IMG/VR virus record: IMGVR_UViG_3300027675_000004
Coordinates: 111,054-175,053 of that record
Length of the DNA stretch: 64,000 nucleotides
Direction: 5' to 3' (one strand)
DNA from: a virus
A model generated the notes under the pieces. It was not told the DNA's origin. It did no database searches and saw only the letters and a program-made list of their open reading frames with translations. A program made the position numbers and the translations under genes. Every line of letters starts with the position of its first letter. The first letter of the stretch is position 1. Shown piece after piece: positions 1 to 64,000 of the stretch.

Positions 1-2506
1 TTCATAAGATTATGCACATGTAAAATCTTAATCGTTCTCCGCATATCATCTTTATCATATCCTACTAATTCTTCCAAGATGGTTTTTCTGAAAAAAGGCA
101 TTTTTACTAAAGCACTTGCTAATAACTTATACTCTGGTAAGTGCATAAATTCATTCTTAATCGTTTCAAATTCAGACTCTATAAACTCCCTTTTATTTAA
201 TTGACTATAATTATAATAATCTAATGCACGACCATCATACTGTTCTTGTAAAAAATCACGTACAAAATGTACATGTTCAGATAAAACAATAATATGTTCG
301 CCTTGTTCGTCAGTCGAAAAAAGCCTTGCCGCTATCGCCACACTTAAACGTGCTATCTTATTACGCTGATCTGATGGCTCAACAAGAGGTATTAAAGAAG
401 AATATTTCTGAGACATATGCATTGCAGTTTCAAGGATAGCTTGCTCCGCATCTGGTTTAATAATAATTTGATCAACTTTACGCGTCCATGCCCATAAAAT
501 CAGATTTCTGCATAAATAAGATGTGTATATGTGCTCCACTTTATCACGTTGTGAAATTAATTGGTGTATCATAGCATCAGATACATCACCAGAACGTACG
601 GCTATTGCTAAATCGAACCTTCTTATATCTTCTGTACGTCTAAAAACTTGTTGTATAGCTGTAACTGGGTAAGGGTATTCATTTAACGGCGCCCCTGTTT
701 TTGTATTAGTCATCCAAATTAAACGTGTACGAGCATGTGTACGTGCTGGTATCGGGCCACCTCTTGCATCAGCTATACCTTCAGAACGCATATCTGTCAA
801 TTTAGATAATTCTTCATCATCAATACCACCGGCCTCATCTATAAAAACAATACGCTTATCATTTCTTGGTATCACACCGAAAGAAACAGACCAACGATTA
901 GCAGTTTGATGCCAAGTATACGCCAAACCTGTTCTGCGCGCACCCTCACCAGAAATACGATATCCAAATCCATAATGCTGGGATATTTTTTGTGCCGCAG
1001 CCGTTTTTGCTTGTCCAGAATCACCAATTACAAGTAACTCTGACCACCCTTTACGTAAAATATCTCCTTGAAAATAAAAGTTTAAAACTGAGTGATACAC
1101 AAGATCAAAAGCAATAAACAATGGTGCACGTTGCCAAATATGATGTACATTTAACTCAAGATCTTTATGAATCTCTAGAATTTTCTGATCAATGGTTTGA
1201 TTGTTTTTTGGTTTGAAAATAGACAATTCCTTTACTTTATGTGGATCCATTTTAAAACTATTCAAAGATGTTTCCGCAGAAGAAAAATCACTAAATAAAT
1301 GAACCGCATGTTGCGTTTTAGGGTCAGCATATGTATAACATGATATTTCAACTTCTTGATTTAAAGGCATGTTATGTCCAATATAATATGCTTTACGCGT
1401 AACATATTCTTCACTACCTTCCGCAGCCATATTAACCTGCTTATCTATTTCTGGAGTAATCTCTAATTCCTCAACATTGCCTGTATCAAGGATCGAAAGC
1501 TTTGGTTTATTGCATTTAGTTGTTTCAGTTAAACGTCTTAAAACATTAATTTGTTGTGTTGTAGAACATTGGATACACTCTAATAATAAAGCATCATGTT
1601 CATTTAGTTCAAATTCAAAATTACCACCGTGTTTTGCCATCTTACATTCTTTACATTTACTATCTTCCTGCTTTAAATCTGGAACACAGACCATTTTAAT
1701 ACGTCTTGGTACTAAATATGGAGAAGTATCTTTACCTGCCACTAGCACTTTGGATTTTATTTTCTTTCTTATATAACATGCATTAGAGGCTTCAGATAAA
1801 TGTAATATAATCTCTTTCTCTGGTTTTTGATCTTCTTCATTGGCAATTTCACAATGTTCAAAATCACATGCAATTTCTCCAAGAGAACGCATAACACTGC
1901 AAACAAAATGATAATCACTTCCAAAAACAGACTTTATACATGAAATTGTAGATGCTTTCAATTTAGATGCATCTTTTGTAGAAGTGAATTCTTTTGGTGT
2001 GCGTAACGCCCAAGGAAGTAAAACATCAATTGTCTCTTTTTCATTAAACCCTTGATCCTTGAAATATGTAGCTAAATTCATAGTAGCTAAATTACGGGTT
2101 CCATTTTTACGTATATGCTTTTCAAGTAAATCTTTAACACAAGTAGCAGTTTCACCTGTTTTACGTATCAAAACTTGAGGCTTAAGTTTCTCAATCATTT
2201 CTTGCTGCTTATAGAGGTCAACAAAATGCTTATAAAATATGGCCGCATCATCTACAGGTAAGATATTACCAAATTCTTCCTCAGGCCATAAGCTACCTCT
2301 TGGCTGTTTAGCAAGATCACGTATTTCTTCAATAGTCTTATTTAATTCATTATGTTGCAATTCTATCTTAAAAAGCTTAGATTTTTGATGTAAAGAGTCT
2401 GGTAGCCGCATCATACGACGTTTTGAATAAATAGAAGCTGTATCTAGCGTCTTAAGTTCTAAAAGCTGCTCTAAATACAGTGCTATAGACTTGAAATATG
2501 ATGTAA
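1..2506 (-). CDS. Primase C-terminal part fused to MCM-like AAA+ helicase (partial, runs off left edge)
   Basis: One open frame runs without a stop from about 2530 to position 1. Its first residues continue the archaeo-eukaryotic primase of the preceding feature: YSKRRMMRLPDSLHQK (about 2390-2440) matches primase motif III. It continues with a cysteine cluster (C..., CKEC, CIQC, about 1580-1690) and an AAA+ ATPase with Walker A GDSGQAKT (about 1005-1025), Walker B RIVFIDEAGG (about 828-853) and the sensor-like MTNTKTGAP. Together these resemble an MCM helicase. Primase-MCM fusions are known from Bacillus prophages. The expected role is template priming and unwinding at the replication fork. 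The frame is -1 relative to the intein-bearing primase N-terminus, so a frameshift or base error near 2507-2510 separates them. The C-terminus lies outside the window. Confidence 0.85.
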
Positions 2507-4228
2507 TTTTGCGTCTGGATGCACATTTAAGACATTTGGATGCACAAAGACATGGAATCCTTTGGACCCAGAATTGTGTAATAAAATTGGGTATGAACCA
2601 CCAAAAAAATTCTCATTTTGATCAACCGATAAATCATATACCATTTCTTTCTTTTTTGTTTTAATTATTTTTGTAATTGGTAATACAGAAAGATTATTTT
2701 GAAAGAATTGTTTATAGGACGTAATAATAGATTTACTTAATATATCAAATTCTTTTGTTTTATAACGATCTAAAAGTCGAATAATTTTATATATTTGTTG
2801 CTTATTTAATCTATTTTTTTGAAGAAAAAATGTGCGAAATACACGTTTATTTTTTTGTTGAAATATTGGACAACATTGTCTATAAACATTGCCTAGTGGT
2901 TTAACTGGTAATAATAAATCTCTTGGTGCTGGTGCAAATTTTGTAAATTTTTGTTTTTTAAAACTAATACGATAAGAAAGATGAGAATGTCTATTGTGTG
3001 TCATGTCATAATTACCAACACGGATTGTCGAAGAAAAACCCAATGATTTCCCTAACCAAACTAATTGTTCTGCTAATATTTTTGATATCGTAGTACCATA
3101 TCTATTTCTATAATTATCATAATGTCCATCTCCATCTAAATATCCTTCTAAAAGCGCCATTTGAATATTTTTTCTATAACTTAAAAATTCATCAGGAAAA
3201 TGTTTATTAATTGCACCTTTTCCACATAGTTGCTCCATTAAAATAGCTAATTCACGCGAATGAAATAATATCTGTGTACAATTATTAGAGGTATGGGAAT
3301 GTGCTTGTAAATTAAAATATTGTTTTGCTGTTTTTATAATAAATTCGATATATTCTTTTTCTTTACAATGAAATGAAAATCCTATTCCAATACGAGACAA
3401 TCCAACATTACCACAAAATCGACAATATTTCTGTTGATCAGTAGAGATATGACCTTCACTAACAAAAAATCCTATAAATTTAGCAATATCATTATTAATT
3501 TTTATTGATTTATTCTTATAAGATATAGTATAATTAGGGCGTTTTGCATTATTATTGCCAAAATCATAATCTAATGAATTAAATGTTACTAAATAATCAT
3601 TACGTTGTAATTCGTTACCCTTTTTAACTATTAATTCTAAATTCTCATTAACAACATATACAGAATGATCATTAGTAATAATAAGTGGTAAATTTGAACA
3701 TTCGTGATAAACATTAATAACATGTTCTTTGTGTGATAATGTATCATATATATTACAAAATTTAGATTTTTTTGTAGTAGGATCTAAAGAATAAACTTTT
3801 AGATTTTTTGTTCTTTTAAATTCTTCAACAACTTGTTGTATGCTAATTAATCTGACCTTACCATTATTTTGCTTAATTAATACAGGTGTGTCACCAATAA
3901 TGGAATAATAACTACGTACATACTCGTGGTTGATACCATGGCCTTTCACAAAAAAATCAACCAGTTTACGCGCATCTTCTTTTGCTATTTCAATAGGATA
4001 TTGTTCGGAAGCATCTAAATCAAAGTATAAAGGCCCCCAAAGTAACTCCTCTTCTACTCTTTGTGGTGAACAGAATTGTTGTGCTGTAACAAAAACGTTG
4101 AAATTTTCTGCTTTTTTCTTTAAATTAGGTATTTCAGAGATTTTAATTCTTTTCCAGGGAGTAGCATGACCGGAAGATTTTTCATAATAACCATCAACAT
4201 AAATAAATTGATTTTCATAAGAATCCAT
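2483..4228 (-). CDS. Archaeo-eukaryotic-type DNA primase N-terminal part, interrupted by an intein
   Basis: The 581-residue product contains exteins 1-108 and 553-581. The N-extein has the primase metal motif LYFDLDA (D70, D72). The C-extein begins SGSKGFHVFV, the second conserved primase motif (SGxxGxH). The frame stops at TAG 2483-2485 soon after HPDAK, while a -1 frame continues with clear primase and helicase sequence to the window edge. The spliced and frame-corrected product would be a primase-MCM fusion. Whether the break is programmed, a real mutation or a homopolymer error in AAAA (2507-2510) cannot be decided here. It lies downstream of the small genes at 4244-4659 and probably uses the promoter at 4720-4747. 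Confidence 0.85.
   Translation of the reverse strand: MDSYENQFIYVDGYYEKSSGHATPWKRIKISEIPNLKKKAENFNVFVTAQQFCSPQRVEEELLWGPLYFDLDASEQYPIEIAKEDARKLVDFFVKGHGINHEYVRSYYSIIGDTPVLIKQNNGKVRLISIQQVVEEFKRTKNLKVYSLDPTTKKSKFCNIYDTLSHKEHVINVYHECSNLPLIITNDHSVYVVNENLELIVKKGNELQRNDYLVTFNSLDYDFGNNNAKRPNYTISYKNKSIKINNDIAKFIGFFVSEGHISTDQQKYCRFCGNVGLSRIGIGFSFHCKEKEYIEFIIKTAKQYFNLQAHSHTSNNCTQILFHSRELAILMEQLCGKGAINKHFPDEFLSYRKNIQMALLEGYLDGDGHYDNYRNRYGTTISKILAEQLVWLGKSLGFSSTIRVGNYDMTHNRHSHLSYRISFKKQKFTKFAPAPRDLLLPVKPLGNVYRQCCPIFQQKNKRVFRTFFLQKNRLNKQQIYKIIRLLDRYKTKEFDILSKSIITSYKQFFQNNLSVLPITKIIKTKKKEMVYDLSVDQNENFFGGSYPILLHNSGSKGFHVFVHPNVLNVHPDAKLHHISSL
2573..3904 (-). mobile_element. Intein with LAGLIDADG homing endonuclease in the primase
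   Basis: Residues 109-552 of the primase form a 444-residue intein. It starts SIIGDTPVLI (block A with Ser1), has NDHSVYVV (block B, 186-193), two LAGLIDADG-like helices (FIGFFVSEGH 251-260; LEGYLDGDGH 360-369), block F VYDLSVDQNENFFGG and ends ILLHN with Ser as the +1 residue. Removing it joins RSYY to SGSKGFHV, which restores primase motif II exactly. A serine rather than cysteine nucleophile at position 1 is less common but known. It should self-splice, and the endonuclease may allow homing. Confidence 0.93.
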
Positions 4229-4243
4229 AATAACCTTCCTAAT

Positions 4244-4402
4244 CTATTTAAATAGATTTTTTTCAAACGGAGAGTATTCTTGTATATCAGTAACAGAAAA
4301 CAAGCTGCATACTTGTATTACTGTTTCAAGGAATGTTCTGTCAGGACATTTTAATTTGAAAAGCTTAATCTGTTGTATAACATTTTTATATAATATAGCC
4401 AT
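4244..4402 (-). CDS. Small hypothetical protein, 52 aa
   Basis: ATG at 4402 to TAG at 4244 encodes a 52-residue protein starting MAILYKNVIQQIKLF. It begins one base after the stop codon of the 84-aa gene upstream and ends 16 bases before the primase start, so it is probably translated from the same mRNA by coupling. No domain is recognised. It holds two cysteines and a mixed-charge helix. Confidence 0.55.
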   Translation of the reverse strand: MAILYKNVIQQIKLFKLKCPDRTFLETVIQVCSLFSVTDIQEYSPFEKNLFK

Positions 4403-4404
4403 TT

Positions 4405-4659
4405 TTATCTATTCATTTTATAATTTCTAAGACAACTGCGTAAATCCGCTACTTCTCTGACAAATTCATTAATAGAACATTGTTCATCTCCATTATAATA
4501 ATTAAAGATAAACTGTTCTATAAGACTATCTTGATCTGTTAAAAAAACAAAAAGAGCCCGATCTTTTTCCATAGGATCAGGCTCTAAAGCTTTTAGTTTA
4601 AAGTTATATTTAGCTTTTAAAAAAGCAGCTAGGTTTATATCTGTTGTTTTGTATTCCAT
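4405..4659 (-). CDS. DUF5659-like small protein, 84 aa
   Basis: The N-terminus TTDINLAAFLKAKYNFKL resembles the DUF5659 family, small phage and bacterial proteins of unknown function in which a conserved Ser/Thr-D-x-x-LAAYL pattern opens the domain. The rest is acidic with an FNYYNGD segment. It is the first gene after the promoter at 4720-4747 and leads a short operon with the 52-aa gene and the primase. Its function is unknown; proximity suggests a link to replication only by position. Confidence 0.7.
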   Translation of the reverse strand: MEYKTTDINLAAFLKAKYNFKLKALEPDPMEKDRALFVFLTDQDSLIEQFIFNYYNGDEQCSINEFVREVADLRSCLRNYKMNR

Positions 4660-4719
4660 TATATATATATTATATGCTTAGTTATATGCTTAATTTGACA
4701 CAATACCACATTATACTAT

Positions 4720-4747
4720 ATTATACTACAAAAACCTACAAAGTCAA
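4720..4747 (-). promoter_or_regulatory. Predicted sigma70 promoter for the primase operon
   Basis: On the minus strand TTGACT (4742-4747) is followed after 16 bases by TATAAT (4720-4725). A second TATAAT lies just downstream. The start codon of the next gene lies at 4659, leaving a leader of about 55 bases. Confidence 0.65.
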
Positions 4748-4755
4748 GTTTTATC

Positions 4756-4888
4756 TTTTAATAGAACTGGCAGGATTCCCCACTCTGCTCCGCTCCAGAG
4801 AAATGTCTAATATATTTATAGTAATTATTAGATCATTGCACTCCTTGAACACCCTTACCTAGTCACTATAACTACAATTCTATTAAAA
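4756..4888 (-). ncRNA. Candidate structured RNA with pseudoknot
   Basis: This intergenic stretch is closed by an 11-bp perfect inverted repeat (4756-4766 with 4878-4888). Inside are a 7-bp hairpin (4806-4812/4826-4832) and a 5-bp GC-rich hairpin (4783-4787/4796-4800). The loop of the first hairpin holds TTATAGT (4816-4822), which pairs perfectly with ACTATAA at 4865-4871 and makes a pseudoknot. No open frame crosses it. The most likely strand is minus, like the flanking genes. It does not end in a U-run, so it is not a simple terminator. Known families were not recognised. Confidence 0.5.
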
Positions 4889-5197
4889 TTATTTTAATTG
4901 GTTTGGTAATGTTTTTAATGATGCAATTTCTTTTGTTAAATCAGAAATTTGAGTTTTTAAGGTTTCAAACTCAGCTTGTTCAGAGACACTGGGAATAGCT
5001 TTTACTACTGATAGCATTTTTAATTGTAAGGCATTAACCCCCCCTATCACTTCATCAAGCTTTAATACAATATCTTTGATAGTAATTTCAATATATTCAC
5101 TATCATCAACATTAAAGTGATGACTTAAATATATTAAGTTCCCCGTGTTTAAATTAATACGATAATATGCTGGATTTTTTGTTAATAATTTCTCCAT
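4889..5197 (-). CDS. Hypothetical protein with C-terminal coiled coil, 102 aa
   Basis: The 102-residue protein has a beta-rich N-terminal half (YYRINLNTGNLIYLSHHF) and a heptad-like helix (SEQAEFETLKTQISDLTKEIASL, split here as residues about 72-95). It follows the zinc-containing gene at 5201-5995 by 3 bases and has a GGAG ribosome site, so the two are cotranscribed. No family is recognised. Confidence 0.6.
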   Translation of the reverse strand: MEKLLTKNPAYYRINLNTGNLIYLSHHFNVDDSEYIEITIKDIVLKLDEVIGGVNALQLKMLSVVKAIPSVSEQAEFETLKTQISDLTKEIASLKTLPNQLK

Positions 5198-5200
5198 TAT

Positions 5201-5995
5201 TTACGCTCCTTCTAAATCATTTATATTCAAATCATCTGTTGGCATATCATCTGCGGTAAGATCAATCTTTTTACCTATCGTATTACGATATACTAATTCT
5301 GCCCACATACGTTCATCAGCTGTGGTATCACGTAATTGTTGTACCTCTAAGATATATGCAGGCCCTCTCTTAAAAGGTTTTAATTTTGGTGTAACGCGCC
5401 ATACTTTATTCCAGAAAGGTTGACGTGGTAAAGTACATTCAACAGATACGTTGATTTTTAATGCAGACTGTGCCGATGTTTTCATAAAACTTAATATATT
5501 AGGTAAAAACATTATACCTATTTCTTTAGGTTGTATAACTAAATAATTAAAGATCATATTACATACCGGTGGTTTACCTTCTTTCCATTGTGCATTACTA
5601 CATTCTGCACACTTGCTACCATCTGATCCAATTTTTGTATCATTAGAACGACATAAAGGCGCGCCCATACGATTATCAACATCAAACATAGTACGCGACT
5701 TATGCATTGTCAAGGGAATAAAATCAAATGTAGTAAAAATTTCACCCGTAATGCTGTTTTTTAATAAACCAGACTCTTGTTCTTTAGCCTTTACCTCAAT
5801 TGATTGATCTTGTAGTAATCTAATACGGGGCATAATAACATCTTCAGAACTAACTTCTTCAGTACCAGGTGCTGGTTTTAAAAGTTCAGCTAAAGCTTTT
5901 TCATCTTTTGGTAGAGATATTGGGGGTAAAGCTTGTCCTGTCTGTGATACAGATAGTGCTTCATCTTGTTTCTTTTCTTTTTTAGCTTCTGTCAT
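5201..5995 (-). CDS. Putative phage DNA-maintenance protein with zinc-binding insert (SSB-like candidate), 264 aa
   Basis: The N-terminus is charged and low-complexity (MTEAKKEKKQDE), followed by MPRIRLLQDQS and a TGEIF turn. A cysteine set spans residues about 115-145 (CRSND..., CAEC, PPVC) and could bind zinc. The C-terminus is acidic (DDMPTDDLNINDLEGA), as in single-stranded DNA-binding proteins whose acidic tails recruit partners. Genes of this type sit near primases in many phages, and this one is near the primase operon. Assignment as a single-strand binding protein is inference; the zinc site and acidic tail are direct observations. Confidence 0.5.
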   Translation of the reverse strand: MTEAKKEKKQDEALSVSQTGQALPPISLPKDEKALAELLKPAPGTEEVSSEDVIMPRIRLLQDQSIEVKAKEQESGLLKNSITGEIFTTFDFIPLTMHKSRTMFDVDNRMGAPLCRSNDTKIGSDGSKCAECSNAQWKEGKPPVCNMIFNYLVIQPKEIGIMFLPNILSFMKTSAQSALKINVSVECTLPRQPFWNKVWRVTPKLKPFKRGPAYILEVQQLRDTTADERMWAELVYRNTIGKKIDLTADDMPTDDLNINDLEGA

Positions 5996-6020
5996 TTGTT
6001 CCTCCCTTACGTTGTTTAAA

Positions 6021-6203
6021 TTATAACTTGTTGTAATTATTAATATAGCAAGTTATCGCTTCTCTAACTAACAAGGCTAGACTAGGCCGTTTATGCGTTT
6101 TTTTAAATGTTGTTATTTGGATATCTAATAAGGATTGATATTGTTCGATAGGCATTTGGATAGGTATTTGAATTATTTTTGGTGTGATTTTGGTAGTTTT
6201 CAT
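6021..6203 (-). CDS. Ribbon-helix-helix-like regulator, 60 aa
   Basis: The 60-residue basic protein has a beta-strand of alternating hydrophobics (KIIQIPIQMPIEQYQ) followed by two helices (SLLDIQITTFKK; SLALLVREAITCYI), the layout of a CopG/Arc ribbon-helix-helix DNA-binding dimer. A perfect 24-bp palindrome lies directly between its promoter and start codon, suggesting autorepression. It heads a possible operon with the 264-aa gene, 25 bases downstream. Confidence 0.65.
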   Translation of the reverse strand: MKTTKITPKIIQIPIQMPIEQYQSLLDIQITTFKKTHKRPSLALLVREAITCYINNYNKL

Positions 6204-6219
6204 TTATATCCTTTATAGA

Positions 6220-6271
6220 ATAATCATATTTTAATATGATTATATTATAACATAATTATTTATTTTGTCAA
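6220..6271 (-). promoter_or_regulatory. Promoter with overlapping palindromic operator
   Basis: TTGACA (6266-6271) and TATAAT (6244-6249) are spaced by 16 bases on the minus strand. Directly adjoining the -10 box is an inverted repeat of two 11-bp arms (ATAATCATATT, 6220-6230 and 6233-6243), which would cover the transcription start. The next gene codes for a ribbon-helix-helix protein, the likely ligand. The -35 box overlaps the end of the 101-aa gene upstream. Confidence 0.75.
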
Positions 6272-6565
6272 GGGCTTATTTAAAAACTCATTATCTACTA
6301 GTTGTGTTTTTATAAAAGCAGCGTCTCTTTTTTCTTTTAAGCTTTTTTTAGATAAAACTTTTTCATAATGACAACATAAACAATTTGATTTTCCACAATC
6401 ATAGGGATGTTTGTCTCTTAACCGTCCTGGTTCTTTTTTCATCCTTTCATAATATGTTTCTCCATTAGAATCTTTAAGACTAGGTTTCTCAAGAGTTTTT
6501 AATAGTTTTAAACGTTTATGGATCACTTTTTTGTTAAGATATCTTCTAATTGCTCGGTTCTGCAT
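6260..6565 (-). CDS. Phage hypothetical protein with HPYDCG-CxCC motif, 101 aa
   Basis: This basic 101-residue protein contains GRLRDKHPYDCGKSNCLCCHYEK, recorded here as the region of residues 46-68. A motif of the HPxDCGxxxCxxCHxxK type recurs in small phage proteins of unknown role and could bind zinc through the three closely spaced cysteines and histidine. The N-terminus is Lys/Arg rich. Nucleic-acid binding is plausible but not shown. Confidence 0.65.
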   Translation of the reverse strand: MQNRAIRRYLNKKVIHKRLKLLKTLEKPSLKDSNGETYYERMKKEPGRLRDKHPYDCGKSNCLCCHYEKVLSKKSLKEKRDAAFIKTQLVDNEFLNKPLTK

Positions 6566-6576
6566 CTTAGTTTATT

Positions 6577-6681
6577 TTATAGACTAGCGGGATATAATCT
6601 TCTTTCACAATTAGATTGTCGAGGCAATGATATATATCCAGATATTGCCCATCTACATTTAAATGTCGCTAGTTTAAGCAC
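6577..6681 (-). CDS. Possible 34-aa peptide, GTG start
   Basis: A GTG at 6681 opens a 34-residue frame (MLKLATFKCRWAI...) ending at TAA 6577. It fills the 130-base gap between the SPFH gene and the 101-aa gene, but the ribosome site is weak (AAGGA at some distance). It may be a chance frame. Confidence 0.25.
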   Translation of the reverse strand: MLKLATFKCRWAISGYISLPRQSNCERRLYPASL

Positions 6682-6695
6682 TATTTAATCCTTAT

Positions 6696-7835
6696 TTACT
6701 TATCATCAGCAGATATTGCTAATGTTGATCTTCCAATATTTAAAATTGTTTTTTCAGGAACTATTTGCACACCATGAAATAAACCTTTTAATTTTTCTGC
6801 TTGCGCAACAGCAATTTCAACTTGTGCCCTACGATTACCAGCTTCCCCGCCATAAAGCGCTTCTCGTTTTAACATCTGTACCTCAGCTTCAGCTTTACCC
6901 ACGGCTAAAACACCAGATGCCATAGCTAAATTAGCGTCTCTATTACCTTCAGCTTCGAGTAAACGTTTTGCTTTTTCAGCTTCAGCGGCTAATACAGCAC
7001 GTTCTTTATCAGCTTCAGCTTGTTTTACCATCTTGATTTTTGCCGCTTCAGCTTCTTGTTTTATTTTTTCTACATTCGCTTGCGATTCTGCGTAAATCCT
7101 TTTTGCTTCTTCTTCTTTTGCTTTTGTTTGTTCTTTAAGTTTCAACGTTTCTTGTATAGCCAACATTTTAGCAGCGATTTCACTTTCATATGCTGGGTCA
7201 AGATGGACACTATACACTATTGTATTTTCAATAAATATGCCTCGTTCTTTAAAAACATCAGAATTTTTTAATTCTTCTTCTAATGATTTTACAAAATCGA
7301 CAAAACCTTGTCCAGAATAAATTTCAAGGGCATGTCTTGGACGGGCTACATGATTAACTACTTCAACAATAGTTCGTTTTAAAATCATACTTTCATAAGT
7401 TTCTCTTAAGCCTTCTTTATGTAAAGTAATTAACTTTACTGGAGCAAAAATAGGGGCATTATTTTTATCTGTGTCCCACCCTATACGGTAATTAACAGAT
7501 AAAGCAACCCACGCTTTTTGCCCACCATTTTCTCCACAATTTACTTCGATACGCTCATATTCGGCATCTTTATTAGTTTTTAACGTATCAAAAGTAATTT
7601 TTTGTGTACCGATATTATAAATATACATATCAGAAATCCAACCGCAATACCAATGTGTTCCAGATAATTTTACGTTTTCCAAGACACCTTGAGTTAAATG
7701 CTGTTCGACCATAGCTTCATTACCTTCTACCTTTTTCCAACTTATTGTATGAAACCCTAATACAACACCAATAATTGCTACAATACAAATGAATGCGATT
7801 TTTATCGGTATCCCAAACTCTTCATTTTTTATCAT
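6696..7835 (-). CDS. SPFH/Band 7 (prohibitin-like) membrane protein, 379 aa
   Basis: Residues 11-29 form one N-terminal membrane helix (IKIAFICIVAIIGVVLGF). An SPFH domain follows (residues about 32-215, VEGNEAMVEQHLTQGVLENVKLSG at its start), then a long Ala/Glu/Lys-rich coiled coil (about 220-330). This is the classic stomatin/prohibitin plan and length. Such proteins oligomerise into rings on the inner membrane and organise lipid domains or protease complexes. The start overlaps the stop of the 78-aa membrane protein upstream (ATGA), so the two are coupled. SPFH genes occur in large phages; roles in protecting the infected cell or sensing the membrane are speculation. Confidence 0.88.
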   Translation of the reverse strand: MIKNEEFGIPIKIAFICIVAIIGVVLGFHTISWKKVEGNEAMVEQHLTQGVLENVKLSGTHWYCGWISDMYIYNIGTQKITFDTLKTNKDAEYERIEVNCGENGGQKAWVALSVNYRIGWDTDKNNAPIFAPVKLITLHKEGLRETYESMILKRTIVEVVNHVARPRHALEIYSGQGFVDFVKSLEEELKNSDVFKERGIFIENTIVYSVHLDPAYESEIAAKMLAIQETLKLKEQTKAKEEEAKRIYAESQANVEKIKQEAEAAKIKMVKQAEADKERAVLAAEAEKAKRLLEAEGNRDANLAMASGVLAVGKAEAEVQMLKREALYGGEAGNRRAQVEIAVAQAEKLKGLFHGVQIVPEKTILNIGRSTLAISADDK

Positions 7836-8068
7836 TGCTCATCTCCATTTTTAATTGTATCTTTTATTTTTTGTTTTGCTTTTTTTAATTCATTTGAATC
7901 TATATCTGGTATTTTTTTAGCAAGGTCTAAAGTTGTTTTAATATCTTCGATTGCATTATTAAGAGGTTCTTTTTTTAATAACCTTTTTATAATTTTATTA
8001 TATATAATATAAATTGATATTATAATTAATAATATTAAAAAAAGAGTTCGTAATAACATAAAAACCAT
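7832..8068 (-). CDS. Small membrane protein, 78 aa
   Basis: One N-terminal hydrophobic helix (LLRTLFLILLIIISIYIIY, residues 5-23) is followed by a basic stretch and a Lys/Asp-rich tail. Ribosome site AAGGAGG precedes the ATG by 6 bases. Its stop overlaps the SPFH gene start, so it is probably a partner of that protein in the membrane. Confidence 0.7.
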   Translation of the reverse strand: MVFMLLRTLFLILLIIISIYIIYNKIIKRLLKKEPLNNAIEDIKTTLDLAKKIPDIDSNELKKAKQKIKDTIKNGDEQ

Positions 8069-8128
8069 TGTTTACCTCCTTCCTTCAATATTTAATTAAT
8101 ATAAAATAGGGTAGACGCCTATATAAAA

Positions 8129-8710
8129 CTACTTAATATCTTTTTTAGACTGAAAAGGTTTTTGACTTTCAGCCCACACTGAATCCCAAGATAAGATACC
8201 AAATAAATTAAATAAATTACGTCCAGATGTTTCTGGACCAAACCCTAACCACCGTTGTGTTTTATTTGTTTTCATCATTTTAGTAGCTAAAGTATTAATA
8301 TATGCTACTTTTTGCTCTGCAGTTAAAACTGTACTAGCTTCAATCGCTTGAATCTGTACAATATATACTTTATATTTTTCGGTTTGTGATAACCCTAATC
8401 CGCCAAATATAGAGTAAGCATTTGCTTGAGATATTCCTTCACCGCCAGAAAGAGCAGGGTAAGAAACAGCGTACGATTTTACTTTTGTTTCATCTCCAGA
8501 TATTGATACATCTTGTGCTGTTTCACCTACAGCAATTTGTCCTTGGCCCTGAGCTTGTCCTTGAAGCTGATTTTGCATCTGTCCTTGTATTTGCCCTTGT
8601 AATTGGCCTTGTTCATTTGTGTTAGAGTTATCTTCGTATGAAGGCATTGCGATGGCGATACTTATTACCATACATAACATAGCTAATACTAATACAACTA
8701 TTTTTTTCAT
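8129..8710 (-). CDS. Exported protein with Gln-Gly repeat region, 193 aa
   Basis: A typical signal peptide occupies residues 1-21 (MKKIVVLVLAMLCMVISIAIA) with a cleavage site after AIA. A Gln-rich segment with GQxQ repeats follows (residues 35-58), then a globular part with TQRWLGFGPETSGRNLFN. It is probably secreted to the periplasm or cell surface. It sits upstream of the small membrane protein and SPFH genes and may be part of the same envelope module. No family is recognised. Confidence 0.65.
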   Translation of the reverse strand: MKKIVVLVLAMLCMVISIAIAMPSYEDNSNTNEQGQLQGQIQGQMQNQLQGQAQGQGQIAVGETAQDVSISGDETKVKSYAVSYPALSGGEGISQANAYSIFGGLGLSQTEKYKVYIVQIQAIEASTVLTAEQKVAYINTLATKMMKTNKTQRWLGFGPETSGRNLFNLFGILSWDSVWAESQKPFQSKKDIK

Positions 8711-8779
8711 TTTTTCTCCTTTGTATAGGTGTCTACCCTATTTTAAATTTAGATTTAAATATATTATTTACCCCTATGA

Positions 8780-9250
8780 TTATTTACTCCTATGATTAAT
8801 TGTTCTAGTTAATGTATAATCAAAACCAGGTGGAATAGATTGCCCTTCTTCTAATCTTTTTTTAATAATTTCATTAACACGAGCTACAACTGGTTTTAAT
8901 TTTAAAACTTCATGGAACAATCCATTATCTTTCAACCATTTTTCAGCTATTTCTAAATTAGTTATTTTTCCCCATAATCGGTTTGCACATGAAATTAATC
9001 CAAATTCTGCTGTCCGAAATTGCTCTATCCCAACATTTTTCATATGGTCATACAGCTCAATTTCTAGTCTTTCTTTTTGTTCATATAATTCAGATGTTAA
9101 TTGTTTTTCTTTCTCATAACGTTCTTCTAATTCTAATAATCTTCTTGTTAGATCAATAATTTCAATCGTTGGTGTCCCTATTTCACCTTGTGAAGTTAAA
9201 ACATTATCCCCTTTACCTTCTGTTGTTTCTTTTTTCTTTTTATGTTTCAT
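8780..9250 (-). CDS. Gp157/host-nuclease-inhibitor-like coiled-coil phage protein, 156 aa
   Basis: Residues 30-75 form a coiled coil (LTRRLLELEERYEKEK...). The C-terminal half, with WGKITNLEIAEKWLKDNGL, ARVNEIIKKRLEEG and PPGFDYTLTRTI, resembles a common family of phage early proteins often found beside recombination genes, where an IPxGxxxxxxxxIxxR ending is typical. Its start codon overlaps the end of the lipoprotein gene upstream (ATGA). The biochemical role is unproven. Confidence 0.5.
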   Translation of the reverse strand: MKHKKKKETTEGKGDNVLTSQGEIGTPTIEIIDLTRRLLELEERYEKEKQLTSELYEQKERLEIELYDHMKNVGIEQFRTAEFGLISCANRLWGKITNLEIAEKWLKDNGLFHEVLKLKPVVARVNEIIKKRLEEGQSIPPGFDYTLTRTINHRSK

Positions 9251-9462
9251 TTTATCTCCTCGCTTAATACTTCTTTATTGTGTCTAAATAAACCCTTTCT
9301 ACCTTTCGCTTTGCAAAAATCTTCTACTGTTGCATCTTTTTTTACTAATTTATGATCAATATATAAGCCGTCTTGTTTTGTTATGGGCGTGGGTGTTATT
9401 GGTATAGTAGCACATCCAATAAAGAGAAATAAGAGTAAAATAATAATTTTATTTTTATTCAT
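9247..9462 (-). CDS. Small lipoprotein, 71 aa
   Basis: A short lipoprotein signal (MNKNKIIILLLFLFIGC) ends in the lipobox FIGC, with the lipidated cysteine at residue 17. The mature 55 residues start ATIPITPTPITKQDG and contain a Lys-rich C-terminus. It is likely anchored in the host membrane. Phage lipoproteins are often superinfection-exclusion factors or spanins; nothing in the sequence selects between these. Confidence 0.7.
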   Translation of the reverse strand: MNKNKIIILLLFLFIGCATIPITPTPITKQDGLYIDHKLVKKDATVEDFCKAKGRKGLFRHNKEVLSEEIK

Positions 9463-9504
9463 TTCTAGTTCGTTCTTCCTAAAGTAAGCAATAGCTTCTT
9501 TTTA

Positions 9505-9834
9505 CTAAATATCTAGTATTGTTGTTTCATACAAAAAAGGCTGTTCGTGTGGATAATTATCCCATTTTTCATAATCGTTATTAGATAACGCCGAGATCAT
9601 TTTATCGTAGCTATTTTCTTCATTAAACTTAAATCCAAAATAAACACCTTCTTTTGCTTTTTCCTCTATAAATTTACTATAAAACTCTGCCTCGGATATT
9701 TTAGCTTTTTTCCATTCATCTATTAATCTGTCTCGTTCTTTAAATAATTCTCTTTCAGCAATTTCTTTTGTAGTACAAATAGCAATAATATCAGTACTTT
9801 CACAATTGCTTATCTTAACCACCCAAACGTTCAT
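9505..9834 (-). CDS. Hypothetical protein, 109 aa
   Basis: ATG at 9834 is preferred to an in-frame GTG 9 bases upstream because AGGTG sits at ribosome-site distance. The protein starts MNVWVVKISNCEST and has a beta-alpha pattern followed by an acidic helix, reminiscent of small phage proteins that report signals to receptors by a WVV(x) strand. No function can be assigned. Confidence 0.6.
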   Translation of the reverse strand: MNVWVVKISNCESTDIIAICTTKEIAERELFKERDRLIDEWKKAKISEAEFYSKFIEEKAKEGVYFGFKFNEENSYDKMISALSNNDYEKWDNYPHEQPFLYETTILDI

Positions 9835-9873
9835 TATTATCACCTATTTGTTTTATAGTTTTTTCATAAAAAT

Positions 9874-11736
9874 CTACTCTAATAATTTTAGAAAATCTTT
9901 TTTTTCATTAATTCTTACAATACCATCATCATCAAATATCATATTAGACACTTTTTGTTTATTATGGAGAATTTCTATCCAATGTTCATCAACTGTTTTT
10001 CTCGCAATTGTGTCAATAATAACAACAGTATTTTTTTGCCCCAATCGGTGCAATCTGTCGGCAGCTTGTTCTATTGTAGAAGGAGAGAGAAAGCTTAAAT
10101 CAGTAAAAACTTCTACTGTAGCAGCATGAAGCGTGACGCTCATGCCTCCAGCTTGTACTGTACCAATAAAGATTTTACAATTAGGATCAGTTTGAAACAT
10201 TTCAATATTATCATCTTTTAATTTTGGGGACATTTTTCCCCACAAATAAGCACACTTATATTGCTTAAATTCGTTATCATACTTATATCCTTCAGTATAA
10301 TGTTTATATAAATATGCCATAAATGGTCTAAACCTGGTCCAAATTACTATCTTATTCCCGTCACTTAGGACTTCATCAACAATATCGTCTAGGATATGAA
10401 GTTTCGGGTTTTCTTTATAAAAATAAGGTGTATCTAAATTTTTATCTGCGATGAAACCACAAGTTAATTGGGATAAGCGTATTAATTGTACCATAATACC
10501 ATTAGCTTTCGCAGTTACTTCTTCTTCGCTCATTTGCGTAATGGTTAAACGCATTTCTTCTTTCATTGTATTATAGGCCTTAAGCAATTCACCCGAAAGG
10601 GAAATATCTCGCTGTTCATATATTTTTTCGGGAAGATCTTTTAATACATCTTTTTTTAATCTGCGTATATAATACGGCTCTAATTTTTTCTTTAGAACAT
10701 CAAGATTTTTATAACCTAATATTTTTTTAAACCCAGGTTGTTCCCATTCTGGTTGTAAACAATGACAAGTATAAGCGAAGTTATACTTTTGTAGTGGTGA
10801 CCATTTACCACAAATTTTACATTTACAATTTTTACCAGTTGTTTTTGTTTCTTGTGTATGATGTTTTTTAAGTTCTAGATAATCTATATAGGTATCTTGA
10901 AACGACCAAAACGACCCCAACAACCCTGGTATTAACCAATCAAACTGTGCGTGTATATCAATTATTTTATTAGCAATTGGGTAACCAGTAATAGCTATTT
11001 TATATATACTATTTAATTTTTTTACCGCTTTTGTACGTTGTGCTGTTCTATTTTTAATATACACTGATTCATCTGCTATGATTAAGGATTGTTTTGGTAA
11101 AGATTTTAAGTAATTTATATCCGATATTAAACTCTCATAATTTACAATTAAATAATGATAATCAAGACATTCTAAAAATGTGTGATACGCTATTTCTCTT
11201 TTTTTCTTTATACCATCAACAACAATACATTTTTCATCGGTAAACTTTTTAATTTCTCTGTCCCAAACGGCATATTTTGCCGTTGCAGGACAAATAATTA
11301 AAGTTTTTTGTATTTCTCCTCGTGCTTTACGTATTAAAGAAACAGTTAGAGCCTGTAATGACTTTCCTGCTCCCATTTGGTCGGCAAGCATTGCACAATT
11401 TAAAGATAATAAATATTGTATACCTAATTTTTGATGGTTACGTAATTCTGTTTTAATAATAGGAAAGTCAATATTACACGATACTGTATTTTTTAAAACA
11501 ATTAATTCTTGCTCAATAGCAGTATATTCTTGCTTGGTTTGTTCTTTAACGAGTTCTATTTGTAATGAAGGGAAATATTGTTTACAAAGTTCAAGACGTT
11601 CTACCGAATAAGGGTAGGTCCATACTTTACTCTGGGCGTCCCAAGTAGCATGCGATATTTTTTTTGCAATATCACGCTCTTGATATGAACAAGATAACAA
11701 CAGTTGTTGTTCTTGTATAATACGTAATGTTGCCAT
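9874..11736 (-). CDS. SNF2-family helicase/translocase, 620 aa
   Basis: Residues 1-60 form a small N-terminal domain with WDAQSKVWTYPY, similar to the HARP-like region of SMARCAL1 relatives. The motor follows: LRNHQKLGIQYLL (motif Q-like), Walker A MGAGKS (121-126), ADES (221-224, motif II), a cysteine pair cluster (CKCKICG ... CHC, 304-326) inserted between the lobes, RRLKKDVLKDLPEK (358-371), and motif VI EQAADRLHRLGQ (556-567). These are hallmarks of SNF2 ATPases that translocate on double-stranded DNA. The zinc-like insert is unusual. A role in phage fork remodelling or recombination is inferred from the neighbouring ruvB and integrase. Confidence 0.9.
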   Translation of the reverse strand: MATLRIIQEQQLLLSCSYQERDIAKKISHATWDAQSKVWTYPYSVERLELCKQYFPSLQIELVKEQTKQEYTAIEQELIVLKNTVSCNIDFPIIKTELRNHQKLGIQYLLSLNCAMLADQMGAGKSLQALTVSLIRKARGEIQKTLIICPATAKYAVWDREIKKFTDEKCIVVDGIKKKREIAYHTFLECLDYHYLIVNYESLISDINYLKSLPKQSLIIADESVYIKNRTAQRTKAVKKLNSIYKIAITGYPIANKIIDIHAQFDWLIPGLLGSFWSFQDTYIDYLELKKHHTQETKTTGKNCKCKICGKWSPLQKYNFAYTCHCLQPEWEQPGFKKILGYKNLDVLKKKLEPYYIRRLKKDVLKDLPEKIYEQRDISLSGELLKAYNTMKEEMRLTITQMSEEEVTAKANGIMVQLIRLSQLTCGFIADKNLDTPYFYKENPKLHILDDIVDEVLSDGNKIVIWTRFRPFMAYLYKHYTEGYKYDNEFKQYKCAYLWGKMSPKLKDDNIEMFQTDPNCKIFIGTVQAGGMSVTLHAATVEVFTDLSFLSPSTIEQAADRLHRLGQKNTVVIIDTIARKTVDEHWIEILHNKQKVSNMIFDDDGIVRINEKKDFLKLLE

Positions 11737-11742
11737 ATGATT

Positions 11743-11826
11743 TTATTTTTTAAATATTAAAAATAAAATACCAATTATAAAGACAATTAATACTATTGTT
11801 AAGGCGAAAAATCCTTTTTTATTCAT
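11743..11826 (-). CDS. Membrane micropeptide, 27 aa
   Basis: ATG at 11826 to TAA at 11743 encodes MNKKGFFALTIVLIVFIIGI plus FLIFKK, a single membrane helix with lysines on both ends. It occupies the gap between ruvB and the SNF2 gene, and an AAGGAT ribosome site precedes it. Such peptides are easily missed; its codon pattern gives a clean amphipathic-free helix. Confidence 0.5.
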   Translation of the reverse strand: MNKKGFFALTIVLIVFIIGILFLIFKK

Positions 11827-11833
11827 TTTATCC

Positions 11834-12820
11834 TTATTTTGATAAATACTTATTTAACCTTTGTTGCCCTAAGTCGGTAATGAAACGCTTACTTGTAGTA
11901 ATGACATAAGACCGAGCGGACAAAAAAGGTAATACCATTTCTTCTAATGTCGTAACATCAAGACTGCATGTACCTGCTAATGTGCGTAATCCCATTCCTT
12001 TTTTCTGTTGTGCCAAAGTAGATAGGACCTTTAAATCCAGCTGCGTTAAGCCATCCTCTTCGATGCACTGCAATTTCATTTCTTCTAATACAGTTGGTAG
12101 GGTAATAGCTTGTTCATTTTTAAAAATTGATCTATCGCGGCAAGATTTTAGAAAATTAATAACAATTCTTGGTACTCCGCGTGCACGTTGCGCTAATTCT
12201 TTTATCGCGTTTTCTTCAATGGCAATGTTTTCTTTTGTTGAATTAAATACTATAATTTTTATTAAATCTTCAACTGAATAAGCTTTTAAATAACATTGTA
12301 GAGTAAATCTGTCGCGTAAAGGTTTTTTTAACGCACCAGGGCTTGTTGTTGCTCCTACTATAGAGAATGATTCTTTCGTGGTTAAAACATTGTCGGTAAT
12401 CATAATGTTTTTATTATCAAGCATTAACTCTTTCCCTGCTAAATTAGAATAAAAAATATGGTCCTCTAGAATAGAATAAAACATTTCTTCAGGCATATCT
12501 TTTACCGATAATTTGTGTATTTCATCAAAAAATAATAAAGCATTTTTATTGTTTTCTTGTATTGCATCTATTTCATAGAGTATAGCGAAAATATCTTTTT
12601 GTGATGAAATTGAGCCGCCCGTTCTTACAATACACTTAGAGTTCATTTCGTTAGCAACAATATTAGATAATGTTGTTTTACCTAATCCAGGTTCTCCATA
12701 GAACAAAATATTAGGTAGAACTGTATTTCTATGTTTTGCTGAAGCAATCGCAATGCGCAATCTTTCAATAACATCACGATTACTTTCACCTTGGAATTCA
12801 TCTAATGTTTGTGGTCGCAT
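11834..12820 (-). CDS. ruvB: RuvB-like Holliday junction branch-migration helicase, 328 aa
   Basis: The start MRPQTLDEFQGE matches the RuvB opening (RPxxLxdfiGQ). Walker A GEPGLGKT (42-49), Walker B LLFFDEIH (95-102), sensor 1 GATT (156-159), the arginine-finger region KPLRDRF (166-172) and RGVPRI (about 214-219) are present, followed by the C-terminal winged helix (GLTQLD, GMGLRTLAG). Length is normal for RuvB. In bacteria RuvB drives branch migration with RuvA and RuvC. No RuvA or RuvC is visible here, so it may act alone or use host partners. RuvB in a phage is uncommon and fits recombination-dependent replication. Confidence 0.92.
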   Translation of the reverse strand: MRPQTLDEFQGESNRDVIERLRIAIASAKHRNTVLPNILFYGEPGLGKTTLSNIVANEMNSKCIVRTGGSISSQKDIFAILYEIDAIQENNKNALLFFDEIHKLSVKDMPEEMFYSILEDHIFYSNLAGKELMLDNKNIMITDNVLTTKESFSIVGATTSPGALKKPLRDRFTLQCYLKAYSVEDLIKIIVFNSTKENIAIEENAIKELAQRARGVPRIVINFLKSCRDRSIFKNEQAITLPTVLEEMKLQCIEEDGLTQLDLKVLSTLAQQKKGMGLRTLAGTCSLDVTTLEEMVLPFLSARSYVITTSKRFITDLGQQRLNKYLSK

Positions 12821-12822
12821 AG

Positions 12823-12972
12823 TTATTTATAACTTGTCTCCCATTCTTTGACTAATTCATTTATTTTGTCAATTAAACATTCAATAACGACACGGCTAAA
12901 ATTATCTTCTCCTGAAACACGATGTTCATGTAATAAAGAATCAATTTTTTGAAAAAATTCGCTGACTAACAT
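12823..12972 (-). CDS. Small hypothetical protein, 49 aa
   Basis: ATG at 12972 to TAA at 12823 encodes MLVSEFFQKIDSLLHEHRVS and a helical remainder. It lies between the recombinase and ruvB, ending 2 bases before the ruvB start, and its GGGAG near the end may serve as the ribosome site for ruvB. No domain is recognised. Confidence 0.55.
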   Translation of the reverse strand: MLVSEFFQKIDSLLHEHRVSGEDNFSRVVIECLIDKINELVKEWETSYK

Positions 12973-12974
12973 TA

Positions 12975-13904
12975 TTACACCTTTAGTAGTTTACGCTCTA
13001 CCTTAAATGCAGAGTTTTTAATAAATTCTGGTGAAACATTGACATAACGATCTAATTGGTTAAACGATCTCCAGCCCATAATTGCTCTTAGCGCGTGTAA
13101 ATCACCACCAGATTCAATCCAACGGGTAGCAAAAGTATGTCGAGCGATATGTGATCCGTAAGGTTTTTTCCATACACGAGAAACTTGTTCTTTTGTTTCA
13201 GCTACTGTGTAGGGGAACGCCGCATCAATTACTAATTTCATAGCGTTATATATAGCCAAACGTGCTAACTTTTTATTAAAACGGTTTTCAAATAAAAAAT
13301 CACTGAATGTGGGGTATTTAATTAAATACAGTTCTAAGATTTCTTTTGTTCTGTTAGAAATAGGAACTAGTTTTTCTCTATACTGCCCTTTAACATCTTC
13401 TTTGGGGATATAAATCAAACGTTTTGTTAAATCGATATTACTTTTTTTAATTGAACATATTTCAGAGGCACGCAATCCAGAAGTCATAGCTAAATAAAAG
13501 ATAAGCTTATCACGCAACTCAACTGCTGGGCTTTCAACACTTTTTAATAATTTTCGTATTTCATCAAGGGACATAGTGCGTAGTTCCCCTTGAGAGTGCT
13601 GACGCGGAGCCTTTAATGTTTTAGTAGGATTATTTTCATCTTTTATATAATTCTCATTGACAAGGAATTTATAAAATGTTTTTAATAATGTTATATATTG
13701 TAAAACAGTACTTGCTTTTATCCATTTACCAGATTCTTTTTTATTAATAATATATTTCCGTAAATCATTTGATGTAATTGTATCAAACGGCTTCTTTAGA
13801 TCATTATGAAATTGGTTTAAAAAGTAAGTCTTATTTTTTAAAGTCTCTTTACTTAATGTCATAAGAGAATCTAGGTAATGCTGAATAACTTCTTGATTGT
13901 CCAT
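12975..13904 (-). CDS. Tyrosine recombinase (XerC/D-like integrase), 309 aa
   Basis: Residues 1-95 form the SAM-like core-binding domain; residues 105-300 form the catalytic domain. The catalytic set is complete: R145 (SGLRASEI), K172 (DVKGQ), H252 and R255 (HIARH), W278 (MGWRS, in place of His) and nucleophile Y287 (DRYVNV). Length is typical of XerC/D. It could integrate the element, resolve dimers or invert DNA. An excisionase-like gene lies just upstream at 13937, which favours integration/excision. A consensus promoter ends only 8 bases before the ATG, so the mRNA may be leaderless. No attachment site was recognised. Confidence 0.92.
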   Translation of the reverse strand: MDNQEVIQHYLDSLMTLSKETLKNKTYFLNQFHNDLKKPFDTITSNDLRKYIINKKESGKWIKASTVLQYITLLKTFYKFLVNENYIKDENNPTKTLKAPRQHSQGELRTMSLDEIRKLLKSVESPAVELRDKLIFYLAMTSGLRASEICSIKKSNIDLTKRLIYIPKEDVKGQYREKLVPISNRTKEILELYLIKYPTFSDFLFENRFNKKLARLAIYNAMKLVIDAAFPYTVAETKEQVSRVWKKPYGSHIARHTFATRWIESGGDLHALRAIMGWRSFNQLDRYVNVSPEFIKNSAFKVERKLLKV

Positions 13905-13912
13905 AAAGTATT

Positions 13913-13940
13913 ATTATATCATAAAATATTATATTGTCAA
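13913..13940 (-). promoter_or_regulatory. Consensus promoter driving a probably leaderless recombinase mRNA
   Basis: TTGACA (13935-13940), 16-base spacer and TATAAT (13913-13918) lie on the minus strand. The recombinase ATG begins at 13904, where transcription itself would start, and there is no Shine-Dalgarno sequence. The -35 box overlaps the stop region of the excisionase-like gene. Confidence 0.72.
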
Positions 13941-14170
13941 GAACATTTTTTAACCATTAATGGTGGTGATTTGCGTGTTAATGTCGCAATATAAGCATCT
14001 ATTTCTTTTGTGGTAAATAATCGAGCATTTCCAATCTTAAAGGAAGGAAGTTTTTTATTTGTTACAAGAAATTGTATATATGTACGTGACCAATGACGTT
14101 CCTTTGTTAGTACATATTCTTGTAATTCTTTAGTCGTTAGCCAATCTTTTGGTTTAGTCGATGTTGTCAT
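13937..14170 (-). CDS. Excisionase/MerR-like helix-turn-helix protein, 77 aa
   Basis: The sequence WLTTKELQEYVLTKERHWSRTYIQ then LPSFKIGNARLFTTKEIDAYI (quoted in parts of residues 10-66) follows the helix-turn-helix plus wing layout of phage excisionases and DNA-binding excisionase-family proteins. Its position immediately upstream of the tyrosine recombinase supports a role in directionality or regulation. It overlaps the 102-aa gene upstream by 17 bases. Confidence 0.75.
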   Translation of the reverse strand: MTTSTKPKDWLTTKELQEYVLTKERHWSRTYIQFLVTNKKLPSFKIGNARLFTTKEIDAYIATLTRKSPPLMVKKCS

Positions 14171-14462
14171 ATTGAGATAATCCTTTCTGAGTTATATAGT
14201 ATGCAATAAAAGATAACACTTCTTTGATTTGTTTTATATAAGGCATTATGTATAGTGTTTTAAACTCAAATTTCATTTCTTCAGGCCAGTCTTTTGGTAA
14301 CTGGAATAATAAGTTATTATCTTTTAGGATTAAATGTGCACCACCACATCTAAAACCATGTAAATTACCAAAGATTTGTTTATCTTGATATTGCGTTGCA
14401 CAAGCTAATACTAATTCCCATAACATATGGTCTTGTTTTAAATCAATTCTTGGATCAAACAT
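14154..14462 (-). CDS. Hypothetical protein, 102 aa
   Basis: The protein starts MFDPRIDLKQDHMLWELVLAC and contains a GFRCGGAHLIL segment in the middle. It has mixed alpha-beta character, one probable zinc or metal set of residues is absent, and no family is recognised. It overlaps the excisionase-like gene by 17 bases, so both are probably in one transcript. Confidence 0.55.
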   Translation of the reverse strand: MFDPRIDLKQDHMLWELVLACATQYQDKQIFGNLHGFRCGGAHLILKDNNLLFQLPKDWPEEMKFEFKTLYIMPYIKQIKEVLSFIAYYITQKGLSQYDNID

Positions 14463-14480
14463 AATTAATAAATTGCATTA

Positions 14481-14822
14481 TTACAAGTTGAAAAAGAAAG
14501 GGATTCTGTGCGCTTTTGGTAAATAAGACTGCATATTTTTTGCTCCATCAATATTAAGACTGTGTATAACAATAGGGCATTTTATTTCTTTATCAGCTAA
14601 GAACTTCGCAACGGTACTCCCAGTATTTTCATCATTAATATCAACATATATACGATTACCTAAATCATGGTCTAAACACAATAAATCGTACTCATATAAA
14701 TGCTTGGTAAGATGGGCGATTGCTTCTATTGCATCATATAATGATATTATTTCAGCATCAGGGAATTTTTTTCTATAAGCGTCGTGCCGTTCTTGCATAT
14801 CGTCAAGTACAAAGATTTTCAT
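14481..14822 (-). CDS. Cyclic-phosphate-processing receiver-like protein (cpREC), 113 aa
   Basis: The fold reads as a small response-regulator receiver: LDDMQERHDAY (D7, D8), YDLLCLDHDLG (D51, D53) and IVIHSLN (H87, S88, N90). The extra histidines and the LDHDLG box distinguish the cyclic-phosphate-processing receiver family proposed from genome context to act on nucleic-acid cyclic phosphate ends. No output domain is present. RtcB, which ligates 2',3'-cyclic phosphate RNA ends, lies 5 kb upstream on the same strand. Function is inferred, not demonstrated for the family. Confidence 0.7.
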   Translation of the reverse strand: MKIFVLDDMQERHDAYRKKFPDAEIISLYDAIEAIAHLTKHLYEYDLLCLDHDLGNRIYVDINDENTGSTVAKFLADKEIKCPIVIHSLNIDGAKNMQSYLPKAHRIPFFFNL

Positions 14823-14827
14823 TTTGT

Positions 14828-15046
14828 TTATTGAATGTGGTCAGTTTTTGTAAAATCATCACATTTAAACTGTGGTCTTTCTTCTCCTAATATCCAATAC
14901 AGTATTTCAAGTTCGGTTGTTGCTTTGAATTGACTTAAACAACGTGGGGCATTAATAAATACAGTTGCTGGATAACAATCTAAAACATGTTTATAATCGG
15001 TTGTTATTTGTTCTATTTTTTTGCGTATTGCATCTTCATTTTTCAT
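14828..15046 (-). CDS. Hypothetical protein, 72 aa
   Basis: The protein starts MKNEDAIRKKIEQITTDY, with a helix and a LEILYWILGEERP segment. Such AxxELEALxWVLGE sequences recur in small phage proteins of unknown role. The ribosome site AAGGAGG lies inside the end of the 437-aa gene, whose stop overlaps this start. Confidence 0.6.
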   Translation of the reverse strand: MKNEDAIRKKIEQITTDYKHVLDCYPATVFINAPRCLSQFKATTELEILYWILGEERPQFKCDDFTKTDHIQ

Positions 15047-16356
15047 ATAACCTCCTTAAATGCCTCTGTATATGTCATATCATGACCTATACGATTAAAC
15101 GCTGTCTTGTCGATTTTCTTTGCTTGAACATAATCATAAATCGTTTCTTTCTGAAATTGTGTAAGTTCTATACTTTCATCCCAGTAAAAACGATTTACAG
15201 ATACTTTAACCCAGCCTTTTTTATCTAAATATATTTGCGCGTCAAAATCTTTTTCATCTATTCCTTCAACAGCTAACATTTTACAAATTTCAACAGAAAA
15301 GTTGACATGACTAATATCTGAACAACCAAAAAACTCACCACTGGGATTAATATAACCTGAGTTCCATTCAGTCTTTAAAACATTTTCAGCAACAACACCC
15401 TCTCGTTTACTTTCTTTTAACATACCTGAAATATAACTATCTAATGTAAGACCAGGAATGATCTGTCCTATCTTGTTGTTAATTTCATCAGAAGAAGGTA
15501 TATATTCCTGTAATCGTGTGCTAATATCATCTTCAATTTTACCTGAATTCTTCCTATCATAATATTCTAATTTCTTATCACTACATCCACAAATATCTCT
15601 TAAATACTTTTCATCCACGCCAACCATATCCCAACCATATTTCTTTTCAAAATAAACTTTCCATGGTGTGATTACTTTCATTATTTGATAGAATGTTCTT
15701 AAACCATCATCTATCCCTGTATTCCCTTCTTTTCTAAATCCAGAAGTAATACCATAAAAGACTTTTGTATCTAACTTCTCTGACTCATCAGGTATTAACT
15801 CAAACGATAAATCCTGCATCGTCATAATGGAAATATTTCTTAAAGAAGTATAGAACTCATTTACCTTCTTTCTTAATCCATTCTCTACATTATTTTCATC
15901 AGCAGCATCTAGCCATTTTATAGAATGGTAATTGACATCTTCATGCGTCTCCCCATATCTTCTATTTATTCTAAAATTTCTTAAGTCTATTTCAGCTAAA
16001 TAAAGTTTTGCTCTTTTTAAAAGTATTACATCTTCCCATGATTGTAATAATGGAAATTGTTTATTTGGTACATCACCAGCACTAGTAGACCAGTATTTAG
16101 TACCATCTTTTACTAACTCAAAACTATTCATACCTTTAAACTTTGTCTTACCAGTAACAACATCTAGAAACACTGTCTTTAAATGTTTTACAGAAGATAC
16201 ATGAGGAAACGCTGCTTGCCACACGCGTATTGCTTTTACTTCATTGCCTTCAACCCATAAGTGTCGCAGCATCCACGTGAACCACTCTCCTTCAATACTA
16301 AAATGAAGTGTCTTTTGGTTCTCTTTATTTATCTTACTAGTTGTTTCAATTGTCAT
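15043..16356 (-). CDS. Large hypothetical protein, 437 aa
   Basis: No catalytic family is recognised. The N-terminus (LHFSIEGEWFTWMLRHLWVEGNEVKA) is well structured. The C-terminal 110 residues hold SGYINPSGEFFGCSDISHVN and KKGWVKVSVNRFYWD, quoted separately, which resemble a small domain seen at the C-terminus of several phage proteins (GWIxPxGxFxxCxxxxH). It sits between the methyltransferase and the receiver-like gene with short gaps, suggesting one operon. It may be a partner of the methyltransferase, but this is only position. Confidence 0.65.
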   Translation of the reverse strand: MTIETTSKINKENQKTLHFSIEGEWFTWMLRHLWVEGNEVKAIRVWQAAFPHVSSVKHLKTVFLDVVTGKTKFKGMNSFELVKDGTKYWSTSAGDVPNKQFPLLQSWEDVILLKRAKLYLAEIDLRNFRINRRYGETHEDVNYHSIKWLDAADENNVENGLRKKVNEFYTSLRNISIMTMQDLSFELIPDESEKLDTKVFYGITSGFRKEGNTGIDDGLRTFYQIMKVITPWKVYFEKKYGWDMVGVDEKYLRDICGCSDKKLEYYDRKNSGKIEDDISTRLQEYIPSSDEINNKIGQIIPGLTLDSYISGMLKESKREGVVAENVLKTEWNSGYINPSGEFFGCSDISHVNFSVEICKMLAVEGIDEKDFDAQIYLDKKGWVKVSVNRFYWDESIELTQFQKETIYDYVQAKKIDKTAFNRIGHDMTYTEAFKEVI

Positions 16357-16396
16357 TATAAAACTTCTCCTGTTTTGTTTTATATTTGTTTATATT

Positions 16397-18610
16397 CTAT
16401 ATTTTTTTCCCAACTACTAAGTATTCGTGGGATTTAGCGGTAATTTTACGATCCCAAACCTGACCAGCAAAACAATTATGGCAAATAATACCTTCAGCAA
16501 TATAGGAGTTATCTATTGCAACTTCAAGATTATAGACATTTCCTTCAAATGGCAGTTGGCGTATATTAACAATACGTCTAAAATTATAGGTGTTGCTTTT
16601 TGGGGTAGATAACGTATATAATCCGCCGCCAATAATTTTTTTATTAAAGATATGGGCAATCAATGCTGGAGCTTTTTTTGCACTAATACTAATACGATAT
16701 GTTAGATTTTTGCTGATTTTAGGTTTATAATAACCATATGCAAACACATACCCTAACCTCAGTAATATTTCACGTGTATTTTTGATAATATTTTTATTAG
16801 ACATTCCTAAATTCATTGAAGAAATTTCTTTCTTCTGATTATACAACAAACATCCATCTCCTCGGAATAAACCACACAATAAACCCAACTGTTTCTGTGT
16901 AGGCAAAGAAAGAAATGCATCAGGAATTACTTTTTTATTAAAACCATTTCCAAATAATCGCAAAAAGAATTCGCTCACTGTACGAGAATAAAATGTAATT
17001 GACGCAGTTTTATATTGTTTAGGTTCATAAATATTTCCTTTCAGATTGAATTTATTGTGCATAATCGTAATAACATCTTTTATGTAATTTTTTTCTTTTT
17101 TATTAAATGTAAAAGTTATGCTTTCTGCATATCCAGTCTTTTTATAGACATAAATATGTCCTTCAGACAAGAAATACCCAAACAACTTCATCAAATCATA
17201 ATCCAAATCAATATTTCTATTAATCTTGACAGAAGAAGGTTTATATAATTTTGGTAGGATATATTTGTTATTGTAAATATAGAATCGTTCCTTTTCTAAA
17301 AAATCACAAATATCCAAAGATTCAATGTCTTTAACATCTAAATTTGTTTGTATTGCAACATAATCTCCAACCAGTAAAGAAGACACATTATTCCATTTAG
17401 TGGCGTCTTTTATCAATTTATCATTATTTTTATTACAATCTGTTTTATAGACTCCTTTTATCGCAACACAGGGTGATTTGTTGAAATGACCATTACAAGG
17501 GAGATGTTTGTTACGCACGCACATGATTGCTGATTTTTTTACACTTAAAATCGGATGCTCTTTTGTGAGTATGATTTTATCGTTAGTCCCAGCTATTGAT
17601 AATTCATAAACTTTTTCTTTGATTAGACGTGCAAAGATATGCTGTACTTTACGTTGTTTACCTAAATGGGAGATAACTAAATCATTTACTTTGATATCTT
17701 GTATTTGTTTATACCCTTTATTTGTTAAAATTTCTGTATTGGATGTTAAACATTGACCGATGCAACTCTTCCAGGGTATAATAACAATGTCCCACAATTT
17801 AAACCCTACTTGCTCCATGATTCTCGCAATGTCTGCATGATATATATAATATTTATTATCTTTTCTAAAATCGTTCACATTAAAAACACAGAATTTGTTT
17901 GGTTTTAAAACACGATAACATTCTGATAAAACACGAGTAATACCAGCGAGAAATTCTTCGTATGTTTTCTTATAACCAAGTTGAGCTGGATTATCGTCGT
18001 AGAATTCGATGTCATGGTAGGGTGGGCTCGTGAAAACTAAATCGATTGAAGCATCTTTTTCTACCATTTTCTCCGAACTTTGTTCACGTAATGTTATCGT
18101 ATATTGAGAAGGGAAGAGTTGATCTGAAAGCAATTTTTCTTTGACTTTCTCATTAAATACACAGAACGCATGGCATACATCATAGCCGATATAATGGCGA
18201 TTCAGTTTGTGTACTGTTTCCAATCTGCTTGCATGCCCACAGCAAGGATCAAGTATTGTATCACCCTCATTGCTATAAAATACGGTGATTTTGCGACAAA
18301 GGTCTGGAGGAAATGTTGAAAGACCAGCTCCTTTACCTCTAACATTTTGCGAACTCATTGAGAAAGCGTCTTGTATTTGGTTAAATTCGACTACTTCACC
18401 ATTTTGGGTTTCGAATGTCTGAAGGTTGTACTTCATTTTTTTATGTTTTTCTTCAGCGATTTTTTGTTGTTTTCTCTCATCTAATTCGAGAGTACTTTTA
18501 CCCCAACTATAATCAACTGGCCAGATTGATGTTGGTACTTCTCCGAATTGTTCTATAACAAACTCACGTTTTTTACGGCTATTTTCTAAATCTTCTTGTG
18601 TTTTGCCCAT
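16397..18610 (-). CDS. DNA N4/N6 methyltransferase interrupted by an intein, 737 aa precursor
   Basis: Exteins are residues 1-286 and 713-737. Motif I (ILDPCCGHASRL, 119-130) precedes the catalytic motif IV (FTSPPYHD, 193-200), the order of gamma-class amino methyltransferases. HYIGYDV (139-145) is motif II. After splicing, SCIGQ joins CFAGQVWDRK and the protein ends AKSHEYLVVGKKI, giving a 311-residue enzyme. It should transfer a methyl group from S-adenosylmethionine to adenine N6 or cytosine N4. No restriction partner is adjacent, so it is probably an orphan enzyme protecting phage DNA from host restriction. Confidence 0.9.
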   Translation of the reverse strand: MGKTQEDLENSRKKREFVIEQFGEVPTSIWPVDYSWGKSTLELDERKQQKIAEEKHKKMKYNLQTFETQNGEVVEFNQIQDAFSMSSQNVRGKGAGLSTFPPDLCRKITVFYSNEGDTILDPCCGHASRLETVHKLNRHYIGYDVCHAFCVFNEKVKEKLLSDQLFPSQYTITLREQSSEKMVEKDASIDLVFTSPPYHDIEFYDDNPAQLGYKKTYEEFLAGITRVLSECYRVLKPNKFCVFNVNDFRKDNKYYIYHADIARIMEQVGFKLWDIVIIPWKSCIGQCLTSNTEILTNKGYKQIQDIKVNDLVISHLGKQRKVQHIFARLIKEKVYELSIAGTNDKIILTKEHPILSVKKSAIMCVRNKHLPCNGHFNKSPCVAIKGVYKTDCNKNNDKLIKDATKWNNVSSLLVGDYVAIQTNLDVKDIESLDICDFLEKERFYIYNNKYILPKLYKPSSVKINRNIDLDYDLMKLFGYFLSEGHIYVYKKTGYAESITFTFNKKEKNYIKDVITIMHNKFNLKGNIYEPKQYKTASITFYSRTVSEFFLRLFGNGFNKKVIPDAFLSLPTQKQLGLLCGLFRGDGCLLYNQKKEISSMNLGMSNKNIIKNTREILLRLGYVFAYGYYKPKISKNLTYRISISAKKAPALIAHIFNKKIIGGGLYTLSTPKSNTYNFRRIVNIRQLPFEGNVYNLEVAIDNSYIAEGIICHNCFAGQVWDRKITAKSHEYLVVGKKI
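16475..17752 (-). mobile_element. Intein with LAGLIDADG homing endonuclease in the methyltransferase
   Basis: Residues 287-712 (426 aa) start with Cys287 (CLTSNTEILTNKGY, block A), contain LTKEHPIL (block B), two LAGLIDADG-like helices (LFGYFLSEGH 476-485; LCGLFRGDGC 578-587), and end VAIDNSYIAEGIICHN (block F/G) with Cys as the +1 residue. The nucleophiles needed for splicing are all present. It is different in sequence from the primase intein, so the two are not a recent duplication. Confidence 0.93.
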
Positions 18611-18615
18611 AATTG

Positions 18616-18885
18616 TTATCCTTCCGTGCTATCATAAAGTAATTCAAAACTATTTTCTGAATGTTTTAATATAATAGAATAAATTCCCTTATCAAAAACT
18701 TTTACAATTAAACGGCCATCATCAAACAAACCTTCACATGCTTCAAGAGAAGCCTCCATCCCTAGTGATGCAAGTTCTTTTGTACCAGCACGTAATATAT
18801 TCTTATATTCTTTATAAAAGAAATCTCTAATACACGCCTTCTCTAGATTATTTTTCTGCTTGGCTGTTAATTTTTTAATTTTCAT
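18616..18885 (-). CDS. Hypothetical protein, 89 aa
   Basis: The 89-residue protein starts MKIKKLTAKQKNNLEKACIR and has a helical N-terminus and a beta-rich C-terminus (GRLIVKVFDKGIYSIIL). It is the first gene after a consensus promoter at 18923-18951, with ribosome site AAGGAG, and precedes the methyltransferase by 5 bases. No family is recognised. Confidence 0.6.
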   Translation of the reverse strand: MKIKKLTAKQKNNLEKACIRDFFYKEYKNILRAGTKELASLGMEASLEACEGLFDDGRLIVKVFDKGIYSIILKHSENSFELLYDSTEG

Positions 18886-18922
18886 GCACTCCTTATAGTT
18901 GTATTAATATATAATGATAGTT

Positions 18923-18951
18923 ATTATACTACAAACGATTAAGGATGTCAA
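18923..18951 (-). promoter_or_regulatory. Consensus sigma70 promoter for the methyltransferase operon
   Basis: TTGACA (18946-18951) and TATAAT (18923-18928) are separated by 17 bases on the minus strand, a perfect match to the consensus. It lies in the gap between the 111-aa and 89-aa genes. Confidence 0.75.
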
Positions 18952-18960
18952 CTATCTTGT

Positions 18961-19296
18961 TCACCGTTTTTGAGAAAACTTCTTAATATTATGTTTGTGT
19001 AATTTACAAGAAGGGTTAATTTTCAACACCTTTGTATGGTATTGCCAACCATAACAAGTTTTGTTTGTATGGCTTTTGACTAATGATAAAAACCAATTTC
19101 GTAATTCTGGGTGTTTTTCAATATTGTATAACAAATTTATAACACTATCCGTTGTTTTGGTGATGTTTTTTAGTTTAACAATAAGATTAATTAAATATTT
19201 CCCTATTGCATCGTTACGTTCAAAACTAGGTTTATTTTTATTAAAATTAAAATACCACCCATTAAATTTAAGTTTGCATAAACATTTTTGTTGCAT
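18961..19296 (-). CDS. Hypothetical basic protein, 111 aa
   Basis: The protein is basic (MQQKCLCKLKFNGWYFNFNK), with C-rich N-terminus and a helical middle. It starts 1 base after the stop of the 54-aa gene, whose terminal AAGGAG supplies the ribosome site. No family is recognised. It is the last gene before the promoter at 18923. Confidence 0.55.
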   Translation of the reverse strand: MQQKCLCKLKFNGWYFNFNKNKPSFERNDAIGKYLINLIVKLKNITKTTDSVINLLYNIEKHPELRNWFLSLVKSHTNKTCYGWQYHTKVLKINPSCKLHKHNIKKFSQKR

Positions 19297-19297
19297 T

Positions 19298-19462
19298 TTA
19301 CTCCTTATGTTTGGCGGTAATATAGCTTGTTAAAATAGTGTCAAAATATTCAACTATCCTAGTAAATTGTATTGGATCAATTGTTATGTATTGTTTCCCA
19401 AATTTTAAAATAAACATTTCTTTTTTTGGATCAAAATTACATTTTATTTCAATAGGTATCAT
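19298..19462 (-). CDS. Small hypothetical protein, 54 aa
   Basis: ATG at 19462 to TAA at 19298 encodes MIPIEIKCNFDPKKEMFILK and a helical tail. It overlaps the preceding 52-aa gene by 14 bases in another frame, a usual pattern in compact phage operons. No domain is recognised. Confidence 0.55.
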   Translation of the reverse strand: MIPIEIKCNFDPKKEMFILKFGKQYITIDPIQFTRIVEYFDTILTSYITAKHKE

Positions 19463-19607
19463 TTATGCCTTTCTTGTTATATTGAGTAATAATAATATCA
19501 GCTAAATTACGTGCACCAACACTTGATCTATAACCATATATTTCTAATTCTTCTATTATTTTCGCTAATTTCTGAGCATCAATTTTTACTGGTTTTATTT
19601 TTTTCAT
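19449..19607 (-). CDS. Small hypothetical protein, 52 aa
   Basis: ATG at 19607 to TGA at 19449 encodes MKKIKPVKIDAQKLAKIIEE and GYRSSVGARNLADIIITQY. The start overlaps the stop of the 61-aa gene (ATGA), indicating translational coupling. The compact alpha-helical layout could be a small DNA-binding protein, but no motif proves it. Confidence 0.55.
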   Translation of the reverse strand: MKKIKPVKIDAQKLAKIIEELEIYGYRSSVGARNLADIIITQYNKKGINDTY

Positions 19608-19789
19608 AGGAGAACACCAAGTTTCTCTAATTTTTTATCTATTTTTTGGCATATGTTTTGATAATTTATCCAATCAGCGGGTGTTCTACTATAAGGATTA
19701 GTGTTATTAAATTCATCATTAATGATTTGGCGCAAAATAAATAATTTTCCAATTGCCTTTAATCTTGGTGTAATGTAAAAAAGTCGCAT
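19604..19789 (-). CDS. Small hypothetical protein, 61 aa
   Basis: The 61-residue basic protein starts MRLFYITPRLKAIGKLFIL and is predicted to be helical. It follows RtcB by 2 bases and overlaps the next gene by 4 bases, so it belongs to the RtcB transcript. No domain is recognised. Confidence 0.55.
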   Translation of the reverse strand: MRLFYITPRLKAIGKLFILRQIINDEFNNTNPYSRTPADWINYQNICQKIDKKLEKLGVLL

Positions 19790-19791
19790 TA

Positions 19792-21024
19792 TTAATCTCC
19801 TTTAACAACCAATAATGGCGTAAGTTCAATTAATATCTCAACTAAATCCGCTTGGTTATGCATTACTTCAGTAATATTTTTATATGCCCCAGGTGCTTCA
19901 TCTAAGTTTTCTCTGTTTCGTATTCCATGGACAATACCTTGATTGTCCATTAACTTAATTTCTTCTTCGAGATTTAATTCTGTCTGTGCCTTTGTTCTAC
20001 TCATTGTTCTTCCAGCTCCGTGAGAACAAGATATAAAACTTTCAGAGTTGCCTAAACCGCTTACAATATATGATTTTGTACCTTGACTTCCTGGAATAAT
20101 ACCTATTTCCCCATTTCTTGCTGAAGTAGCACCTTTACGATGAACAATAACATTTTTTCCGAAATGATTTTCCAATCTAGCGTAGTTATGAGCGATGTTA
20201 ATTATAGGTTCTACTCTAAAAGCAAAGTTGTCTGAATTCAAAGGAAATCCGTCTCCATAAAACGTAGCAAATATATCTATGACTCTCTGCATTATTAATT
20301 TTCTATTGGCTAAAGCAAAGTCAACACAATATTGCATTTCACTTAAATAATTTTGACCTTCGGGACTATCTATAGGAAGAAATGCTAATTCCCATTCTTT
20401 AGGAACAGAACTAAACCATTGTTTATTTAATTTAATAGCTAAATCATTGTAATATTTAGCAACTTTATACCCTAAATTTCTACTTCCTGAATGTATCATA
20501 ATCCAAACAGAGTCTTTAGTATCTTTTTGAATTTCAATGAAATGATTACCGCAACCTAACGTTCCTAATTGTTTTAAAGCAGAGTTATACTCAGAAAAAA
20601 CTACACTTTCATTTGCTCCCATTGCAGAAAGAATATTAGATTCAGGCATTAACTTCTCATCTTGTTTTTCTTTATGATGATTCATACCTAATGGTATCAC
20701 TTCTCTAATCTTATCCATTATCTTTTTAAGAGTTTCTTTATCCAATTGATTCGCCTTAAGAGAAGTCTTAACTGCACACATCCCACATCCAATATCAACC
20801 CCAACGGCATTTGGCACAACTACTCTTTCAGTAGCTAATACCCCACCAATACACATCCCATAACCTTGATGTACATCTGGCATAACAGATATATGATGAA
20901 ATGCGAAAGGTAATTGTTGGAGATGTTCTATCTGCTCTTTAGCACCAGATTCTAATTTATCATATTGTGTCCATAATTTTACTGGTATTTTATCATGCAA
21001 GGGATTATATTTAACTTCAATCAT
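19792..21024 (-). CDS. rtcB: RtcB RNA ligase, 410 aa
   Basis: The conserved RtcB signature runs through the protein: MPDVHQGYG (48-56), VGVDIGCGM (74-82, metal ligands D77 and C80), GCGNHFIE (157-164), HSGSRNLGY (178-186), VHRKGATSA (294-302) and CSHGAGR (333-339, with H335 as the guanylated histidine). All catalytic residues are present and the length is normal. RtcB joins RNA 2',3'-cyclic phosphate or 3'-phosphate to 5'-OH ends, using GTP and manganese. In a phage it may repair tRNAs cut by host defence nucleases. It overlaps the upstream 170-aa gene by 4 bases. Confidence 0.95.
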   Translation of the reverse strand: MIEVKYNPLHDKIPVKLWTQYDKLESGAKEQIEHLQQLPFAFHHISVMPDVHQGYGMCIGGVLATERVVVPNAVGVDIGCGMCAVKTSLKANQLDKETLKKIMDKIREVIPLGMNHHKEKQDEKLMPESNILSAMGANESVVFSEYNSALKQLGTLGCGNHFIEIQKDTKDSVWIMIHSGSRNLGYKVAKYYNDLAIKLNKQWFSSVPKEWELAFLPIDSPEGQNYLSEMQYCVDFALANRKLIMQRVIDIFATFYGDGFPLNSDNFAFRVEPIINIAHNYARLENHFGKNVIVHRKGATSARNGEIGIIPGSQGTKSYIVSGLGNSESFISCSHGAGRTMSRTKAQTELNLEEEIKLMDNQGIVHGIRNRENLDEAPGAYKNITEVMHNQADLVEILIELTPLLVVKGD

Positions 21025-21533
21025 TTTATAGCTCCTATTTTAAAAGTCTTTACTTTATCTAAATCAACTTCAAACTGTAACTTACAATTATAGTATCTAT
21101 TTTTTTGTGCTCTTTTTTGGCACCCTTCATATATTTCTAATCTTTTTGTATCGAGATTGATTATATACGCCCATTCACAAAATAAACTATCTTTTAAAAA
21201 TGCTGCACTATCCACCATATATACTAAATCATTTACATAAGCTTCGGGATTGCCCTGTGCTTCACGTAATAAACAATACCAATCTTGTTTTGTTTTGTTG
21301 CTAACACCTAAATCTAAAAATTTTGAACATTGTTTAATTTGTTCTTCATTGGGTGGTGTGTTACCATCAATTAAGATAATTCGGTAAAATGTTTTTTCTA
21401 ATTCCTCAATACTATGCTTAACAATAAAATGTTTAATGGTTTCACCCAGTCCACTTGGATAGCTATCATAATGGTTATAAGCGATTTTATCAATATTATC
21501 TTTTCTGAATCCCCATGCACCACGAGTTCCCAT
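21021..21533 (-). CDS. Phage hypothetical protein (MGTRGAWGFRKDN type), 170 aa
   Basis: The N-terminus MGTRGAWGFRKDNIDKIAYNHYDSYP belongs to a recurring phage protein type in which the start MGTRGxxGF and a YNHxDSYPxxLG box are conserved. The quoted region is residues 1-26 shortened: MGTRGAWGFR and YNHYDSYPSGLG. The C-terminus contains EWAYIINLDTKRLEIYEG, a beta hairpin. The function is unknown. It precedes RtcB with a 4-base overlap. Confidence 0.65.
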   Translation of the reverse strand: MGTRGAWGFRKDNIDKIAYNHYDSYPSGLGETIKHFIVKHSIEELEKTFYRIILIDGNTPPNEEQIKQCSKFLDLGVSNKTKQDWYCLLREAQGNPEAYVNDLVYMVDSAAFLKDSLFCEWAYIINLDTKRLEIYEGCQKRAQKNRYYNCKLQFEVDLDKVKTFKIGAIK

Positions 21534-21566
21534 CTTTATTTCTCCTTTTTATTGTTGTATTTCGTT

Positions 21567-22277
21567 TTATATATTAAATTTTTTTATATTAGAAATAAAA
21601 GTATCAACTTCAGCTTGTACATATTCATTTTCTTGGATTAATTTATATAATGTAGGGTCACCACTTTTAATCCTTTCTGTTAAAGCTAAAACTTGTTTAC
21701 CTATATATGTAGTTGATGTATGAGTGTTAATTTGTTCACCTAAGGTCAATAATACTCTATGCACTAAAGCTTGTTGCTGTGCCATTAAACAATCATGATC
21801 TTGGATAGAGTTAAAAAAATCTATTTTTGTATCTATAATAGATGCAATATATTGAGAAAAATATCTAATATTAGGGTAATAGTTATCATTATTATAGATA
21901 AGACAATTTCTATCCTTAATATCAGGAGTAATTGATGGTCTGAATAATAAATGCATAGAATATAATTGAAAATACCATTTCTTACCAGTAAGATACTCAT
22001 ATAAGAATTTTTTTAAAGAACATTGTTCAACAATAATCTTTCCTTCTAATAAAAACATATTTTGATCAAACCAATCTATTGTTTTTTCTATTGGAACGCA
22101 TAAAAATATTATGTTAGATTTTTTAATTCTCGTTATTTGTTCTATTCTTGTTTCATTAATATCGTAACATAAAATATTTAGTGCCTTAGGCATCTTTTTT
22201 AATAAACCTTGTAAAATAAAACTACCTATTTCTCCCTTATAACCGACAACAAGTGGTACTTTTGTTTCCTTAAACAT
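21567..22277 (-). CDS. Prephenate/arogenate dehydrogenase-like protein (TyrA-like), 236 aa
   Basis: An N-terminal nucleotide-binding start (VVGYKGEIGSFI, residues 10-21), IIFLCVPIEKT, SMHLLFRPS and the late helix QDHDCLMAQQQALVHRVLL follow the order seen in TyrA, where HPMFGP and a DHD...Q..H box are conserved. It is shorter than typical bacterial TyrA (about 280-370 aa). Its dinucleotide motif is GYKGEIG rather than GxGxxG. It may oxidise a prephenate-like substrate or have been repurposed. It is an unusual cargo gene for this kind of element and may have come from a host. Confidence 0.65.
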   Translation of the reverse strand: MFKETKVPLVVGYKGEIGSFILQGLLKKMPKALNILCYDINETRIEQITRIKKSNIIFLCVPIEKTIDWFDQNMFLLEGKIIVEQCSLKKFLYEYLTGKKWYFQLYSMHLLFRPSITPDIKDRNCLIYNNDNYYPNIRYFSQYIASIIDTKIDFFNSIQDHDCLMAQQQALVHRVLLTLGEQINTHTSTTYIGKQVLALTERIKSGDPTLYKLIQENEYVQAEVDTFISNIKKFNI

Positions 22278-22519
22278 TATTGTTCCTCCTTATAAATAAG
22301 ATGATTTGCTATTTCTTCAGTAATAAATTCCAGATCGGAAGGTAGCGTTGAACACCCAGTAAAATCTTGAAAACGATCCCATTGGTTATCGCATTTATAA
22401 ACAACAAAAATATATTTAGTATTAAATGATTTAATACGCCCTATTTCAGTTCTGTTACAAGAATTTGTATATTTCACCCAACGGCCTATATCTGTCTCCG
22501 AAAGCGCAGTGATATCCAT
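22277..22519 (-). CDS. Phage hypothetical protein (GRIKSFNTKYIFVVYKC type), 80 aa
   Basis: The protein has a compact beta-rich core IGRWVKYTNSCN ... GRIKSFNTKYIFVVYKCD ... WDRFQDFTG, followed by LPSDLEFI. This arrangement is common in small phage proteins of unknown function. Its stop overlaps the start of the TyrA-like gene by one base (TAATG), suggesting coupling. Confidence 0.65.
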   Translation of the reverse strand: MDITALSETDIGRWVKYTNSCNRTEIGRIKSFNTKYIFVVYKCDNQWDRFQDFTGCSTLPSDLEFITEEIANHLIYKEEQ

Positions 22520-22540
22520 TATTTCTCTCCTAGAATATAG

Positions 22541-22822
22541 TTAATATCTATATAAAGCAAAGGTTTCGTCTGTACAAGGCATACACATTTTAATATTTCT
22601 TACACTACATACTTTATCACCATGATCTTTAATCCATCCTATATTATGAGTAGCAAAATGACAATATATACACCAATCATCCCATCCATTTCCTTTTACT
22701 GCAATCCAACGCAATTCTTTACCACTACCAGTCATGTATAACCCTAATTCATTGTCAATGAAAGTACCAGTAGCGAATACGCTACCAGGTTTAATTAATT
22801 TTAGTTTCTCTAATGTCAGCAT
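22541..22822 (-). CDS. Hypothetical protein, 93 aa
   Basis: The sequence starts MLTLEKLKLIKPGSVFATG and contains GKELRWIAVKGNGWDDWCIYCH, recorded as residues 33-54 in parts. The KPGxxFAxG opening with a central KGxGxDDW box is seen in phage small proteins. Cysteines at the centre and end (CMPC) might bind metal. The function is unknown. Confidence 0.6.
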   Translation of the reverse strand: MLTLEKLKLIKPGSVFATGTFIDNELGLYMTGSGKELRWIAVKGNGWDDWCIYCHFATHNIGWIKDHGDKVCSVRNIKMCMPCTDETFALYRY

Positions 22823-22831
22823 GTTTCTCCT

Positions 22832-23398
22832 TTAATGTTTTAGAAATTCTACATTACCTTTATGTAAACAATAAGTACATTTTTTACATGAACCAGGACA
22901 ACGATAAAACCCCCGAGATGGTTCATGTTCTAGTACATATGCAAAGCCATCAAATGAGTTAGCTTTTTGCAATAGATGTATTGATTCATTATCTAAACTT
23001 AAACGCACGATTAAATTGCTTGGTTTATTTTTGAGATTTAAAGTATCTACACGTGTATAGGTATAAAAAAGCACATCTGGTAATGTTTTTGCAATAGTGA
23101 CCCATTTATTAAAATAATTTTGACTATAAAAATCACCAGATTCATGTATGCGTACTACTTTTTTCTTTAATTTTTTAATTTGTGATATAATTATTTTACT
23201 AAAAGATTTTTTTAATGATAAGAGATAAGACGCGTTTCTGTGTTTTTTTACGTTAGGAAATCTTGCTTCCGCTATTTTTGCGTAACAGTATCTTTGGCAC
23301 ATTTTAGTTGTATTAGGACATGTTAAAAATACTGGTAGACTAAAAATAGCAGTACTTGGGGGTAACTTAGTATTGCCTAAACTAAATATTGTTGTCAT
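22832..23398 (-). CDS. GP88-family-like protein, 188 aa
   Basis: The N-terminal part (LGNTKLPPSTAIFSLPVFLTCPNTTKMCQRYCYA, quoted as SLPVFLTCPNTTKMC and QRYCYA) matches the cysteine pattern of the mycobacteriophage gp88 family. HESGDFYSQNYFNKW and FYTYTR follow, and the C-terminus has RCPGSCKKCTYC. The clustered cysteines suggest an iron-sulphur or zinc site, and the layout resembles a minimal radical SAM-like barrel. The biochemical function of the family is not known. It overlaps the HNH-type gene upstream by 17 bases. Confidence 0.75.
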   Translation of the reverse strand: MTTIFSLGNTKLPPSTAIFSLPVFLTCPNTTKMCQRYCYAKIAEARFPNVKKHRNASYLLSLKKSFSKIIISQIKKLKKKVVRIHESGDFYSQNYFNKWVTIAKTLPDVLFYTYTRVDTLNLKNKPSNLIVRLSLDNESIHLLQKANSFDGFAYVLEHEPSRGFYRCPGSCKKCTYCLHKGNVEFLKH

Positions 23399-23849
23399 AT
23401 TTTCTATTTTCTTTAACCATACAAGCGTTACATAACCAGATTACTTTAAGGGCGTCTTGATATGAATGATTATGATAACCATTAAGACGCCCAGTTTTAC
23501 CACATTGAGAACATGTTGATGGTTTAGTGATATAGCCCTTACTTATTGCTACACGTAAATTTTCCCCTGCTTGTTTTATTTCTGGATGTTTTTTATTATA
23601 ACGTTGTGTTTGTGCTGTACGATCGCCACGATTATATTTCCAATAATCTTGACCATACCTTTTTTTCTTATATACTACTTGCATAGAAAAAGAAAATCGT
23701 TTATACCATAATTTTGTTGCTAATTTCTGACATTGTTTACAAATAGAATTAATACCACCTTTGGAATGTTTATTTTTAAAAAAGTTATATATTCCATATT
23801 CTATTCCACATTTTGTACAAATTTTTTTAGTATTTAGAAGTTGTTCCAT
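23382..23849 (-). CDS. HNH-endonuclease-like zinc protein, 155 aa
   Basis: The ATG at 23849 is chosen because AAGAAAGG precedes it at the right distance; a longer frame would begin inside the leader. Two zinc-ribbon halves are visible: ICTKCGIEYGIYNFFKNK and CKQCQK, then CSQCGKTGR and WLCNACM. The ending GYHNHSYQDALKVIWLCNAC is the HNH-type layout seen in phage proteins (HHxDYxxPLxVxWLCxxCH), although the last histidine is replaced by methionine. It may be a nicking homing-type nuclease or a degenerate one. A 180-base structured leader precedes it. Confidence 0.7.
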   Translation of the reverse strand: MEQLLNTKKICTKCGIEYGIYNFFKNKHSKGGINSICKQCQKLATKLWYKRFSFSMQVVYKKKRYGQDYWKYNRGDRTAQTQRYNKKHPEIKQAGENLRVAISKGYITKPSTCSQCGKTGRLNGYHNHSYQDALKVIWLCNACMVKENRKYDNNI

Positions 23850-23869
23850 TTGACCTTTCTTAAATGAAA

Positions 23870-24014
23870 ATAGGAGGTAACTTAACAAAACAGTAAAATA
23901 AGTTACCCCCTATTAATAGCTTGACATTGTCATCCCTTGGTACGTAGAGAGAGGACGTTTCAAGAGAAAGTCAAGCTTTCTATATACTGGATCTCATGCA
24001 TAAGACACCAGTAT
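23870..24014 (-). ncRNA. Structured leader RNA upstream of the HNH-type gene
   Basis: Three helices lie between the promoter at 24037-24064 and the start at 23849. From 5' to 3' they are: a 6-bp hairpin (24008-24013/23985-23990); an 8-bp helix (23970-23977/23918-23925) enclosing a nested stem of ACGT plus CTTG pairs (23955-23964/23936-23945); and a 12-bp hairpin with one G-U pair (23899-23910/23873-23884). This amount of pairing is far above what AT-rich spacer would give. It could be a cis-regulatory element or a remnant of a mobile RNA. Confidence 0.55.
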
Positions 24015-24036
24015 GTATCATATTATTTATGTTTAT

Positions 24037-24064
24037 ATTATATCATAAATTACAGTTTTATCAA
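24037..24064 (-). promoter_or_regulatory. Predicted promoter for the HNH-type gene
   Basis: TTGATA (24059-24064) and TATAAT (24037-24042) with a 16-base spacer lie on the minus strand. Transcription would begin near 24030 and produce the structured leader. Confidence 0.7.
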
Positions 24065-24072
24065 GATAAAAC

Positions 24073-24324
24073 TTATCCTTCTTTAGCGTGTGCCTTATTT
24101 TTATTTTCGATATAATCAGCAATATTTTGTACCGTATATAATTTTTCCCAGTCTGCGTCTGAAATGTCAAGAGAAAAATTAACTTCGATACTCAGAAGTA
24201 ATTCAAAACAATCCATCTCATCCATTTTTAAATTTTTTATTAAGGAAGAATTTGGAGTAATTTTTTTAATGTTTATTTTCGAGTGCTCTGCTACTAATAT
24301 TTTTACCCTTTCTAATATTGTCAT
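24073..24324 (-). CDS. Acyl carrier protein-like protein lacking the phosphopantetheine serine, 83 aa
   Basis: The length, helix order and end (LYTVQNIADYIENK) match acyl carrier proteins. The conserved GADSLD box, which carries the phosphopantetheinyl serine, reads KMDEMDCFEL here, so Glu36 replaces the serine. The upstream SSLIKNL and downstream EVNFSLDIS are otherwise normal. Such a protein cannot be converted to holo-ACP and may act as a decoy, inhibitor or structural scaffold. The ATG overlaps the stop of the 40-aa gene. Confidence 0.75.
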   Translation of the reverse strand: MTILERVKILVAEHSKINIKKITPNSSLIKNLKMDEMDCFELLLSIEVNFSLDISDADWEKLYTVQNIADYIENKNKAHAKEG

Positions 24325-24443
24325 AATTTTTTTATCCTTTTTTTGCGTAATTTTGGACAGTTATCGTTATCACATAAACAATAGCCAAGTCCGGAATAAA
24401 ACCTTCTATTTATACTACATTCCCAATTACCAACAACATTCAT
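24321..24443 (-). CDS. Cys-containing small protein, 40 aa
   Basis: ATG at 24443 to TGA at 24321 encodes MNVVGNWECSINRRFYSGLG and a CLCDNDNC cluster with a Lys/Arg-rich tail. Four cysteines suggest zinc binding. It overlaps both neighbours, indicating coupled translation with the ACP-like gene. Confidence 0.5.
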   Translation of the reverse strand: MNVVGNWECSINRRFYSGLGYCLCDNDNCPKLRKKRIKKL

Positions 24444-24600
24444 GATTATACCTTTTTTTTAATCGGAATCTATTACACAGACAAGCGGGTTTCCTAAAAC
24501 CATATCTTGTTCTTCCTACTTTACAACCTGGTTTCCAACTAAAATCTTTATGAGATAGTCTTGTATGACCACAAATACATTTATCCTTACTGTTTTTCAT
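24427..24600 (-). CDS. Cys-rich zinc-binding-type small protein, 57 aa
   Basis: ATG at 24600 to TAA at 24427 encodes a basic protein with CICGHTRLSHKD, CKVGRTRYGF, ACLC and CC near the end. The CxCGHxxxxH start is common in small phage proteins, probably zinc-binding. It overlaps the 40-aa gene by 17 bases. Confidence 0.55.
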   Translation of the reverse strand: MKNSKDKCICGHTRLSHKDFSWKPGCKVGRTRYGFRKPACLCNRFRLKKRYNHECCW

Positions 24601-24631
24601 ATTTATTTCTCCTTGTTATTTTTTCGTATGA

Positions 24632-24895
24632 TTAATCTAATCTGATTGTTGCACCCTTGCTAAAACTATAAAATCCACTACAAACAACACCTGAAACTAT
24701 GTCCCCATTAGGTGCTGTCGCTATAAATCCTGTCGCACAATCATCATCTTCCCCACATCCAAAAAATCTATAACCTGTAATTTTTACATTAGTATATCCA
24801 CTTTGCTCTAATACCCTTTTCGTTCTTGGTTCATCAGTACATCCACATATTAATAAAGTAAATAATATAATTGCTAAAATTAATTTATTGTTCAT
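24632..24895 (-). CDS. Lipoprotein, 87 aa
   Basis: The ATG at 24895, after GGAG at 7 bases, is chosen over an in-frame start 27 bases upstream. The signal MNNKLILAIILFTLLICGC ends in the lipobox LICGC (lipidated Cys19). The mature part has four more cysteines (CGEDDDC, VC) in a GYRFFGCGEDDDCATGF layout, perhaps disulphide-bonded outside the membrane. It may be a surface-exclusion or envelope protein, which is not proven. Confidence 0.7.
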   Translation of the reverse strand: MNNKLILAIILFTLLICGCTDEPRTKRVLEQSGYTNVKITGYRFFGCGEDDDCATGFIATAPNGDIVSGVVCSGFYSFSKGATIRLD

Positions 24896-24909
24896 TTTAT
24901 TTCTCCTTT

Positions 24910-25746
24910 TTAAATATGACAATCAATAATGGTTAAACGTACATTATTCGCTAAAGGTTGAATAAAAGTTTCGAAATATTTTTCCTCCCATAATTTATCT
25001 TCATCTATGGTTTCACTTGAACAACCGAACCAACCCATTGTACCAACTTCATACCATTCGCCCTTTTTTACTACTGCAAATGTATAAAAACGCATATTAG
25101 AAATAACATAATTTTCTTTTGTACCATATTTTTGAATAATGTATTCTTTACTATACCATCCTTTCTTTTCCATATAATTTTCCCATTGTATTTCTAAGTC
25201 ATTTTTTAATGTTATATCATGTTGCATTCCCTCAAAATCAATATCTTTTTTCAAAGCACTATCAACCACGCCAGTTAAATAAGGATTATGGTCATCCAAT
25301 AACGATTTAGACCCCTTTAACCCAGAGCGTGCATTTTTCTTTAACTTCAACATACCCGCCCATCGTCCACCAATTTGGTACCAATCCCACTTACTTTTTG
25401 GGTTATAAGTTGTACTTTCTTTACCAGTCCCGTGACATTCTTTACAATTAGGGTCTGGTTTATTATATTGAGGGTGATTTGTTATACAGCTATCTAATAT
25501 ATCCTCATATTGTGATATAAATTTTTTCCAGTTAGCGTCACTCTGGTCTTGTTCTTTTTTAAATTCTTCTCTTAATGTATCAATATTTTTATATAACTTC
25601 CCAGTTTCTTCCCTAGCTTCTTCTTTTGCGATTAGATTTATACAATAACAATCACGTTTATAAGCTTTAACTTTTTTATTTTCATCGTATGGGTTTAATT
25701 GTTTTTCTATATTACTACCAATAACTAAAACAGAAAAATGGCTCAT
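24910..25746 (-). CDS. Phage hypothetical protein (MSHFSVLVIG/KWDWYQIGGRW type), 278 aa
   Basis: The N-terminus MSHFSVLVIGSN and the central CKECHGTG zinc motif followed by KWDWYQIGGRWAG are hallmarks of a widespread phage protein type of unknown role. The C-terminal part contains GEWYEVGTMGWFG. A single DnaJ-like CxxCxGxG repeat suggests a metal or peptide-binding site. It starts immediately after the 83-aa gene, and is followed by the lipoprotein gene. Confidence 0.75.
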   Translation of the reverse strand: MSHFSVLVIGSNIEKQLNPYDENKKVKAYKRDCYCINLIAKEEAREETGKLYKNIDTLREEFKKEQDQSDANWKKFISQYEDILDSCITNHPQYNKPDPNCKECHGTGKESTTYNPKSKWDWYQIGGRWAGMLKLKKNARSGLKGSKSLLDDHNPYLTGVVDSALKKDIDFEGMQHDITLKNDLEIQWENYMEKKGWYSKEYIIQKYGTKENYVISNMRFYTFAVVKKGEWYEVGTMGWFGCSSETIDEDKLWEEKYFETFIQPLANNVRLTIIDCHI

Positions 25747-25998
25747 TTAATCCTCATCCTCGCTTTCTTCTAAACTGTTTATTAATTCTTCGATATTCGA
25801 TTCTTGTTTACCTAACCAATTAGTACTTTCATAACAACACATTTCCAATGTTGGTATAATATATGCAGCTGCTCTAGAATCTTCAGAAGTATCTTGTACG
25901 GCTTCACGAATATTAGCAACCGCTTTTTCTATTAACTCTCTAGCCTCTTCTAATAAGGCAATTTTCTCTTTAATGACTTTTTTAGATAATTTTTCCAT
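25747..25998 (-). CDS. Acidic helical hypothetical protein, 83 aa
   Basis: The protein is mostly helical (KEKIALLEEARELIEKAVANIREAV in residues 10-34) with an acidic tail (LEESEDED). It may be a small coiled-coil adaptor. It ends directly before the start of the 278-aa gene. Confidence 0.6.
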   Translation of the reverse strand: MEKLSKKVIKEKIALLEEARELIEKAVANIREAVQDTSEDSRAAAYIIPTLEMCCYESTNWLGKQESNIEELINSLEESEDED

Positions 25999-26009
25999 TT
26001 TTTTATCTC

Positions 26010-26147
26010 CTATTCTAGATTATATTTTATAAAAGTATCTATAACTTTAATTAACCTATTTATTATGTCAATATTTTCTTGGATTTCTATTGTTTTAAGA
26101 TAGTTTATCTTATCATCAATTTTAATACCAATTATTAATTTTTGCAT
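26010..26147 (-). CDS. Small hypothetical protein, 45 aa
   Basis: ATG at 26147 to TAG at 26010 encodes MQKLIIGIKIDDKINYLKTI and a helical tail. It fills the gap between the 195-aa and 83-aa genes; its terminal GAATAGGAG provides the ribosome site of the next gene. No domain is recognised. Confidence 0.5.
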   Translation of the reverse strand: MQKLIIGIKIDDKINYLKTIEIQENIDIINRLIKVIDTFIKYNLE

Positions 26148-26734
26148 TATTCAAAAAATACCACACCGCATGTACAATCACGTGCATAATCTTTTAAATT
26201 ATTCTCACCTACTTCTGCTTCTTCAATCTTAATATCTAATGCTTTTACTTTTTCTATCCAATTAGTTTTATTATTTTGTATATCATTGTTACCTATATTT
26301 AAACGAAAAGATCCATTTTCTTTTTCAACTGTAATAATAGCGTCATTATCACCAAGACCAGCGCATGCTTTTAATGATACACTATTACGATATTGTAATT
26401 TTCTAAAACGTTCATACTCTATCTTTAGTGCTTTTTCAGCTTCAGCAATCTCCTTTTTAGTCGCGTTTTGTTTGTTACGTTTTGCTGCTAAAACACTAAT
26501 TATTTTATAATGAGTATCGTATTCTTGATTGGTTGCCTTATGATAATTGGTGTCATAATCATCAGCGTTTTTTAAAAGAGGTATTTTTTGTTTCTTATGT
26601 GGTGTAAAATCAGTTTCATTGGAAATTTCATTAGCGATTGATTGTAATATTGTATGTATTTTTTTAGGTTCTAAGGTATAGAATCTAAATACCGCTTCGC
26701 TACAATTTGGATTTATCCCATATTCAATTCTCAT
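26147..26734 (-). CDS. Hypothetical protein, 195 aa
   Basis: The protein starts MRIEYGINPNCSEAVFRFY, contains an N-terminal half with a mixed fold and a Lys-rich central helix (KKEIAEAEKALKIEYERF), and ends CTCGVVFFE. It follows the radical SAM gene by 13 bases, so it may be a partner, but it does not resemble a known RiPP precursor. Confidence 0.55.
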   Translation of the reverse strand: MRIEYGINPNCSEAVFRFYTLEPKKIHTILQSIANEISNETDFTPHKKQKIPLLKNADDYDTNYHKATNQEYDTHYKIISVLAAKRNKQNATKKEIAEAEKALKIEYERFRKLQYRNSVSLKACAGLGDNDAIITVEKENGSFRLNIGNNDIQNNKTNWIEKVKALDIKIEEAEVGENNLKDYARDCTCGVVFFE

Positions 26735-26747
26735 TCTATTCTCCTTT

Positions 26748-27638
26748 TTAATTGTTTTGTAAAAATGGGCATTGTTCTTGTTTCCCTCTAGATTTCCATA
26801 TTGTTTTAAATGATTCTATTAGTACATTACCAATACTTTTACGTATAAATGAACATGGATAGACATTTCCCATACTATCTATATCGCAAAATGTTCTTTT
26901 TTGTAAACAATAATCCTGTGTTGTGCCATAACACGTTAACCCATCAACAGCTACATTCACTTCTTTTTCATATTGTGTAGCATAGTTATAAACATCTTTT
27001 GGTGCGATAATCTGTTCTTTATCGTTTATTAATGGTTTATAAGTTAAGAGTAATAATTCACTATTATATTGTTGTGCTATTTTTGCCACTGTAGGTAAAG
27101 TTGAAAGATACTCTTTACGCATAATAAAATTAATCCCAGATTTTATTTTATGCATAGATAAATAAAATAGGGTATTTTCTAAGATGTTTAAATCCCCATG
27201 ATACGAAACATTGATTTGTTTAAATAAATGGATTTCTTTATGCTCTATTACTGGTAACAATATTCCATTAGTTGTCATACCAATATTTAACCCTTTATTA
27301 AAGGCATGTTGTGCTAATTTAAACCAATCATTACGCATTAATGGCTCACCGCCACCTAATGTAATCTGAAATACACCGTATTCAGATAAACTATTAATAA
27401 TAGTGCGCCATTCGTTTGTGGTTAGTTCGTTTCTTTCCTTTTTGTTATAACAATAATTGCATTGCATATTACATTGGTCTGAGATCTCCATATGTACAAC
27501 TTCACAATGATAATCGAGTTTATCATAACGAATTGCTTGGTTTAATAATTTATCAGTTTCTTCCGTGTTAAACCGTATCGTACTAGGAGTATCTTTGTCA
27601 TATACTACTAAACCTGTCTTGGTTAATATTTTTTGCAT
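26748..27638 (-). CDS. Radical SAM protein with SPASM-like C-terminus, 296 aa
   Basis: The 4Fe-4S motif CNMQCNYC (C56, C60, C63) lies at the start of the barrel, followed by GGGEPLMR (glycine-rich SAM-binding strand). The C-terminus has CYGTTQDYC, RTFCDIDSMGNVYPCSF and QCPF, the cysteine pattern of a SPASM extension that binds extra clusters. Enzymes of this type modify peptides or other enzymes (for example in RiPP maturation). Its substrate is not evident. It is followed on the same strand by a 195-aa gene and preceded by a 63-base gap. Confidence 0.85.
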   Translation of the reverse strand: MQKILTKTGLVVYDKDTPSTIRFNTEETDKLLNQAIRYDKLDYHCEVVHMEISDQCNMQCNYCYNKKERNELTTNEWRTIINSLSEYGVFQITLGGGEPLMRNDWFKLAQHAFNKGLNIGMTTNGILLPVIEHKEIHLFKQINVSYHGDLNILENTLFYLSMHKIKSGINFIMRKEYLSTLPTVAKIAQQYNSELLLLTYKPLINDKEQIIAPKDVYNYATQYEKEVNVAVDGLTCYGTTQDYCLQKRTFCDIDSMGNVYPCSFIRKSIGNVLIESFKTIWKSRGKQEQCPFLQNN

Positions 27639-27700
27639 TTTAATTTTTCTAATTTACAACTCAAATTTTTTATCTTATTTATACACATTAATTACTCCCT

Positions 27701-28024
27701 TTAGTCAACCTTTTGTAATGTAAAAAACTTATTTAAATCCTTAAATGAAGAAATGTCACAACCAAACCTTTTGTTTGTAATATCATTATACTGATTATAT
27801 CGTTTTACGAATCTTTTCCAAAGACTACCTGTATGAGATAAACATGATCCAGTATCATGTACTTCAAGTAATTCTATTAACGCATCTGCCTGATGTTGAT
27901 ACTTAACCATATTTTCACAAAAATCAACATTAGCTGGATTACACCATTGATATATTTGTTGAAAACAATCTCCAATAGTGTTTAGAATTTCTTCTCTTGT
28001 TGGTTCGTGTTTTTTATTCTTCAT
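27701..28024 (-). CDS. Hypothetical protein, 107 aa
   Basis: The protein starts MKNKKHEPTREEILNTIGDC and is helical, with a Cys-rich but non-clustered distribution (CFQQIYQWC). It lies between the radical SAM gene and the 69-aa gene. No family is recognised. Confidence 0.55.
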   Translation of the reverse strand: MKNKKHEPTREEILNTIGDCFQQIYQWCNPANVDFCENMVKYQHQADALIELLEVHDTGSCLSHTGSLWKRFVKRYNQYNDITNKRFGCDISSFKDLNKFFTLQKVD

Positions 28025-28029
28025 TTTAT

Positions 28030-28239
28030 TTATCCCGTATAAACTATATAACTTCTACCCATATTATCAATTTTTAACCCTTTCATTCCTATTTCTGCAA
28101 TAAAATCATTTGGGTTATCTACGGTTACAGCGGGACATGATCTACCAAACATACCACGTCCTGAATATGTACGCACAGTATAACCTAATGATTCAGCTTT
28201 CTCTTTAAATTTTTTTTCTTTAATAGTTAATTGTTCCAT
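28030..28239 (-). CDS. Small hypothetical protein, 69 aa
   Basis: The 69-residue protein has a helical start (KEKKFKEKAESLGYTVRTYSGRG) and a GMKGLKIDNMGRSYIVY end with strands. It follows the AT-hook gene directly. The layout suggests a compact domain of unknown role. Confidence 0.55.
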   Translation of the reverse strand: MEQLTIKEKKFKEKAESLGYTVRTYSGRGMFGRSCPAVTVDNPNDFIAEIGMKGLKIDNMGRSYIVYTG

Positions 28240-28599
28240 TTATTCCTCCATATTGGTTTTTAATTCTTTACATTTTCTTTGCAATTTATCTATAAAATAT
28301 AAAGGATTAAAGCATGTTTTATTTTCTTCTTTTGTATTTACACCTTTACAAATTTTAAAATAGCTGCATCCATTATCATCATGATAGTTTGTATTTGACA
28401 CTAAAAGAGTTGCTGGAGATCTTTTAATAGATTTAAACTCTAATTTCTCAACTTGAGGAACTATTGCTATTTTCCTTGGTCTTCCTCTACCTCTTTTAAT
28501 AAGAGAACTATGGCTTGAATCAAGTATAGTTTCTTTTATAAAAATAGGTTTTTGTTCATCTTTTTTAGGTTTGTTTTTAGATCCCTTTCGTCTACCCAT
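28240..28599 (-). CDS. AT-hook-containing DNA-binding protein, 119 aa
   Basis: An AT-hook core (RGRGRPRK, residues 36-43) lies in a basic N-terminal half that also has GRRKGSKNKPKK. AT-hooks bind the minor groove of AT-rich DNA, and the element is AT-rich. The C-terminal half has SNTNYHDDNGCSYFKIC and KTCF, possibly a small metal site. The protein could compact or regulate the phage genome. Confidence 0.7.
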   Translation of the reverse strand: MGRRKGSKNKPKKDEQKPIFIKETILDSSHSSLIKRGRGRPRKIAIVPQVEKLEFKSIKRSPATLLVSNTNYHDDNGCSYFKICKGVNTKEENKTCFNPLYFIDKLQRKCKELKTNMEE

Positions 28600-28641
28600 A
28601 TTATTCTTCCTTTATGTTTTTTATATTAGACTGCACTTTTA

Positions 28642-29316
28642 TCATTTATTTTCACCAACTTCTATAAATTTATCAAATTCTAGCTGTGGTGCTTTTGTTT
28701 GTAATGTTTTCAAACCTGTTTGGTGTATTGCTGAAGTAATAAAGGATTCAATTTCCCCCTTAGCTTCATTAATAGTTTTTTCCATTTGTTCAGTAAACTG
28801 TTTATTAACAAAAGGTATATCATCTTTAATATCTTGACGTAGTTTTACAATCAAAGAATATAATTCATTTAATTGTCCCTTTGTTACTCTTGGTAAGGAA
28901 CATAATGTTTTTATCATATCAATAGTTGCATCAGCCTTTTTACCTAAATCTTTCATATCATTAGAAAACTCTGAGTTAAATTGTGCGACTTTGTTTTCAA
29001 AGGGACAATTTGATAAACGTCTTCCATTAACAAACCTTAGCGTTATTGGCGCACCAGTACCTACATTTAGCGTAGTTATTGCTTCTGCAAATTGTGTGGG
29101 AGACATATCTATACTTATTAAAAGTTTTTTAGGATGATAGTAATCGTTATTTAAAGAACGTTTTATTTCTGCGGAATGTATTTCTAATGTAATTAATTTT
29201 CGGTGTTTAATACTACTACCAAATAATGATACGCCATCGCTACATTGTCCTCTAGCTATTGATAATAACCCATAAGATTCATGTTCTTTTATTTGTTCAT
29301 TCATTTGTTTATTCAT
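28642..29316 (-). CDS. Phage hypothetical protein (ESYGLLSIARGQ / LFGSSIKH type), 224 aa
   Basis: ATG at 29316 with GGAGG upstream is preferred over a TTG 12 bases earlier. The protein carries ESYGLLSIARG, LFGSSIKHRKLI, KKLLISIDMSPTQFAEAIT and GTGAPITLRFVNG, a conserved series in phage proteins often placed beside DNA-processing genes. The C-terminal half is helical. Function is unknown. Confidence 0.7.
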   Translation of the reverse strand: MNKQMNEQIKEHESYGLLSIARGQCSDGVSLFGSSIKHRKLITLEIHSAEIKRSLNNDYYHPKKLLISIDMSPTQFAEAITTLNVGTGAPITLRFVNGRRLSNCPFENKVAQFNSEFSNDMKDLGKKADATIDMIKTLCSLPRVTKGQLNELYSLIVKLRQDIKDDIPFVNKQFTEQMEKTINEAKGEIESFITSAIHQTGLKTLQTKAPQLEFDKFIEVGENK

Positions 29317-29344
29317 TTTTACCTCCAATTTATATTTTTATAAA

Positions 29345-29650
29345 CTATTTATTTAGGATATATTCCAATGCTTTTGTAGGAATTATTTCTCTGTTATTTG
29401 CTAAATAATCTTCTGACCAAGAAAATAAACCACTTAAATGAAAATGATGGATAGCTAATTTACTAACATCTTTATCATCTACATCAGCAATAATATCACT
29501 TCGCCCACCAGAACCGTTTTTCCCAGGCAGAGTTTTAAACTTAAAAATTAATTTAGGTTTTTTAAACCCTGCATCACGAAACCCATCTTCTACTTGTTTC
29601 CATTCTTTTTTATTACGTACTAATAAACCTGTCATAACAATCCTTTGCAT
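29345..29650 (-). CDS. Hypothetical protein, 101 aa
   Basis: The protein starts MQRIVMTGLLVRNKKEWKQ and contains KTLPGKNGSGGRSDIIADVDDKDV. The LPGxxGxGGRxDxxxxV segment is seen in phage proteins of unknown role. It ends KALEYIL. It sits in a run of small genes transcribed together. Confidence 0.55.
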   Translation of the reverse strand: MQRIVMTGLLVRNKKEWKQVEDGFRDAGFKKPKLIFKFKTLPGKNGSGGRSDIIADVDDKDVSKLAIHHFHLSGLFSWSEDYLANNREIIPTKALEYILNK

Positions 29651-29662
29651 ATTTACCCTTTC

Positions 29663-29827
29663 TCATATTATTTGATGTTGAATTTTTTTCAGTTCAGTAA
29701 TTTCTGCTTGTAATATAGGAATTTCTAACTGTAATATCCGCGCCTCTTGTGAATTAAGATTTTGTAAGCTATTAATGCGTGCTTCTTTAATTTTTATTAA
29801 AATTTCACAAAATACATTCTTTTCCAC
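29663..29827 (-). CDS. Coiled-coil small protein with GTG start, 54 aa
   Basis: GTG at 29827 with AAGGAG 5 bases upstream opens a helical 54-residue protein (MEKNVFCEILIKIKEARINS and further heptads). It lies between the 101-aa and 97-aa genes. The GTG start explains why it is easily missed. Confidence 0.55.
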   Translation of the reverse strand: MEKNVFCEILIKIKEARINSLQNLNSQEARILQLEIPILQAEITELKKIQHQII

Positions 29828-29854
29828 TTTTCTCCTTATATATTAATAGATATG

Positions 29855-30148
29855 TTACAGTAACTTTTCTTTTGTTGGAACCTTTTTTCTCATACTCATT
29901 AATATTATTTTCATTGCTTCTTTTTTGTTGATACCCAATGCTTTATTTTTTTCTTCACAAAGTATTTCTGCGTCTGCTCTACTACAATTCCAATACCAAT
30001 CTGTTAGATAAAACCCAAGCTCTCCTTCTTTCGCGATACAAACTTGATAACCACGACCTGTTTTTCTAAGTTCACTGATAAAGTATACGCTTTTTCTGTT
30101 ATCTATTCTACTTCCACAATTTTGTGTACAAATAATATCGGGTTGCAT
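29855..30148 (-). CDS. Hypothetical protein, 97 aa
   Basis: The protein begins MQPDIICTQNCGSRIDNR and contains CNWY-like aromatic residues in YWNCSRADAEILCEEKN. It has several cysteines but no clear zinc motif. It is preceded by an AAGGAG ribosome site. Confidence 0.55.
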   Translation of the reverse strand: MQPDIICTQNCGSRIDNRKSVYFISELRKTGRGYQVCIAKEGELGFYLTDWYWNCSRADAEILCEEKNKALGINKKEAMKIILMSMRKKVPTKEKLL

Positions 30149-30188
30149 TTAATACTCCTTAATTTTATTGTAGGTTAAAAAGCTTTTA

Positions 30189-30488
30189 TCATTGCTCTAC
30201 CCCTTGTAATAATGGGGTACTATCAATATCGTTTCCTTCTTTATCTTCCCAATCACACCATTCACCTTTTTCATATACTTGTAATCCACCAGCGTTACTA
30301 TAATCTGGTTTAATATTATATTTTAATTGGAATAAATCGTAATACGCTAAAGTGTCAAGGACTAGCTTACCTTCTTGTATTGTATTAACATATACATAAA
30401 AAGAATGCATTGGCACTTGAGGTATATGCCAGACACGTAATTGTCCTTCAACAATTTTTTTTGGAGCATTAAATTTTTGATATAACAT
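30189..30488 (-). CDS. Phage hypothetical protein (LRVWHIPQVPMHSFYV type), 99 aa
   Basis: The conserved box VWHIPQVPMHSFYVYV followed by ALAYYDLFQ-like (DTLAYYDLFQLKYN) and GLQVYEKGEWCDWE belongs to a recurrent phage protein type thought to be structural or regulatory. The compact beta pattern is visible. Function is unknown. Confidence 0.65.
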   Translation of the reverse strand: MLYQKFNAPKKIVEGQLRVWHIPQVPMHSFYVYVNTIQEGKLVLDTLAYYDLFQLKYNIKPDYSNAGGLQVYEKGEWCDWEDKEGNDIDSTPLLQGVEQ

Positions 30489-30497
30489 TTTATAAAA

Positions 30498-30689
30498 TTA
30501 ATCCTCTTTTTTTAAAAAATAGTTTAAAGGGAAAATATGAGGTAATTCTGAAGTAATTATTTTATCATAAATAACCACCCACCCAGGTGCACACCAATCA
30601 GTAGCGGGGCATTTATAATCATCAGTAAAGACGACACCTTCTTCTGCACCATCTGTTCTACCATAAATAATTAATCTAATTCTATCCAT
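30498..30689 (-). CDS. Small hypothetical protein, 63 aa
   Basis: The protein begins MDRIRLIIYGRTDGAEEGV, followed by DDYKCPATDWCAPGWVVIYD, a DxxxPxxxWAPGW-like box common in phage proteins. It lies just downstream of the 61-aa gene, transcribed together. The function is unknown. Confidence 0.55.
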   Translation of the reverse strand: MDRIRLIIYGRTDGAEEGVVFTDDYKCPATDWCAPGWVVIYDKIITSELPHIFPLNYFLKKED

Positions 30690-30709
30690 TATTTAATCCT
30701 TTCTGAGGG

Positions 30710-30895
30710 TTATTTTTCGTGTGCTTCATATAAAATCGTTAATGTATCTTCCGTTTGTGTAATAGCTTTTACACTCCATATCATATCGTTATTGTCTTTT
30801 AACCATTGATTGATTTCTTGGGTATTAAATTTACCAGTTGTTGGTATAACATAAAATTGTTTAATTTGGAATAATATTGAATTAGATTGATACAT
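30710..30895 (-). CDS. Small hypothetical protein, 61 aa
   Basis: The 61-residue protein (MYQSNSILFQIKQFYVIPTT) contains EINQWLKDNND and a TILYEAHE end. This arrangement is found in small phage proteins and is probably an alpha-beta fold. The neighbouring genes share the transcript. Confidence 0.5.
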   Translation of the reverse strand: MYQSNSILFQIKQFYVIPTTGKFNTQEINQWLKDNNDMIWSVKAITQTEDTLTILYEAHEK

Positions 30896-30903
30896 AATAC
30901 TCC

Positions 30904-31440
30904 TTAATGTAATGTCACCATACTATCATTAATTGTTTTTATATTTTTACCTTGTGTATTATCCAGATCTGAAAACGATGTTGAAGTAATATTATTTTTT
31001 AATAATACACTTGTATGGTTTATTGGTTTATTGTGTTCAGCTACTAAAAAGCTTTGTGCCCATAAAGTTTCATATTTCATTTTTTCAATTGCATAATTAT
31101 ATTCTAAGGATTGTTTTGTCATAACATCTGTTTTTATTTCTTCCATGCGTTTTTCAAAATTGTTTCTTGCTACTATTTTTTCCTCAACTGTTAATGGCGC
31201 ATATGCAATATCTTCATATTCTTTATTATCCTCATATGACTTTATTTCATTTAAAGGTATAGTTATTTCACAATTTGTAGCTTTTCCATCTATCACAATA
31301 TACGCCTTAATTACTGTGGTATCAATTAATTCAATATTACATTCTAAAACATTACCGTTGTTTAAAACTATGGTATCAGCATAAACAAATTGAATTAATA
31401 CCATTATAAACCCTAATATCATTGCAACTATTTTTTTCAT
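30904..31440 (-). CDS. Exported protein, 178 aa
   Basis: A signal peptide is visible at residues 1-21 (MKKIVAMILGFIMVLIQFVYA), with cleavage before DTIVLNNG. The first mature part (DTIVLNNGNVLECNIELID) resembles the opening of small periplasmic proteins with a repeated beta-strand layout. A helical region with KRMEEIKTDVMTKQSLEYN follows. Export to the periplasm is likely, the role unknown. Confidence 0.65.
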   Translation of the reverse strand: MKKIVAMILGFIMVLIQFVYADTIVLNNGNVLECNIELIDTTVIKAYIVIDGKATNCEITIPLNEIKSYEDNKEYEDIAYAPLTVEEKIVARNNFEKRMEEIKTDVMTKQSLEYNYAIEKMKYETLWAQSFLVAEHNKPINHTSVLLKNNITSTSFSDLDNTQGKNIKTINDSMVTLH

Positions 31441-31452
31441 TTTAAATCTCCT

Positions 31453-31617
31453 TTAAGTTAATGTTATATTTTCAAAATTTGATATATTTTCTTTACACTT
31501 ATTACACAGACCTTCAAAATTAATTACCATATCTCGGAGATCAAAACATTTCTTAAAACAAGTATTACATAAACATCCTAAGTACATGTTTAATATCTCC
31601 GTATTTGTTGTGCACAT
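31453..31617 (-). CDS. Cys-rich small protein, 54 aa
   Basis: ATG at 31617 to TAA at 31453 encodes a protein with CLCNTCFKKC and CNKC, a plausible four-cysteine zinc ribbon. The start overlaps the stop of the 78-aa gene (TAATG). Zinc-ribbon microproteins of this type recur throughout the window. Confidence 0.6.
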   Translation of the reverse strand: MCTTNTEILNMYLGCLCNTCFKKCFDLRDMVINFEGLCNKCKENISNFENITLT

Positions 31618-31853
31618 TAAATCTCCTTTCTTTGTATAATTTGTAATATTAACGTATTTAATATATCCCTTTCTTCATCAGTAAGCAACCAATTTGAGCT
31701 ATAATTTTCACCATAGTTTTCCTTTATATAATCATATATTTCTGTTAAAGAGAATGTAGTGGGCACTTTAAATGGTTGAAACAAAAAGTATTCTTCAACA
31801 GAACTTTTTACTAGGACGCAACATTTTTTTACTTTATTTGTTTGTAAAGCCAT
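31617..31853 (-). CDS. Hypothetical protein, 78 aa
   Basis: The protein begins MALQTNKVKKCCVLVKSSV and has an alpha-helical second half (EIYDYIKENYGENYSSNWLLTDEE in parts). The stop overlaps the 54-aa gene start. No domain is recognised. Confidence 0.55.
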   Translation of the reverse strand: MALQTNKVKKCCVLVKSSVEEYFLFQPFKVPTTFSLTEIYDYIKENYGENYSSNWLLTDEERDILNTLILQIIQRKEI

Positions 31854-31915
31854 TTTAATCTCCTTAAATCGCTTATTTTCCGCCTTATATTTTATCTGAA
31901 AGATAACTATTTTGT

Positions 31916-31960
31916 TTATTTTTTTATTATGTACATAATTTTATAATGCTTTCTATGCAT
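31916..31960 (-). CDS. Possible 14-aa peptide
   Basis: ATG at 31960 opens MHRKHYKIMYIIKK. It is preceded by ACCAAGAGAAAGGTG, the leader motif that recurs before genes in this block, so it might be translated. Its length and lack of other support keep confidence low. Confidence 0.22.
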   Translation of the reverse strand: MHRKHYKIMYIIKK

Positions 31961-31984
31961 GTTCACCTTTCTCTTGGTTATCTT

Positions 31985-32578
31985 TTATGTTATATTTAAT
32001 TCAAAATCTAATCCATATTCTAGCTCCTGTTGACATAACATTTTACCGTCAAACCATTGCGCGTCTGTTCCATCGCTACTTACTTTTATTTTTTCCTTTA
32101 AATAATGTTTTGCTATTATTAATAAAGTAATTACGGCTAAATCATAAGGTTTAAACGCTGTTTTACAAAAATCAAAATATAAACCATTTTCTTTAGGGCT
32201 ATCCCATTCTCGTAACGATTTTATGCGTTCTATCATCATGGATTCATGAGCACAATTACCACCACATGTTCTTTTTTGTAACAATACACCAGCAAACCAA
32301 TCACCTTTTTTAACATCTTCTTTATAAGGAGTAGCTATACCCCCCGCATCATCACTTGGCCATGCGATACCTAATTCATCTTTTAAATGGTTACATTCTT
32401 GACGACCATTAAAACATATTTCATTATAAGAAATTACTGGATTTCCTTCGCCATTACCATTAGCTAAATCAACATACTTGTTTAATATCGGTAAGACTTT
32501 TTTAAAATCATCTACTATTTGTTTCATAATAGATAAATCTATTTCTTTTACAATATACCAATAATGAGTATATCCCAT
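31985..32578 (-). CDS. Phage hypothetical protein (MGYTHYWY type), 197 aa
   Basis: The opening MGYTHYWYI, then GIAWPSDDAGGIATP, GGNCAHESMMIER and DWFAG are conserved in a phage protein type whose fold is unknown. The central GPL-like loop is missing. It is followed by a gap of about 130 bases containing one short frame. An AAGGAGG site precedes the ATG. Confidence 0.7.
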   Translation of the reverse strand: MGYTHYWYIVKEIDLSIMKQIVDDFKKVLPILNKYVDLANGNGEGNPVISYNEICFNGRQECNHLKDELGIAWPSDDAGGIATPYKEDVKKGDWFAGVLLQKRTCGGNCAHESMMIERIKSLREWDSPKENGLYFDFCKTAFKPYDLAVITLLIIAKHYLKEKIKVSSDGTDAQWFDGKMLCQQELEYGLDFELNIT

Positions 32579-32592
32579 TAAATATATCCTCC

Positions 32593-32772
32593 TTATGCTG
32601 TTATTTTATAATAATTGATTATAAATTCAGTTAAACGTTTTTCTCTTGGAACAGTTGCCAACTTTTCAAGATATAAACCTACTTTTCTATCAATAGAAAT
32701 TAAGGCATCTTTAGATAATTGTTTTTTACCTCTAAAAACTTGTTTTACCGCTTTTTGATTAAGGTATTGCAT
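32593..32772 (-). CDS. Small basic helical protein, 59 aa
   Basis: ATG at 32772 encodes MQYLNQKAVKQVFRGKKQLS, then KDALISIDRKVGLYLEKLATV. The single helix-strap-helix pattern of KDAL-ISIDRKVxxYLxxLA resembles the core of small bacterial histone-fold proteins. That similarity is tentative. It overlaps the 75-aa gene by 14 bases. Confidence 0.5.
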   Translation of the reverse strand: MQYLNQKAVKQVFRGKKQLSKDALISIDRKVGLYLEKLATVPREKRLTEFIINYYKITA

Positions 32773-32986
32773 TATATAATCCTTCCTTTAATGATTTTTT
32801 TGTACTATTATTTTTTATTAATCTTAGTAATTTTTTAGGGTTTTTTATTACTAATTGAATAGCATGACAAATTGCGAATACAATTTGTGGGTCTTCTTCC
32901 CATTCACATATTTCCCACCCAATAATTTCTTCCTTACCTTGCATAATGGCAATATATTCATTGTAATATTTAACAGATAGTTTCAT
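32759..32986 (-). CDS. Hypothetical protein, 75 aa
   Basis: ATG at 32986 is chosen since AAGGGGAAATAATAAA precedes it; a longer frame has no ribosome site. The protein (MKLSVKYYNEYIAIMQGK) contains EICEWEEDPQIVFAICHAIQ and ends basic. This type of small phage protein often lies beside DnaJ-like zinc genes. No function is known. Confidence 0.55.
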   Translation of the reverse strand: MKLSVKYYNEYIAIMQGKEEIIGWEICEWEEDPQIVFAICHAIQLVIKNPKKLLRLIKNNSTKKSLKEGLYNAIP

Positions 32987-32990
32987 TTTA

Positions 32991-33506
32991 TTATTTCCCC
33001 TTTCCTTCAAATATTGACCAACAAGTTTCTTTATCAGAATATAGTTTACAATGTCGAATATCACTAAAACCTAAATTATTTTTACAACGGAGTTTATATA
33101 AATTATTAACATCCTTAGACTGTAATGCTTGATTAGTTTCTTGATAAGGACAGCCTAAAAATTTTAAAGGAATTGGGTTTACGCCATTCTGCCAATCTTT
33201 ATATGAACAACCAAACTCAGAAAAAGGAAACTTTATTCCTTGAGAAGAAACAATATCTTTATCTGTAATACAATATCCCATTCCATTAGAGTATACTCTT
33301 TTACATTTAGAGCGTAACACTCTACCCTTAAATTTAATATATTCTATCCTTACATTTTCTTTTCCAGTTCCATTACAATCCCAACAAACTACAAAAGCAC
33401 CGTCTCTTTCGCCCATACCTTGGTATAACCCAGTCCCTTTACAAGAGTTACACTGCACTTCCCCAGTGATTGTAATTTTATTTCCTATTTCTTTTATTTT
33501 CATCAT
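32991..33506 (-). CDS. DnaJ-like zinc-finger phage protein, 171 aa
   Basis: Two CxxCxGxG repeats of the DnaJ type are present (CNSCKGTG and CWDCNGTG, residues about 19-49) separated by a GMGERDGA turn. The rest is beta-rich with several cysteines (CKRVYSNGMGYC, CSYKDW, CPYQ, CWSIF). It probably binds two zinc ions. No J domain is present, so it is not a chaperone partner of DnaK by this evidence. Confidence 0.65.
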   Translation of the reverse strand: MMKIKEIGNKITITGEVQCNSCKGTGLYQGMGERDGAFVVCWDCNGTGKENVRIEYIKFKGRVLRSKCKRVYSNGMGYCITDKDIVSSQGIKFPFSEFGCSYKDWQNGVNPIPLKFLGCPYQETNQALQSKDVNNLYKLRCKNNLGFSDIRHCKLYSDKETCWSIFEGKGK

Positions 33507-33685
33507 GCTCCTTTTAATTCTGGATAATCATTTTCATAAAATTCAGCAACACATGCCGGTACGCTTCCATCTTGTCTGTCTGTTATTTCAATAACATAAT
33601 CATCATAATCCTGTAATAAAACATAAAGCTTGTTCTTGGGTAGCTTTTTTATTTCTGCCCAAATAGTTTTAACATGTTTGTTCAT
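33503..33685 (-). CDS. Small hypothetical protein, 60 aa
   Basis: ATG at 33685 is chosen: GGGAGAG precedes it and its start overlaps the stop of the 85-aa gene (ATGA). The protein (MNKHVKTIWAEIKKLPKNKL) has a helix then QDYDDYVIEIT and an acidic end. This type of helical-acidic small phage protein has no known role. Confidence 0.55.
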   Translation of the reverse strand: MNKHVKTIWAEIKKLPKNKLYVLLQDYDDYVIEITDRQDGSVPACVAEFYENDYPELKGA

Positions 33686-33939
33686 ATTTCTCTCTCCCTT
33701 TTTGTTATTTTTTTTATACTCCATTGACCATAATTAAGAAGAAAATCTAATTTCTTCTGAACGGTTTTAAATGATTTTAAATATTGGAATATTGTACGCT
33801 TATCATTGTTTTCTAAACATCCACTAAAATCAATACTATGATAATCAGCAAGTTGGTCTACTATCTCCTCTTTAGTTTTGAATGTCACTCCGTCTGCGAA
33901 TAATCTACCAGGTATTTGTCTATCTTCTATTACATACAT
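33682..33939 (-). CDS. Hypothetical protein, 85 aa
   Basis: The protein begins MYVIEDRQIPGRLFADGVTF, then KTKEEIVDQLADYHSIDFSG and ends in a basic helix. VxxxxxPGRLFxxGxxF-type openings recur in phage proteins. It overlaps the 60-aa gene by 4 bases. Confidence 0.55.
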   Translation of the reverse strand: MYVIEDRQIPGRLFADGVTFKTKEEIVDQLADYHSIDFSGCLENNDKRTIFQYLKSFKTVQKKLDFLLNYGQWSIKKITKREREI

Positions 33940-33963
33940 TCAATCTCCTTTTGAATTTATATT

Positions 33964-34194
33964 TTAATCATCATAAAACAAGGTATTATTTTTAATTGCT
34001 TCTACAATATTTGAATCTTCAAAACTTGATGTAACAGAATCATCAACCATACTCCAAATTTCATACTTACCATTTACATATTCTATTCCCTTAGAAGCTC
34101 TTAGTCCATCTTTTAAATATAATGTTACTGATATTCCACCATATCTTTTCGATAACTTTTTTAACTCTGATAATGTTTTAATCCTTTTTAACAT
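33964..34194 (-). CDS. Hypothetical protein, 76 aa
   Basis: The protein starts MLKRIKTLSELKKLSKRYGG and contains a strand ISVTLYLKDGLRASKGIEY. It has a helix then beta hairpin. The function is unknown; it sits between the 121-aa and 85-aa genes with gaps of about 25-35 bases. Confidence 0.5.
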   Translation of the reverse strand: MLKRIKTLSELKKLSKRYGGISVTLYLKDGLRASKGIEYVNGKYEIWSMVDDSVTSSFEDSNIVEAIKNNTLFYDD

Positions 34195-34227
34195 TATTTT
34201 TTATCCTTTAAAAAGTTTTATTTTGTA

Positions 34228-34593
34228 TCAATGTTCACTTGGTAAAATTAAAACACCATTCTCAAACCACACCTCTATTTCTTTTAAGGGGAAATCAGTA
34301 TAATCAAGATTTTCAGTATAAAGGGTGTTATAATTACCATCTTCACAAACAAGTTTTGCTGTTCTGTCTTGATTAACGGTGAGTTTCCATACGCCAAACT
34401 CTTGTAATTTAGCTTTATAACGGGAAGTAATTAAAATTTTATCTAAAAGCCAAAAAGCGTTTGCTTTAATTGCTAAAAAATGTATACCATCAGTATAAAC
34501 ATATCCGCTTAAAGTATGTTTGTAATAATGTTCCGTACCGGTAAACATGTCCAATGCACTTAATAATTCATTCGATGTTATTGTTTTATCCAT
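34228..34593 (-). CDS. Hypothetical protein, 121 aa
   Basis: The protein begins MDKTITSNELLSALDMFTGT, then EHYYKHTLSGYVYTDGIHFL. The layout (FTGTEHYYKH...YTDGxxxLA) is found in phage proteins. The C-terminus (YTDFPLKEIEVWFENGVLILPSE) is beta-rich. It overlaps the 82-aa gene by 8 bases. Confidence 0.6.
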   Translation of the reverse strand: MDKTITSNELLSALDMFTGTEHYYKHTLSGYVYTDGIHFLAIKANAFWLLDKILITSRYKAKLQEFGVWKLTVNQDRTAKLVCEDGNYNTLYTENLDYTDFPLKEIEVWFENGVLILPSEH

Positions 34594-34834
34594 TTGTTAC
34601 CTCCGTAGTTTGGTCAGTAATAAATTCTTCTATCATTTCACATTCTACATCAGTGAAATTATCTTTATCCTTAATTTCAATTTCCATATCATATTCGCTA
34701 AATTGTGGGTCATTTTTAACATAATAAAATACCACTGCTGTTTTGTCATTAATCCTTAAAGTAAATTTTAATTCTTGTTCGTAAAATGTTAATTCCTTTG
34801 TTAATAATTTTATCATTTTATTCTCAATCTCCAA
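34586..34834 (-). CDS. Hypothetical protein, 82 aa
   Basis: The protein starts MEIENKMIKLLTKELTFYEQ and has a strand-rich middle (FTLRINDKTAVVFYYVKND) with an acidic end. It overlaps genes on both sides by 8 and 11 bases, a strong sign of operon translation. Confidence 0.55.
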   Translation of the reverse strand: MEIENKMIKLLTKELTFYEQELKFTLRINDKTAVVFYYVKNDPQFSEYDMEIEIKDKDNFTDVECEMIEEFITDQTTEVTNG

Positions 34835-35312
34835 TTATGTTTAACATAGCTTTTGTTATTTTAATTCTATCAGTTGCCCAATTAGGTTGGTGTTTTACTA
34901 TATCCTGCCCAAATTCATTGCATTTACAAAATCGTTTTAAATCGTCTTTTGTTGGATATGTGCCAATCCACCCATATTTATTATAATGAGCGATACTACC
35001 ACATACTAACGAAAAGAATTTATATAAGGCATCAGTCATGTCCCAGTCACCAGAACCATATTCTGAAATCTCGCTAGGTTTTGATTTTAACGCTTTTTTA
35101 AAATCTCTTATAATTTTATTATAGGAATAAACATTATTACCATCATATAAAATATGTGCCTTTATTTTATATGTATCTATCGAATTTTGGATTATTAACC
35201 TATCATCAGATTCTGAACCTGATAAATTTAATTTTTCCAATATGGTCTTAGCGAAGTTTATCTCTTTAATTGTACCATAAATACTGATTTTATACTTATA
35301 ATCTTCTCTCAT
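34824..35312 (-). CDS. Hypothetical protein, 162 aa
   Basis: The protein begins MREDYKYKISIYGTIKEIN and has a mixed fold with YGSGDWDMTDALYKFFSLV and NKYGWIGTYPTKDDLKRFC. Aromatic and acidic positions are dense. No family is recognised. Confidence 0.55.
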   Translation of the reverse strand: MREDYKYKISIYGTIKEINFAKTILEKLNLSGSESDDRLIIQNSIDTYKIKAHILYDGNNVYSYNKIIRDFKKALKSKPSEISEYGSGDWDMTDALYKFFSLVCGSIAHYNKYGWIGTYPTKDDLKRFCKCNEFGQDIVKHQPNWATDRIKITKAMLNIIGD

Positions 35313-35327
35313 ATTGTTATCTCCTTT

Positions 35328-35576
35328 CTATCTTTCCTCTAATTCTTTATTAATTGCGTTACGTAAATTTGTGAGTTCATCTTCTGGTAATAAAGTATGA
35401 AAATAAGGTAATCCCATACCATCATCGAATTTGTCGTTATTAAAAGCATCATAAACATCTTGGTATTTCTTATCAAAATCATCGGTATTATTTTCATCAT
35501 ATTCGATAGTAGCATATAAATTAATATGATTAAAACCAGCTTGATCCAAGATCAAATCAAAGAAACGTAATTTCAT
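35328..35576 (-). CDS. Acidic hypothetical protein, 82 aa
   Basis: The 82-residue acidic protein begins MKLRFFDLILDQAGFNHINL, with a long acidic central part (YDENNTDDFDKKYQDVYDAF) and an amphipathic C-terminal helix (LPEDELTNLRNAINKELEER). It could be a DNA-mimic or adaptor, but acidity alone is weak evidence. Confidence 0.5.
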   Translation of the reverse strand: MKLRFFDLILDQAGFNHINLYATIEYDENNTDDFDKKYQDVYDAFNNDKFDDGMGLPYFHTLLPEDELTNLRNAINKELEER

Positions 35577-35597
35577 TATTATTCCCCTTTCTATGTT

Positions 35598-35768
35598 CTA
35601 ACTTTGCAATTCTTCTAATTTCCAATGACCATCTATTTCTTTAGTTTTTAATTTTAAACAATCCAGATAAGTACATTTATACAGCACTATACTTATAGGT
35701 CTGTCATAAAAATCCAAACTTTTTTGAACCGCTACTATTTTATATTTATGAAAATGAAATTTAAACAT
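35598..35768 (-). CDS. Small hypothetical protein, 56 aa
   Basis: ATG at 35768 to TAG at 35598 encodes MFKFHFHKYKIVAVQKSLDF, then ISIVLYKCTYLDCLKLKTKE. The H-x-Y-K-x-V and VLYKCxxC patterns match small phage zinc proteins. It overlaps the 73-aa gene by 8 bases. Confidence 0.6.
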   Translation of the reverse strand: MFKFHFHKYKIVAVQKSLDFYDRPISIVLYKCTYLDCLKLKTKEIDGHWKLEELQS

Positions 35769-35982
35769 TTTTCTCCTTTTTTAAATAGTTGAATTCAAAA
35801 CTATAATATTGATTTGGTATAAAATCGTATATTGTTATGTCTATATTATTTTGATTACATTCACCACCGAATATGTCACCTAATAAACGCGCTAATTCAT
35901 CACCATCGCATTCATCAATATACCTTTTTAAATGGGTACAAGCTTCTGTTTCAGTAATCTTAATTATTTTATGTTTTTTCAT
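35761..35982 (-). CDS. Hypothetical acidic-centre protein, 73 aa
   Basis: The protein begins MKKHKIIKITETEACTHLKR and contains ECDGDELARLLGDIFGGEC, which resembles the CDGDELAxLLG segment of some phage proteins. Its end overlaps the 56-aa gene. No function is known. Confidence 0.55.
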   Translation of the reverse strand: MKKHKIIKITETEACTHLKRYIDECDGDELARLLGDIFGGECNQNNIDITIYDFIPNQYYSFEFNYLKKEKNV

Positions 35983-35992
35983 TGTCTCTCCT

Positions 35993-36409
35993 TTAAAAAT
36001 GGGGATTTTTTTCCCAAATTATTTTATAATTTTTACAATGGTATCCGCGTATTATTCTATTTCTATGTATTTTTTGTCCACATTTTTGGCAAATCCCAAT
36101 ATATCTGTGCACAACAAGAGCTGTTGTATTATTTTTTTTGGGACTAATACCTAATTCTAAGCATTTAGCCCTAAAATATGTATTATGTCCTCCTTTAGTT
36201 AAAGCGTGTGCTATTTCATGCAATAACACTTTTTTAACCTCATCATGATTATTTATTAAAACAAAATTATTTGACAGGGTAATTACTTTTTTACTACGAT
36301 TGCACGATCCTAATACGCTATTACGATTTTTAAATATTAGTGTATAGTTATTTAAGCCATGCTGTGTAAATAAGGTCTTGGCTAATTCTTCAACTTGGAA
36401 CTTAAACAT
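35993..36409 (-). CDS. SprT-like zinc metalloprotease, 138 aa
   Basis: ATG at 36409 with GGAGAG upstream is preferred over a TTG 15 bases earlier. The protein has VLLHEIAHALT (HExxH, H64 E65 H68), then GHNTYFRAKC and a C-terminal ribbon (ICQKCGQKI ... YHC). This is the compact SprT-like domain plan, whose proteases cleave DNA-bound proteins in eukaryotic relatives. In a phage it may process DNA-protein adducts or host proteins. Its start overlaps the stop of the hydrolase-like gene by one base. Confidence 0.78.
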   Translation of the reverse strand: MFKFQVEELAKTLFTQHGLNNYTLIFKNRNSVLGSCNRSKKVITLSNNFVLINNHDEVKKVLLHEIAHALTKGGHNTYFRAKCLELGISPKKNNTTALVVHRYIGICQKCGQKIHRNRIIRGYHCKNYKIIWEKNPHF

Positions 36410-36897
36410 TATTTTTCTCTCCAAAATGTTATTTCTTTTTTTGTGTTTTTATACAATATTTTTATAACTCTCATTTTATAGGTATATAGAGGTATGGGAT
36501 ATTTACCAGTGTGTTCATAGTATGTTGCTCCATTACAATAGTCTTTATTTAAAGTAAAAACTTCATATAATGCCCTTTTCGCTTGGTACTCTAAACTAAT
36601 ATGTTTTGTTTTTAATACATAGTTGCATTCCTTTCTTACAAATGTTGTTAAATTTTTTCTTTTCATTGCAACCAAACCATGTGACATACCTCTTTCTAGC
36701 CTATTCCTTACACAAGAAGCGATATGTAGTGTTGTAATAAAATCACCACTTGTATCCTCAGCGATTATTGCCTGCCATAATTTATCAGGGATTTTATATA
36801 TATGTGCGAATCCTTGCGATATATTTAAAAGTAATAGCATTACTATTATAACACCTATTGTTATTTTTTTGCAAAATTCATAGCGTCTAAATGACAT
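36409..36897 (-). CDS. Cell-wall-hydrolase-like exported protein, 162 aa
   Basis: ATG at 36897 with GGGAGG upstream is preferred. An N-terminal hydrophobic helix (residues about 11-31, ITIGVIIVMLLLLNISQGFA) acts as signal or anchor. The rest, with AIIAEDTSGDFITTLHIASCVRNRLERG and CNGATYYEHTG (quoted in parts), resembles the SleB-type cell wall hydrolase fold: a Glu near IIAED and conserved CVRNR and NGATY boxes. It may degrade peptidoglycan during lysis or entry. The catalytic assignment needs a profile search. Confidence 0.6.
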   Translation of the reverse strand: MSFRRYEFCKKITIGVIIVMLLLLNISQGFAHIYKIPDKLWQAIIAEDTSGDFITTLHIASCVRNRLERGMSHGLVAMKRKNLTTFVRKECNYVLKTKHISLEYQAKRALYEVFTLNKDYCNGATYYEHTGKYPIPLYTYKMRVIKILYKNTKKEITFWREK

Positions 36898-37109
36898 AAT
36901 ATATCCTCCCATTTTTGGCTTTCAAATAAATATTCTCCATTACGTACAATAACTCTTGTTTTATATCCATCTTGAGTTTTTAAAAATAATACCTGGACAT
37001 TTTTTAGTTTAATATGTTGAACATATTCCATAGAGTCTTTATCTAACCAAAAAGAAGTGCCTTCTGCGTTTATTGCGTCTGGTTTTGTTGCGAAAACATC
37101 TTTAAACAT
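36861..37109 (-). CDS. Hypothetical protein, 82 aa
   Basis: The protein begins MFKDVFATKPDAINAEGTSF, is followed by WLDKDSMEYVQHIKLKNVQV and ends MNFAKK. Beta-rich and basic, no known family. It overlaps the hydrolase-like gene by 37 bases. Confidence 0.5.
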   Translation of the reverse strand: MFKDVFATKPDAINAEGTSFWLDKDSMEYVQHIKLKNVQVLFLKTQDGYKTRVIVRNGEYLFESQKWEDILCHLDAMNFAKK

Positions 37110-37290
37110 TTTTTATTCCTTTTTTAGTATCTCTCCTCTCTAAACCAATTTGTATTATTTTAGAAGCATCAAAACTATCCTTTATTTCTCCTAAAAGGTT
37201 ATGCAGACCAGTTTTGCTATCTTCAGAAATATTAGATATAAGTAAATCATGGATTTGTTTATTCAAAAGGGGTAAATTAATACGTATCAT
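37102..37290 (-). CDS. Small hypothetical protein, 62 aa
   Basis: The protein starts MIRINLPLLNKQIHDLLISN and is helical with a Gly-Ile-rich end. It overlaps the 82-aa gene by 8 bases and the 147-aa gene by 4, so all are coupled in one transcript. Function is unknown. Confidence 0.55.
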   Translation of the reverse strand: MIRINLPLLNKQIHDLLISNISEDSKTGLHNLLGEIKDSFDASKIIQIGLERRDTKKGIKNV

Positions 37291-37730
37291 CTTTTTTCCT
37301 TTTTAAATTGTTTCCAAAACTCATCATCAGTTAAATAATATTTAGCTAATTCCAATCCTTCATCATATGTAAACGCTACGTCGCCTAAAATAGAGTCCTG
37401 TTGTTTTACACCATTAATAACATCGTATGTAAAAATTACTTCAAACCAGTTATTTAGACCCCATGTATAACCGAGATTTTCTATTCTTACCAGATCTTTA
37501 TCGTTTTTTGGTTCATTATGTTTTAATTCAGGGAAACCAGAGTTGCGTGCTTTACAATCATACACAAGTTCCTGATTTTTGTTGTATATTCTAATCTCTC
37601 CAGCTGCAACCAATGTTACTTCTCTCCCTTTATATGTAAGTATAGCGACATCACCATCATAAAAAAAACTTGCTTGTTTTCCCTTTGCTTTATGTTGTAA
37701 ATATTTTATTTTTATTTTATCCTTATCCAT
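37287..37730 (-). CDS. Hypothetical protein, 147 aa
   Basis: The protein starts MDKDKIKIKYLQHKAKGKQA, has an all-beta-looking first half (FFYDGDVAILTYKGREVTLVAAGEIRIY) and a mixed second half. It overlaps the 126-aa gene by 8 bases. No domain is recognised. Confidence 0.55.
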   Translation of the reverse strand: MDKDKIKIKYLQHKAKGKQASFFYDGDVAILTYKGREVTLVAAGEIRIYNKNQELVYDCKARNSGFPELKHNEPKNDKDLVRIENLGYTWGLNNWFEVIFTYDVINGVKQQDSILGDVAFTYDEGLELAKYYLTDDEFWKQFKKEKR

Positions 37731-38103
37731 ATATCACATCCTTGAATAAACAACATTGTAGAAAAACATCTCCTGTTGTTGCGTCATCCTGTTCTTTAAT
37801 AAAATCAGCAAAATGATCAGGGAATTTTGTCGCCATAAGTTGTAATCCCTTTTCAATAGCGTTTAAATCCAATATGTAATTTGGCTCATCATCAGTTTCA
37901 CTTGAGCGAATAGTTATACTTCCACCTTTAAATGGTAATTGTATATGTTGGTGGCGTATATTCAAACTTTGACGTGTTTCACCCTTAGGATAATTGTATG
38001 AAATAATCTCATACCAATAATTGCTTCCCCCCTCAAAAGCACTACAAAGTAAATCTTGCACCCTTTCATAAGGTATTTCGTTTATAATTTTAATAGTATT
38101 CAT
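37723..38103 (-). CDS. Phage hypothetical protein, 126 aa
   Basis: ATG at 38103 follows GGGAGGG at 6 bases and is preferred to in-frame ATGs upstream. The protein (MNTIKIINEIPYERVQDLLC) contains AFEGGSNYWYEI, which is a recurring phage motif, and ends with a helical half. The function is unknown. It overlaps the 52-aa gene by 14 bases. Confidence 0.65.
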   Translation of the reverse strand: MNTIKIINEIPYERVQDLLCSAFEGGSNYWYEIISYNYPKGETRQSLNIRHQHIQLPFKGGSITIRSSETDDEPNYILDLNAIEKGLQLMATKFPDHFADFIKEQDDATTGDVFLQCCLFKDVIYG

Positions 38104-38248
38104 TTTCATCCCTCCCGCATAATTTCTCAAATATTAAAACATCAATACTTGAGGCTATAATTTTCCACCCAGTAGCTTGTAATGCTTCCGCTTCTTCGAT
38201 TCCTTGAATCGTTCTTAAGGAAACATGTTTTGTCTTAAAACGATTCAT
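38090..38248 (-). CDS. Small hypothetical protein, 52 aa
   Basis: ATG at 38248 to TAA at 38090 encodes MNRFKTKHVSLRTIQGIEEA and a helical remainder ending CGRDENEYY. Both neighbours overlap it by about 14 bases. No domain is recognised. Confidence 0.5.
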   Translation of the reverse strand: MNRFKTKHVSLRTIQGIEEAEALQATGWKIIASSIDVLIFEKLCGRDENEYY

Positions 38249-38429
38249 ATTCCATCTTTTTACTTAGTCTACCAGGTTTGTGTGTTGCGTTATATTCCTG
38301 GCACGCGTTTCGCGCTTCTTCCTGAGTTTCGTAAGTATTATAATAGTGTTTTCTTCCCGGATAAGGTTCTAAGCCATTTGGCCATGAAGAATTATTTTTC
38401 CACCAAGTACGTGTAAATGTTCTATACAT
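38235..38429 (-). CDS. Phage hypothetical protein (TWWKNNSSWPNGLEPYPGRKHY type), 64 aa
   Basis: The box RTWWKNNSSWPNGLEP, then PGRKHYYNTYETQEEARNAC and PGRLSKKMEYESF, is conserved in a common phage protein type of unknown function. Conserved Trp and Pro positions indicate a compact fold. It is very likely a real gene despite its size. Confidence 0.75.
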   Translation of the reverse strand: MYRTFTRTWWKNNSSWPNGLEPYPGRKHYYNTYETQEEARNACQEYNATHKPGRLSKKMEYESF

Positions 38430-38434
38430 AAGAA

Positions 38435-38680
38435 TTAATATTTACCTAAACAACGGTTAATAAATTCTTCATCTTCAGGTAAACTTTTTAATCTTAAAGT
38501 TGTACTTTCGCCCGTACATATTAAGGTAGTTTCATCGTTGTTGTAGTGTATTCTCCCAGCAGATAGTGGTTTATACATAGGACATTGATTTCTTATATCA
38601 CTATGGTCAATAAAGTCCGGGAATATGATAGGGACTCTTAAACCATTTAATGTTTCAAATATAATATATTTCATTTTCAT
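38435..38680 (-). CDS. Hypothetical protein, 81 aa
   Basis: The protein starts MKMKYIIFETLNGLRVPIIF, contains FPDFIDHSDI and AGRIHYNNDETTLICTGES. The opening KYIIFExxxGxxVPIIFP is widespread in small phage proteins of unknown role. It lies between two other small genes. Confidence 0.65.
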   Translation of the reverse strand: MKMKYIIFETLNGLRVPIIFPDFIDHSDIRNQCPMYKPLSAGRIHYNNDETTLICTGESTTLRLKSLPEDEEFINRCLGKY

Positions 38681-38681
38681 G

Positions 38682-38909
38682 TTAAATTTCTCCTTTCAAG
38701 AATTTGATTGCGCTTACTTCATCCGAAAACAATACTGCATTACATTTAGGACATGCATATAAGTTATCCCCACCATCCCAAGTTTTATTTTCTTCATAAT
38801 TTGTATAGCCCTTATTATCTAATGTAAAAAAATATTCATGCCATGTGGTTGATTGGTTAAGCAACATGGATATCTCCTTATCACATTCCTTACAATATAA
38901 TTTCTTCAT
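38682..38909 (-). CDS. Zinc-binding-type small protein, 75 aa
   Basis: Two CxxC pairs (CKECDKE at the N-terminus and ACPKCNAV near the C-terminus) flank an aromatic central part, the layout of a split zinc ribbon. It is preceded by an AAGGA-like site. The role is unknown. Confidence 0.6.
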   Translation of the reverse strand: MKKLYCKECDKEISMLLNQSTTWHEYFFTLDNKGYTNYEENKTWDGGDNLYACPKCNAVLFSDEVSAIKFLKGEI

Positions 38910-38926
38910 ATATTTATCCTTTCTCT

Positions 38927-39706
38927 CTAGTCATCCTCATAAAATAATGCGTGCGTTGCGTCTAATGCGAGATAGTAATGCCCATTCCCGCAATTTTTAA
39001 ATTCCTCACTATACCATGCTTTATTACCCTTTTTATAACTGTATTCAAAACTTATATCGTAATTTGTTCTCCCGCTTTCATGGTGATCTTTTCTATCCTG
39101 TATAGCAATAGTAATGCGTTTTAAAATCTCCTCATTATATGTAGTTGATTTTGAAAAACGCATTTTTTTAACTTTTGCGGGATGATGCATATACCATATG
39201 ATCGAGGTATTAGCAAAAAAGCATTGTTTTTCTTTATTATATCTCACCAGTCTTTCATCAATTTCCTGTATTCTTTTTGTTCGCAGTATTTCATTTGCCT
39301 CATACTTAACACCTTGAACATCTTGCCAATAGCTTTTTTCAGCTTCTTTTAATTTTTCATAACCTACATTTAAAGCAGTTATTACATCCTGTAACATGTC
39401 TTGCCATAAACCAGACTTTTCTAATCTCTCTTTTACTTTTGTCCAACTATCTCTCCAAATTTGTTCGTCTGACTTATGCTTCTTAGAAAATTCAGGTAAT
39501 ATATCAATTAATTTTAATGTATTGATAGGATAGCCATAACGTTGTTTATGAGGTGCTTTATAACAATAATTACCATAAGATGATTTAAAAATTCTAAGTT
39601 TGAGTTTCTCGCCGTTGGCTAATACACCTATAACTCTTTGCTCTACCCCTTGATTAAGAATTTGTTTTACCTTTTCTTCAACTAAATTTAAAGTTTCTAC
39701 TACCAT
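38927..39706 (-). CDS. Hypothetical helical protein, 259 aa
   Basis: The protein starts MVVETLNLVEEKVKQILNQG, is Lys/Trp rich, and includes IWRDSWTKVKERLEKSGLWQDM and several other helices. A Tyr-rich end (GHYYLALDATHALFYEDD) closes it. It is the largest gene of this region, without recognised domains. It could be a DNA-associated protein. Confidence 0.6.
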   Translation of the reverse strand: MVVETLNLVEEKVKQILNQGVEQRVIGVLANGEKLKLRIFKSSYGNYCYKAPHKQRYGYPINTLKLIDILPEFSKKHKSDEQIWRDSWTKVKERLEKSGLWQDMLQDVITALNVGYEKLKEAEKSYWQDVQGVKYEANEILRTKRIQEIDERLVRYNKEKQCFFANTSIIWYMHHPAKVKKMRFSKSTTYNEEILKRITIAIQDRKDHHESGRTNYDISFEYSYKKGNKAWYSEEFKNCGNGHYYLALDATHALFYEDD

Positions 39707-39790
39707 GATTTTCGCCTTTCATATTTACCGAAAGTAATTAATTTGTGCTTTTTTTGCTTAACATTCTTTATACTATTTTAAATAATGTTT

Positions 39791-39810
39791 AAGAGAGTAT
39801 ACTCCCTCTT
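39791..39810. repeat. Palindrome around GAGTATACTC
   Basis: A near-perfect 20-bp palindrome with core GAGTATACTC lies in the 115-base gap between the 259-aa and 64-aa genes. It is followed on the minus strand by no U-run, so an operator or protein site is more likely than a terminator. Confidence 0.4.
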
Positions 39811-39821
39811 GCTTGGTATTT

Positions 39822-40016
39822 TTATTCATTATTTTTTGCTTGTTTTACATTAACCTCTCTTTGATGATGACATACTCCAATTAACTCATTTAACTCTATG
39901 TTGGTAAGTAACGGTGTACCTAGTATGGCATATCCCGTTGTTTTGCCATGTAGGACTAAACGTTCAATGGTAATCGTTTTTGTTTCTGCTATTTTTCCTA
40001 AATATTCAATAGACAT
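39822..40016 (-). CDS. Small hypothetical protein, 64 aa
   Basis: The 64-residue protein (MSIEYLGKIAETKTITIERL) has beta strands then LTNIELNELIGVCHHQREV, and ends with a Lys/Asn tail. It lies 2 bases after the 111-aa gene. The role is unknown. Confidence 0.55.
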   Translation of the reverse strand: MSIEYLGKIAETKTITIERLVLHGKTTGYAILGTPLLTNIELNELIGVCHHQREVNVKQAKNNE

Positions 40017-40018
40017 TA

Positions 40019-40354
40019 TTATCTCCCTTTTAATATTTCAACCAACTTCTTTTCATACTCTTTATAGGTAATTATATTGTTAAAGATTAAATCTTCTAAC
40101 GCTATAATTTTAGCACCATGTTGCTCCCACCATGCTTCGAGTTCTATTAAAGTATGAAATTCTGGACTCACTGCTATTGGGAATATACCAACACTCCTAT
40201 CATCAGGTGTTGAGATCCAGAATATACTTTTTGCATTTTTTAAATCTAATTTACCATTTTTTTCTCTTACATCTAAATCGGAATCGATATGCAATTCATA
40301 ATCATCTAATTCGGATTGCATTTTTTGTGATATTCTCCACTTTTGTTTATACAT
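40019..40354 (-). CDS. Hypothetical protein, 111 aa
   Basis: The protein starts MYKQKWRISQKMQSELDDYE, followed by a beta-rich middle (SIFWISTPDDRSVGIFP) and a helical end with ALEDLIFNNIITYKEYEKKL. No known family is recognised. Confidence 0.55.
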   Translation of the reverse strand: MYKQKWRISQKMQSELDDYELHIDSDLDVREKNGKLDLKNAKSIFWISTPDDRSVGIFPIAVSPEFHTLIELEAWWEQHGAKIIALEDLIFNNIITYKEYEKKLVEILKGR

Positions 40355-40386
40355 AGTGTACCTATTATTTTAAATATAAATTTTAG

Positions 40387-40578
40387 TTATAACCTTATTG
40401 TTGTTATTTCATTAATCAAAGTAATGTTGTCCCTTTCTTCACTCCAATCTTCTGTTTTTTTAAAATAGGATACAACTTTAGAAAGGGTGATTTTGTTTTT
40501 ACTTATGATTTTATAAATAAAAGGAGCACAATTTCTAAATTCTACCATTACAAATTGAATATATATTTTATTTTCCAT
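40387..40578 (-). CDS. Small hypothetical protein, 63 aa
   Basis: The protein (MENKIYIQFVMVEFRNCAPF) has alternating hydrophobic strands and a C-terminal acidic helix. It is isolated by gaps of about 30-40 bases. No domain is recognised. Confidence 0.5.
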   Translation of the reverse strand: MENKIYIQFVMVEFRNCAPFIYKIISKNKITLSKVVSYFKKTEDWSEERDNITLINEITTIRL

Positions 40579-40619
40579 AATTTAACTCCAGGTTTTGTTA
40601 TTGCATAATTAAAATAACT

Positions 40620-40841
40620 TTAATCTATATCGTCTATTTCATGGATATCTGTTAAACGAGAAGGAGCCATTGTTTCGGCTAATTCTTTAAAAATGTTTTC
40701 CTTGGCAAATTCGTTTATTTCTTTAATAAACTTATCTATTCCCATTTGTAATATTGCTTGTTTATCTATAACAAAGTCTGGAACAGTATTAATTTCTACT
40801 TCTACATAATATTTAAATGGAATAATATAATGTTTTTTCAT
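40620..40841 (-). CDS. Hypothetical protein, 73 aa
   Basis: The protein starts MKKHYIIPFKYYVEVEINTV, with a helix ILQMGIDKFIKEINEFAKEN and an acidic tail (DIHEIDDID). This strand-helix-acidic layout is seen in small phage proteins. The role is unknown. Confidence 0.5.
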   Translation of the reverse strand: MKKHYIIPFKYYVEVEINTVPDFVIDKQAILQMGIDKFIKEINEFAKENIFKELAETMAPSRLTDIHEIDDID

Positions 40842-40849
40842 TGGTTCTC

Positions 40850-41059
40850 CTATGTTATTTTTGCTTTTTCCTTCTCAATACGATACGCTAGGGCATAGGC
40901 AACATCCATACTTTCATACAAAGCGACTTGCCGTTGCTCATATGGTAATGATTTTAAAAATTCAAGTACCTGTTTTGCGTAGTTGTCTTGTATTGTTTCT
41001 AATGGTTCAAGAAATTTCTGCTGTTCTTTTGTTAATTCTGTACCAAATAATTTTGACAT
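40850..41059 (-). CDS. Small helical protein, 69 aa
   Basis: The protein is mostly helical: MSKLFGTELTKEQQKFLEPL, KQVLEFLKSLPYEQRQVALYE and ALAYRIEKEKAKI. It has an FGxELxxEQQxFL opening common in phage proteins. The next gene starts 1 base before, coupled with the 62-aa gene. Confidence 0.55.
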   Translation of the reverse strand: MSKLFGTELTKEQQKFLEPLETIQDNYAKQVLEFLKSLPYEQRQVALYESMDVAYALAYRIEKEKAKIT

Positions 41060-41248
41060 TTATACAAAACTTGGTATTTGTTCTATTTTTTCTACTTTGC
41101 GTGTCTGACCATTCACGATAATACGCTGGTTTTCTTGGCGAATTGTTATTTTGCATCCTACACAATATTTTGAACTGCATGATTCGCACGCCATTGCTAC
41201 ACGCATCCTCATTTCTTTTTCTTGGATAGCACTATCTTTTATTTTCAT
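41060..41248 (-). CDS. Cys-containing small protein, 62 aa
   Basis: The protein contains CESCSSKYCVGCKITI, a compact four-cysteine motif that probably binds zinc, after a helical N-terminus (MKIKDSAIQEKEMRMRVAM). It ends directly before the 69-aa gene. The role is unknown. Confidence 0.6.
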   Translation of the reverse strand: MKIKDSAIQEKEMRMRVAMACESCSSKYCVGCKITIRQENQRIIVNGQTRKVEKIEQIPSFV

Positions 41249-41259
41249 TTCTCTCTCCT

Positions 41260-41505
41260 TTATTTAGTAATATACGACACTACTTTTTCACCATCAGAAC
41301 GCCAATAACCTAATTCATCATCGTTATGGTACAAACTAATGCTTATGTCATCTTCACTCTCTTTAACCTTTGTACGTAAAACCCTAATTAATTTGGCTGT
41401 CTCCTTTCTCGCTTCAGGAAGCGTAGTAAAAAATGTTTGTTGTGTTTCATACCCGTAATTAGTAGGTCGGATATACTTTACAATATAAATATCGGTTAAT
41501 CGCAT
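41260..41505 (-). CDS. Hypothetical protein, 81 aa
   Basis: The protein begins MRLTDIYIVKYIRPTNYGYE, then TLPEARKETAKLIRVLRTKV and SLYHNDDELGYWRSDG. It combines a strand with a helix and resembles phage proteins with a YIVKY..PTNYGxE opening. No function is known. Confidence 0.55.
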   Translation of the reverse strand: MRLTDIYIVKYIRPTNYGYETQQTFFTTLPEARKETAKLIRVLRTKVKESEDDISISLYHNDDELGYWRSDGEKVVSYITK

Positions 41506-41506
41506 T

Positions 41507-41791
41507 TTATTTAAAGAATAAAATTAAGTGTATTAAACAAAATAATATAGCAATTATCATCCCAAACCAGAAATAACTATTAGTTTGTATTTCTGCTAAT
41601 GGAGTATGTTGAAAAGTAATTTTTTTAGGTTTGAAGTATGGACAAGTTCCATCTTTATTCATTTCGAGTTTACCTGTAAATATAATTTCTCTATTGTACT
41701 GATTCCATTCCCTATATAAGCAATCTTCTCTATCAGGATCAAAATCATACCATTCATTAAGATAATAAACGCAGTCCTTACATTTGTGCAT
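41507..41791 (-). CDS. Cys-rich membrane-anchored protein, 94 aa
   Basis: The N-terminal half has CKDCVYYLNEWYDFD and DREDCLYREW, a zinc-binding-type cysteine set. The C-terminus is a hydrophobic helix (residues about 72-93, YFWFGMIIAILFCLIHLILFF), so the zinc part faces the cytoplasm or exterior from a C-terminal anchor. It may be an envelope sensor or exclusion protein. Confidence 0.6.
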   Translation of the reverse strand: MHKCKDCVYYLNEWYDFDPDREDCLYREWNQYNREIIFTGKLEMNKDGTCPYFKPKKITFQHTPLAEIQTNSYFWFGMIIAILFCLIHLILFFK

Positions 41792-41800
41792 AATTTCTCC

Positions 41801-42007
41801 TTATATAAAATCAATTAAATTAACAAAATCTTTAGGCACCTCTTCTCCATTAAGAATTTCTAATAACATACATCTACTGCATCTGCCATGTCCTAAGTCC
41901 CCTCTTTTACCACCGGCAGAATAGAACCCATTACATAAATTATTATCACTACAAGAAGTTCTTCCATGTTCAGGCTGTAAAATATCAATTAATTCTTTAG
42001 CGGTCAT
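41801..42007 (-). CDS. Cys-containing small protein, 68 aa
   Basis: The protein contains CSDNNLCNGFYSAGGKRGD and GRCSRCMLLEIL, a distribution of cysteines suggesting metal binding. The start MTAKELIDILQPEH is helical. The role is unknown. Confidence 0.55.
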   Translation of the reverse strand: MTAKELIDILQPEHGRTSCSDNNLCNGFYSAGGKRGDLGHGRCSRCMLLEILNGEEVPKDFVNLIDFI

Positions 42008-42037
42008 GTTTATCCTTTTCTTAGTTTTTGTTAATAA

Positions 42038-42247
42038 TTAATAGCCAGGGAGAGCTACATTTTCTTCCCATGGATAAATAATAATAACTTTTTCTTCTGG
42101 GGCACCATGACACGCAATACTATCTATACTGATTGTAGAGTAACTATTACCTTCTTCATCACTCGCAACAAACACTAAAGCATCTCCACTACACTCGCTT
42201 AACAGATCCATTAACTCTTTTACTTTCATTGTTTTTATTTTTTTCAT
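42038..42247 (-). CDS. Small hypothetical protein, 69 aa
   Basis: The protein begins MKKIKTMKVKELMDLLSECS, then GDALVFVASDEEGNSYSTIS. This MKVxELMxxLSxxxxDAxVxV pattern is common in phage proteins as a small alpha-beta domain. Its start overlaps the stop of the 56-aa gene (TAATG). Confidence 0.6.
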   Translation of the reverse strand: MKKIKTMKVKELMDLLSECSGDALVFVASDEEGNSYSTISIDSIACHGAPEEKVIIIYPWEENVALPGY

Positions 42248-42417
42248 TATTCTCTCCTGTATTGAAGTGCCCCTGTTAATTCAGATATAGTTAATATTTT
42301 ATCGCATAAGGGATCAGCTTCTTCAAATATGTTTTCTCTTACTTTTTCTACCGCTTCGTAATAATTCTCCGTCTCTACTACACGTATTGAATAATAAAGT
42401 TTCTTCTCTTGCGCCAT
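42247..42417 (-). CDS. Small hypothetical protein, 56 aa
   Basis: ATG at 42417 to TAA at 42247 encodes MAQEKKLYYSIRVVETENYY, then EAVEKVRENIFEEADPLCDK. It overlaps both neighbours by one base (TAATG). Small alpha-beta fold; no domain is recognised. Confidence 0.55.
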   Translation of the reverse strand: MAQEKKLYYSIRVVETENYYEAVEKVRENIFEEADPLCDKILTISELTGALQYRRE

Positions 42418-42584
42418 TAAACAATATCTCCTTTCTCAGCTTTTTCATAATAACCTGGGTCTTGCGAAAACGCTTCTACCGCATCATTCCACGCTTCATC
42501 AGCGTTTCTACCAACTCCAGATAATATAATTGGAAATTCATATCTGTATTGTTTTATATCAAGTACTTTCCTTGTTTTCCGCAT
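42417..42584 (-). CDS. Small hypothetical protein, 55 aa
   Basis: ATG at 42584 to TAA at 42417 encodes MRKTRKVLDIKQYRYEFPII, then GRNADEAWNDAVEAF. The YRYEFPIILSGxGxxxDEAWxxAVEAF pattern is typical of a family of small phage proteins. The ending AEKGDIV and the overlapping TAATG mark a tight operon. Confidence 0.6.
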   Translation of the reverse strand: MRKTRKVLDIKQYRYEFPIILSGVGRNADEAWNDAVEAFSQDPGYYEKAEKGDIV

Positions 42585-42594
42585 TACTCTGACC

Positions 42595-42753
42595 TCATTT
42601 TTTATAATTACTTTGTTTCATTAAACGTTTCGCCACTAACCAAATATGATTCTTTGGTTTACAATTCTCCTCATAATCTTTTTCCTCATTTAATAACACG
42701 ATATAATCTAATAATGTTATTAAATCATCCTTATTAACTTTTATTGTTGTCAT
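42595..42753 (-). CDS. Small helical protein, 52 aa
   Basis: ATG at 42753 encodes MTTIKVNKDDLITLLDYIVL, then EEKDYEENCKPKNHIWLVAK. An ACCAAGAGAAAGGGGAG leader precedes it. Helical small protein of unknown role. Confidence 0.55.
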   Translation of the reverse strand: MTTIKVNKDDLITLLDYIVLLNEEKDYEENCKPKNHIWLVAKRLMKQSNYKK

Positions 42754-42801
42754 TTTACTCCCCTTTCTCTTGGTTTAAATATTATTAACATTTTTTATTC
42801 C

Positions 42802-42966
42802 CTAATTTTCAGGAATAAAATATTCTATTGGTCTCTCAATTATTACAATAAAACTATGTCCACAATCTAAACATTCTATATGCTCTGTTTCACCATCAAT
42901 AAAATCCCACTCATCAGATGGTTTAATCAAAGTGTTGCACTTAGGGCATAAAATTTCTTTAGCCAT
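42802..42966 (-). CDS. Zinc ribbon protein, 54 aa
   Basis: ATG at 42966 encodes MAKEILCPKCNTLIKPSDEW, then CLDCGHSF near the centre: a clear two-pair CPKC...CLDCGH zinc ribbon like those in small phage transcription or translation modulators. The stop is at 42802. Confidence 0.7.
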   Translation of the reverse strand: MAKEILCPKCNTLIKPSDEWDFIDGETEHIECLDCGHSFIVIIERPIEYFIPEN

Positions 42967-42977
42967 GTTTATCTCCT

Positions 42978-43373
42978 TTATTTATTAATCCCTTCTTCAA
43001 AATCTTCTTGCCCGAAGTCATCCCATTTATAAGGTAGCAGTGATTGTATAACTCTATCTTCTTCCAAACTTATTTTAAGAGGGAGCTTAAATATAGTTTG
43101 AAAGTATTTTTCTAAAGCATTTATATTGCTTCCATATCTCCCTATTAATAACCCTGGATGCAAAAGTGTGAAACAGATTGTTGAGTTTTTAACTTCTATC
43201 CTTGTAATACCTAACATTTCAATATCTGTTCTTGCTTTTTTATACATTTCATCCGTATCTCCTAGAGAATATTTAGCTAAATAAAATCCTTGTAAAGCAT
43301 GTACTACCTCAATAACTTGTCTGTATTGTTTATCTTGTTTTGATTTTATCCATTTTTTAATAAATTTAAACAT
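42978..43373 (-). CDS. KH-domain RNA-binding protein, 131 aa
   Basis: Residues 68-95 (FTLLHPGLLIGRYGSNINALEKYFQ in parts) match a type II KH domain with its GxxG loop as GRYG (78-81), as in ribosomal protein S3 or NusA. The N-terminus is basic and helical; the C-terminus is acidic. The protein likely binds RNA or single-stranded DNA. It is unusual in a phage and might affect translation or transcription elongation. Confidence 0.68.
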   Translation of the reverse strand: MFKFIKKWIKSKQDKQYRQVIEVVHALQGFYLAKYSLGDTDEMYKKARTDIEMLGITRIEVKNSTICFTLLHPGLLIGRYGSNINALEKYFQTIFKLPLKISLEEDRVIQSLLPYKWDDFGQEDFEEGINK

Positions 43374-43454
43374 ATTTCTCTCCTGTTGTTTATTTAAGTT
43401 AATGTTGATATTACCCTGTTTAAGAAGATATTAAACTCCTTATAATACTGTAAC

Positions 43455-43745
43455 TTAAATATTGATTCCTTTCGCTTTCAAAAATTCACCAAAGGTTAAT
43501 TCTTTTACTTTATCAAAACTTTCTATTATCCAATTATCGTCATTATTAGGATCGGGAATGCTTTTTATTAAACTAATATGTTCGGACAGCCGCCCACCAC
43601 ATTGCGAATAAATATCTTTATTAATTAATCTTAAAAAGATACTACCTTTTAATTTTAAATATATTTCTGCTAATCTATCGATGTCGGCATCATTTATTTT
43701 AGTATTAGAGTTCCAATATATATGTTTCATGGCGTTTTTATCCAT
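43455..43745 (-). CDS. Hypothetical protein, 96 aa
   Basis: ATG at 43745 is chosen though GGAG abuts the codon; an in-frame ATG 15 bases further downstream is an alternative start. The protein (MDKNAMKHIYWNSNTKINDA) contains DIDRLAEIYLKLKGS and ends LTFGEFLKAKGINI. The latter is common in phage proteins. Confidence 0.5.
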   Translation of the reverse strand: MDKNAMKHIYWNSNTKINDADIDRLAEIYLKLKGSIFLRLINKDIYSQCGGRLSEHISLIKSIPDPNNDDNWIIESFDKVKELTFGEFLKAKGINI

Positions 43746-43792
43746 CTCCTTTCTAATCAGTGTTTTTTTTAACAACAAAAAGAAATAAAAGT

Positions 43793-44326
43793 TTATTTGT
43801 TTTTAAACAAGGATGAGAAGTTATCAAACATTACTCTATCCTTAAAGAACATAAATCCGTTATCTAAATCTAACCAACCAACAGTATCTTTACCATATCT
43901 GTACTCTGCTAAACTTTCAGCAAATTCAGTCCTTTCTTTACATCGCTCTTCACCCAATGCCATGGTTTTAATCCTTGTTGTTATTTCTAACTTATCGTCA
44001 GTATCACAAATAATATATACTGTTCGTTTACCAGATATAGTATTGATTAAACCATAATTCTTGAAATTATAGTTTATATCTTCGGCAAACATAGTTAAAT
44101 GAGAGCTGTTTTGTGCCATTTGATGTAACGCTTTAGGGATTGCACCAAATTCGTATTCTGCTGAACCCATATAATCGAATTTACAGATTTTAGTCAATAT
44201 CTCCCGCGCTTCTTTTGATAAACCAGTAGCCGAGAGACCATATTTCATTAATGCTTGTATCGGTAATTTTACCTCTTGTAAATAAGGTTTATTTAAACGC
44301 TGTATTAAGTATGAATTTTTTAACAT
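43793..44326 (-). CDS. Phage hypothetical protein (FDYMGSAEYEFGA type), 177 aa
   Basis: The hallmark sequence KICKFDYMGSAEYEFGAIPKAL (in parts: FDYMGSAEYEFGA) is present, as in a wide family of phage and prophage proteins whose function is unknown. The C-terminus GWLDLDNGFMFFKD is also conserved. Length is normal for the family. Confidence 0.75.
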   Translation of the reverse strand: MLKNSYLIQRLNKPYLQEVKLPIQALMKYGLSATGLSKEAREILTKICKFDYMGSAEYEFGAIPKALHQMAQNSSHLTMFAEDINYNFKNYGLINTISGKRTVYIICDTDDKLEITTRIKTMALGEERCKERTEFAESLAEYRYGKDTVGWLDLDNGFMFFKDRVMFDNFSSLFKNK

Positions 44327-44345
44327 GGCTTAATATCCTCCTATA

Positions 44346-44672
44346 TTAGTTTGCGAAATATTTGGATAATCTATCTCGAACTTGAAGTTTATTTTTAATG
44401 TATTTCTTATTAACAACAGCATTTTTTCCCCATATTGGGATCTCCCAATCATCACCTAATCCAGTACAAACTTTAATTCTAACTGTATCCGTCATTTCTT
44501 TTACAACAACATAAACAGCTTGACCATCTGCAAACGGTTCTGTGATATAGCGCCCTACTAAAGTATGATTCTTTTTCGCGGTCTCGTCATTGTGAGTCAG
44601 TTTTTTCCAATTTTCATCCCATTGTTGTATCAAGGTTTCTGCTGAACAAGTAACAAATTTTTTATTCTTCAT
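44346..44672 (-). CDS. Hypothetical protein, 108 aa
   Basis: The protein starts MKNKKFVTCSAETLIQQWDE, has a beta-rich centre (VGRYITEPFADGQAVYVVVK) and a C-terminal helix. The GQAxYxVVKExxxxVxVxxCxGxGDDW pattern occurs in phage proteins. It overlaps the 102-aa gene by 11 bases. Confidence 0.6.
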   Translation of the reverse strand: MKNKKFVTCSAETLIQQWDENWKKLTHNDETAKKNHTLVGRYITEPFADGQAVYVVVKEMTDTVRIKVCTGLGDDWEIPIWGKNAVVNKKYIKNKLQVRDRLSKYFAN

Positions 44673-44970
44673 TTTTCTCCTTTCTTAGTAAGTACTGTTC
44701 ATTAGCACCCTCAGCCTTTGCGATAACTTTCCCCATTGCAATAAATAACCCTTCATATTCTTCATGACGTTGGATAATTGGTAAACAAGTTTTAAGCAGA
44801 TATATTAACTCAGGAGCAGAAGCGATTAAACGAGCGTTAGCCTCACATTCTTTAAAGGGTAGTTCCACAGATTCGATTCCAAAAAAACAACAATTAGCAA
44901 CAATTTTATCTTGTGCTATAATTAAAGTACTGCTACTTACTTCCCATTTACTCTGTGTGTGCTTTACCAT
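44662..44970 (-). CDS. Phage protein (EANARLIASAPELI type), 102 aa
   Basis: The EANARLIASAPELIYLLK motif (residues 41-58) is shared by many phage proteins with a strand-helix fold. The C-terminus ends KAEGANEQYLLRKEKNEE. Function is unknown. It overlaps the 108-aa gene and follows peptide deformylase by 7 bases. Confidence 0.75.
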   Translation of the reverse strand: MVKHTQSKWEVSSSTLIIAQDKIVANCCFFGIESVELPFKECEANARLIASAPELIYLLKTCLPIIQRHEEYEGLFIAMGKVIAKAEGANEQYLLRKEKNEE

Positions 44971-44977
44971 TTTCGTA

Positions 44978-45400
44978 TCACCTCGCTTTGTGTTTACGAT
45001 TAAGTATTGTTAAACCGTTTAAATGGTCTATTTCGTGCTGAATAATTATAGCTTCAAGGCCTAAAGCAACATATAACCCACAGTTGTTACGAAACTTTAT
45101 CTCATTATATCTGTCTGTTAGTATCGTAAATCCAGGCATACTCAAACAACCTTCTCTAAATACAATTTTACCATATTTAGATATTAATTCTGGATTAATT
45201 AAAATATTTTCATTACCTTCAAAATTGTATAATGCTACTTTTTTAAAAACGCCTATCTGATTTGCTGAAAGGCCATATCCTTTCTGCGTAGCAAGCGTAT
45301 CTCTTAAATCTTGAAGTATTACCTCAAGATTTTCACCATTTTCGACCTCTATACAAGGTTTTTGTAACTCTTTAATATTAGTAACAATGGGTTTAATCAT
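44978..45400 (-). CDS. def: Peptide deformylase, 140 aa
   Basis: All three metalloenzyme motifs are present: GLSANQIG (43-50, motif 1), EGCLSMPG (83-90, motif 2 with C85) and QHEIDHLNG (121-129, motif 3 with the HExxH metal site). The length is near the lower end of bacterial enzymes (about 150-170 aa), similar to those of marine phages, with a shortened C-terminus. It removes formyl groups from nascent peptides. Phage deformylases are thought to help produce viral proteins during infection. Confidence 0.93.
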   Translation of the reverse strand: MIKPIVTNIKELQKPCIEVENGENLEVILQDLRDTLATQKGYGLSANQIGVFKKVALYNFEGNENILINPELISKYGKIVFREGCLSMPGFTILTDRYNEIKFRNNCGLYVALGLEAIIIQHEIDHLNGLTILNRKHKAR

Positions 45401-45401
45401 T

Positions 45402-45794
45402 TTATGGTCTTAATGGTAATATTTTCTCATCAGGTTGTGCGAGATTAATCAATGTTGTTTTGGTTTTTGTTTCATATACCTGTACTATCGATAAAATAGA
45501 AAGTAATTCTAATAGTACCCGTCTCATACTTGTTATCCTTGAATAATATAAAAAAGATTTCTTTCTAAATATGCGTAACATTAATTCCCGAAAATTATTT
45601 TCTTTTAAATGTTTAAATACCAGACACGATATATTTTCAATTATATTAATGTCGGTAATATATTGTTCCTCTATACCATTACGCACAGAATATATCTTGC
45701 GTAAATCGTTAAAGGGATTGTTACTTTGTTTATACCATCTCTTAGCATAAAGATAGATATGACTATCTCCATCAAACTCTTTATTTTCCATCAT
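45402..45794 (-). CDS. Hypothetical protein, 130 aa
   Basis: The protein starts MMENKEFDGDSHIYLYAKRW, then YKQSNNPFNDLRKIYSVRNG. It is basic and helical, with an end of KTTLINLAQPDEKILPL. The leader AACCAAGCGAAAGGAG lies directly upstream. Either of two adjacent ATGs may be used. Confidence 0.55.
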   Translation of the reverse strand: MMENKEFDGDSHIYLYAKRWYKQSNNPFNDLRKIYSVRNGIEEQYITDINIIENISCLVFKHLKENNFRELMLRIFRKKSFLYYSRITSMRRVLLELLSILSIVQVYETKTKTTLINLAQPDEKILPLRP

Positions 45795-45836
45795 TACTCC
45801 TTTCGCTTGGTTTAGTTAATACTATCTTCTGTGTCA

Positions 45837-46061
45837 TTATATAAAATTTTTCCAATTTGCGGAATTAGCATCATAATCAGGATGATCTGGGTCATATTTA
45901 TCATTACAAGACGCAATGTACCGCTTGATCCCTTTTGGTTTAAATAAAGGTTTTAGCAGTAATAAAACATTAAAGTAAGATTGTTTACCAGAACAAGAAA
46001 TACAATATCCATACTGGTTATCTTCACCTAACTTAAGCGGTGGTTGGCAGTTGGTCTGCAA
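45837..46061 (-). CDS. Cys-containing hypothetical protein, TTG start, 74 aa
   Basis: The only start in frame is TTG at 46061; the protein has CQPPLKLGEDNQYGYCISCSG, quoted in parts as CQPPLKLG and YGYCISCSG, typical of small phage zinc-type proteins. The ending PDYDANSANWKNFI is acidic and aromatic. The region coding residues 1-9 also forms the 3' arm of the tRNA-like repeat element at 46037-46108, suggesting that recombination placed that element at the gene start and replaced the original ATG. Confidence 0.5.
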   Translation of the reverse strand: MQTNCQPPLKLGEDNQYGYCISCSGKQSYFNVLLLLKPLFKPKGIKRYIASCNDKYDPDHPDYDANSANWKNFI

Positions 46062-46108
46062 CTCTTCTAGGCTCGCACCCTGTCAGGCTACCACGCCACA
46101 ACCACCGC
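46037..46108 (-). repeat. tRNA-like mosaic element (copy C)
   Basis: The minus strand begins with GGCGGTGGTTGTGGCGT, the same 5' module as the elements at 60720 and 63078. A perfect 10-bp stem (46099-46108 with 46037-46046) closes the element. Inside it a short hairpin with a GACA tetraloop lies where an anticodon arm would be. The 3' arm overlaps the 74-aa gene start. It does not fold into a normal tRNA. Confidence 0.5.
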
Positions 46109-46135
46109 CTTGATGGTTATTTTATTAATTATTTA

Positions 46136-46429
46136 TCAAAGATTTAGAGATTTTTTAATCCAATCAACAATATTTTTTGCCTCTCGTAACCCTAATTGTT
46201 CTTTATCCCGCAAAAGTTTTATTGCCGGAATATAATTCCACTCATTTTCTAACAACATTGATTTAACTTCATTAAAATTACGTACCAATATCAAAGGTAA
46301 ACCGTCCACAACACACACTTTCATAGTATCTTCTAATTTATAATCCGCATAAATATCCAAAAGTGTCTGTTTTACTTCTATAATATCGTTAGAAAATATA
46401 GCTTTTGCCAGTTCTTTCTTTATATCCAT
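46136..46429 (-). CDS. Protein with ribosomal L7/L12-like C-terminal end, 97 aa
   Basis: The end AIKLLRDKEQLGLREAKNIVDW resembles the C-terminal domain of L7/L12 (KxxR...GLGLKEAKxLVD). The rest (MDIKKELAKAIFSNDIIEVK) is helical. Phage proteins that borrow this domain may bind translation factors or the ribosome stalk site. The resemblance is short and needs structural comparison. Confidence 0.62.
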   Translation of the reverse strand: MDIKKELAKAIFSNDIIEVKQTLLDIYADYKLEDTMKVCVVDGLPLILVRNFNEVKSMLLENEWNYIPAIKLLRDKEQLGLREAKNIVDWIKKSLNL

Positions 46430-46459
46430 TAGTCCTCCTGGTTATATTTTACTGATTTT

Positions 46460-46714
46460 TTATTTCATAATTTCATCAAATATTATCATATGTATTTCCT
46501 GTTCAGCCATTTCCCATGTATACCAAAGTTGAAGTGGTAACTGTAAAAAGACTCTTTCCTCAATTTTAGAGTAATCAGTATTGCCGAGATAATCAGCTTT
46601 AATGACCCTGCTTTTTTCTATCCGAGTCAATTTCTTTATCAACTCAATATTTTTTTTACCGATTGTGCGCGCCATATTAATAATCTTTCTTGAATGCGAA
46701 TCCCGCATATCCAT
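46460..46714 (-). CDS. Hypothetical protein, 84 aa
   Basis: The protein starts MDMRDSHSRKIINMARTIGK, is basic at its N-terminus and has a more acidic end. It overlaps the 126-aa gene by 38 bases in another frame. An alternative start further downstream (at INMARTIGK) would reduce the overlap. The role is unknown. Confidence 0.5.
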   Translation of the reverse strand: MDMRDSHSRKIINMARTIGKKNIELIKKLTRIEKSRVIKADYLGNTDYSKIEERVFLQLPLQLWYTWEMAEQEIHMIIFDEIMK

Positions 46715-47057
46715 CTTCTTCCGCTTTGTCTTTCAGCTTTAAAAGGTATGCGTGTAATTCTTCCTTTGCATTTTCGTCTGTCTGTGGATCTTTTTTGCAT
46801 GATATAAGTAAGGCGTGTTCATGCTCACTATACGAAAGTTTACCTTTGCATATACCGCATCGTGCCCCATGTTCTTCCGCTTCCTGTATACTATCTGTTG
46901 TTAACATACCACAATTGTTATCGCTCGCATAAACAACATGCCTTGGCGTAATACAATAGGGGTGTGGTACTCCGATACTATCAATTACTATAAAGTTACC
47001 ACTTTTACTTGCTGTTAGTTTATAATAATCCAACTTGTTTGCTATTTGTGTTGTCAT
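46677..47057 (-). CDS. Phage hypothetical protein with Cys pairs, 126 aa
   Basis: The segment SIGVPHPYCITPRHVVYASDN followed by HGARCGICKGKL and EHEHALLISCKKD is seen in phage proteins. CxIC and two other Cys positions could form a metal site. A helical tail (ENAKEELHAYLLKLKDKAEEDG) follows. Function is unknown. Confidence 0.65.
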   Translation of the reverse strand: MTTQIANKLDYYKLTASKSGNFIVIDSIGVPHPYCITPRHVVYASDNNCGMLTTDSIQEAEEHGARCGICKGKLSYSEHEHALLISCKKDPQTDENAKEELHAYLLKLKDKAEEDGYAGFAFKKDY

Positions 47058-47236
47058 AATAACTCTTCCTCTTCTATCGCCTCATCAGCGATATAATTTG
47101 GGTTGTGTAGGACATCTGGACGGAACTTCGACAATTTTAGTTTTACGCATTGAGAACAACCATAAAACAAAAAAATACCACGCGCATCATATTGTGCTTC
47201 TTTTTCTAACCCAGAACCACATTTACATTCACGCAT
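47054..47236 (-). CDS. Zinc-ribbon-type small protein, 60 aa
   Basis: The protein MRECKCGSGLEKEAQYDARG ends its first loop with CKCGSGLE and then has YGCSQCVKLKL, a CxCG...CxxC pair typical of zinc ribbons in phage proteins. The C-terminus is acidic (AIEEEELL). It overlaps the 126-aa gene by 4 bases. Confidence 0.65.
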   Translation of the reverse strand: MRECKCGSGLEKEAQYDARGIFLFYGCSQCVKLKLSKFRPDVLHNPNYIADEAIEEEELL

Positions 47237-47239
47237 TTT

Positions 47240-47440
47240 TTATTTCACAATCTCAATGCCTTGTCTACGCAAACCAGAAACAAGATGTTTTTCCAAAACT
47301 ACTTTCTCCCTGAATAAAGTGAAGTAAGGGAGTACGCTATGCGTATAATCGTATCTACGCATCTTACCCTCTTGCTTGGCTTTCTGTATTATCATATACG
47401 CTAATGTTTTGTAATGTTTGTGCAAGGTTATGTTTAACAT
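47240..47440 (-). CDS. Small helical protein, 66 aa
   Basis: MLNITLHKHYKTLAYMIIQK, KQEGKMRRYDYTHSVLPYFT and RRQGIEIVK make up this basic helical protein. It is probably a small DNA- or RNA-binding protein by charge only. No domain is recognised. Confidence 0.5.
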   Translation of the reverse strand: MLNITLHKHYKTLAYMIIQKAKQEGKMRRYDYTHSVLPYFTLFREKVVLEKHLVSGLRRQGIEIVK

Positions 47441-47459
47441 GGTTTTACCCTCTCTCTTT

Positions 47460-47621
47460 TTATAATTCGTTATTAATTTGTTGTCCTAAAGTAAGAGTAT
47501 CACTACTATAAAATTCGCAGGATAAACTTACATCATCCTCTACTGCACAATTCCAAATGTCGCACCATCCGTTAATTTTGTTATCACAGGTAGCGCAACA
47601 TTTATTACTATTTGGAGCCAC
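47460..47621 (-). CDS. Cys-rich zinc-type protein with GTG start, 53 aa
   Basis: GTG at 47621 follows AGGAGG at 5 bases. The product MAPNSNKCCATCDNKINGWC, then DIWNCAVEDDVSLSCEFY, has five closely spaced cysteines, suggesting zinc binding. A competing ATG in another frame gives only a 27-aa peptide. Confidence 0.6.
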   Translation of the reverse strand: MAPNSNKCCATCDNKINGWCDIWNCAVEDDVSLSCEFYSSDTLTLGQQINNEL

Positions 47622-47661
47622 ATCTACCTCCTTTCGTCCATATGTTTTTATTCACAAAAAG

Positions 47662-47847
47662 TTACAATTCTTTATATTGCTCACCTTGTGTGTGCTCATA
47701 CTCACAATCTGGACAAATAGTCATCAATTGTCTATGCCCGCATTTCTGGCATTTTGTCCAATGGTCTGTGGCAATCGCAATACCGCTTAACATACTCATT
47801 ATTACTATAAAAACCGTAATTAAAAGGTCTACAATAAACTGATACAT
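47662..47847 (-). CDS. Membrane protein with zinc ribbon, 61 aa
   Basis: An N-terminal membrane helix (YQFIVDLLITVFIVIMSMLS, residues 2-21) is followed by CQKCGHRQLMTICPDC, a standard zinc ribbon. Such anchored ribbons could connect membrane and DNA or RNA. The role is unknown. Confidence 0.65.
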   Translation of the reverse strand: MYQFIVDLLITVFIVIMSMLSGIAIATDHWTKCQKCGHRQLMTICPDCEYEHTQGEQYKEL

Positions 47848-47850
47848 CTT

Positions 47851-48606
47851 TTACTCCTTTCTTGTTATATTGTTTTTTTGTAATAATATTTTTAAAACCT
47901 GGTGAGTCTTTTTGCAATACAAATTATTTTTCTTTGCGTATTTTACCGCTTTCTCCAGTGTCGGAAAATTATTACATCCAATGGATAAAAGGTATTTATC
48001 TTGCTTATCAAGATAAATAATAACTTTATATGTATAAATACCATATAAACAAAAAACATGATTAAAAGAAAAACCACAATACTTGCACCCCTCACCGAAT
48101 GAACACCCCTTACCGAATGAACACCCCTTACCGAATGAACACCCCTCACCGAATGAACACCCCTCACCGAATGAACACCTCTTACCGAATGAACACCACT
48201 CACCGAATGAACACCACTCACCGAATGAACACCTCTTACCGAATAAACACCACTTACCGAATGAACACCTCTTACCGAATAAACACCCCTCACCGAATGA
48301 ACACCACTTACCGAATGAACATCCCTCACCGAATGAACACCACTCACCGAATGAACACCACTCACCGAATGAACACCTCTTACCGAATAAACACCCCTCA
48401 CCGAATGAACACCACTTACCGAATAAACACCCCTCACCGAATGAACACCACTTACCGAATAAACACCCCTCACCGAATGAACACCTCTTACCGAATGAAC
48501 ACCTCTTACCGAATGTATTTATTGCAGAATAATCCCCACTCGGGCACTGTTTTTTTCCATTTACTACCAGAAAGTTATCAAATTCCTTTTGAGTATATTT
48601 TTTCAT
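47851..48606 (-). CDS. Hexapeptide-repeat (left-handed beta-helix-like) protein, 251 aa
   Basis: About 24 tandem six-residue units of the form C-S/L-F-G-E/K-G/W/R occupy residues about 32-175. Each matches the hexapeptide rule (hydrophobic-Gly-x-x-small-x), so a left-handed parallel beta-helix with a hydrophobic Phe column and Cys on every turn is expected. The N-terminus (MKKYTQKEFDNFLVVNGKKQ) and the C-terminal helical part (CNNFPTLEKAVKYAKKNNLY) cap it. It is a likely surface or structural fibre or an antifreeze-like scaffold; no transferase active site is seen. The underlying 18-bp DNA repeats are recorded separately. Confidence 0.7.
   Translation of the reverse strand: MKKYTQKEFDNFLVVNGKKQCPSGDYSAINTFGKRCSFGKRCSFGEGCLFGKWCSFGEGCLFGKWCSFGEGCLFGKRCSFGEWCSFGEWCSFGEGCSFGKWCSFGEGCLFGKRCSFGKWCLFGKRCSFGEWCSFGEWCSFGKRCSFGEGCSFGEGCSFGKGCSFGKGCSFGEGCKYCGFSFNHVFCLYGIYTYKVIIYLDKQDKYLLSIGCNNFPTLEKAVKYAKKNNLYCKKTHQVLKILLQKNNITRKE
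48082..48513 (-). repeat. 18-bp tandem repeats coding the hexapeptide array
   Basis: About 24 copies of an 18-bp unit (ACCGAATGAACACCxCTx on the plus strand) span the array with only a few variable positions. The unit is a multiple of three, so the minus-strand reading frame is preserved; all other frames are also open by chance, which explains spurious frames on both strands. Confidence 0.9.
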
Positions 48607-48619
48607 ATCCCCACTCCTT

Positions 48620-49042
48620 TTATTCCCTGTCTAATAATTTAACATATCCACAATGTATCAAATGGTTGTCAAACTTACGGATATGCTGATACACTATACC
48701 AGAATCAGTTTTTTTCTCATAACATTCAGCAACATATATATTACCTGCAGAAAGTGCAAGCTGTCTTCCATTTGCTTCAATAGAAGTAATATATATTACT
48801 TCACCTTGCATGCCTTCTATTTCAATTTTGTCTCCAATGCGAATAAAGGGCGCTACTTGTTTTTTCATTAAGTGTTCCTCAATTTCTGTCAGTAACAGTT
48901 TACCCATTTCTAACAAGGTCTCGTCTTTCTCACACCATAACAGAGTTCCTTCTGTCGCACGTTTATATTGAGTACTATTTAACAGCGCCGCATTTAAAAT
49001 AGTAGCCAATTTACCAGCATCTAACATTATCATTTTACTCAT
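48620..49042 (-). CDS. Hypothetical protein, 140 aa
   Basis: The protein begins MSKMIMLDAGKLATILNAAL and is helical; a middle segment RIGDKIEIEGMQGEVIYITS forms an SH3-like beta stretch. The end has HIRKFDNHLIHCGYVKLL. The role is unknown. It overlaps the 55-aa gene by 8 bases. Confidence 0.55.
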   Translation of the reverse strand: MSKMIMLDAGKLATILNAALLNSTQYKRATEGTLLWCEKDETLLEMGKLLLTEIEEHLMKKQVAPFIRIGDKIEIEGMQGEVIYITSIEANGRQLALSAGNIYVAECYEKKTDSGIVYQHIRKFDNHLIHCGYVKLLDRE

Positions 49043-49202
49043 TATCCACCTCCGTAAGAGTTGTGTCTATGTCCGTAATTGTGCACGCGCATCCATCGTG
49101 CTCCAGTATATTTTTTATTTCCTTTGCTTTTTCGATTGTACTACAAATAATTTCATCATAGAAACCTTCGGGATCTATATAACACAATCTATACCGTTTC
49201 AT
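49035..49202 (-). CDS. Small hypothetical protein, 55 aa
   Basis: ATG at 49202 to TAA at 49035 encodes MKRYRLCYIDPEGFYDEIIC, then TIEKAKEIKNILEHDGCACT. It resembles small alpha-beta proteins. It is coupled with both neighbours by short overlaps. Role unknown. Confidence 0.55.
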   Translation of the reverse strand: MKRYRLCYIDPEGFYDEIICSTIEKAKEIKNILEHDGCACTITDIDTTLTEVDNE

Positions 49203-49711
49203 TTTTCCTCCCTTAACTTGAGCACTTTTTTCGCTCTCCTCATTTTAATGCAGTTGCAACAAGCCTCACAACGACCACACCCCATGCAGATCTCGTCCGC
49301 GTCAGTTCTTGTGCCACAAGAAGCACAGTTCACTCTCTCTCCTTTCTTTTTCTTCTTCGGCTTTATGATCCATTCACGCTTCTCCTTCATCTCTTTCACC
49401 GTATCTAAATACGATTGATGAAATTTGCTCCCGTTAAGATGAATAACCTGTAACTTATGTTTCTTCTCAATACAGCCTACAAGTAACGCCGAAAAGAATA
49501 TACGCTTGTTACGCATCTTTCTACCCTCGCTCATATATATATTAAACGAAGGTTTAATGATCCGCGCCCATGTTTTACGCTTCTTGTATCGCATTTCTTT
49601 TATCAGAGCAGGATCTTCTAATTCAATAACACTACTCTGCAACGCACGTTTCCCACATGTCTTACATACGATTATTGGAATGTTCTCTCTCACTCTGTTC
49701 AAAATAATCAT
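49199..49711 (-). CDS. Zinc-ribbon protein with basic linker, 170 aa
   Basis: An N-terminal CKTCGKRALQSSVI half-ribbon, a basic linker rich in Lys and Arg (KPKKKKKGERVN), and a C-terminal CASCGTRTDADEICMGCGRC plus CEACCNC cluster make two or three zinc sites. This suggests a nucleic-acid-binding protein. Ribosome site GGAG precedes. Confidence 0.65.
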   Translation of the reverse strand: MIILNRVRENIPIIVCKTCGKRALQSSVIELEDPALIKEMRYKKRKTWARIIKPSFNIYMSEGRKMRNKRIFFSALLVGCIEKKHKLQVIHLNGSKFHQSYLDTVKEMKEKREWIIKPKKKKKGERVNCASCGTRTDADEICMGCGRCEACCNCIKMRRAKKVLKLREEK

Positions 49712-49749
49712 AAGAAGCTCCTTTAAATTATGTTCTAATCAAAACCCGA

Positions 49750-50001
49750 TTAAGTAGAAAGTCTATCCTCTATTTCTGTTAGGACTTCTTTTAACGCAAT
49801 AACTATGCCCTCAAAATGGATACTATTATTTTTGTTATTGATTGCTGTTAAAGCGTAATCGCAAGCCCAATACAGTTTTTTCACTAATTTAGTCTCCTGC
49901 AACAACGCGTCCAGTACTTCATACACTTCTTTTGGATCAGCCTGTGCATACCCTTCTGCACAATAACGCTGTGCCTTTTCTATTGCTATCGCAATCTTCA
50001 T
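49750..50001 (-). CDS. Helical hypothetical protein, 83 aa
   Basis: The protein starts MKIAIAIEKAQRYCAEGYAQ and is mostly helical with LDALLQETKLVKKLYWACDY. It may form a helical bundle. Its neighbours are transcribed in the same direction with gaps of about 30 bases. Confidence 0.55.
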   Translation of the reverse strand: MKIAIAIEKAQRYCAEGYAQADPKEVYEVLDALLQETKLVKKLYWACDYALTAINNKNNSIHFEGIVIALKEVLTEIEDRLST

Positions 50002-50031
50002 TTTATAACACTCCTTTAGTACGCTCCTGCG

Positions 50032-50316
50032 CTATTTGTTATGTTTTTTCTTAAGTGGGGCTAACAACATTGGACATTCATGTTTCTTCTGCGTGAGCAC
50101 CTCACCGCAATCATAACATTCATCATTCAATGTAACCTGTTTTACATTCATAAAAACAGTGTTACATAAATCTTTTATACCTGAACGTAAAACTTCACGC
50201 CCGTTTTCGTGATACGCATTAATATCCTTCTCCAGATCAATACCCGTAATCGTTATCTCAAACTCCCGTACAACATTGTAGTCAATAAACTCAACTGTTG
50301 CTTTTATTTCTGGCAT
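50032..50316 (-). CDS. Zinc-type hypothetical protein, 94 aa
   Basis: The protein MPEIKATVEFIDYNVVREFE has a beta-rich start, GREVLRSGIKDLCNTVF, and a C-terminal CYDCGEVLTQKKHEC, a probable zinc-binding trio or tetrad. The leader ACCAAGCGAAAGGAG (reading minus) lies just upstream. The role is unknown. Confidence 0.6.
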   Translation of the reverse strand: MPEIKATVEFIDYNVVREFEITITGIDLEKDINAYHENGREVLRSGIKDLCNTVFMNVKQVTLNDECYDCGEVLTQKKHECPMLLAPLKKKHNK

Positions 50317-50345
50317 CTCTCTCCTTTCGCTTGGCTCTACGAGTA

Positions 50346-50567
50346 TTACTTTACTTTTGTTACTATTCCATCAACTAATGTTACCTCAGCGTACCATGTA
50401 TGGGCAGCTGGGTAATGCGGGCCCTCAACACTTGCTTTCCCTGTGTAATGCGAATCTGCTTTTGGATTATTAAACATATCGTTTGGTTGATAAATCCGTA
50501 CCTTATCCCCACGCGCAACTGCTTCCTTTAAAGCTTTTTTCGTTTTATAGTTATCGTAACAATACAT
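50346..50567 (-). CDS. Phage hypothetical protein (NYKTKKALKEAVARG type), 73 aa
   Basis: ATG at 50567 with AAGGAAAGG upstream is used; a longer frame has no site. The protein contains NYKTKKALKEAVARGDKVRIY, quoted as NYKTKKALKEAVA, then EGPHYPAAHTWYAEVTLVDG. This is a common phage and prophage family whose role is unknown. Confidence 0.75.
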   Translation of the reverse strand: MYCYDNYKTKKALKEAVARGDKVRIYQPNDMFNNPKADSHYTGKASVEGPHYPAAHTWYAEVTLVDGIVTKVK

Positions 50568-50587
50568 TGATTCACCTTTCCTTTCTT

Positions 50588-50716
50588 TTAGTAAGTGTCT
50601 CGACTTGTTTCCCCAATACCACAAAAACCCGCGCATAATAAAGCGAAAGCGAAATAACTGCTCACCCAGAATATCCCATATAAAACTTTTTCTAAAATAA
50701 ATAAAATATTCTGCAT
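50588..50716 (-). CDS. Membrane micropeptide, 42 aa
   Basis: ATG at 50716 with AAAGGAG upstream encodes MQNILFILEKVLYGIFWVSS, YFAFALLCAGFCGIGE and a short polar tail: one or two membrane passes. It is the last gene before the 11-bp array. Such peptides are often missed. Confidence 0.5.
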   Translation of the reverse strand: MQNILFILEKVLYGIFWVSSYFAFALLCAGFCGIGETSRDTY

Positions 50717-50854
50717 ATATGTCTCCTTTCTTTAGTTTTAAAATTCGAAATTCGCCTTTCGAGTTTTGCTGAAAGCAATCTTCCTTACAAAATAGCCTTG
50801 CATATATTATTGAAATTTAATTTTTATTTATTTGGATAAGATATAAAGGAATAT

Positions 50855-51074
50855 AGAACACGCTTAGAACACGCTTAGAGCACGCTTAGAACACGCTTAG
50901 AGCACGCTTAGAACACGCTTAGAACACGCTTAGAACACGCTTAGAGCACGCTTAGAGCACGCTTAGAACACGCTTAGAGCACGCTTAGAGCACGCTTAGA
51001 GCACGCTTAGAGCACGCTTAGAGCACGCTTAGAGCACGCTTAGAGCACGCTTAGAGCACGCTTAGAGCACGCTT
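50855..51074. repeat. 20 tandem copies of an 11-bp repeat (AGAACACGCTT/AGAGCACGCTT)
   Basis: Twenty 11-bp units occupy 220 bases without interruption. Only one position varies, AGAACACGCTT or AGAGCACGCTT. Eleven base pairs is close to one DNA turn, so every unit faces the same side, as in iterons that bind replication initiators. It lies in the gap between the membrane micropeptide and the 121-aa gene, 3 kb from the strand switch. No frame codes through it convincingly. Confidence 0.9.
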
Positions 51075-51097
51075 ACATTTTTCCCTATTGCTTGGTT

Positions 51098-51463
51098 TCA
51101 TCTTATAGCTGTTATATTGCATGTTTCAAACACAATCTGGTTGCAGTTGTTACAAATATGTACTATCGTTTCAGGGTATGTATGCTCTATACGAAAGTTC
51201 TTCCTTTCGCCGCAACTACATACATAGTGGATCCTAGCATAAGCTTTTTCTAAATGTTTTCCATCAAGCCCTATTAAATCCTCAAATACGGCTTGCGCAT
51301 TTTCGTTTACTGCAATTGTTTTTCCATTAACAGCTACATCTTCTCTCAACCCAAAATGACCCACGATCAGGTTGTTATTCCGAGCCACTCTCCATTCTTC
51401 AAAAAAGTATTTATCTTGCCTAGGTCCCTCAAGCCCTGTTATATATGCTATAATGCGTAACAT
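51098..51463 (-). CDS. Hypothetical protein with zinc-type cysteine pairs, 121 aa
   Basis: The N-terminal half is beta-rich (LRIIAYITGLEGPRQDKYFF), with YVCSCGERKNFRIEH and VHICNNCNQIVF in the C-terminal half, forming a zinc-ribbon-like CSCG...CNNC set. It is not a recognised enzyme. It precedes the array in transcription order. Confidence 0.62.
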   Translation of the reverse strand: MLRIIAYITGLEGPRQDKYFFEEWRVARNNNLIVGHFGLREDVAVNGKTIAVNENAQAVFEDLIGLDGKHLEKAYARIHYVCSCGERKNFRIEHTYPETIVHICNNCNQIVFETCNITAIR

Positions 51464-51499
51464 AGATTCTCCTTGCTAGATGCTAAAATTATAATTTGC

Positions 51500-51745
51500 C
51501 TATATTTTTTTAACTCTAGCCGCAATCATTTTTCCGAGTTTAATGTACTTTCTGTATGTCTTCGGGTTTTTGTACTCGTAATGCTGTAAATGACTGCATG
51601 TACGCGGTCGTTTCCATGTTTTTGTCCATCCAGGGCATGTACAGTATATTACCCCGTCCCTGCGAGAGAAGCGTACTTCGTAGGGGAATTTAGCCGCAAT
51701 ACTGCTCGCATAGCGTTTTAATACTACAGGCTTTAGATTCAACAT
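51500..51745 (-). CDS. SWIM-type zinc finger protein, 81 aa
   Basis: The CTCPGWTKTWKRPRTCSHLQH motif (C35, C37, C50, H52, quoted as CTCPGW and RTCSHLQH) is the CxCx(n)CxH pattern of SWIM zinc fingers, preceded by a beta strand (YEVRFSRRDGVIY). SWIM domains bind DNA or proteins in bacteria and phages. The basic C-terminus agrees with nucleic-acid binding. Confidence 0.72.
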   Translation of the reverse strand: MLNLKPVVLKRYASSIAAKFPYEVRFSRRDGVIYCTCPGWTKTWKRPRTCSHLQHYEYKNPKTYRKYIKLGKMIAARVKKI

Positions 51746-51760
51746 TCATGACTCCTTTCG

Positions 51761-52102
51761 TTACGGGTTATAAGAGTAATCGTCAGTCTTAGGAAGTTTA
51801 TAGAAGTAACGATGTAACTTCTTTAAGGTTTGGTACAAAAATTCCGCTTCGTCTTGCGTCAAAGTAATGTATATTCCGTTTTTCGCATAAACAGGATCGT
51901 CACCGCCCGAATCTTTTGTTATTTGTAAAAAACCTGCGTATTCCTTGTCAATATAAACATAATCTTCCGACTTTTCGCCCTTAACAAAACCGATCCTGAG
52001 TTCTGGGTTGAATACGCTCTTATCATCAACTCTGTTGCGTAACGCAACGACTTTTCTTAATGAATTTAATTTCCCCATTCCGCACCTCGCTCTTAATACC
52101 AC
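51761..52102 (-). CDS. Hypothetical protein, 113 aa
   Basis: The protein begins MVLRARCGMGKLNSLRKVVA and has a beta-sheet-like centre (RIGFVKGEKSEDYVYIDKEY), then a DEAEFLYQTLKKLHRYFYKL helix. It overlaps the 109-aa nuclease-like gene by 10 bases. An ATG a few codons later (at MGKLN) may be the real start. Role unknown. Confidence 0.55.
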   Translation of the reverse strand: MVLRARCGMGKLNSLRKVVALRNRVDDKSVFNPELRIGFVKGEKSEDYVYIDKEYAGFLQITKDSGGDDPVYAKNGIYITLTQDEAEFLYQTLKKLHRYFYKLPKTDDYSYNP

Positions 52103-52422
52103 TGTTTATAAAGTTTGTGCCCGACTTTGTACCGCACCTGTATTCTGCAAAACTTGGGTAACTGCGATTTTAGTTTGTCCAGATCTCTCCTCTCCTTAGG
52201 ATCAAGATACCCGTTCGCTTTACAGCTTATCAATAATACATAGTCTTTACGAATTGATACTATATCGATCGGACTTTGGCTGCCCGCTGATGTTATTGCA
52301 AGTATCGCTAATCTTTGCTCAAGATGTTTATTTTTTAATTCGAAGTTATACCCGTTTCTGTGATTCTGATACCCTAATTCTGATTGTCGCTCTCGCAACT
52401 TCTTGTCTAACGCGGTTTCCAT
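52093..52422 (-). CDS. Hjc-like Holliday-junction resolvase/PD-(D/E)xK nuclease candidate, 109 aa
   Basis: The protein contains SAGSQSPIDIVSIRKDYVLLISCKANGYLD (quoted as AGSQSPIDIVSI and LLISCKANG), aligned with Hjc-like G-x-x-x-D...E-x-K. The acid in the D position is present (PIDIV), but the ExK motif reads SCK, so one metal-binding acid is Ser. It may be an altered nuclease or an inactive relative. With RuvB and an SNF2 helicase elsewhere, it would complete Holliday-junction processing. It is the first gene of the left block after the non-coding region, with a predicted promoter at 52988-53015. Confidence 0.6.
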   Translation of the reverse strand: METALDKKLRERQSELGYQNHRNGYNFELKNKHLEQRLAILAITSAGSQSPIDIVSIRKDYVLLISCKANGYLDPKERRDLDKLKSQLPKFCRIQVRYKVGHKLYKQWY

Positions 52423-52987
52423 TTCGCTCTCTCTTTCTTATTCGTTCTGTTTGGTTTCTCCTCTCGCTTGGTTCGTTTTTTTATGTGCTTTATATAGATG
52501 TATATATAAATAAGAGTGGGTATTCAATCAATCGCTTCTTAGCAATATTATCTCTCTTACCCTGCTTACTATCTTCTACCCGCAGTCAGTTAAACTATGT
52601 AACTCTTGCGTCAATGCTATCTGAGTTCAGGCTTTCCTCGCGTAGCTCTCCCTACCCGTGCTCGCTTAACTCGTATAGAGTGCAAGACTGCAATAATTTT
52701 CTAGTGGAAATTGCTATTTTTCCACGCTACTCTTTTGCTAAAATTTCGCTATTCTGCGGAAACATTTTCAGATGTTCTGTTTTGCGTGGGTTGCGAAGTA
52801 CGCTTTAGAGCTTTTCTCTTAGAGAGGGTCTTCTCTATCGCTACTGCTACTTTTCGAGGGTCTTCACTCTCGTTGTCTCGGTTTTCTTCTTACTTCGCAT
52901 CGCGGTCTCTGCTATGCTTCGCTTTCTTTGTCAAGGCTTATGTACTGCTTGTATAGTGTTAAACTATATAAGAGTACATATAGTATC

Positions 52988-53015
52988 ATTATATAATTGT
53001 ATAGTACTAATGCAA
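52988..53015 (-). promoter_or_regulatory. Predicted leftward promoter for the left gene block
   Basis: TTGCAT (53010-53015) and TATAAT (52988-52993) with 16-base spacing lie on the minus strand. The first gene after it is at 52422, so the leader would be about 560 bases. Confidence 0.5.
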
Positions 53016-53172
53016 GTCTTTTCTTCTCCTGTCCAATACATGCTTATATAGCTGTATTTTGATTGGGTTCTGTTAGACGGAATTTAAATCATCTTACGAT
53101 GCTCATTATATTGTTATTCCTGACCACATCTCCGATCGCTTGGTTTTAAAAATTTAAGTATTCTATAATAAT

Positions 53173-53344
53173 AAAATGCCTACACCCTTTTACTGAAAAT
53201 AACATCCTTATTAAAAATTAGCTCCTGTTACCGTACTCTACCTTTTTAAAATAATTTTTATTAAAATATATCCCTATTAAAAAAATATGTCCATGTCCAT
53301 CTTATAAAATATAAAAACGCCTACATGCTTTTACTGAAAGTAAC
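53173..53344. repeat. Pair of 31-bp imperfect direct repeats
   Basis: Copies at 53173-53203 and 53314-53344 share 27 of 31 positions (AAAAxGCCTACAxxCTTTTACTGAAAxTAAC) and lie 141 bases apart. A similar GTTCCTG or GCTCCTGTT follows each. They could be protein-binding sites of an initiator or repressor next to the array. Confidence 0.7.
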
Positions 53345-53461
53345 GCTTTTAACATAAATCCGTTCCTGCCGCCTGTCAAGACTCACGCTTCGCTTTTCTC
53401 GCTTCTGTGTTATCGCTTCGCTTTTCTCGCTTCACGCTTCACTTTTATTTTTTATACTTAC

Positions 53462-54001
53462 GATTGGTACGATTGGTATGATTGGTATGATTGGTATGAT
53501 TGGTATGATTGGTATGATTGGTATGATTGGTACGATTGGTACGATTGGTATGATTGGTATGATTGGTACGATTGGTACGATTGGTATGATTGGTACGATT
53601 GGTATGATTGGTATGATTGGTATGATTGGTATGATTGGTACGATTGGTATGATTGGTATGATTGGTATGATTGGTATGATTGGTATGATTGGTATGATTG
53701 GTATGATTGGTATGATTGGTACGATTGGTATGATTGGTATGATTGGTACGATTGGTACGATTGGTATGATTGGTACGATTGGTACGATTGGTACGATTGG
53801 TATGATTGGTACGATTGGTACGATTGGTACGATTGGTACGATTGGTATGATTGGTACGATTGGTACGATTGGTATGATTGGTACGATTGGTATGATTGGT
53901 ATGATTGGTACGATTGGTACGATTGGTATGATTGGTACGATTGGTATGATTGGTATGATTGGTATGATTGGTACGATTGGTACGATTGGTACGATAGGTA
54001 C
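53462..54001. repeat. 60 tandem copies of a 9-bp repeat (GATTGGTAT/GATTGGTAC)
   Basis: Exactly 540 bases consist of 60 nine-base units, GATTGGTAY, with only the last base and one substitution (GATAGGTAC in the last unit) varying. Nine is a multiple of three, so all frames on both strands read through as (QSY)n or (MIG/TIG)n peptides. The region lies at the strand switch. It is a candidate origin, centromere or silencing array rather than a gene. Confidence 0.9.
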
Positions 54002-54083
54002 TGCATATATGATACTTATTGTAACTACAATAAGTCTAAAATTATGATAAAAAATATAACATAAAAAATATTAAAAAAAAGAC

Positions 54084-54111
54084 TTGACTTAAAATATCAT
54101 TATGAGATAAT
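54084..54111 (+). promoter_or_regulatory. Predicted rightward promoter
   Basis: TTGACT (54084-54089) and GATAAT (54106-54111) with 16-base spacing. The mRNA would begin near 54118 and reach the gene at 54260 after a leader of about 140 bases holding an AAGCTT inverted repeat. Confidence 0.6.
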
Positions 54112-54259
54112 AACAGCATAGTTCTTTAATATATGTATGTATAACAAAACATACTCAAAGCGATAAGCAGTTGAAGCTTAACAGAAGCTTGTTGCGTAGT
54201 GCTAATTTTGCAAGCAAAAAATGCAAGCTATTTTTTATATCACAGAGAGAGAAAAAAAA

Positions 54260-54655
54260 ATGAGTACAAAAAAAGTTGTTGAGATAGTAAGAGAGAAGAT
54301 TAATATTGAGCAAGACAAAAATAAAAATGTTGTCTTGCAATCTATCAAGTATTTTGCTAACGATTCAAAGCGTGTTGATAGTGCAAAACTAACACGCTCG
54401 CAAGTTGAAGACTTGCTTAAGACAAAAGAGCGTGCAGTTTTTTTGCATAAATTGCATAAGACTTATAAAATAGCTTCGCAGTTAAAAGTCGATAGTGAAG
54501 CTAAAAAACAGCACTTATGTAAAAATACAGCGTATTGCACAAGTGCAGATAATCTTGCCCGTTTTTTGCAAAATGATGCTGTTAAGTATATCAACAAGCA
54601 TGTTGATAACACAACAGCACAAAAAAAAGCTGTGAAGTCAACAGCTAAAAAATAA
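54260..54655 (+). CDS. Hypothetical basic protein, 131 aa
   Basis: The ATG at 54260 after AGAGAGAGAAA is preferred to an upstream in-frame ATG that lacks a ribosome site. The protein (MSTKKVVEIVREKINIEQDK) is helical and basic, with KRVDSAKLTRSQVEDLLKTKE, and ends KKAVKSTAKK, a Lys/Ala tail like those of histone-like or DNA-compacting proteins. It is the first gene to the right of the 9-bp array and could bind it. Confidence 0.6.
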   Translation: MSTKKVVEIVREKINIEQDKNKNVVLQSIKYFANDSKRVDSAKLTRSQVEDLLKTKERAVFLHKLHKTYKIASQLKVDSEAKKQHLCKNTAYCTSADNLARFLQNDAVKYINKHVDNTTAQKKAVKSTAKK

Positions 54656-55100
54656 ATGAGCGTTACAGCATTGCTCATATATTTTTTATTTTATATAGCT
54701 ATATATACGCTTATTCATAAGTGTATATTTTATTATAGAGAGAGAAGATACTCAACATATTATAAAAACACAAAGCATTAATATAAAAAATAGCTTGCAT
54801 TTTTTTATGAGTGTTGATAACTATAGTTAAGTATAGTTAAGTATAGTTAAGTATAGTTAGGCTCAAAGCTTTGGATATTTTTTTTTAAAAAAATAGCTCA
54901 TAAGACTTTCAACAAAAAAATGTATTTTAAATATTCAATGATATAAACAAGATACAACAAAAGATAAAAAAGAAAAGACAACAGACCCCCCACTTTTTTT
55001 TTCTTATAAAATTCTTTTAATTTTTTTCAGAAAAAACGCAACTGTTTAATAAAAATTTTTCCAGTATTTTTTTTGATCTCTATACATAAATAAATATTTC
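54656..55100. other. AT-rich non-coding region between rightward genes
   Basis: No frame with a plausible start is seen in about 445 bases. It holds four near-tandem copies of a 10-bp unit (TATAGTTAAG, about 54821-54860), a C-run (CCCCCC) followed by a T-run at about 54985-55000, and otherwise A/T-rich sequence. The consensus promoter at 55101-55128 ends it. Confidence 0.6.
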
Positions 55101-55128
55101 TTGACAAAAACAGATAATATGTTATAAT
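55101..55128 (+). promoter_or_regulatory. Consensus rightward promoter
   Basis: TTGACA (55101-55106) and TATAAT (55123-55128) with 16-base spacing: both hexamers are perfect. A GGAGG ribosome site and ATG follow at 55165-55177. Confidence 0.8.
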
Positions 55129-55176
55129 ACACTTACGATCAGAAAAACAACCAACCTTATAAAAGGAGGAAGTAAA

Positions 55177-56076
55177 ATGGAAGAAGTTAAAGTAGAAACA
55201 TCAGTCACAGAAACACCTAAAGTAGAAACTCCCGCTATAATCGAAGCAACTCTCTCTCCTAGCCCAACAATAACACCATCCCCAGTCTTACATCAAGAAG
55301 AACAGTTAGTGCTACCTTCTACCCCGACTATACAAGTATCTGCTGTTAGATTCAATTCAAATCAAACAACGCTAAGGTTATCAAGAGAACAGATACATTT
55401 TATTGTCTCTTTACGTAAACAATTTAAAACACATACTGAAATTATTGCCGCATTCCAACAGCAATTTAATCGTACAGTTGCTTCTCCTACTATATCTTAT
55501 TGGACATCATCAAAAACGAAGAACTATCGTAAAAATAAACAGAAGAGATTCAATCGATATATAAAGAGCGCTTCTTCAACTTCTGACAGATCTTCTTCAT
55601 CTTCTACATCTCCTACATCTTCGCATCTATATAAGAAAGTCCCTCTTAATATGATAAGCACTATAATGCAGCTTTATCATAAACAGCATTTCACTACTTC
55701 TGCTATTGAAACACAATTAAAAGCTACCTTCGGATGGTCGCCTAAATATACTACTATACGATATCATATTAACAAGCCATATAATGCGAATAGTAATATA
55801 TACACACCAACTAATACTTATCCTATTTTAAATACTAATGAATTAATAGAAGTATTAAAATATAAGGGCTCGCACCAAGTACGGGCACGTATTTTAAAAC
55901 ATCTAGCTACAAAGCACAATATTCACTTAACAAAAGAACAGTTTAAAGAAATTTTAAAATTAAACTCTTTACCCAAAAACATAGCGGCACCTTTGCAACA
56001 AACAGTTAAACCTACAGTTTGGCAGCGTATTGTTACTGGATTTAAGATGTTTACACAAGAAGTGAGGAAAGCATAA
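55177..56076 (+). CDS. DNA-binding protein candidate with two helix-turn-helix-like segments, 299 aa
   Basis: After a low-complexity Thr/Ser/Pro N-terminus (residues 1-60), two similar helical segments appear: LSREQIHFIVSLRKQFKTHTEIIAAFQQQF with ISYW (about 68-110) and VPLNMISTIMQLYHKQHFTTSAIETQLKATFG with IRYHI (about 155-200), quoted in parts. Each looks like a helix-turn-helix with a closing aromatic. A Ser-rich linker lies between. With a strong promoter and position next to the switch region, it could be an initiator or regulator. The C-terminus is basic. Confidence 0.62.
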   Translation: MEEVKVETSVTETPKVETPAIIEATLSPSPTITPSPVLHQEEQLVLPSTPTIQVSAVRFNSNQTTLRLSREQIHFIVSLRKQFKTHTEIIAAFQQQFNRTVASPTISYWTSSKTKNYRKNKQKRFNRYIKSASSTSDRSSSSSTSPTSSHLYKKVPLNMISTIMQLYHKQHFTTSAIETQLKATFGWSPKYTTIRYHINKPYNANSNIYTPTNTYPILNTNELIEVLKYKGSHQVRARILKHLATKHNIHLTKEQFKEILKLNSLPKNIAAPLQQTVKPTVWQRIVTGFKMFTQEVRKA

Positions 56077-56077
56077 T

Positions 56078-56335
56078 ATGCCCTATATTAAAAAAGAGTC
56101 AAGAACAAACTTCGCAACTGGTCTTGCTGCTTTAGTTGACAATATTAAAGATCCGGGTGATCTTAATTATGTTATTACTAAACTATGTATTGCTTACGCG
56201 AATCATCGTGCTAATAGTTATAGTACTTATAACGAAGTTATTGGTATACTCGAATGCGCCAAACTTGAATTTTATCGCAGAGTACTAAGCTTATATGAAA
56301 ACAATAAGATCACTTTAAATGGAGATGTATATTAA
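56078..56335 (+). CDS. DUF6899-like phage protein, 85 aa
   Basis: The protein begins MPYIKKESRTNF, contains DNIKDPGDLNYVITKL and YNEVIGILECAK, LEFYRRVLSLYENNKI and ends NGDVY. All are hallmarks of a very widespread phage protein family (DUF6899-like) of unknown role. It starts one base after the stop of the DNA-binding candidate, with AAGGAAAG-like site, so they are in one operon. Confidence 0.85.
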   Translation: MPYIKKESRTNFATGLAALVDNIKDPGDLNYVITKLCIAYANHRANSYSTYNEVIGILECAKLEFYRRVLSLYENNKITLNGDVY

Positions 56336-56348
56336 AGAAAGACATAAT

Positions 56349-56465
56349 ATGGGTGATTTGTTTAACTTTGAAGAGATAGAAGAAATACCTGATGAAAAAG
56401 AGATTGAATTAAAACAACAAAAAATGCTTCTTTTTCTATTAGGTTTAATGATTGGAGAAACATGA
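56349..56465 (+). CDS. Small acidic protein, 38 aa
   Basis: ATG at 56349 encodes MGDLFNFEEIEEIPDEKEIE with a hydrophobic C-terminal helix (LLFLLGLMIG). The stop overlaps the next start (ATGA). It could be an antitoxin-like or membrane-linked partner of the ribbon-helix-helix gene. Function unknown. Confidence 0.5.
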   Translation: MGDLFNFEEIEEIPDEKEIELKQQKMLLFLLGLMIGET

Positions 56466-56644
56466 CTGACAAAGTAAAGAAGCAGAAGAAGACATTTACT
56501 ATGCGTCAAGAGATCTTTACTAAATTAAAGATTTTTTCTGCGCGACGTAACATCCCTTATGGGATTATAATAGAAGCTTTGGTTGACACTTATCTAGATG
56601 AACCAACTAGTTTTCCAGAAGTAGAGTTTAGTAAGTATAAGTAG
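56462..56644 (+). CDS. Ribbon-helix-helix-like regulator, 60 aa
   Basis: The basic protein has a KKTFTMRQEIFTKLKIFSAR strand-helix start followed by PYGIIIEALVDTYL, the CopG-like ribbon-helix-helix plan. It overlaps the 38-aa gene by 4 bases. An inverted repeat at 56706-56770 lies 60 bases downstream and could be its operator. Confidence 0.65.
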   Translation: MTDKVKKQKKTFTMRQEIFTKLKIFSARRNIPYGIIIEALVDTYLDEPTSFPEVEFSKYK

Positions 56645-56705
56645 TGTCTTTTATTTATTTTATAATAAATAACTTTTCTTTATATATATGTTTTTTTTCA
56701 AAGGA

Positions 56706-56770
56706 ATTATTAATAATAATACTTATGCCTATATATAGTTATCTTCTTTATAAGTATTATTAATAATAAT
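56706..56770. promoter_or_regulatory. Inverted repeat, possible operator or terminator
   Basis: A 21-bp arm of ATTATTAATAATAATACTTAT type (56706-56726) is matched with slight displacement by the inverted arm at 56750-56770, with a 23-base spacer. It lies between the ribbon-helix-helix gene and the membrane protein gene. Confidence 0.45.
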
Positions 56771-56801
56771 ATGTGTTTTTTAAAGAAAGGAGCTTAACAA
56801 C

Positions 56802-56984
56802 ATGAATCGAGAAGCTCAAGTATCAATGATATTTTTGGCAATACTTATAGTAATTGAGGTATATGCGGTTATAGTTTTAACAAATAGGTTTTGTAGAAAA
56901 ATAGATAAGGCTGGTGGTTTAAAAGTTCTTGTTGATAGGATTTGGTATAATGATAATAATACAAGTAAGATAGGGGTGGAATAA
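56802..56984 (+). CDS. Membrane microprotein, 60 aa
   Basis: ATG at 56802 with GAAAGGAG upstream. One N-terminal membrane helix (VSMIFLAILIVIEVYAVIVL, residues 7-26) and a short polar domain. Its end is followed directly by the next zinc protein. The function is unknown. Confidence 0.65.
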   Translation: MNREAQVSMIFLAILIVIEVYAVIVLTNRFCRKIDKAGGLKVLVDRIWYNDNNTSKIGVE

Positions 56985-57179
56985 ATGGGTTGGAAATGTG
57001 CTAATTGTGGAATGACTGGTGGCCCTAACGCATCAGGGTGTATAGGATTTCAGTTGGTATCAAGTTGTGGTTTTTGTGCTACTGATAAATTAACTATATC
57101 AATACCCTCTATAAATAAGAATATAAAATTGTTAAAAAAGAAAAGCAAGATAAAACGATTAAGATCAGAATGGGTTTAA
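56985..57179 (+). CDS. Cys-containing small protein, 64 aa
   Basis: The protein has CANCGMTGGPNASGCIGFQLV and CGFC, a CxxC plus CxxC pair separated by about 20 residues, typical of zinc microproteins, and a basic end (KKKSKIKRLRSEW). It follows the membrane protein directly, likely translated together. Confidence 0.65.
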   Translation: MGWKCANCGMTGGPNASGCIGFQLVSSCGFCATDKLTISIPSINKNIKLLKKKSKIKRLRSEWV

Positions 57180-57253
57180 ATAAGTCTTAAATCTCGAAAT
57201 TCGAAATTCGAAATTCAAAATTCTGATTTTAATATTTGAGGTAATGATCGTTA

Positions 57254-57433
57254 ATGAAACGATGTCCTAGATGTAAAAGATTTGGCGTAGAATTTGATAC
57301 TTATACAGGTCTCGAAAGATGTCTGTGGAATGATTGTTTGTGGGTTAATAAAAGGGGTATTGATTTAGATAAAGTAAAGTTTAAAATTAAGTTTAAGAAA
57401 TTTTGTCAAAATATAAAAAAGAAATTGCGATGA
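57254..57433 (+). CDS. Zinc ribbon protein, 59 aa
   Basis: ATG at 57254 encodes MKRCPRCKRFGVEFDTYTGL, CLWNDCLW, and a Lys-rich C-terminus. CPRC and CxxxxC form a probable zinc ribbon of the type CPRC...ERCxWxDC seen in small phage proteins. The stop overlaps the start of the 96-aa gene (ATGA). Confidence 0.65.
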   Translation: MKRCPRCKRFGVEFDTYTGLERCLWNDCLWVNKRGIDLDKVKFKIKFKKFCQNIKKKLR

Positions 57434-57720
57434 GTTATAAAAAAAGTTTAGAAATGAAAATAATTAGAACAAAATATGAGGTTTATTTTTGTAAAGAAGT
57501 TCAAGCTTCTGCGGTAATTAGAGGGCTAAGAAATGGTGCTGATTTACAATATGAGACAAATATGCAATATTGGAACGAAGATTTAGGATTAGAAATTCCA
57601 GTAGTATATTTTATTTGTGATAGAAAATTATCTCATATTTCTAGTTCAATGATAAGAGAACTGAATAAATTAGGTTTACAGGATAAATTGAATATGTTGA
57701 ATTATGATTGTGGGTTATAG
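57430..57720 (+). CDS. Hypothetical protein, 96 aa
   Basis: ATG at 57430 overlaps the zinc ribbon stop and is preferred over a TTG upstream. The protein starts MSYKKSLEMKIIRTKYEVYF, contains GADLQYETNMQYWNEDLGLE and a helical end. No domain is recognised. Confidence 0.55.
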   Translation: MSYKKSLEMKIIRTKYEVYFCKEVQASAVIRGLRNGADLQYETNMQYWNEDLGLEIPVVYFICDRKLSHISSSMIRELNKLGLQDKLNMLNYDCGL

Positions 57721-57756
57721 AGGACTAAAAAAGGAAGAGATTGAATAGGGGTGAAT

Positions 57757-58227
57757 ATGAAAAACAAAAGAAATACTGGGAGAACTACTAGGATGTTGGA
57801 AGAGGCTAAAAAACTAGCTCTTTTAGGTAGGGCGGTGTATATTATTGCTGTTGATGAACAAGAAAGGAGAAGAATAGCTTTATTATTAGGTAATGAAAGT
57901 CCTTATAATAATAAATTCGGTATAAAAGTTGAAACTACAGCTTCTCTAGGGAACTTTGATTGGAATAATTTATCTTTACAAGGTGCTCATTATAATTGTA
58001 CGGTTTTAGTAGATCATTACGCAATAGAAAAGCATATTGGGGAAGCATTACTTACAGAATTAACGCGTTATGATGATAAGATTGAGATTGTTAAGAAAAA
58101 TGTAAATTTAAAACGAGGTCGTGTTTTTATTACGGTTATGGTTAATGGGAAGAAAAAACATTGGAATGTTGCAAAGGGACTTTATGAATTGTTAGTTAAA
58201 TTAATAGGGGTATCAGATGCAGAATAA
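57757..58227 (+). CDS. Phage P-loop-like protein (GRTTRMLEEAKKLA type), 156 aa
   Basis: ATG at 57757 with AGGGG upstream is preferred over a GTG 6 bases earlier. NTGRTTRMLEEAKKLALLGR (residues 6-25) matches a phage family with a GRTTRxL helix and an Asp strand (NCTVLVDHYAIE). A classical GxxxxGK[ST] loop is absent, so nucleotide binding is uncertain. The role is unknown. Confidence 0.7.
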   Translation: MKNKRNTGRTTRMLEEAKKLALLGRAVYIIAVDEQERRRIALLLGNESPYNNKFGIKVETTASLGNFDWNNLSLQGAHYNCTVLVDHYAIEKHIGEALLTELTRYDDKIEIVKKNVNLKRGRVFITVMVNGKKKHWNVAKGLYELLVKLIGVSDAE

Positions 58228-58408
58228 AAGTGAATTAAAAAATATAGGAATGAAATCTTTAGTGACTAGATTAACAGATTATGCATATTTACATGGTAAG
58301 AAAAAAGTAAAGAAGAAAGATGTTGATATTATATATAAGGAAATTATGGCAAGATTACGAAGGTTCAATATCCGTAAATATGGGGCACAGACTAAGTGTT
58401 TAACTTAA
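58217..58408 (+). CDS. Small basic protein, 63 aa
   Basis: The protein is basic and helical (MQNKSELKNIGMKSLVTRLT), with YLHGKKKVKKKDVDIIYKEI. It overlaps the P-loop-like gene by 11 bases. It may bind nucleic acid by charge. Its end overlaps the start of the 17-bp repeats. Confidence 0.55.
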   Translation: MQNKSELKNIGMKSLVTRLTDYAYLHGKKKVKKKDVDIIYKEIMARLRRFNIRKYGAQTKCLT

Positions 58409-58462
58409 AACAGTGTTTAACTTAAAACAGTGTTTAACTTAAAACAGTGTTTAACTTAAAAC
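58395..58462. repeat. Four tandem 17-bp repeats (AGTGTTTAACTTAAAAC)
   Basis: Four copies of AGTGTTTAACTTAAAAC lie end to end, each holding an imperfect palindrome GTTTAACTTAAAAC. A fifth partial copy (AGTGATTA) follows, then a TATAAT at 58481-58486 upstream of the 81-aa gene. They are likely binding sites of a regulator for that gene. Confidence 0.8.
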
Positions 58463-58514
58463 AGTGATTAATGTTTTAAATATAATAGACAGGGACAAAA
58501 TAAGGAGACTTTAA

Positions 58515-58760
58515 ATGGGAGATAATATATTAAGAGCAAAGTTTGTTGTATCAAGATTAGAAATTTTCGTAGGTAATATTAACGTAGAATTACTTCCGGC
58601 TATAACTGGGAGTGAAGAGAATAAAACATTTTCTAAGTACACTCCTTCTGGTAAAATAGCACTTACTATCACTAATGAACAAGCGTATGATTTTTTTAAA
58701 ATAGGTAAGGAGTATTATATAGATTTTACCAAAGCAGAGGATAGAATACACAATATTTAA
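58515..58760 (+). CDS. Hypothetical protein, 81 aa
   Basis: The protein begins MGDNILRAKFVVSRLEIFVG, with strands and an ALTITNEQAYDFFKIGKEYY end seen in phage proteins as KxxPxGxxxLxxxNxxAxxxFxxGxxYYxDF. The GGAG site at 58503-58506 precedes. The role is unknown. The repeats and TATAAT lie upstream. Confidence 0.65.
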   Translation: MGDNILRAKFVVSRLEIFVGNINVELLPAITGSEENKTFSKYTPSGKIALTITNEQAYDFFKIGKEYYIDFTKAEDRIHNI

Positions 58761-58771
58761 ACTTTAAAGTT

Positions 58772-58927
58772 GGCCTTATGGCGTTCTGATGAAAACGCTC
58801 TAGAGGAAACCTCGAACTAGATAGATAATCACGGTTTCATATGGCTTGGCGAGGATTGAGAGCCGTGTTATGATAGATAAATGACCATATGCTATCTCTA
58901 AAATCAAGTAAGAATCTTGTTAAGGCC
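58772..58927 (+). ncRNA. Candidate structured RNA with pseudoknot (about 156 nt)
   Basis: A 7-bp end stem (58772-58778/58921-58927) closes a 156-base intergenic region. Inside are hairpins GCGTT/AACGC (58781-58785/58794-58798) and GAGG/CCTC (58803-58806/58810-58813), a CACGG/CCGTG stem (58830-58834/58863-58867), and a contiguous 3' strand CCATATGCTATCT (58885-58897) which pairs with CATATGG (58838-58844) and AGATAG (58819-58824). The CATATGG pairing crosses the CACGG/CCGTG stem and forms a pseudoknot. No open frame explains it. It is not recognised as a known family. Confidence 0.6.
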
Positions 58928-58944
58928 TTTTAAATGGAGCTAAA

Positions 58945-59112
58945 ATGTTAAAAGAAAAACAAAAAAAATGGATAATGAGGATTATAAAAATTAAGGAAGA
59001 TGATGAAAAATTGTCTCAGGAATTGTTACAAGAATTTGGCGAGACTGTTAGTGAGGGGTACGATATTTTTATCAAGAGATTGGAGATAGTATTGAATAAA
59101 AAGAGCAAGTAA
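58945..59112 (+). CDS. Small helical protein, 55 aa
   Basis: ATG at 58945 with GGAGC upstream encodes MLKEKQKKWIMRIIKIKEDD, then EKLSQELLQEFGETVSEGYD. Fully helical and charged. It follows the RNA candidate by 17 bases. No domain is recognised. Confidence 0.55.
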   Translation: MLKEKQKKWIMRIIKIKEDDEKLSQELLQEFGETVSEGYDIFIKRLEIVLNKKSK

Positions 59113-59171
59113 AGTTGCTTTAGATTTAAGTTTATTAAATAAATATTATAAAATATAAAGGGGTGGGCAGC

Positions 59172-59870
59172 ATGTTAAAAATATCTAAGGGAAATATGTA
59201 TGACTGGGTTACACATATGCATTCTCATTTAGCTGGTGCATGTCTACATAAATGTAGTTATTGTTATGTGCAGAAGAATAGGTTTGGGGTCAGTCCACGT
59301 TATTTAGGTGATCTTAGATTAATTGAATCAGAGTTTGGGGTTGATTATGGTTTTAATAAAATAATATTTATTGAGCATATGAATGATATGTTTGCTAAAG
59401 AAATAGATAGGTTGTGGATAGTAAAGATTCTTAATCATTGTCGGAAATATTCTGGTAATCAATATGTGTTTCAGAGTAAAAACCCTAAACGGATGGTAGA
59501 ATTTCTTGCTTTATTTCCTAAGAATTCGCTTATTGGGACTACCATAGAAACTAATCGTAATATGGATAATATAAGTAAAGCACCACTATCTATGGAGCGC
59601 ATAGAGGGGATAACGCAAATTGCTGCTGCGGGTTTTAAAACATTTATTACGATTGAACCAGCTTTAGATTTCGATGCTCAAGATTTTGCATTATTAATTG
59701 TTAATGCTAAACCAAGTTTTGTTAATATAGGTATAGACAGTAAGAATTGTGGATTAAAAGAACCAAGTAAGGAAAAGATTTTAGAATTTATAAAATTACT
59801 CCAAGCAAATAATATTACTATAAAAAAGAAAATTAATTTGAAAAGGTTAGGTATTAATATGGAGCAATAA
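59172..59870 (+). CDS. Radical SAM-like phage protein (DUF5131/Gp37-like), 232 aa
   Basis: ATG at 59172 is preferred over a GTG 9 bases upstream because AAAGGGG lies 8 bases before it. NMYDWVTHMHSHLAGACLHKCSYCYVQK (residues 8-35, quoted in parts) has CxxxCxxC (C24, C28, C31), as in radical SAM enzymes; the MYxW..H..SxLxGxCxHKCxYCY box matches the phage DUF5131-type. FQSKNPKRM and TTIETNR are later barrel features. Substrate unknown; members lie in phages and may modify DNA bases or RNA. Confidence 0.82.
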   Translation: MLKISKGNMYDWVTHMHSHLAGACLHKCSYCYVQKNRFGVSPRYLGDLRLIESEFGVDYGFNKIIFIEHMNDMFAKEIDRLWIVKILNHCRKYSGNQYVFQSKNPKRMVEFLALFPKNSLIGTTIETNRNMDNISKAPLSMERIEGITQIAAAGFKTFITIEPALDFDAQDFALLIVNAKPSFVNIGIDSKNCGLKEPSKEKILEFIKLLQANNITIKKKINLKRLGINMEQ

Positions 59871-59933
59871 TATATAATTTAAACTCGAAGGACTCATCAC
59901 CACATACAAACAGAAGTTGGGGGAGGTAGGCAA

Positions 59934-60248
59934 ATGCTAAATAAAAAAGATTGGGAAGGGATAATTTATGTAAAAGGTAGGTTAAGCAAAAGAAAAGTGA
60001 TGAATGAATTATTAGACTATGGTTTTCTAATGGAACAAGCAAGTAAAGTATATGAATATTTTACAGGATTATCTAAAACAAATTATTATGCAAGCACAAT
60101 CATATCAAGAATAGAAGAAACAACTTATGATCAGAAAATTACTCAGGATGATGTAAAAATGTTAATTGAAGAAAGTAGTAGTAAGAAAGAATTAATAGAA
60201 AGTCTTTGTGAATATTTTGATTTAAACAAACAGAATCCGGACAAGTAA
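59934..60248 (+). CDS. Hypothetical protein, 104 aa
   Basis: ATG at 59934 follows GGGGGAGG at good distance. The helical, acidic protein (MLNKKDWEGIIYVKGRLSKR) contains ELLDYGFLMEQASKVYEYF, quoted in part. It resembles small phage proteins with helical bundle folds. Role unknown. Confidence 0.6.
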   Translation: MLNKKDWEGIIYVKGRLSKRKVMNELLDYGFLMEQASKVYEYFTGLSKTNYYASTIISRIEETTYDQKITQDDVKMLIEESSSKKELIESLCEYFDLNKQNPDK

Positions 60249-60258
60249 AGGAGAGGGT

Positions 60259-60510
60259 ATGAAACTAAGTAAAACACAACAAGAATTGTTAAATGATTTA
60301 AAGATGGGTGATTTTCTCCATTATATGCCTTACATGGGGAGTTACAATCCTACTTCTTATTATTTTATGCATAAAACAATGAATCATTACAAATTGGCAA
60401 CGGTTGATAAACTGATAAAGTTAGGATACTTAGAAGAATTTGATAGAGAAATTTATAGTGGAAATCACAAGGTTAGGCTTAAATCAATACCTACACAGGA
60501 GAACAAATAA
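60259..60510 (+). CDS. Hypothetical protein, 83 aa
   Basis: The protein starts MKLSKTQQELLNDLKMGDFL and contains HYMPYMGSYNPTSYYFMHKT, with KLATVDKLIKLGYLEEF near its end, similar to a winged-helix-like arrangement (KxTxxxLxxxGxL). It may be DNA-binding. AAGGAGAGG precedes the ATG. Confidence 0.6.
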   Translation: MKLSKTQQELLNDLKMGDFLHYMPYMGSYNPTSYYFMHKTMNHYKLATVDKLIKLGYLEEFDREIYSGNHKVRLKSIPTQENK

Positions 60511-60534
60511 CCAAAGGCGGAAAGGGAGTGAAGA

Positions 60535-60708
60535 ATGGATAATTGGAGTAATGAAGGTATCATTTTGGCTGTTGTTATAATGATTGTATCTATTGGGTTG
60601 GTTATCTGTTTGCCGATTTACAGTTACAAAATGAATTCTCAGTTTATAAAAAATGGGTACCATCAACAACAAAAGCTCGGTGAATCTGGGGTTATTTGGG
60701 TAAAATAA
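60535..60708 (+). CDS. Membrane microprotein, 57 aa (copy 1 of a duplicated gene)
   Basis: ATG at 60535 to TAA at 60708. The product has one membrane helix (IILAVVIMIVSIGLVICLPI, residues 9-28) and a cytoplasmic or periplasmic tail KMNSQFIKNGYHQQQKLGES with GVIWVK. A second copy with few changes lies at 63371-63544. Its leader is GGCGGAAAGGGAGTGAAGA, shared with other genes. Such FIxxGYxQxxxxGxxxxxWVK tails are found in small phage or plasmid proteins. Confidence 0.7.
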   Translation: MDNWSNEGIILAVVIMIVSIGLVICLPIYSYKMNSQFIKNGYHQQQKLGESGVIWVK

Positions 60709-60719
60709 TTAACTATCAA

Positions 60720-60793
60720 GGCGGTGGTTGTGGCGTAGTCTGGTTAAGCGCATCTTCGATAGAGGATAATCGTAGGTTCAAATCCTGCCGGTG
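60720..60793 (+). repeat. tRNA-like mosaic element (copy E)
   Basis: A tRNA-like D-arm (GCGT 60733-60736/GCGC 60748-60751 with a GTAGTCTGGTTAA loop) and a normal T-arm (stem 60772-60776/60784-60788 with loop TTCAAAT) are present. Between them the anticodon arm is a 6-bp hairpin (60752-60757/60762-60767) with a GATA tetraloop, so no anticodon is presented. The 5' module GGCGGTGGTTG (60720-60730) does not pair with the 3' end. It looks like a tRNA gene remnant or a tRNA mimic. Confidence 0.6.
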
Positions 60794-60815
60794 CACTGAT
60801 TAAAAAGGAGAGCTA

Positions 60816-61085
60816 ATGCAAGAATATAATGATGGAACATTTAGTAAGATTTTAGTGCAAGAGTCTTTAATAGATGCGTTAAGTGATCCTAAAGAAATGG
60901 CTAAAACTAAGGCAATTCATTTTGGAACATATGAAGAATTGCAAGCTATGAAAGACAAGGTTGAAAGGCTATCAGAAGCTAAGTCGGACAGTGTTAAAGA
61001 TTATCTCTTTCGTATTGAGAAAAAACTTAATAGGATTATCTTGAAACTTAATATCCAAGAACCAAATGAATTTTTAATAATTTAA
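60816..61085 (+). CDS. Hypothetical helical protein, 89 aa
   Basis: ATG at 60816 with AAGGAGAG upstream. The protein (MQEYNDGTFSKILVQESLID) contains a coiled-coil-like part (YEELQAMKDKVERLSEAKSD) and a basic helical end. It may be an adaptor. Role unknown. Confidence 0.6.
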   Translation: MQEYNDGTFSKILVQESLIDALSDPKEMAKTKAIHFGTYEELQAMKDKVERLSEAKSDSVKDYLFRIEKKLNRIILKLNIQEPNEFLII

Positions 61086-61097
61086 AAAGGAGTAACC

Positions 61098-61127
61098 ATG
61101 AAGGATAAGAAGCGGAAGAAATTATGA
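61098..61127 (+). CDS. Possible nine-residue peptide
   Basis: ATG at 61098 after AAGGAG encodes MKDKKRKKL and its stop overlaps the start of the following zinc gene (ATGA). This arrangement suggests translational coupling rather than a functional peptide. Confidence 0.3.
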   Translation: MKDKKRKKL

Positions 61128-61321
61128 GCATACACATTAAATTTGTTTGTCCTGAATGTAAGTCAAAAGTAGAAGGTTTGTTATCGCATTGGGAATATTC
61201 AGATGCCAAAAAACAAGATACTCCGATTTGTTTGCATATTTTATCTTGTGAAAGTTGTGGTGTATATGGGGTTTATATAGAATGTCCAAAATGTGAGAAA
61301 GAAATAGATGTTTATTCTTAA
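61124..61321 (+). CDS. Zinc-ribbon protein, 65 aa
   Basis: MSIHIKFVCPECKSKVEGLL, then LSCESCGVYGVYIECPKC: CPEC, CESC and CPKC are three Cys pairs, enough for one full zinc ribbon plus an additional pair. The start overlaps the coupling peptide. Typical phage microprotein. Confidence 0.68.
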   Translation: MSIHIKFVCPECKSKVEGLLSHWEYSDAKKQDTPICLHILSCESCGVYGVYIECPKCEKEIDVYS

Positions 61322-61423
61322 GAAAGGAGGGTAAATGAAGAAGAACAAGAAGCGAATAAAAGTTTGCTTCGTAGGATAGCGGCATATAAAGGTTTTCTAA
61401 AAAGAATGAAGAGGTAAGAAAAG

Positions 61424-61489
61424 ATGGATAGAGAAAGGTTAGAGCGTAGATTAACTGAGGCTATTGAGAGAGGGGAGATAACCAAATGA
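61424..61489 (+). CDS. Small charged peptide, 21 aa
   Basis: ATG at 61424 encodes a charged helix (MDRERLERRLTEAIERGEIT plus K) whose stop overlaps the ATG of the radical SAM gene (ATGA). It may be real or merely a translational coupler. Confidence 0.35.
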   Translation: MDRERLERRLTEAIERGEITK

Positions 61490-62313
61490 GAATAGCAAGA
61501 GTATTCCCAAGTAGAACAAGTATGACGCCAATAGATTCTTTATCTTTTTCGTATAAAGATGATCCCAGAGATTTATGGTTCCCAAGATATGAAGAAGTCC
61601 ACATCTCTTGTCAATTTACTTGGGATATCCCAAAAGCTAAAGAATTGGTAGAAAAATGGTCAGACGGTATTCATAAAGTAAAACTTGGAGGAGTTGCTAT
61701 TAACGGTGAAAGTGATAAACCCTTTGTACCTGGTATGTATCTTAAAAAAGGCATTACAATTACTTCAAGAGGTTGCCCGAATAATTGTAGTTTTTGTATA
61801 GTAAGAAAAGGAGTGATTGAGTTTGATGATTTCCCCGAAGGTAACATTATTCAAGACAACAATATTTTAGCGTGTTCAGATCGCTATTGGAGATTAGTTA
61901 TAAGTATGCTTAAAAAACAAAAATCTATCGAGTTTAAGGGTGGATTAGAAAAGTATCGAATTACTCCTAAGATAGCAGAAGATTTGCGAGGGTTAAGAAT
62001 AAAAACTTTATGGTTAGCGTGTGATCAACCGAATGGAATTGAGCCGTTAAGAAAAGCGATTGATATTTTACATAAAGCAGGGTTTACTAAAAACCATATT
62101 TATTGTTATGTTTTAATCGGAGATAATGCAAGAGAAAACATCCATAGACTAAACGAAGTATATCGTATGGGGTGCTTACCTTTTGCGCAATTATTCAAAA
62201 ATAAAGAAAACGATATTGAATACTCAAAAGGGTGGAAAAACTTTCAAAGACGATGGAGTAGAAGCGCTATCATCAAGAGGAAGAAGTTGGGGGAGTTGGA
62301 CAAACCGAGGTAA
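61486..62313 (+). CDS. Radical SAM protein, 275 aa
   Basis: The 4Fe-4S motif is GCPNNCSFC (C97, C101, C104), preceded by TITSRG as in MiaB-like and B12-domain radical SAM proteins; an N-terminal 90 residues (IDSLSFSYKDDPRDLWFPRY) is a phage-type extension. KLGGVAINGES and LWLACDQPNG are barrel strands. The substrate is unknown. It is preceded by the 21-aa peptide and followed by the pentad-repeat gene. Confidence 0.82.
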   Translation: MRIARVFPSRTSMTPIDSLSFSYKDDPRDLWFPRYEEVHISCQFTWDIPKAKELVEKWSDGIHKVKLGGVAINGESDKPFVPGMYLKKGITITSRGCPNNCSFCIVRKGVIEFDDFPEGNIIQDNNILACSDRYWRLVISMLKKQKSIEFKGGLEKYRITPKIAEDLRGLRIKTLWLACDQPNGIEPLRKAIDILHKAGFTKNHIYCYVLIGDNARENIHRLNEVYRMGCLPFAQLFKNKENDIEYSKGWKNFQRRWSRSAIIKRKKLGELDKPR

Positions 62314-62327
62314 ACAGGGAGGGGAGT

Positions 62328-62837
62328 ATGAAGATTTACAAAACGCAGCAAGAGGTTGAGGCAGATATTAAAGATGGAGTTTTGGCAATCGAGGGGAATG
62401 TAAAGTTTGAGTGTTCGATTTCAATTAGTGCGAGCATAGTTGTTACCGCCGGGGACATCACCGCCTGTGACATCAACGCCTGGGACATCACCGCCGGGAA
62501 CATCAACGCCGGGAACATCAACGCCTGTGACATCACCGCCAGGAACATCAACGCCAGGAACATCAACGCCGGGAACATCACCGCCTGTGACATCAACGCC
62601 AGGAACATCACCGCCTGTGACATCAACGCCGGGAACATCACCGCCAGGGACATCATATATTACGCTTTCTGTTGTGTTTACAACTCGATAAAATGTGTTT
62701 CGATTAAAGCCAAACGAGAGGCACACCAAGTACCTATTTGTTTAGACGGGAAGTTAGAGATTATAAAAGCACCTGAAAAGATTAGTAATCCAAAAGAGGT
62801 TATAATTAACAATGCAAAATACAGGTTAGTGGAATAA
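62328..62837 (+). CDS. Pentad-repeat (beta-helix-like) protein, 169 aa
   Basis: Residues 41-109 consist of about 14 five-residue units of the form A-x-D/N-I-T/N (AGDIT, ACDIN, AWDIT, AGNIN), giving an all-Ile column that fits a regular beta-helix. Flanking regions are a short N-terminal domain (MKIYKTQQEVEADIKDGVLA) and a C-terminal strand-rich part. Similar repeat proteins in phages are of unknown function; some beta-helix proteins mimic DNA or form fibres. The DNA repeats are recorded separately. Confidence 0.72.
   Translation: MKIYKTQQEVEADIKDGVLAIEGNVKFECSISISASIVVTAGDITACDINAWDITAGNINAGNINACDITARNINARNINAGNITACDINARNITACDINAGNITARDIIYYAFCCVYNSIKCVSIKAKREAHQVPICLDGKLEIIKAPEKISNPKEVIINNAKYRLVE
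62448..62654 (+). repeat. 15-bp tandem repeats coding the pentad array
   Basis: About 14 copies of a 15-bp unit (GCCxxGRACATCAMC type: RAC ATC A) stand end to end with limited variation. As a multiple of three the unit keeps the frame; frames on the other strand are also open by chance. Confidence 0.85.
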
Positions 62838-62865
62838 CCAAAGCCGATAAGGTGGAAAGGGAGAA

Positions 62866-63066
62866 ATGAATGTTTATAAATGTACCATAGCAGTTAAAAA
62901 GACGGGTTATTTACCAGGAACAGAAGATGATACAACAATAATCAATGTATTAGCTAAGAATCTGAAGCACGCAATTAGTAAAGCGTCTACTTATCGGTTG
63001 GCTGGAGAAGTAAAGAAAACAACTTCAGTTGTTGATGCCACCCTTGTTATAGTTATTGATAAGTAA
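62866..63066 (+). CDS. Small hypothetical protein, 66 aa
   Basis: The protein MNVYKCTIAVKKTGYLPGTE has strands, then AKNLKHAISKASTYRLAGEV and a VDATLVIVIDK end. The YxCxIxVKKTGYLPGxEDDxxxxxVxAKNxxHAI layout is found in phage proteins. A leader AAGCCGATAAGGTGGAAAGGGAG precedes, in parts. Confidence 0.62.
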   Translation: MNVYKCTIAVKKTGYLPGTEDDTTIINVLAKNLKHAISKASTYRLAGEVKKTTSVVDATLVIVIDK

Positions 63067-63077
63067 CTAACAATCAA

Positions 63078-63212
63078 GGCGGTGGTTGAGGCGTATTGAA
63101 TACGCCAAACGGTTACGGTGTTGACTTGATAAAGTCCTTAAAATCGTAGAGCCGTATTAACCGTAAAGGAAATAAAACAAGTCCTGCAGGTCAAATCCTG
63201 CCAATCACCGCC
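63078..63212 (+). repeat. tRNA-like mosaic element (copy F) with large insert
   Basis: A 7-bp acceptor-like stem (GGCGGTG 63078-63084/CACCGCC 63206-63212) closes the element. Inside are a 7-bp hairpin with TGA loop (63090-63096/63100-63106), a compound helix (63109-63118 with 63152-63164), a hairpin GACTT/AAGTC with GATA loop (63123-63136) and a T-arm-like hairpin with six-base loop (63186-63190/63197-63201). It is too large and lacks an anticodon loop, so it is not a normal tRNA. Confidence 0.6.
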
Positions 63213-63231
63213 GATTAAATGAGGAGGGGAG

Positions 63232-63318
63232 ATGAGTATAGCTGTAGTAAAAGATTGTTATGCTGTTATGTGGAGTTATGGAGAAATTTGTGTAAGGTGT
63301 AATTGTTGTGGAAGATAA
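63232..63318 (+). CDS. Cys-rich micropeptide, 28 aa
   Basis: ATG at 63232 with GAGGGGAG upstream encodes MSIAVVKDCYAVMWSYGEIC plus VRCNCCGR. The closely spaced CxRCNCC end resembles a common small phage zinc protein. It follows copy F of the tRNA-like elements. Confidence 0.5.
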   Translation: MSIAVVKDCYAVMWSYGEICVRCNCCGR

Positions 63319-63370
63319 GATAAAAGAACTTGAGAACAAATAACCAAGCCGATAAGGCGGAAAGGGAGAT

Positions 63371-63544
63371 ATGGATAATTGGGATAATGAATGTATCATT
63401 TGGGCTGTTGTTATAATGATTATATCTATTGGGTTGATTCTCTGTTTGTCGATTTACAGTTACAAAATGAATTCTCAGTTTATAAAAAATGGATACCATC
63501 AACAACAAAAGCTCGGTGAATCTGGGGTTATCTGGGTAAAATAA
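63371..63544 (+). CDS. Membrane microprotein, 57 aa (copy 2 of a duplicated gene)
   Basis: This copy matches the gene at 60535-60708 across its length and past its stop (both are followed by ATTAACTATCAAGGCGG), with a modest number of substitutions (for example W for L in CIIWAVVIM). The membrane helix is kept and the C-terminal KMNSQFIKNGYHQQQKLGES is identical. The leader GCCGATAAGGCGGAAAGGGAG is similar. It represents a recent tandem-type duplication of roughly 200 bases at 2.8 kb distance. Confidence 0.72.
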   Translation: MDNWDNECIIWAVVIMIISIGLILCLSIYSYKMNSQFIKNGYHQQQKLGESGVIWVK

Positions 63545-63574
63545 TTAACTATCAAGGCGGAAAGGAAGTGAAGA

Positions 63575-63913
63575 ATGGAAATACAAGAAAAAGAGGTCAG
63601 TATCAATGGGGTAGTATATGTGCAAAAAAGTACAATACAGGAAAAAGATATTAACAGTGATATAAAGATTGTAGTGTTACAACGTGGTTGGATTGTTGTT
63701 GGCAGGTTTGCGAGGTTAGGATCTCAATGTAAATTGTATAATGCCTCAGTAATTAGAATATGGGGTACAACAAAAGGTTTGGGAGAACTTGCTAAAGACG
63801 GAGTTACTTCTACAACAAAATTGGATAAATGTCATGGGGTAGTTGAATTTGATTACATGACCGTTGTATTAACTCTTGACTGTGAGGTGTCTAAATGGCA
63901 AACAAAACTTTAG
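63575..63913 (+). CDS. Hypothetical protein with beta-rich fold, 112 aa
   Basis: The protein starts MEIQEKEVSINGVVYVQKST and contains IVVLQRGWIVVGRFARLGSQC, KLYNASVIRIWGTTKGLGEL and a conserved HGVVEFDYMTVVLTLDC. Such V(x)LQRGWVVVGxxxxxGxxCxLxxAxVIRxWGTTKGLGEIA features are common in phage proteins of unknown function. It overlaps the following Gly-rich gene by 19 bases. Confidence 0.75.
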   Translation: MEIQEKEVSINGVVYVQKSTIQEKDINSDIKIVVLQRGWIVVGRFARLGSQCKLYNASVIRIWGTTKGLGELAKDGVTSTTKLDKCHGVVEFDYMTVVLTLDCEVSKWQTKL

Positions 63914-64000
63914 AAGATGCTCATAGTATTATAGGCAACGGCAACGGCTACGGCTACGGCAACGGCTACGGCGACGGCAACGGCAACGGCGACGGCGACG
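63895..64000 (+). CDS. Gly/Asn/Asp/Tyr repeat protein, partial (runs off right edge)
   Basis: ATG at 63895, with GAGGTG upstream, opens MANKTLEDAHSIIGNGNGYG and continues in six-base repeats GGCxAC that code (GN/GY/GD)n. The gene is cut by the window end. Such Gly-dipeptide repeat phage proteins are low-complexity and often grow by slippage. The start overlaps the preceding 112-aa gene by 19 bases. Confidence 0.62.
   Translation, partial: MANKTLEDAHSIIGNGNGYGYGNGYGDGNGNGDGD

What the first reader, a model, noticed from the sequence alone, without database searches (positions are those of the whole stretch)
46037..63212. Family of three tRNA-like mosaic elements sharing a 5' module
The elements at 46037, 60720 and 63078 begin with GGCGGTGGTTG but differ afterwards. 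Two close with perfect acceptor-like stems (10 bp and 7 bp), one has a tRNA D-arm and T-arm, and all have GNNA tetraloop hairpins where an anticodon would be. None can read a codon. They may be tRNA mimics that bait host tRNA nucleases or RtcB substrates, or recombination hotspots that shuffle small genes.
Basis: partly seen in the sequence, partly recalled or inferred. Interest (0 to 1): 0.78.

Follow-up and report, generated by a model that had tools for sequence, protein, structure and literature searches.

The report
Phage tRNA-scaffold RNAs between genes
This freshwater virus carries at least six copies of an RNA element that looks like a transfer RNA with its codon-reading arm replaced by a changeable insert; the same kind of element sits between genes in over twenty other uncultured viruses and matches no family in the RNA database searched, so it is a likely new family of phage RNAs whose job has yet to be tested.

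Summary
GGCGGTGGTTG occurs four times in the 175-kb virus record; E1 lies on the minus strand and a fourth copy (E4) lies outside the window. E1 and E3 close with 10-11 bp stems. E2 has a real D-arm and T-arm, but E2 and E4 lack a convincing acceptor stem.

The motif led to something larger. Another element in the window (E0, 58772-58927) has a diagnostic D-arm, GGCGUU[CUGRYGAA]AACGC, also found in 21 other loci, nearly all uncultured virus contigs. They share one plan: acceptor stem, U, D-arm, hypervariable third arm (about 20-145 nt), T-arm, acceptor strand. The acceptor helix, not used as bait, covaries at 8 of 8 pairs. Elements lie in sense between co-directional genes, often just upstream of a Shine-Dalgarno site. 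Near-identical phages differ by one whole element bounded by the shared 5' module, and E2/E4 look like chimeras, so the mosaic claim has support.

The D-arm core is absent from 50,697 phage and 72,556 plasmid records. Best explanation (untested): tRNA mimics cut out of polycistronic mRNA by tRNA-processing enzymes, freeing downstream mRNAs and a scaffolded variable RNA. Baiting of anticodon nucleases or RtcB is not supported.

The parts
46036..46109 (-). E1, tRNA-like element: 11-bp closing stem GGCGGUGGUUG/CAACCACCGCU, hairpins at D and T positions
   Evidence: fold z -2.57 on the minus strand; lies 26 nt after the stop of the upstream minus-strand gene
58772..58927 (+).
   Evidence: found; sequence; exact D-arm motif shared with IMG/VR members; its own fold is only mildly better than shuffles
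58780..58798 (+). E0 D-arm GGCGUU[CUGAUGAA]AACGC
   Evidence: exact match to the diagnostic motif
58905..58919 (+). E0 T-arm position: CAAG[UAAGAAU]CUUG, a diverged T-loop
   Evidence: fold
60720..60798 (+). E2, tRNA-like element with 5' module of the E1/E3 type and 3' module of the E5 type; acceptor not convincingly paired
60733..60751 (+). E2 D-arm GCGU-AGUCUGGUUAA-GCGC with G18G19-like GG
   Evidence: Rfam tRNA alignment, 22.4 bits
60752..60767 (+). E2 hairpin AUCUUC-GATA-GAGGAU in place of the anticodon arm
   Evidence: sequence, fold
60772..60788 (+). E2 T-arm GUAGG-UUCAAAU-CCUGC
63078..63212 (+). E3, tRNA-like element: 11-bp acceptor (63078-63088 with 63202-63212), D-position hairpin GGCGUAU-UGA-AUACGCC (63090-63106), structured third arm with GATA loop, T-position arm GCAGG-UCAAAU-CCUGC (63186-63201)
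   Evidence: fold z -7.00, 0 of 200 shuffles as good
60816..61085 (+). gene after E2 (start 15 nt after the element, preceded by AAGGAG)
   Evidence: no Pfam family
61486..62313 (+). radical-SAM-like gene near E2/E3; its homologue in phage G005 also lies about 1.1 kb from an element
19792..21024 (-). RtcB RNA ligase gene; not part of the family (absent from the other member records)
   Evidence: 1 of 19 records has RtcB

Best explanation
E0-E5 belong to a family of phage-borne tRNA-mimic RNAs (E0 clearly; E1-E5 by architecture and position). Each is a tRNA frame: acceptor stem of 7-11 bp, one linker base, a D-arm, and a T-arm whose loop could form the tRNA elbow, with the anticodon arm replaced by a freely varying third arm (frame shown by sequence and covariation; elbow inferred). 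The elements are embedded in sense between co-directional genes, often directly upstream of a Shine-Dalgarno site (shown). Most likely tRNA end-processing enzymes (RNase P at the 5' end; RNase Z or exonucleases plus CCA addition at the 3' end) recognise the frame and cut the element out of the polycistronic mRNA, separating the upstream message from a downstream message that starts near its ribosome-binding site, and freeing a protected tRNA-like RNA that carries the third arm (inferred). The conserved end modules also serve as homology for recombination, so whole elements are gained and lost (shown for G018/G019) and interiors are swapped (inferred for E2/E4 and G016/G017).
For: 22 members share the plan; the acceptor helix, not used as search bait, has changes on both sides at 8/8 pairs, 95.5% of cells paired, and the whole structure exceeds shuffles and slid controls on every measure bar one (1/500). 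22 of 27 elements have a sense neighbour at close range against 4 of 27 on the antisense control, both neighbours 9 against 0. Downstream genes differ, e.g. a DNA methyltransferase in L274, so this is not one gene's leader. No element lies inside a long same-strand ORF. An insert with the same D-arm lies in the intervening loop of a permuted tmRNA. Plant mitochondrial t-elements are a precedent for tRNA-like sequences cut by RNase P and RNase Z at mRNA ends (PMC11658184).
Against: No transcript, cleavage or binding data. E2 and E4 have poor acceptors (and inspection). Only one to six elements per genome, so it is not general punctuation. E1-E5 lack the CUGRYGAA D-loop. The D- and T-arms were search bait, and the acceptor register was set by pairing. 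The elaborate, often structured third arm is unexplained if cutting alone matters.
Confidence: 0.4

Rival explanations
1. Natural tRNA scaffold for cargo RNA: the frame exists to protect and mature a small RNA, and the variable third arm is the working part (antisense RNA, sponge, or bait for a host factor); effects on the flanking mRNAs are incidental.
For: Constant ends with unrelated interiors in E2/E4, G016/G017 and the tandem pair in G018; interiors slightly more stable than shuffles (mean z -1.0); a closing helix at a fixed distance from the T-arm in many members.
Against: No two interiors resemble each other, interior length falls to 21 nt in L272, and no target is known.
Confidence: 0.28
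2. Cis-acting leader: the structure next to the Shine-Dalgarno site controls translation or stability of the downstream gene without being cut out.
For: Starts lie 12-26 nt after the element in about half of the members, with a Shine-Dalgarno match in between.
Against: Downstream genes are diverse; phage spacers are tight anyway; a full tRNA frame with a T-loop is not needed for a leader; some elements have no start within 30 nt.
Confidence: 0.12
3. Decaying tRNA genes or DNA-level repeats (MITE-like): remnants that spread by recombination and have no RNA function.
For: E2 resembles a degenerate tRNA; copies recombine and are present or absent in near-identical phages.
Against: Compensatory changes in the acceptor and in D- and T-stems across 22 members, strict sense orientation, and no tRNA genes at all in most member contigs.
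Confidence: 0.1
4. Decoys for host tRNA nucleases, or RtcB substrates.
For: tRNA-like frame; this phage encodes RtcB and a large tRNA/tmRNA array.
Against: No anticodon loop in any member; RtcB in 1 of 19 records; most other member contigs carry no tRNA genes.
Confidence: 0.05

Closest known systems
Plant mitochondrial t-elements (PMC11658184)
   Same: tRNA-like sequences joined to mRNAs in sense, with no decoding role; known there to be cut by RNase P and RNase Z and CCA-tailed but not charged
   Different: t-elements are homologous to particular tRNA genes; the phage elements have their own D-loop, 7-11 bp acceptors and an expanded third arm, and processing is not shown
tmRNA, including permuted tmRNA (RF00023, RF04321)
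   Same: acceptor and T-arm with the anticodon arm replaced by a large insert; an element with the exact D-arm lies in the intervening loop of a phage permuted tmRNA (L267)
   Different: real D-stem of 5-6 bp; no tmRNA match above cut-off for the D-arm members scanned; most interiors are too short for the tmRNA pseudoknots
tRNA (RF00005)
   Same: D-arm with GG in the loop of most members, T-arm with UUCRAAU loop, acceptor, frequent unpaired A after the acceptor
   Different: no anticodon loop; acceptor often longer than 7 bp; mostly below cut-off or unmatched
Engineered tRNA scaffold for recombinant RNA (PMC3753655 is one such paper)
   Same: an RNA insert takes the place of the anticodon arm of a tRNA frame
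   Different: laboratory construct; here natural, between genes, with a different D-arm
Bacterial Y RNAs with tRNA-like modules (YrlA; recalled, not read here)
   Same: bacterial tRNA mimic without decoding
   Different: no Rfam match to Y RNA families in any scan made

Membership tests
tRNA-scaffold family defined here | closing acceptor stem of at least 7 bp abutting a T-position hairpin | tested here: met
   E0 7 bp, E1 10+1 bp, E3 11 bp, E5 9 bp; not met by E2 and E4
tRNA-scaffold family defined here | D-arm with CUGRYGAA loop | tested here: inconclusive
   met by E0; E1-E5 have other hairpins or a tRNA-type D-arm (E2) at this position
tRNA-scaffold family defined here | sense placement between co-directional genes | tested here: met
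   E0-E5 all have a close sense neighbour and none an antisense one
tRNA (RF00005) | score above the Rfam gathering cut-off | tested here: not met
   no match in the window; E2 22.4 of 29 bits; L272 alone reaches 33.0 in a permissive scan
tRNA (RF00005) | 7-nt anticodon loop | tested here: not met
   tetraloops or long third arms instead; ARAGORN finds no tRNA in the window
tmRNA (RF00023/RF04321) | match above cut-off to the tmRNA models | tested here: not met
   no window match; G016 carries a separate tmRNA-like 99-mer
plant t-elements | cleavage by RNase P and RNase Z | not testable with these tools
   needs RNA end mapping or in vitro cleavage
plant t-elements | homology to an identifiable tRNA gene | tested here: inconclusive
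   E2 only, 22.4 bits
integron attC cassettes | integron integrase | tested here: not met
   phage recombinase 38.6 bits against a cut-off of 265
RtcB substrates | RtcB co-occurs with the element | tested here: not met
   only G000 among 19 records

The most novel reading that the evidence does not exclude
A natural counterpart of the laboratory tRNA scaffold: a widespread phage RNA family in which a constant tRNA frame matures and displays swappable RNA cargo, exchanged by recombination at the constant ends, giving each phage a private set of stable effector RNAs.
Probability: 0.27. Interest if true: 0.86.

Novelty: new variant of a known kind. Interest (0 to 1): 0.62.

Why it matters
Non-decoding tRNA mimics are known from plant mitochondria, plant viruses and tmRNA. 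A recurring, covarying, recombining tRNA-mimic family across uncultured phages, without an Rfam family and absent (by its D-arm core) from annotated phage records, would be a new RNA family. It would give phages a way to cut polycistronic messages, or to make stable RNAs, with tRNA enzymes. It is directly testable with short constructs.

Tried and rejected
Blastn of E3, the L195 element and L314 against the phage collection: nothing; L272 found only tRNA T-arms and similar short matches. The D-arm core in phages and plasmids gave only partial matches in coding genes.

IMG/VR scans for CAAGGCGGTGGTTG and GGCGGTGGTTGNGGCGT found only the same virus in sister samples plus hits elsewhere without the rest of the element.

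L191:3806 (GGCGGTG..CACCGCC) looked like a relative but folds little better than shuffles (z -1.3): dropped.

Integron cassettes (repeated gene-junction motif): dropped, no GTTRRRY-type core seen by eye and the recombinase is far below the integron-integrase cut-off. Intron within an ORF: upstream genes end with a stop before the elements. Hammerhead ribozyme (CUGAUGA in E0): other members have CUGGCGA/CUGGUGA inside a closed hairpin. General punctuation as in mitochondria: too few elements per genome.

No covariance model of whole elements was built because the interiors vary too much in length; a 54-column joined alignment was used instead. A descriptor scan of all non-coding gaps of this genome added E5 but has a notable chance rate (7 segments against 4 in shuffles), so E5 rests on its 9-bp acceptor, its position and its complementarity to E4. 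The closest relative (G007, capsid 79% identical) showed no element by descriptor, but its record may be incomplete.
Full report
Setting. The window is the last 64 kb of a 175,053-b virus record. Sister contigs span the record's two ends, so the genome is effectively circular. It is a phage with a major head protein. It has a tRNA array with 29 tRNAs and a tmRNA by ARAGORN, an RNase P RNA (112.2 bits, cut-off 100), a CCA-adding enzyme and RtcB.

The observation. GGCGGTGGTTG occurs four times exactly in the record. E1 must be read on the minus strand. E1 and E3 have 10-11 bp closing stems; E3 folds far better than shuffles (z -7.0), E1 moderately (z -2.6), E2 not at all (z 0.0). E2 has a textbook D-arm and T-arm but a broken acceptor and scores 22.4 bits as tRNA against a cut-off of 29. 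E4, at about record 106-279, shares its 5' module with all and its 3' module with E2 (AATCCTGCCGG[TC]GCACTGATTAAAAAGGAGAGC); the interiors of E2 and E4 are unrelated.

Finding the family. A homologue of the radical-SAM gene near E2/E3 led to another phage contig (L195/G005), where an element has a perfect 10-bp acceptor and a perfect T-arm. Comparing non-coding gaps showed a further element in the window, E0 (58772-58927), with the same hairpin GGCGUU[CUGRYGAA]AACGC as L195. A scan of IMG/VR for that hairpin gave 25 stretches; most sit in the same plan: acceptor, U, D-arm, variable region, T-arm, acceptor strand. In GTDB the same scan gave 11 hits, of which L274 and L282 are full members and L279 is cut by a contig end; the other eight lack the rest of the plan. 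L274 and L282 lie among phage-type genes. Gapped scans that fix only the D-loop and T-loop added members with altered D-stems, such as GGUGUU..AACACU (L314), a C-G to U-A double change, and AGCGCC (L292); many other hits of these scans were ordinary tRNAs or chance and were set aside.

Is the structure real? On a 22-sequence joined alignment 93.5% of cells pair (73.4% in shuffles, at most 46.9% when slid), and the acceptor helix has changes on both sides at all 8 pairs. The D- and T-arms were search bait, so their conservation is partly by selection; the acceptor was not, although its register was set by pairing. Full elements are more stable than shuffles on average (mean z -2.8), interiors only slightly (mean z -1.0). 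In many members the third arm is closed by a 5-7 bp helix followed by AAA and the T-arm.

Where they sit. 22 of 27 elements have a sense gene ending just upstream or an SD-preceded start just downstream, against 4 of 27 for the antisense control; both neighbours fit for 9 in sense and 0 in antisense. Downstream genes are diverse or without known family. In L267 an insert of about 110 nt, with the exact D-arm and its own closing stem, lies in the intervening loop of a permuted tmRNA relative to the Rfam consensus; its T-position hairpin is not canonical, so its membership is likely rather than certain.

Recombination. G018 and G019 are 99.95% identical over 4.39 kb; G018 carries two tandem elements where G019 carries one, and the missing unit runs from one copy of GCCCCGCTGTGG to the next. 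Elements of G016 and G017 share end modules (97% over 34 nt, 89% over 47 nt) but not the interior. In this phage E5 (record 5340-5447; AGTGCGCCA...TGGCGCATT) has the 5' strand to which the 3' strands of E2 and E4 are complementary, so E2 and E4 are best read as chimeras of E1/E3-type and E5-type elements (inference). A 190-nt duplication in the window (60535-60724 and 63371-63560, 95% identical) ends exactly at AAGGCGG, with E2 after one copy and none after the other.

What it does. Shown: a tRNA-like frame, sense placement between genes, conserved ends, interchangeable interior. Inferred: recognition by tRNA end-processing enzymes, by analogy with plant mitochondrial t-elements, which RNase P and RNase Z cut at mRNA ends and which are CCA-tailed but not charged (PMC11658184). 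Whether the third arm is cargo or filler is open. Baiting of anticodon nucleases is unlikely without an anticodon loop. A role of RtcB has no support, since it is found in only 1 of 19 records; the same holds for a phage-encoded RNase P RNA, so processing would have to rely on the host enzyme in the other phages.

Novelty. The D-arm members scanned have no Rfam match at the gathering score; in a permissive scan L272 alone scored as a tRNA (33.0 bits). Not every member was scanned. The full D-arm core was not found in 50,697 phage or 72,556 plasmid records. Literature searches in open-access full text gave no description of such a family; subscription papers and preprints are not covered.

Limits. 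No expression data. Members come mostly from fragmentary metagenomic contigs and hosts are unknown. Membership of E1-E5 rests on architecture and position, not on the diagnostic D-loop.

Noticed in passing
record 93682-93944 (-) = L009:13682-13944; tRNA array record 84587-94405: The phage encodes its own RNase P RNA (RF00010, 112.2 bits, cut-off 100) inside an array with 29 tRNAs, a tmRNA and a CCA-adding enzyme; the RNase P RNA was not found in the 18 other records searched.
   Followed up: partly
L339:8300-8398 (G016): A 99-nt tmRNA-like RNA (RF00023, 49.1 bits, cut-off 47) with acceptor, D-loop region, T-arm and CCA but almost no mRNA-like domain, in a phage that also carries a family element.
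   Followed up: partly
L267:441-754; also L257, L260, L261, L270, L271: Phage permuted tmRNA (RF04321) with an extra tRNA-like insert of about 110 nt between acceptor and coding pieces (L267); the same D-arm motif follows a CCA-ending tRNA-like 3' end in the other contigs.
   Followed up: partly
window 47996-48605, 50799-51117, 53333-54100, 62417-62700, 63934-64000: Several coding or spacer tandem-repeat arrays with periods of 18, 11, 9, 15 and 18 nt; the last runs on at the start of the record.
   Followed up: no
window 2483-4228 (-): 581-aa protein with primase-type N-terminal matches and an intein C-terminal splicing signature (TIGR01443), so probably intein-containing.
   Followed up: no
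L195 about 8205-8365: A second structured non-coding gap in phage G005 (GUGGCUCG..CGAGCCAC closing stem, z -3.1) about 400 nt before its clear element, with the same flanking repeat CACTAACAAAGGTGG.
   Followed up: partly
window 45837-46061 (-): The ORF after E1 can only start (TTG) inside E1, as if insertion or recombination of E1 had replaced the gene's 5' end.
   Followed up: no
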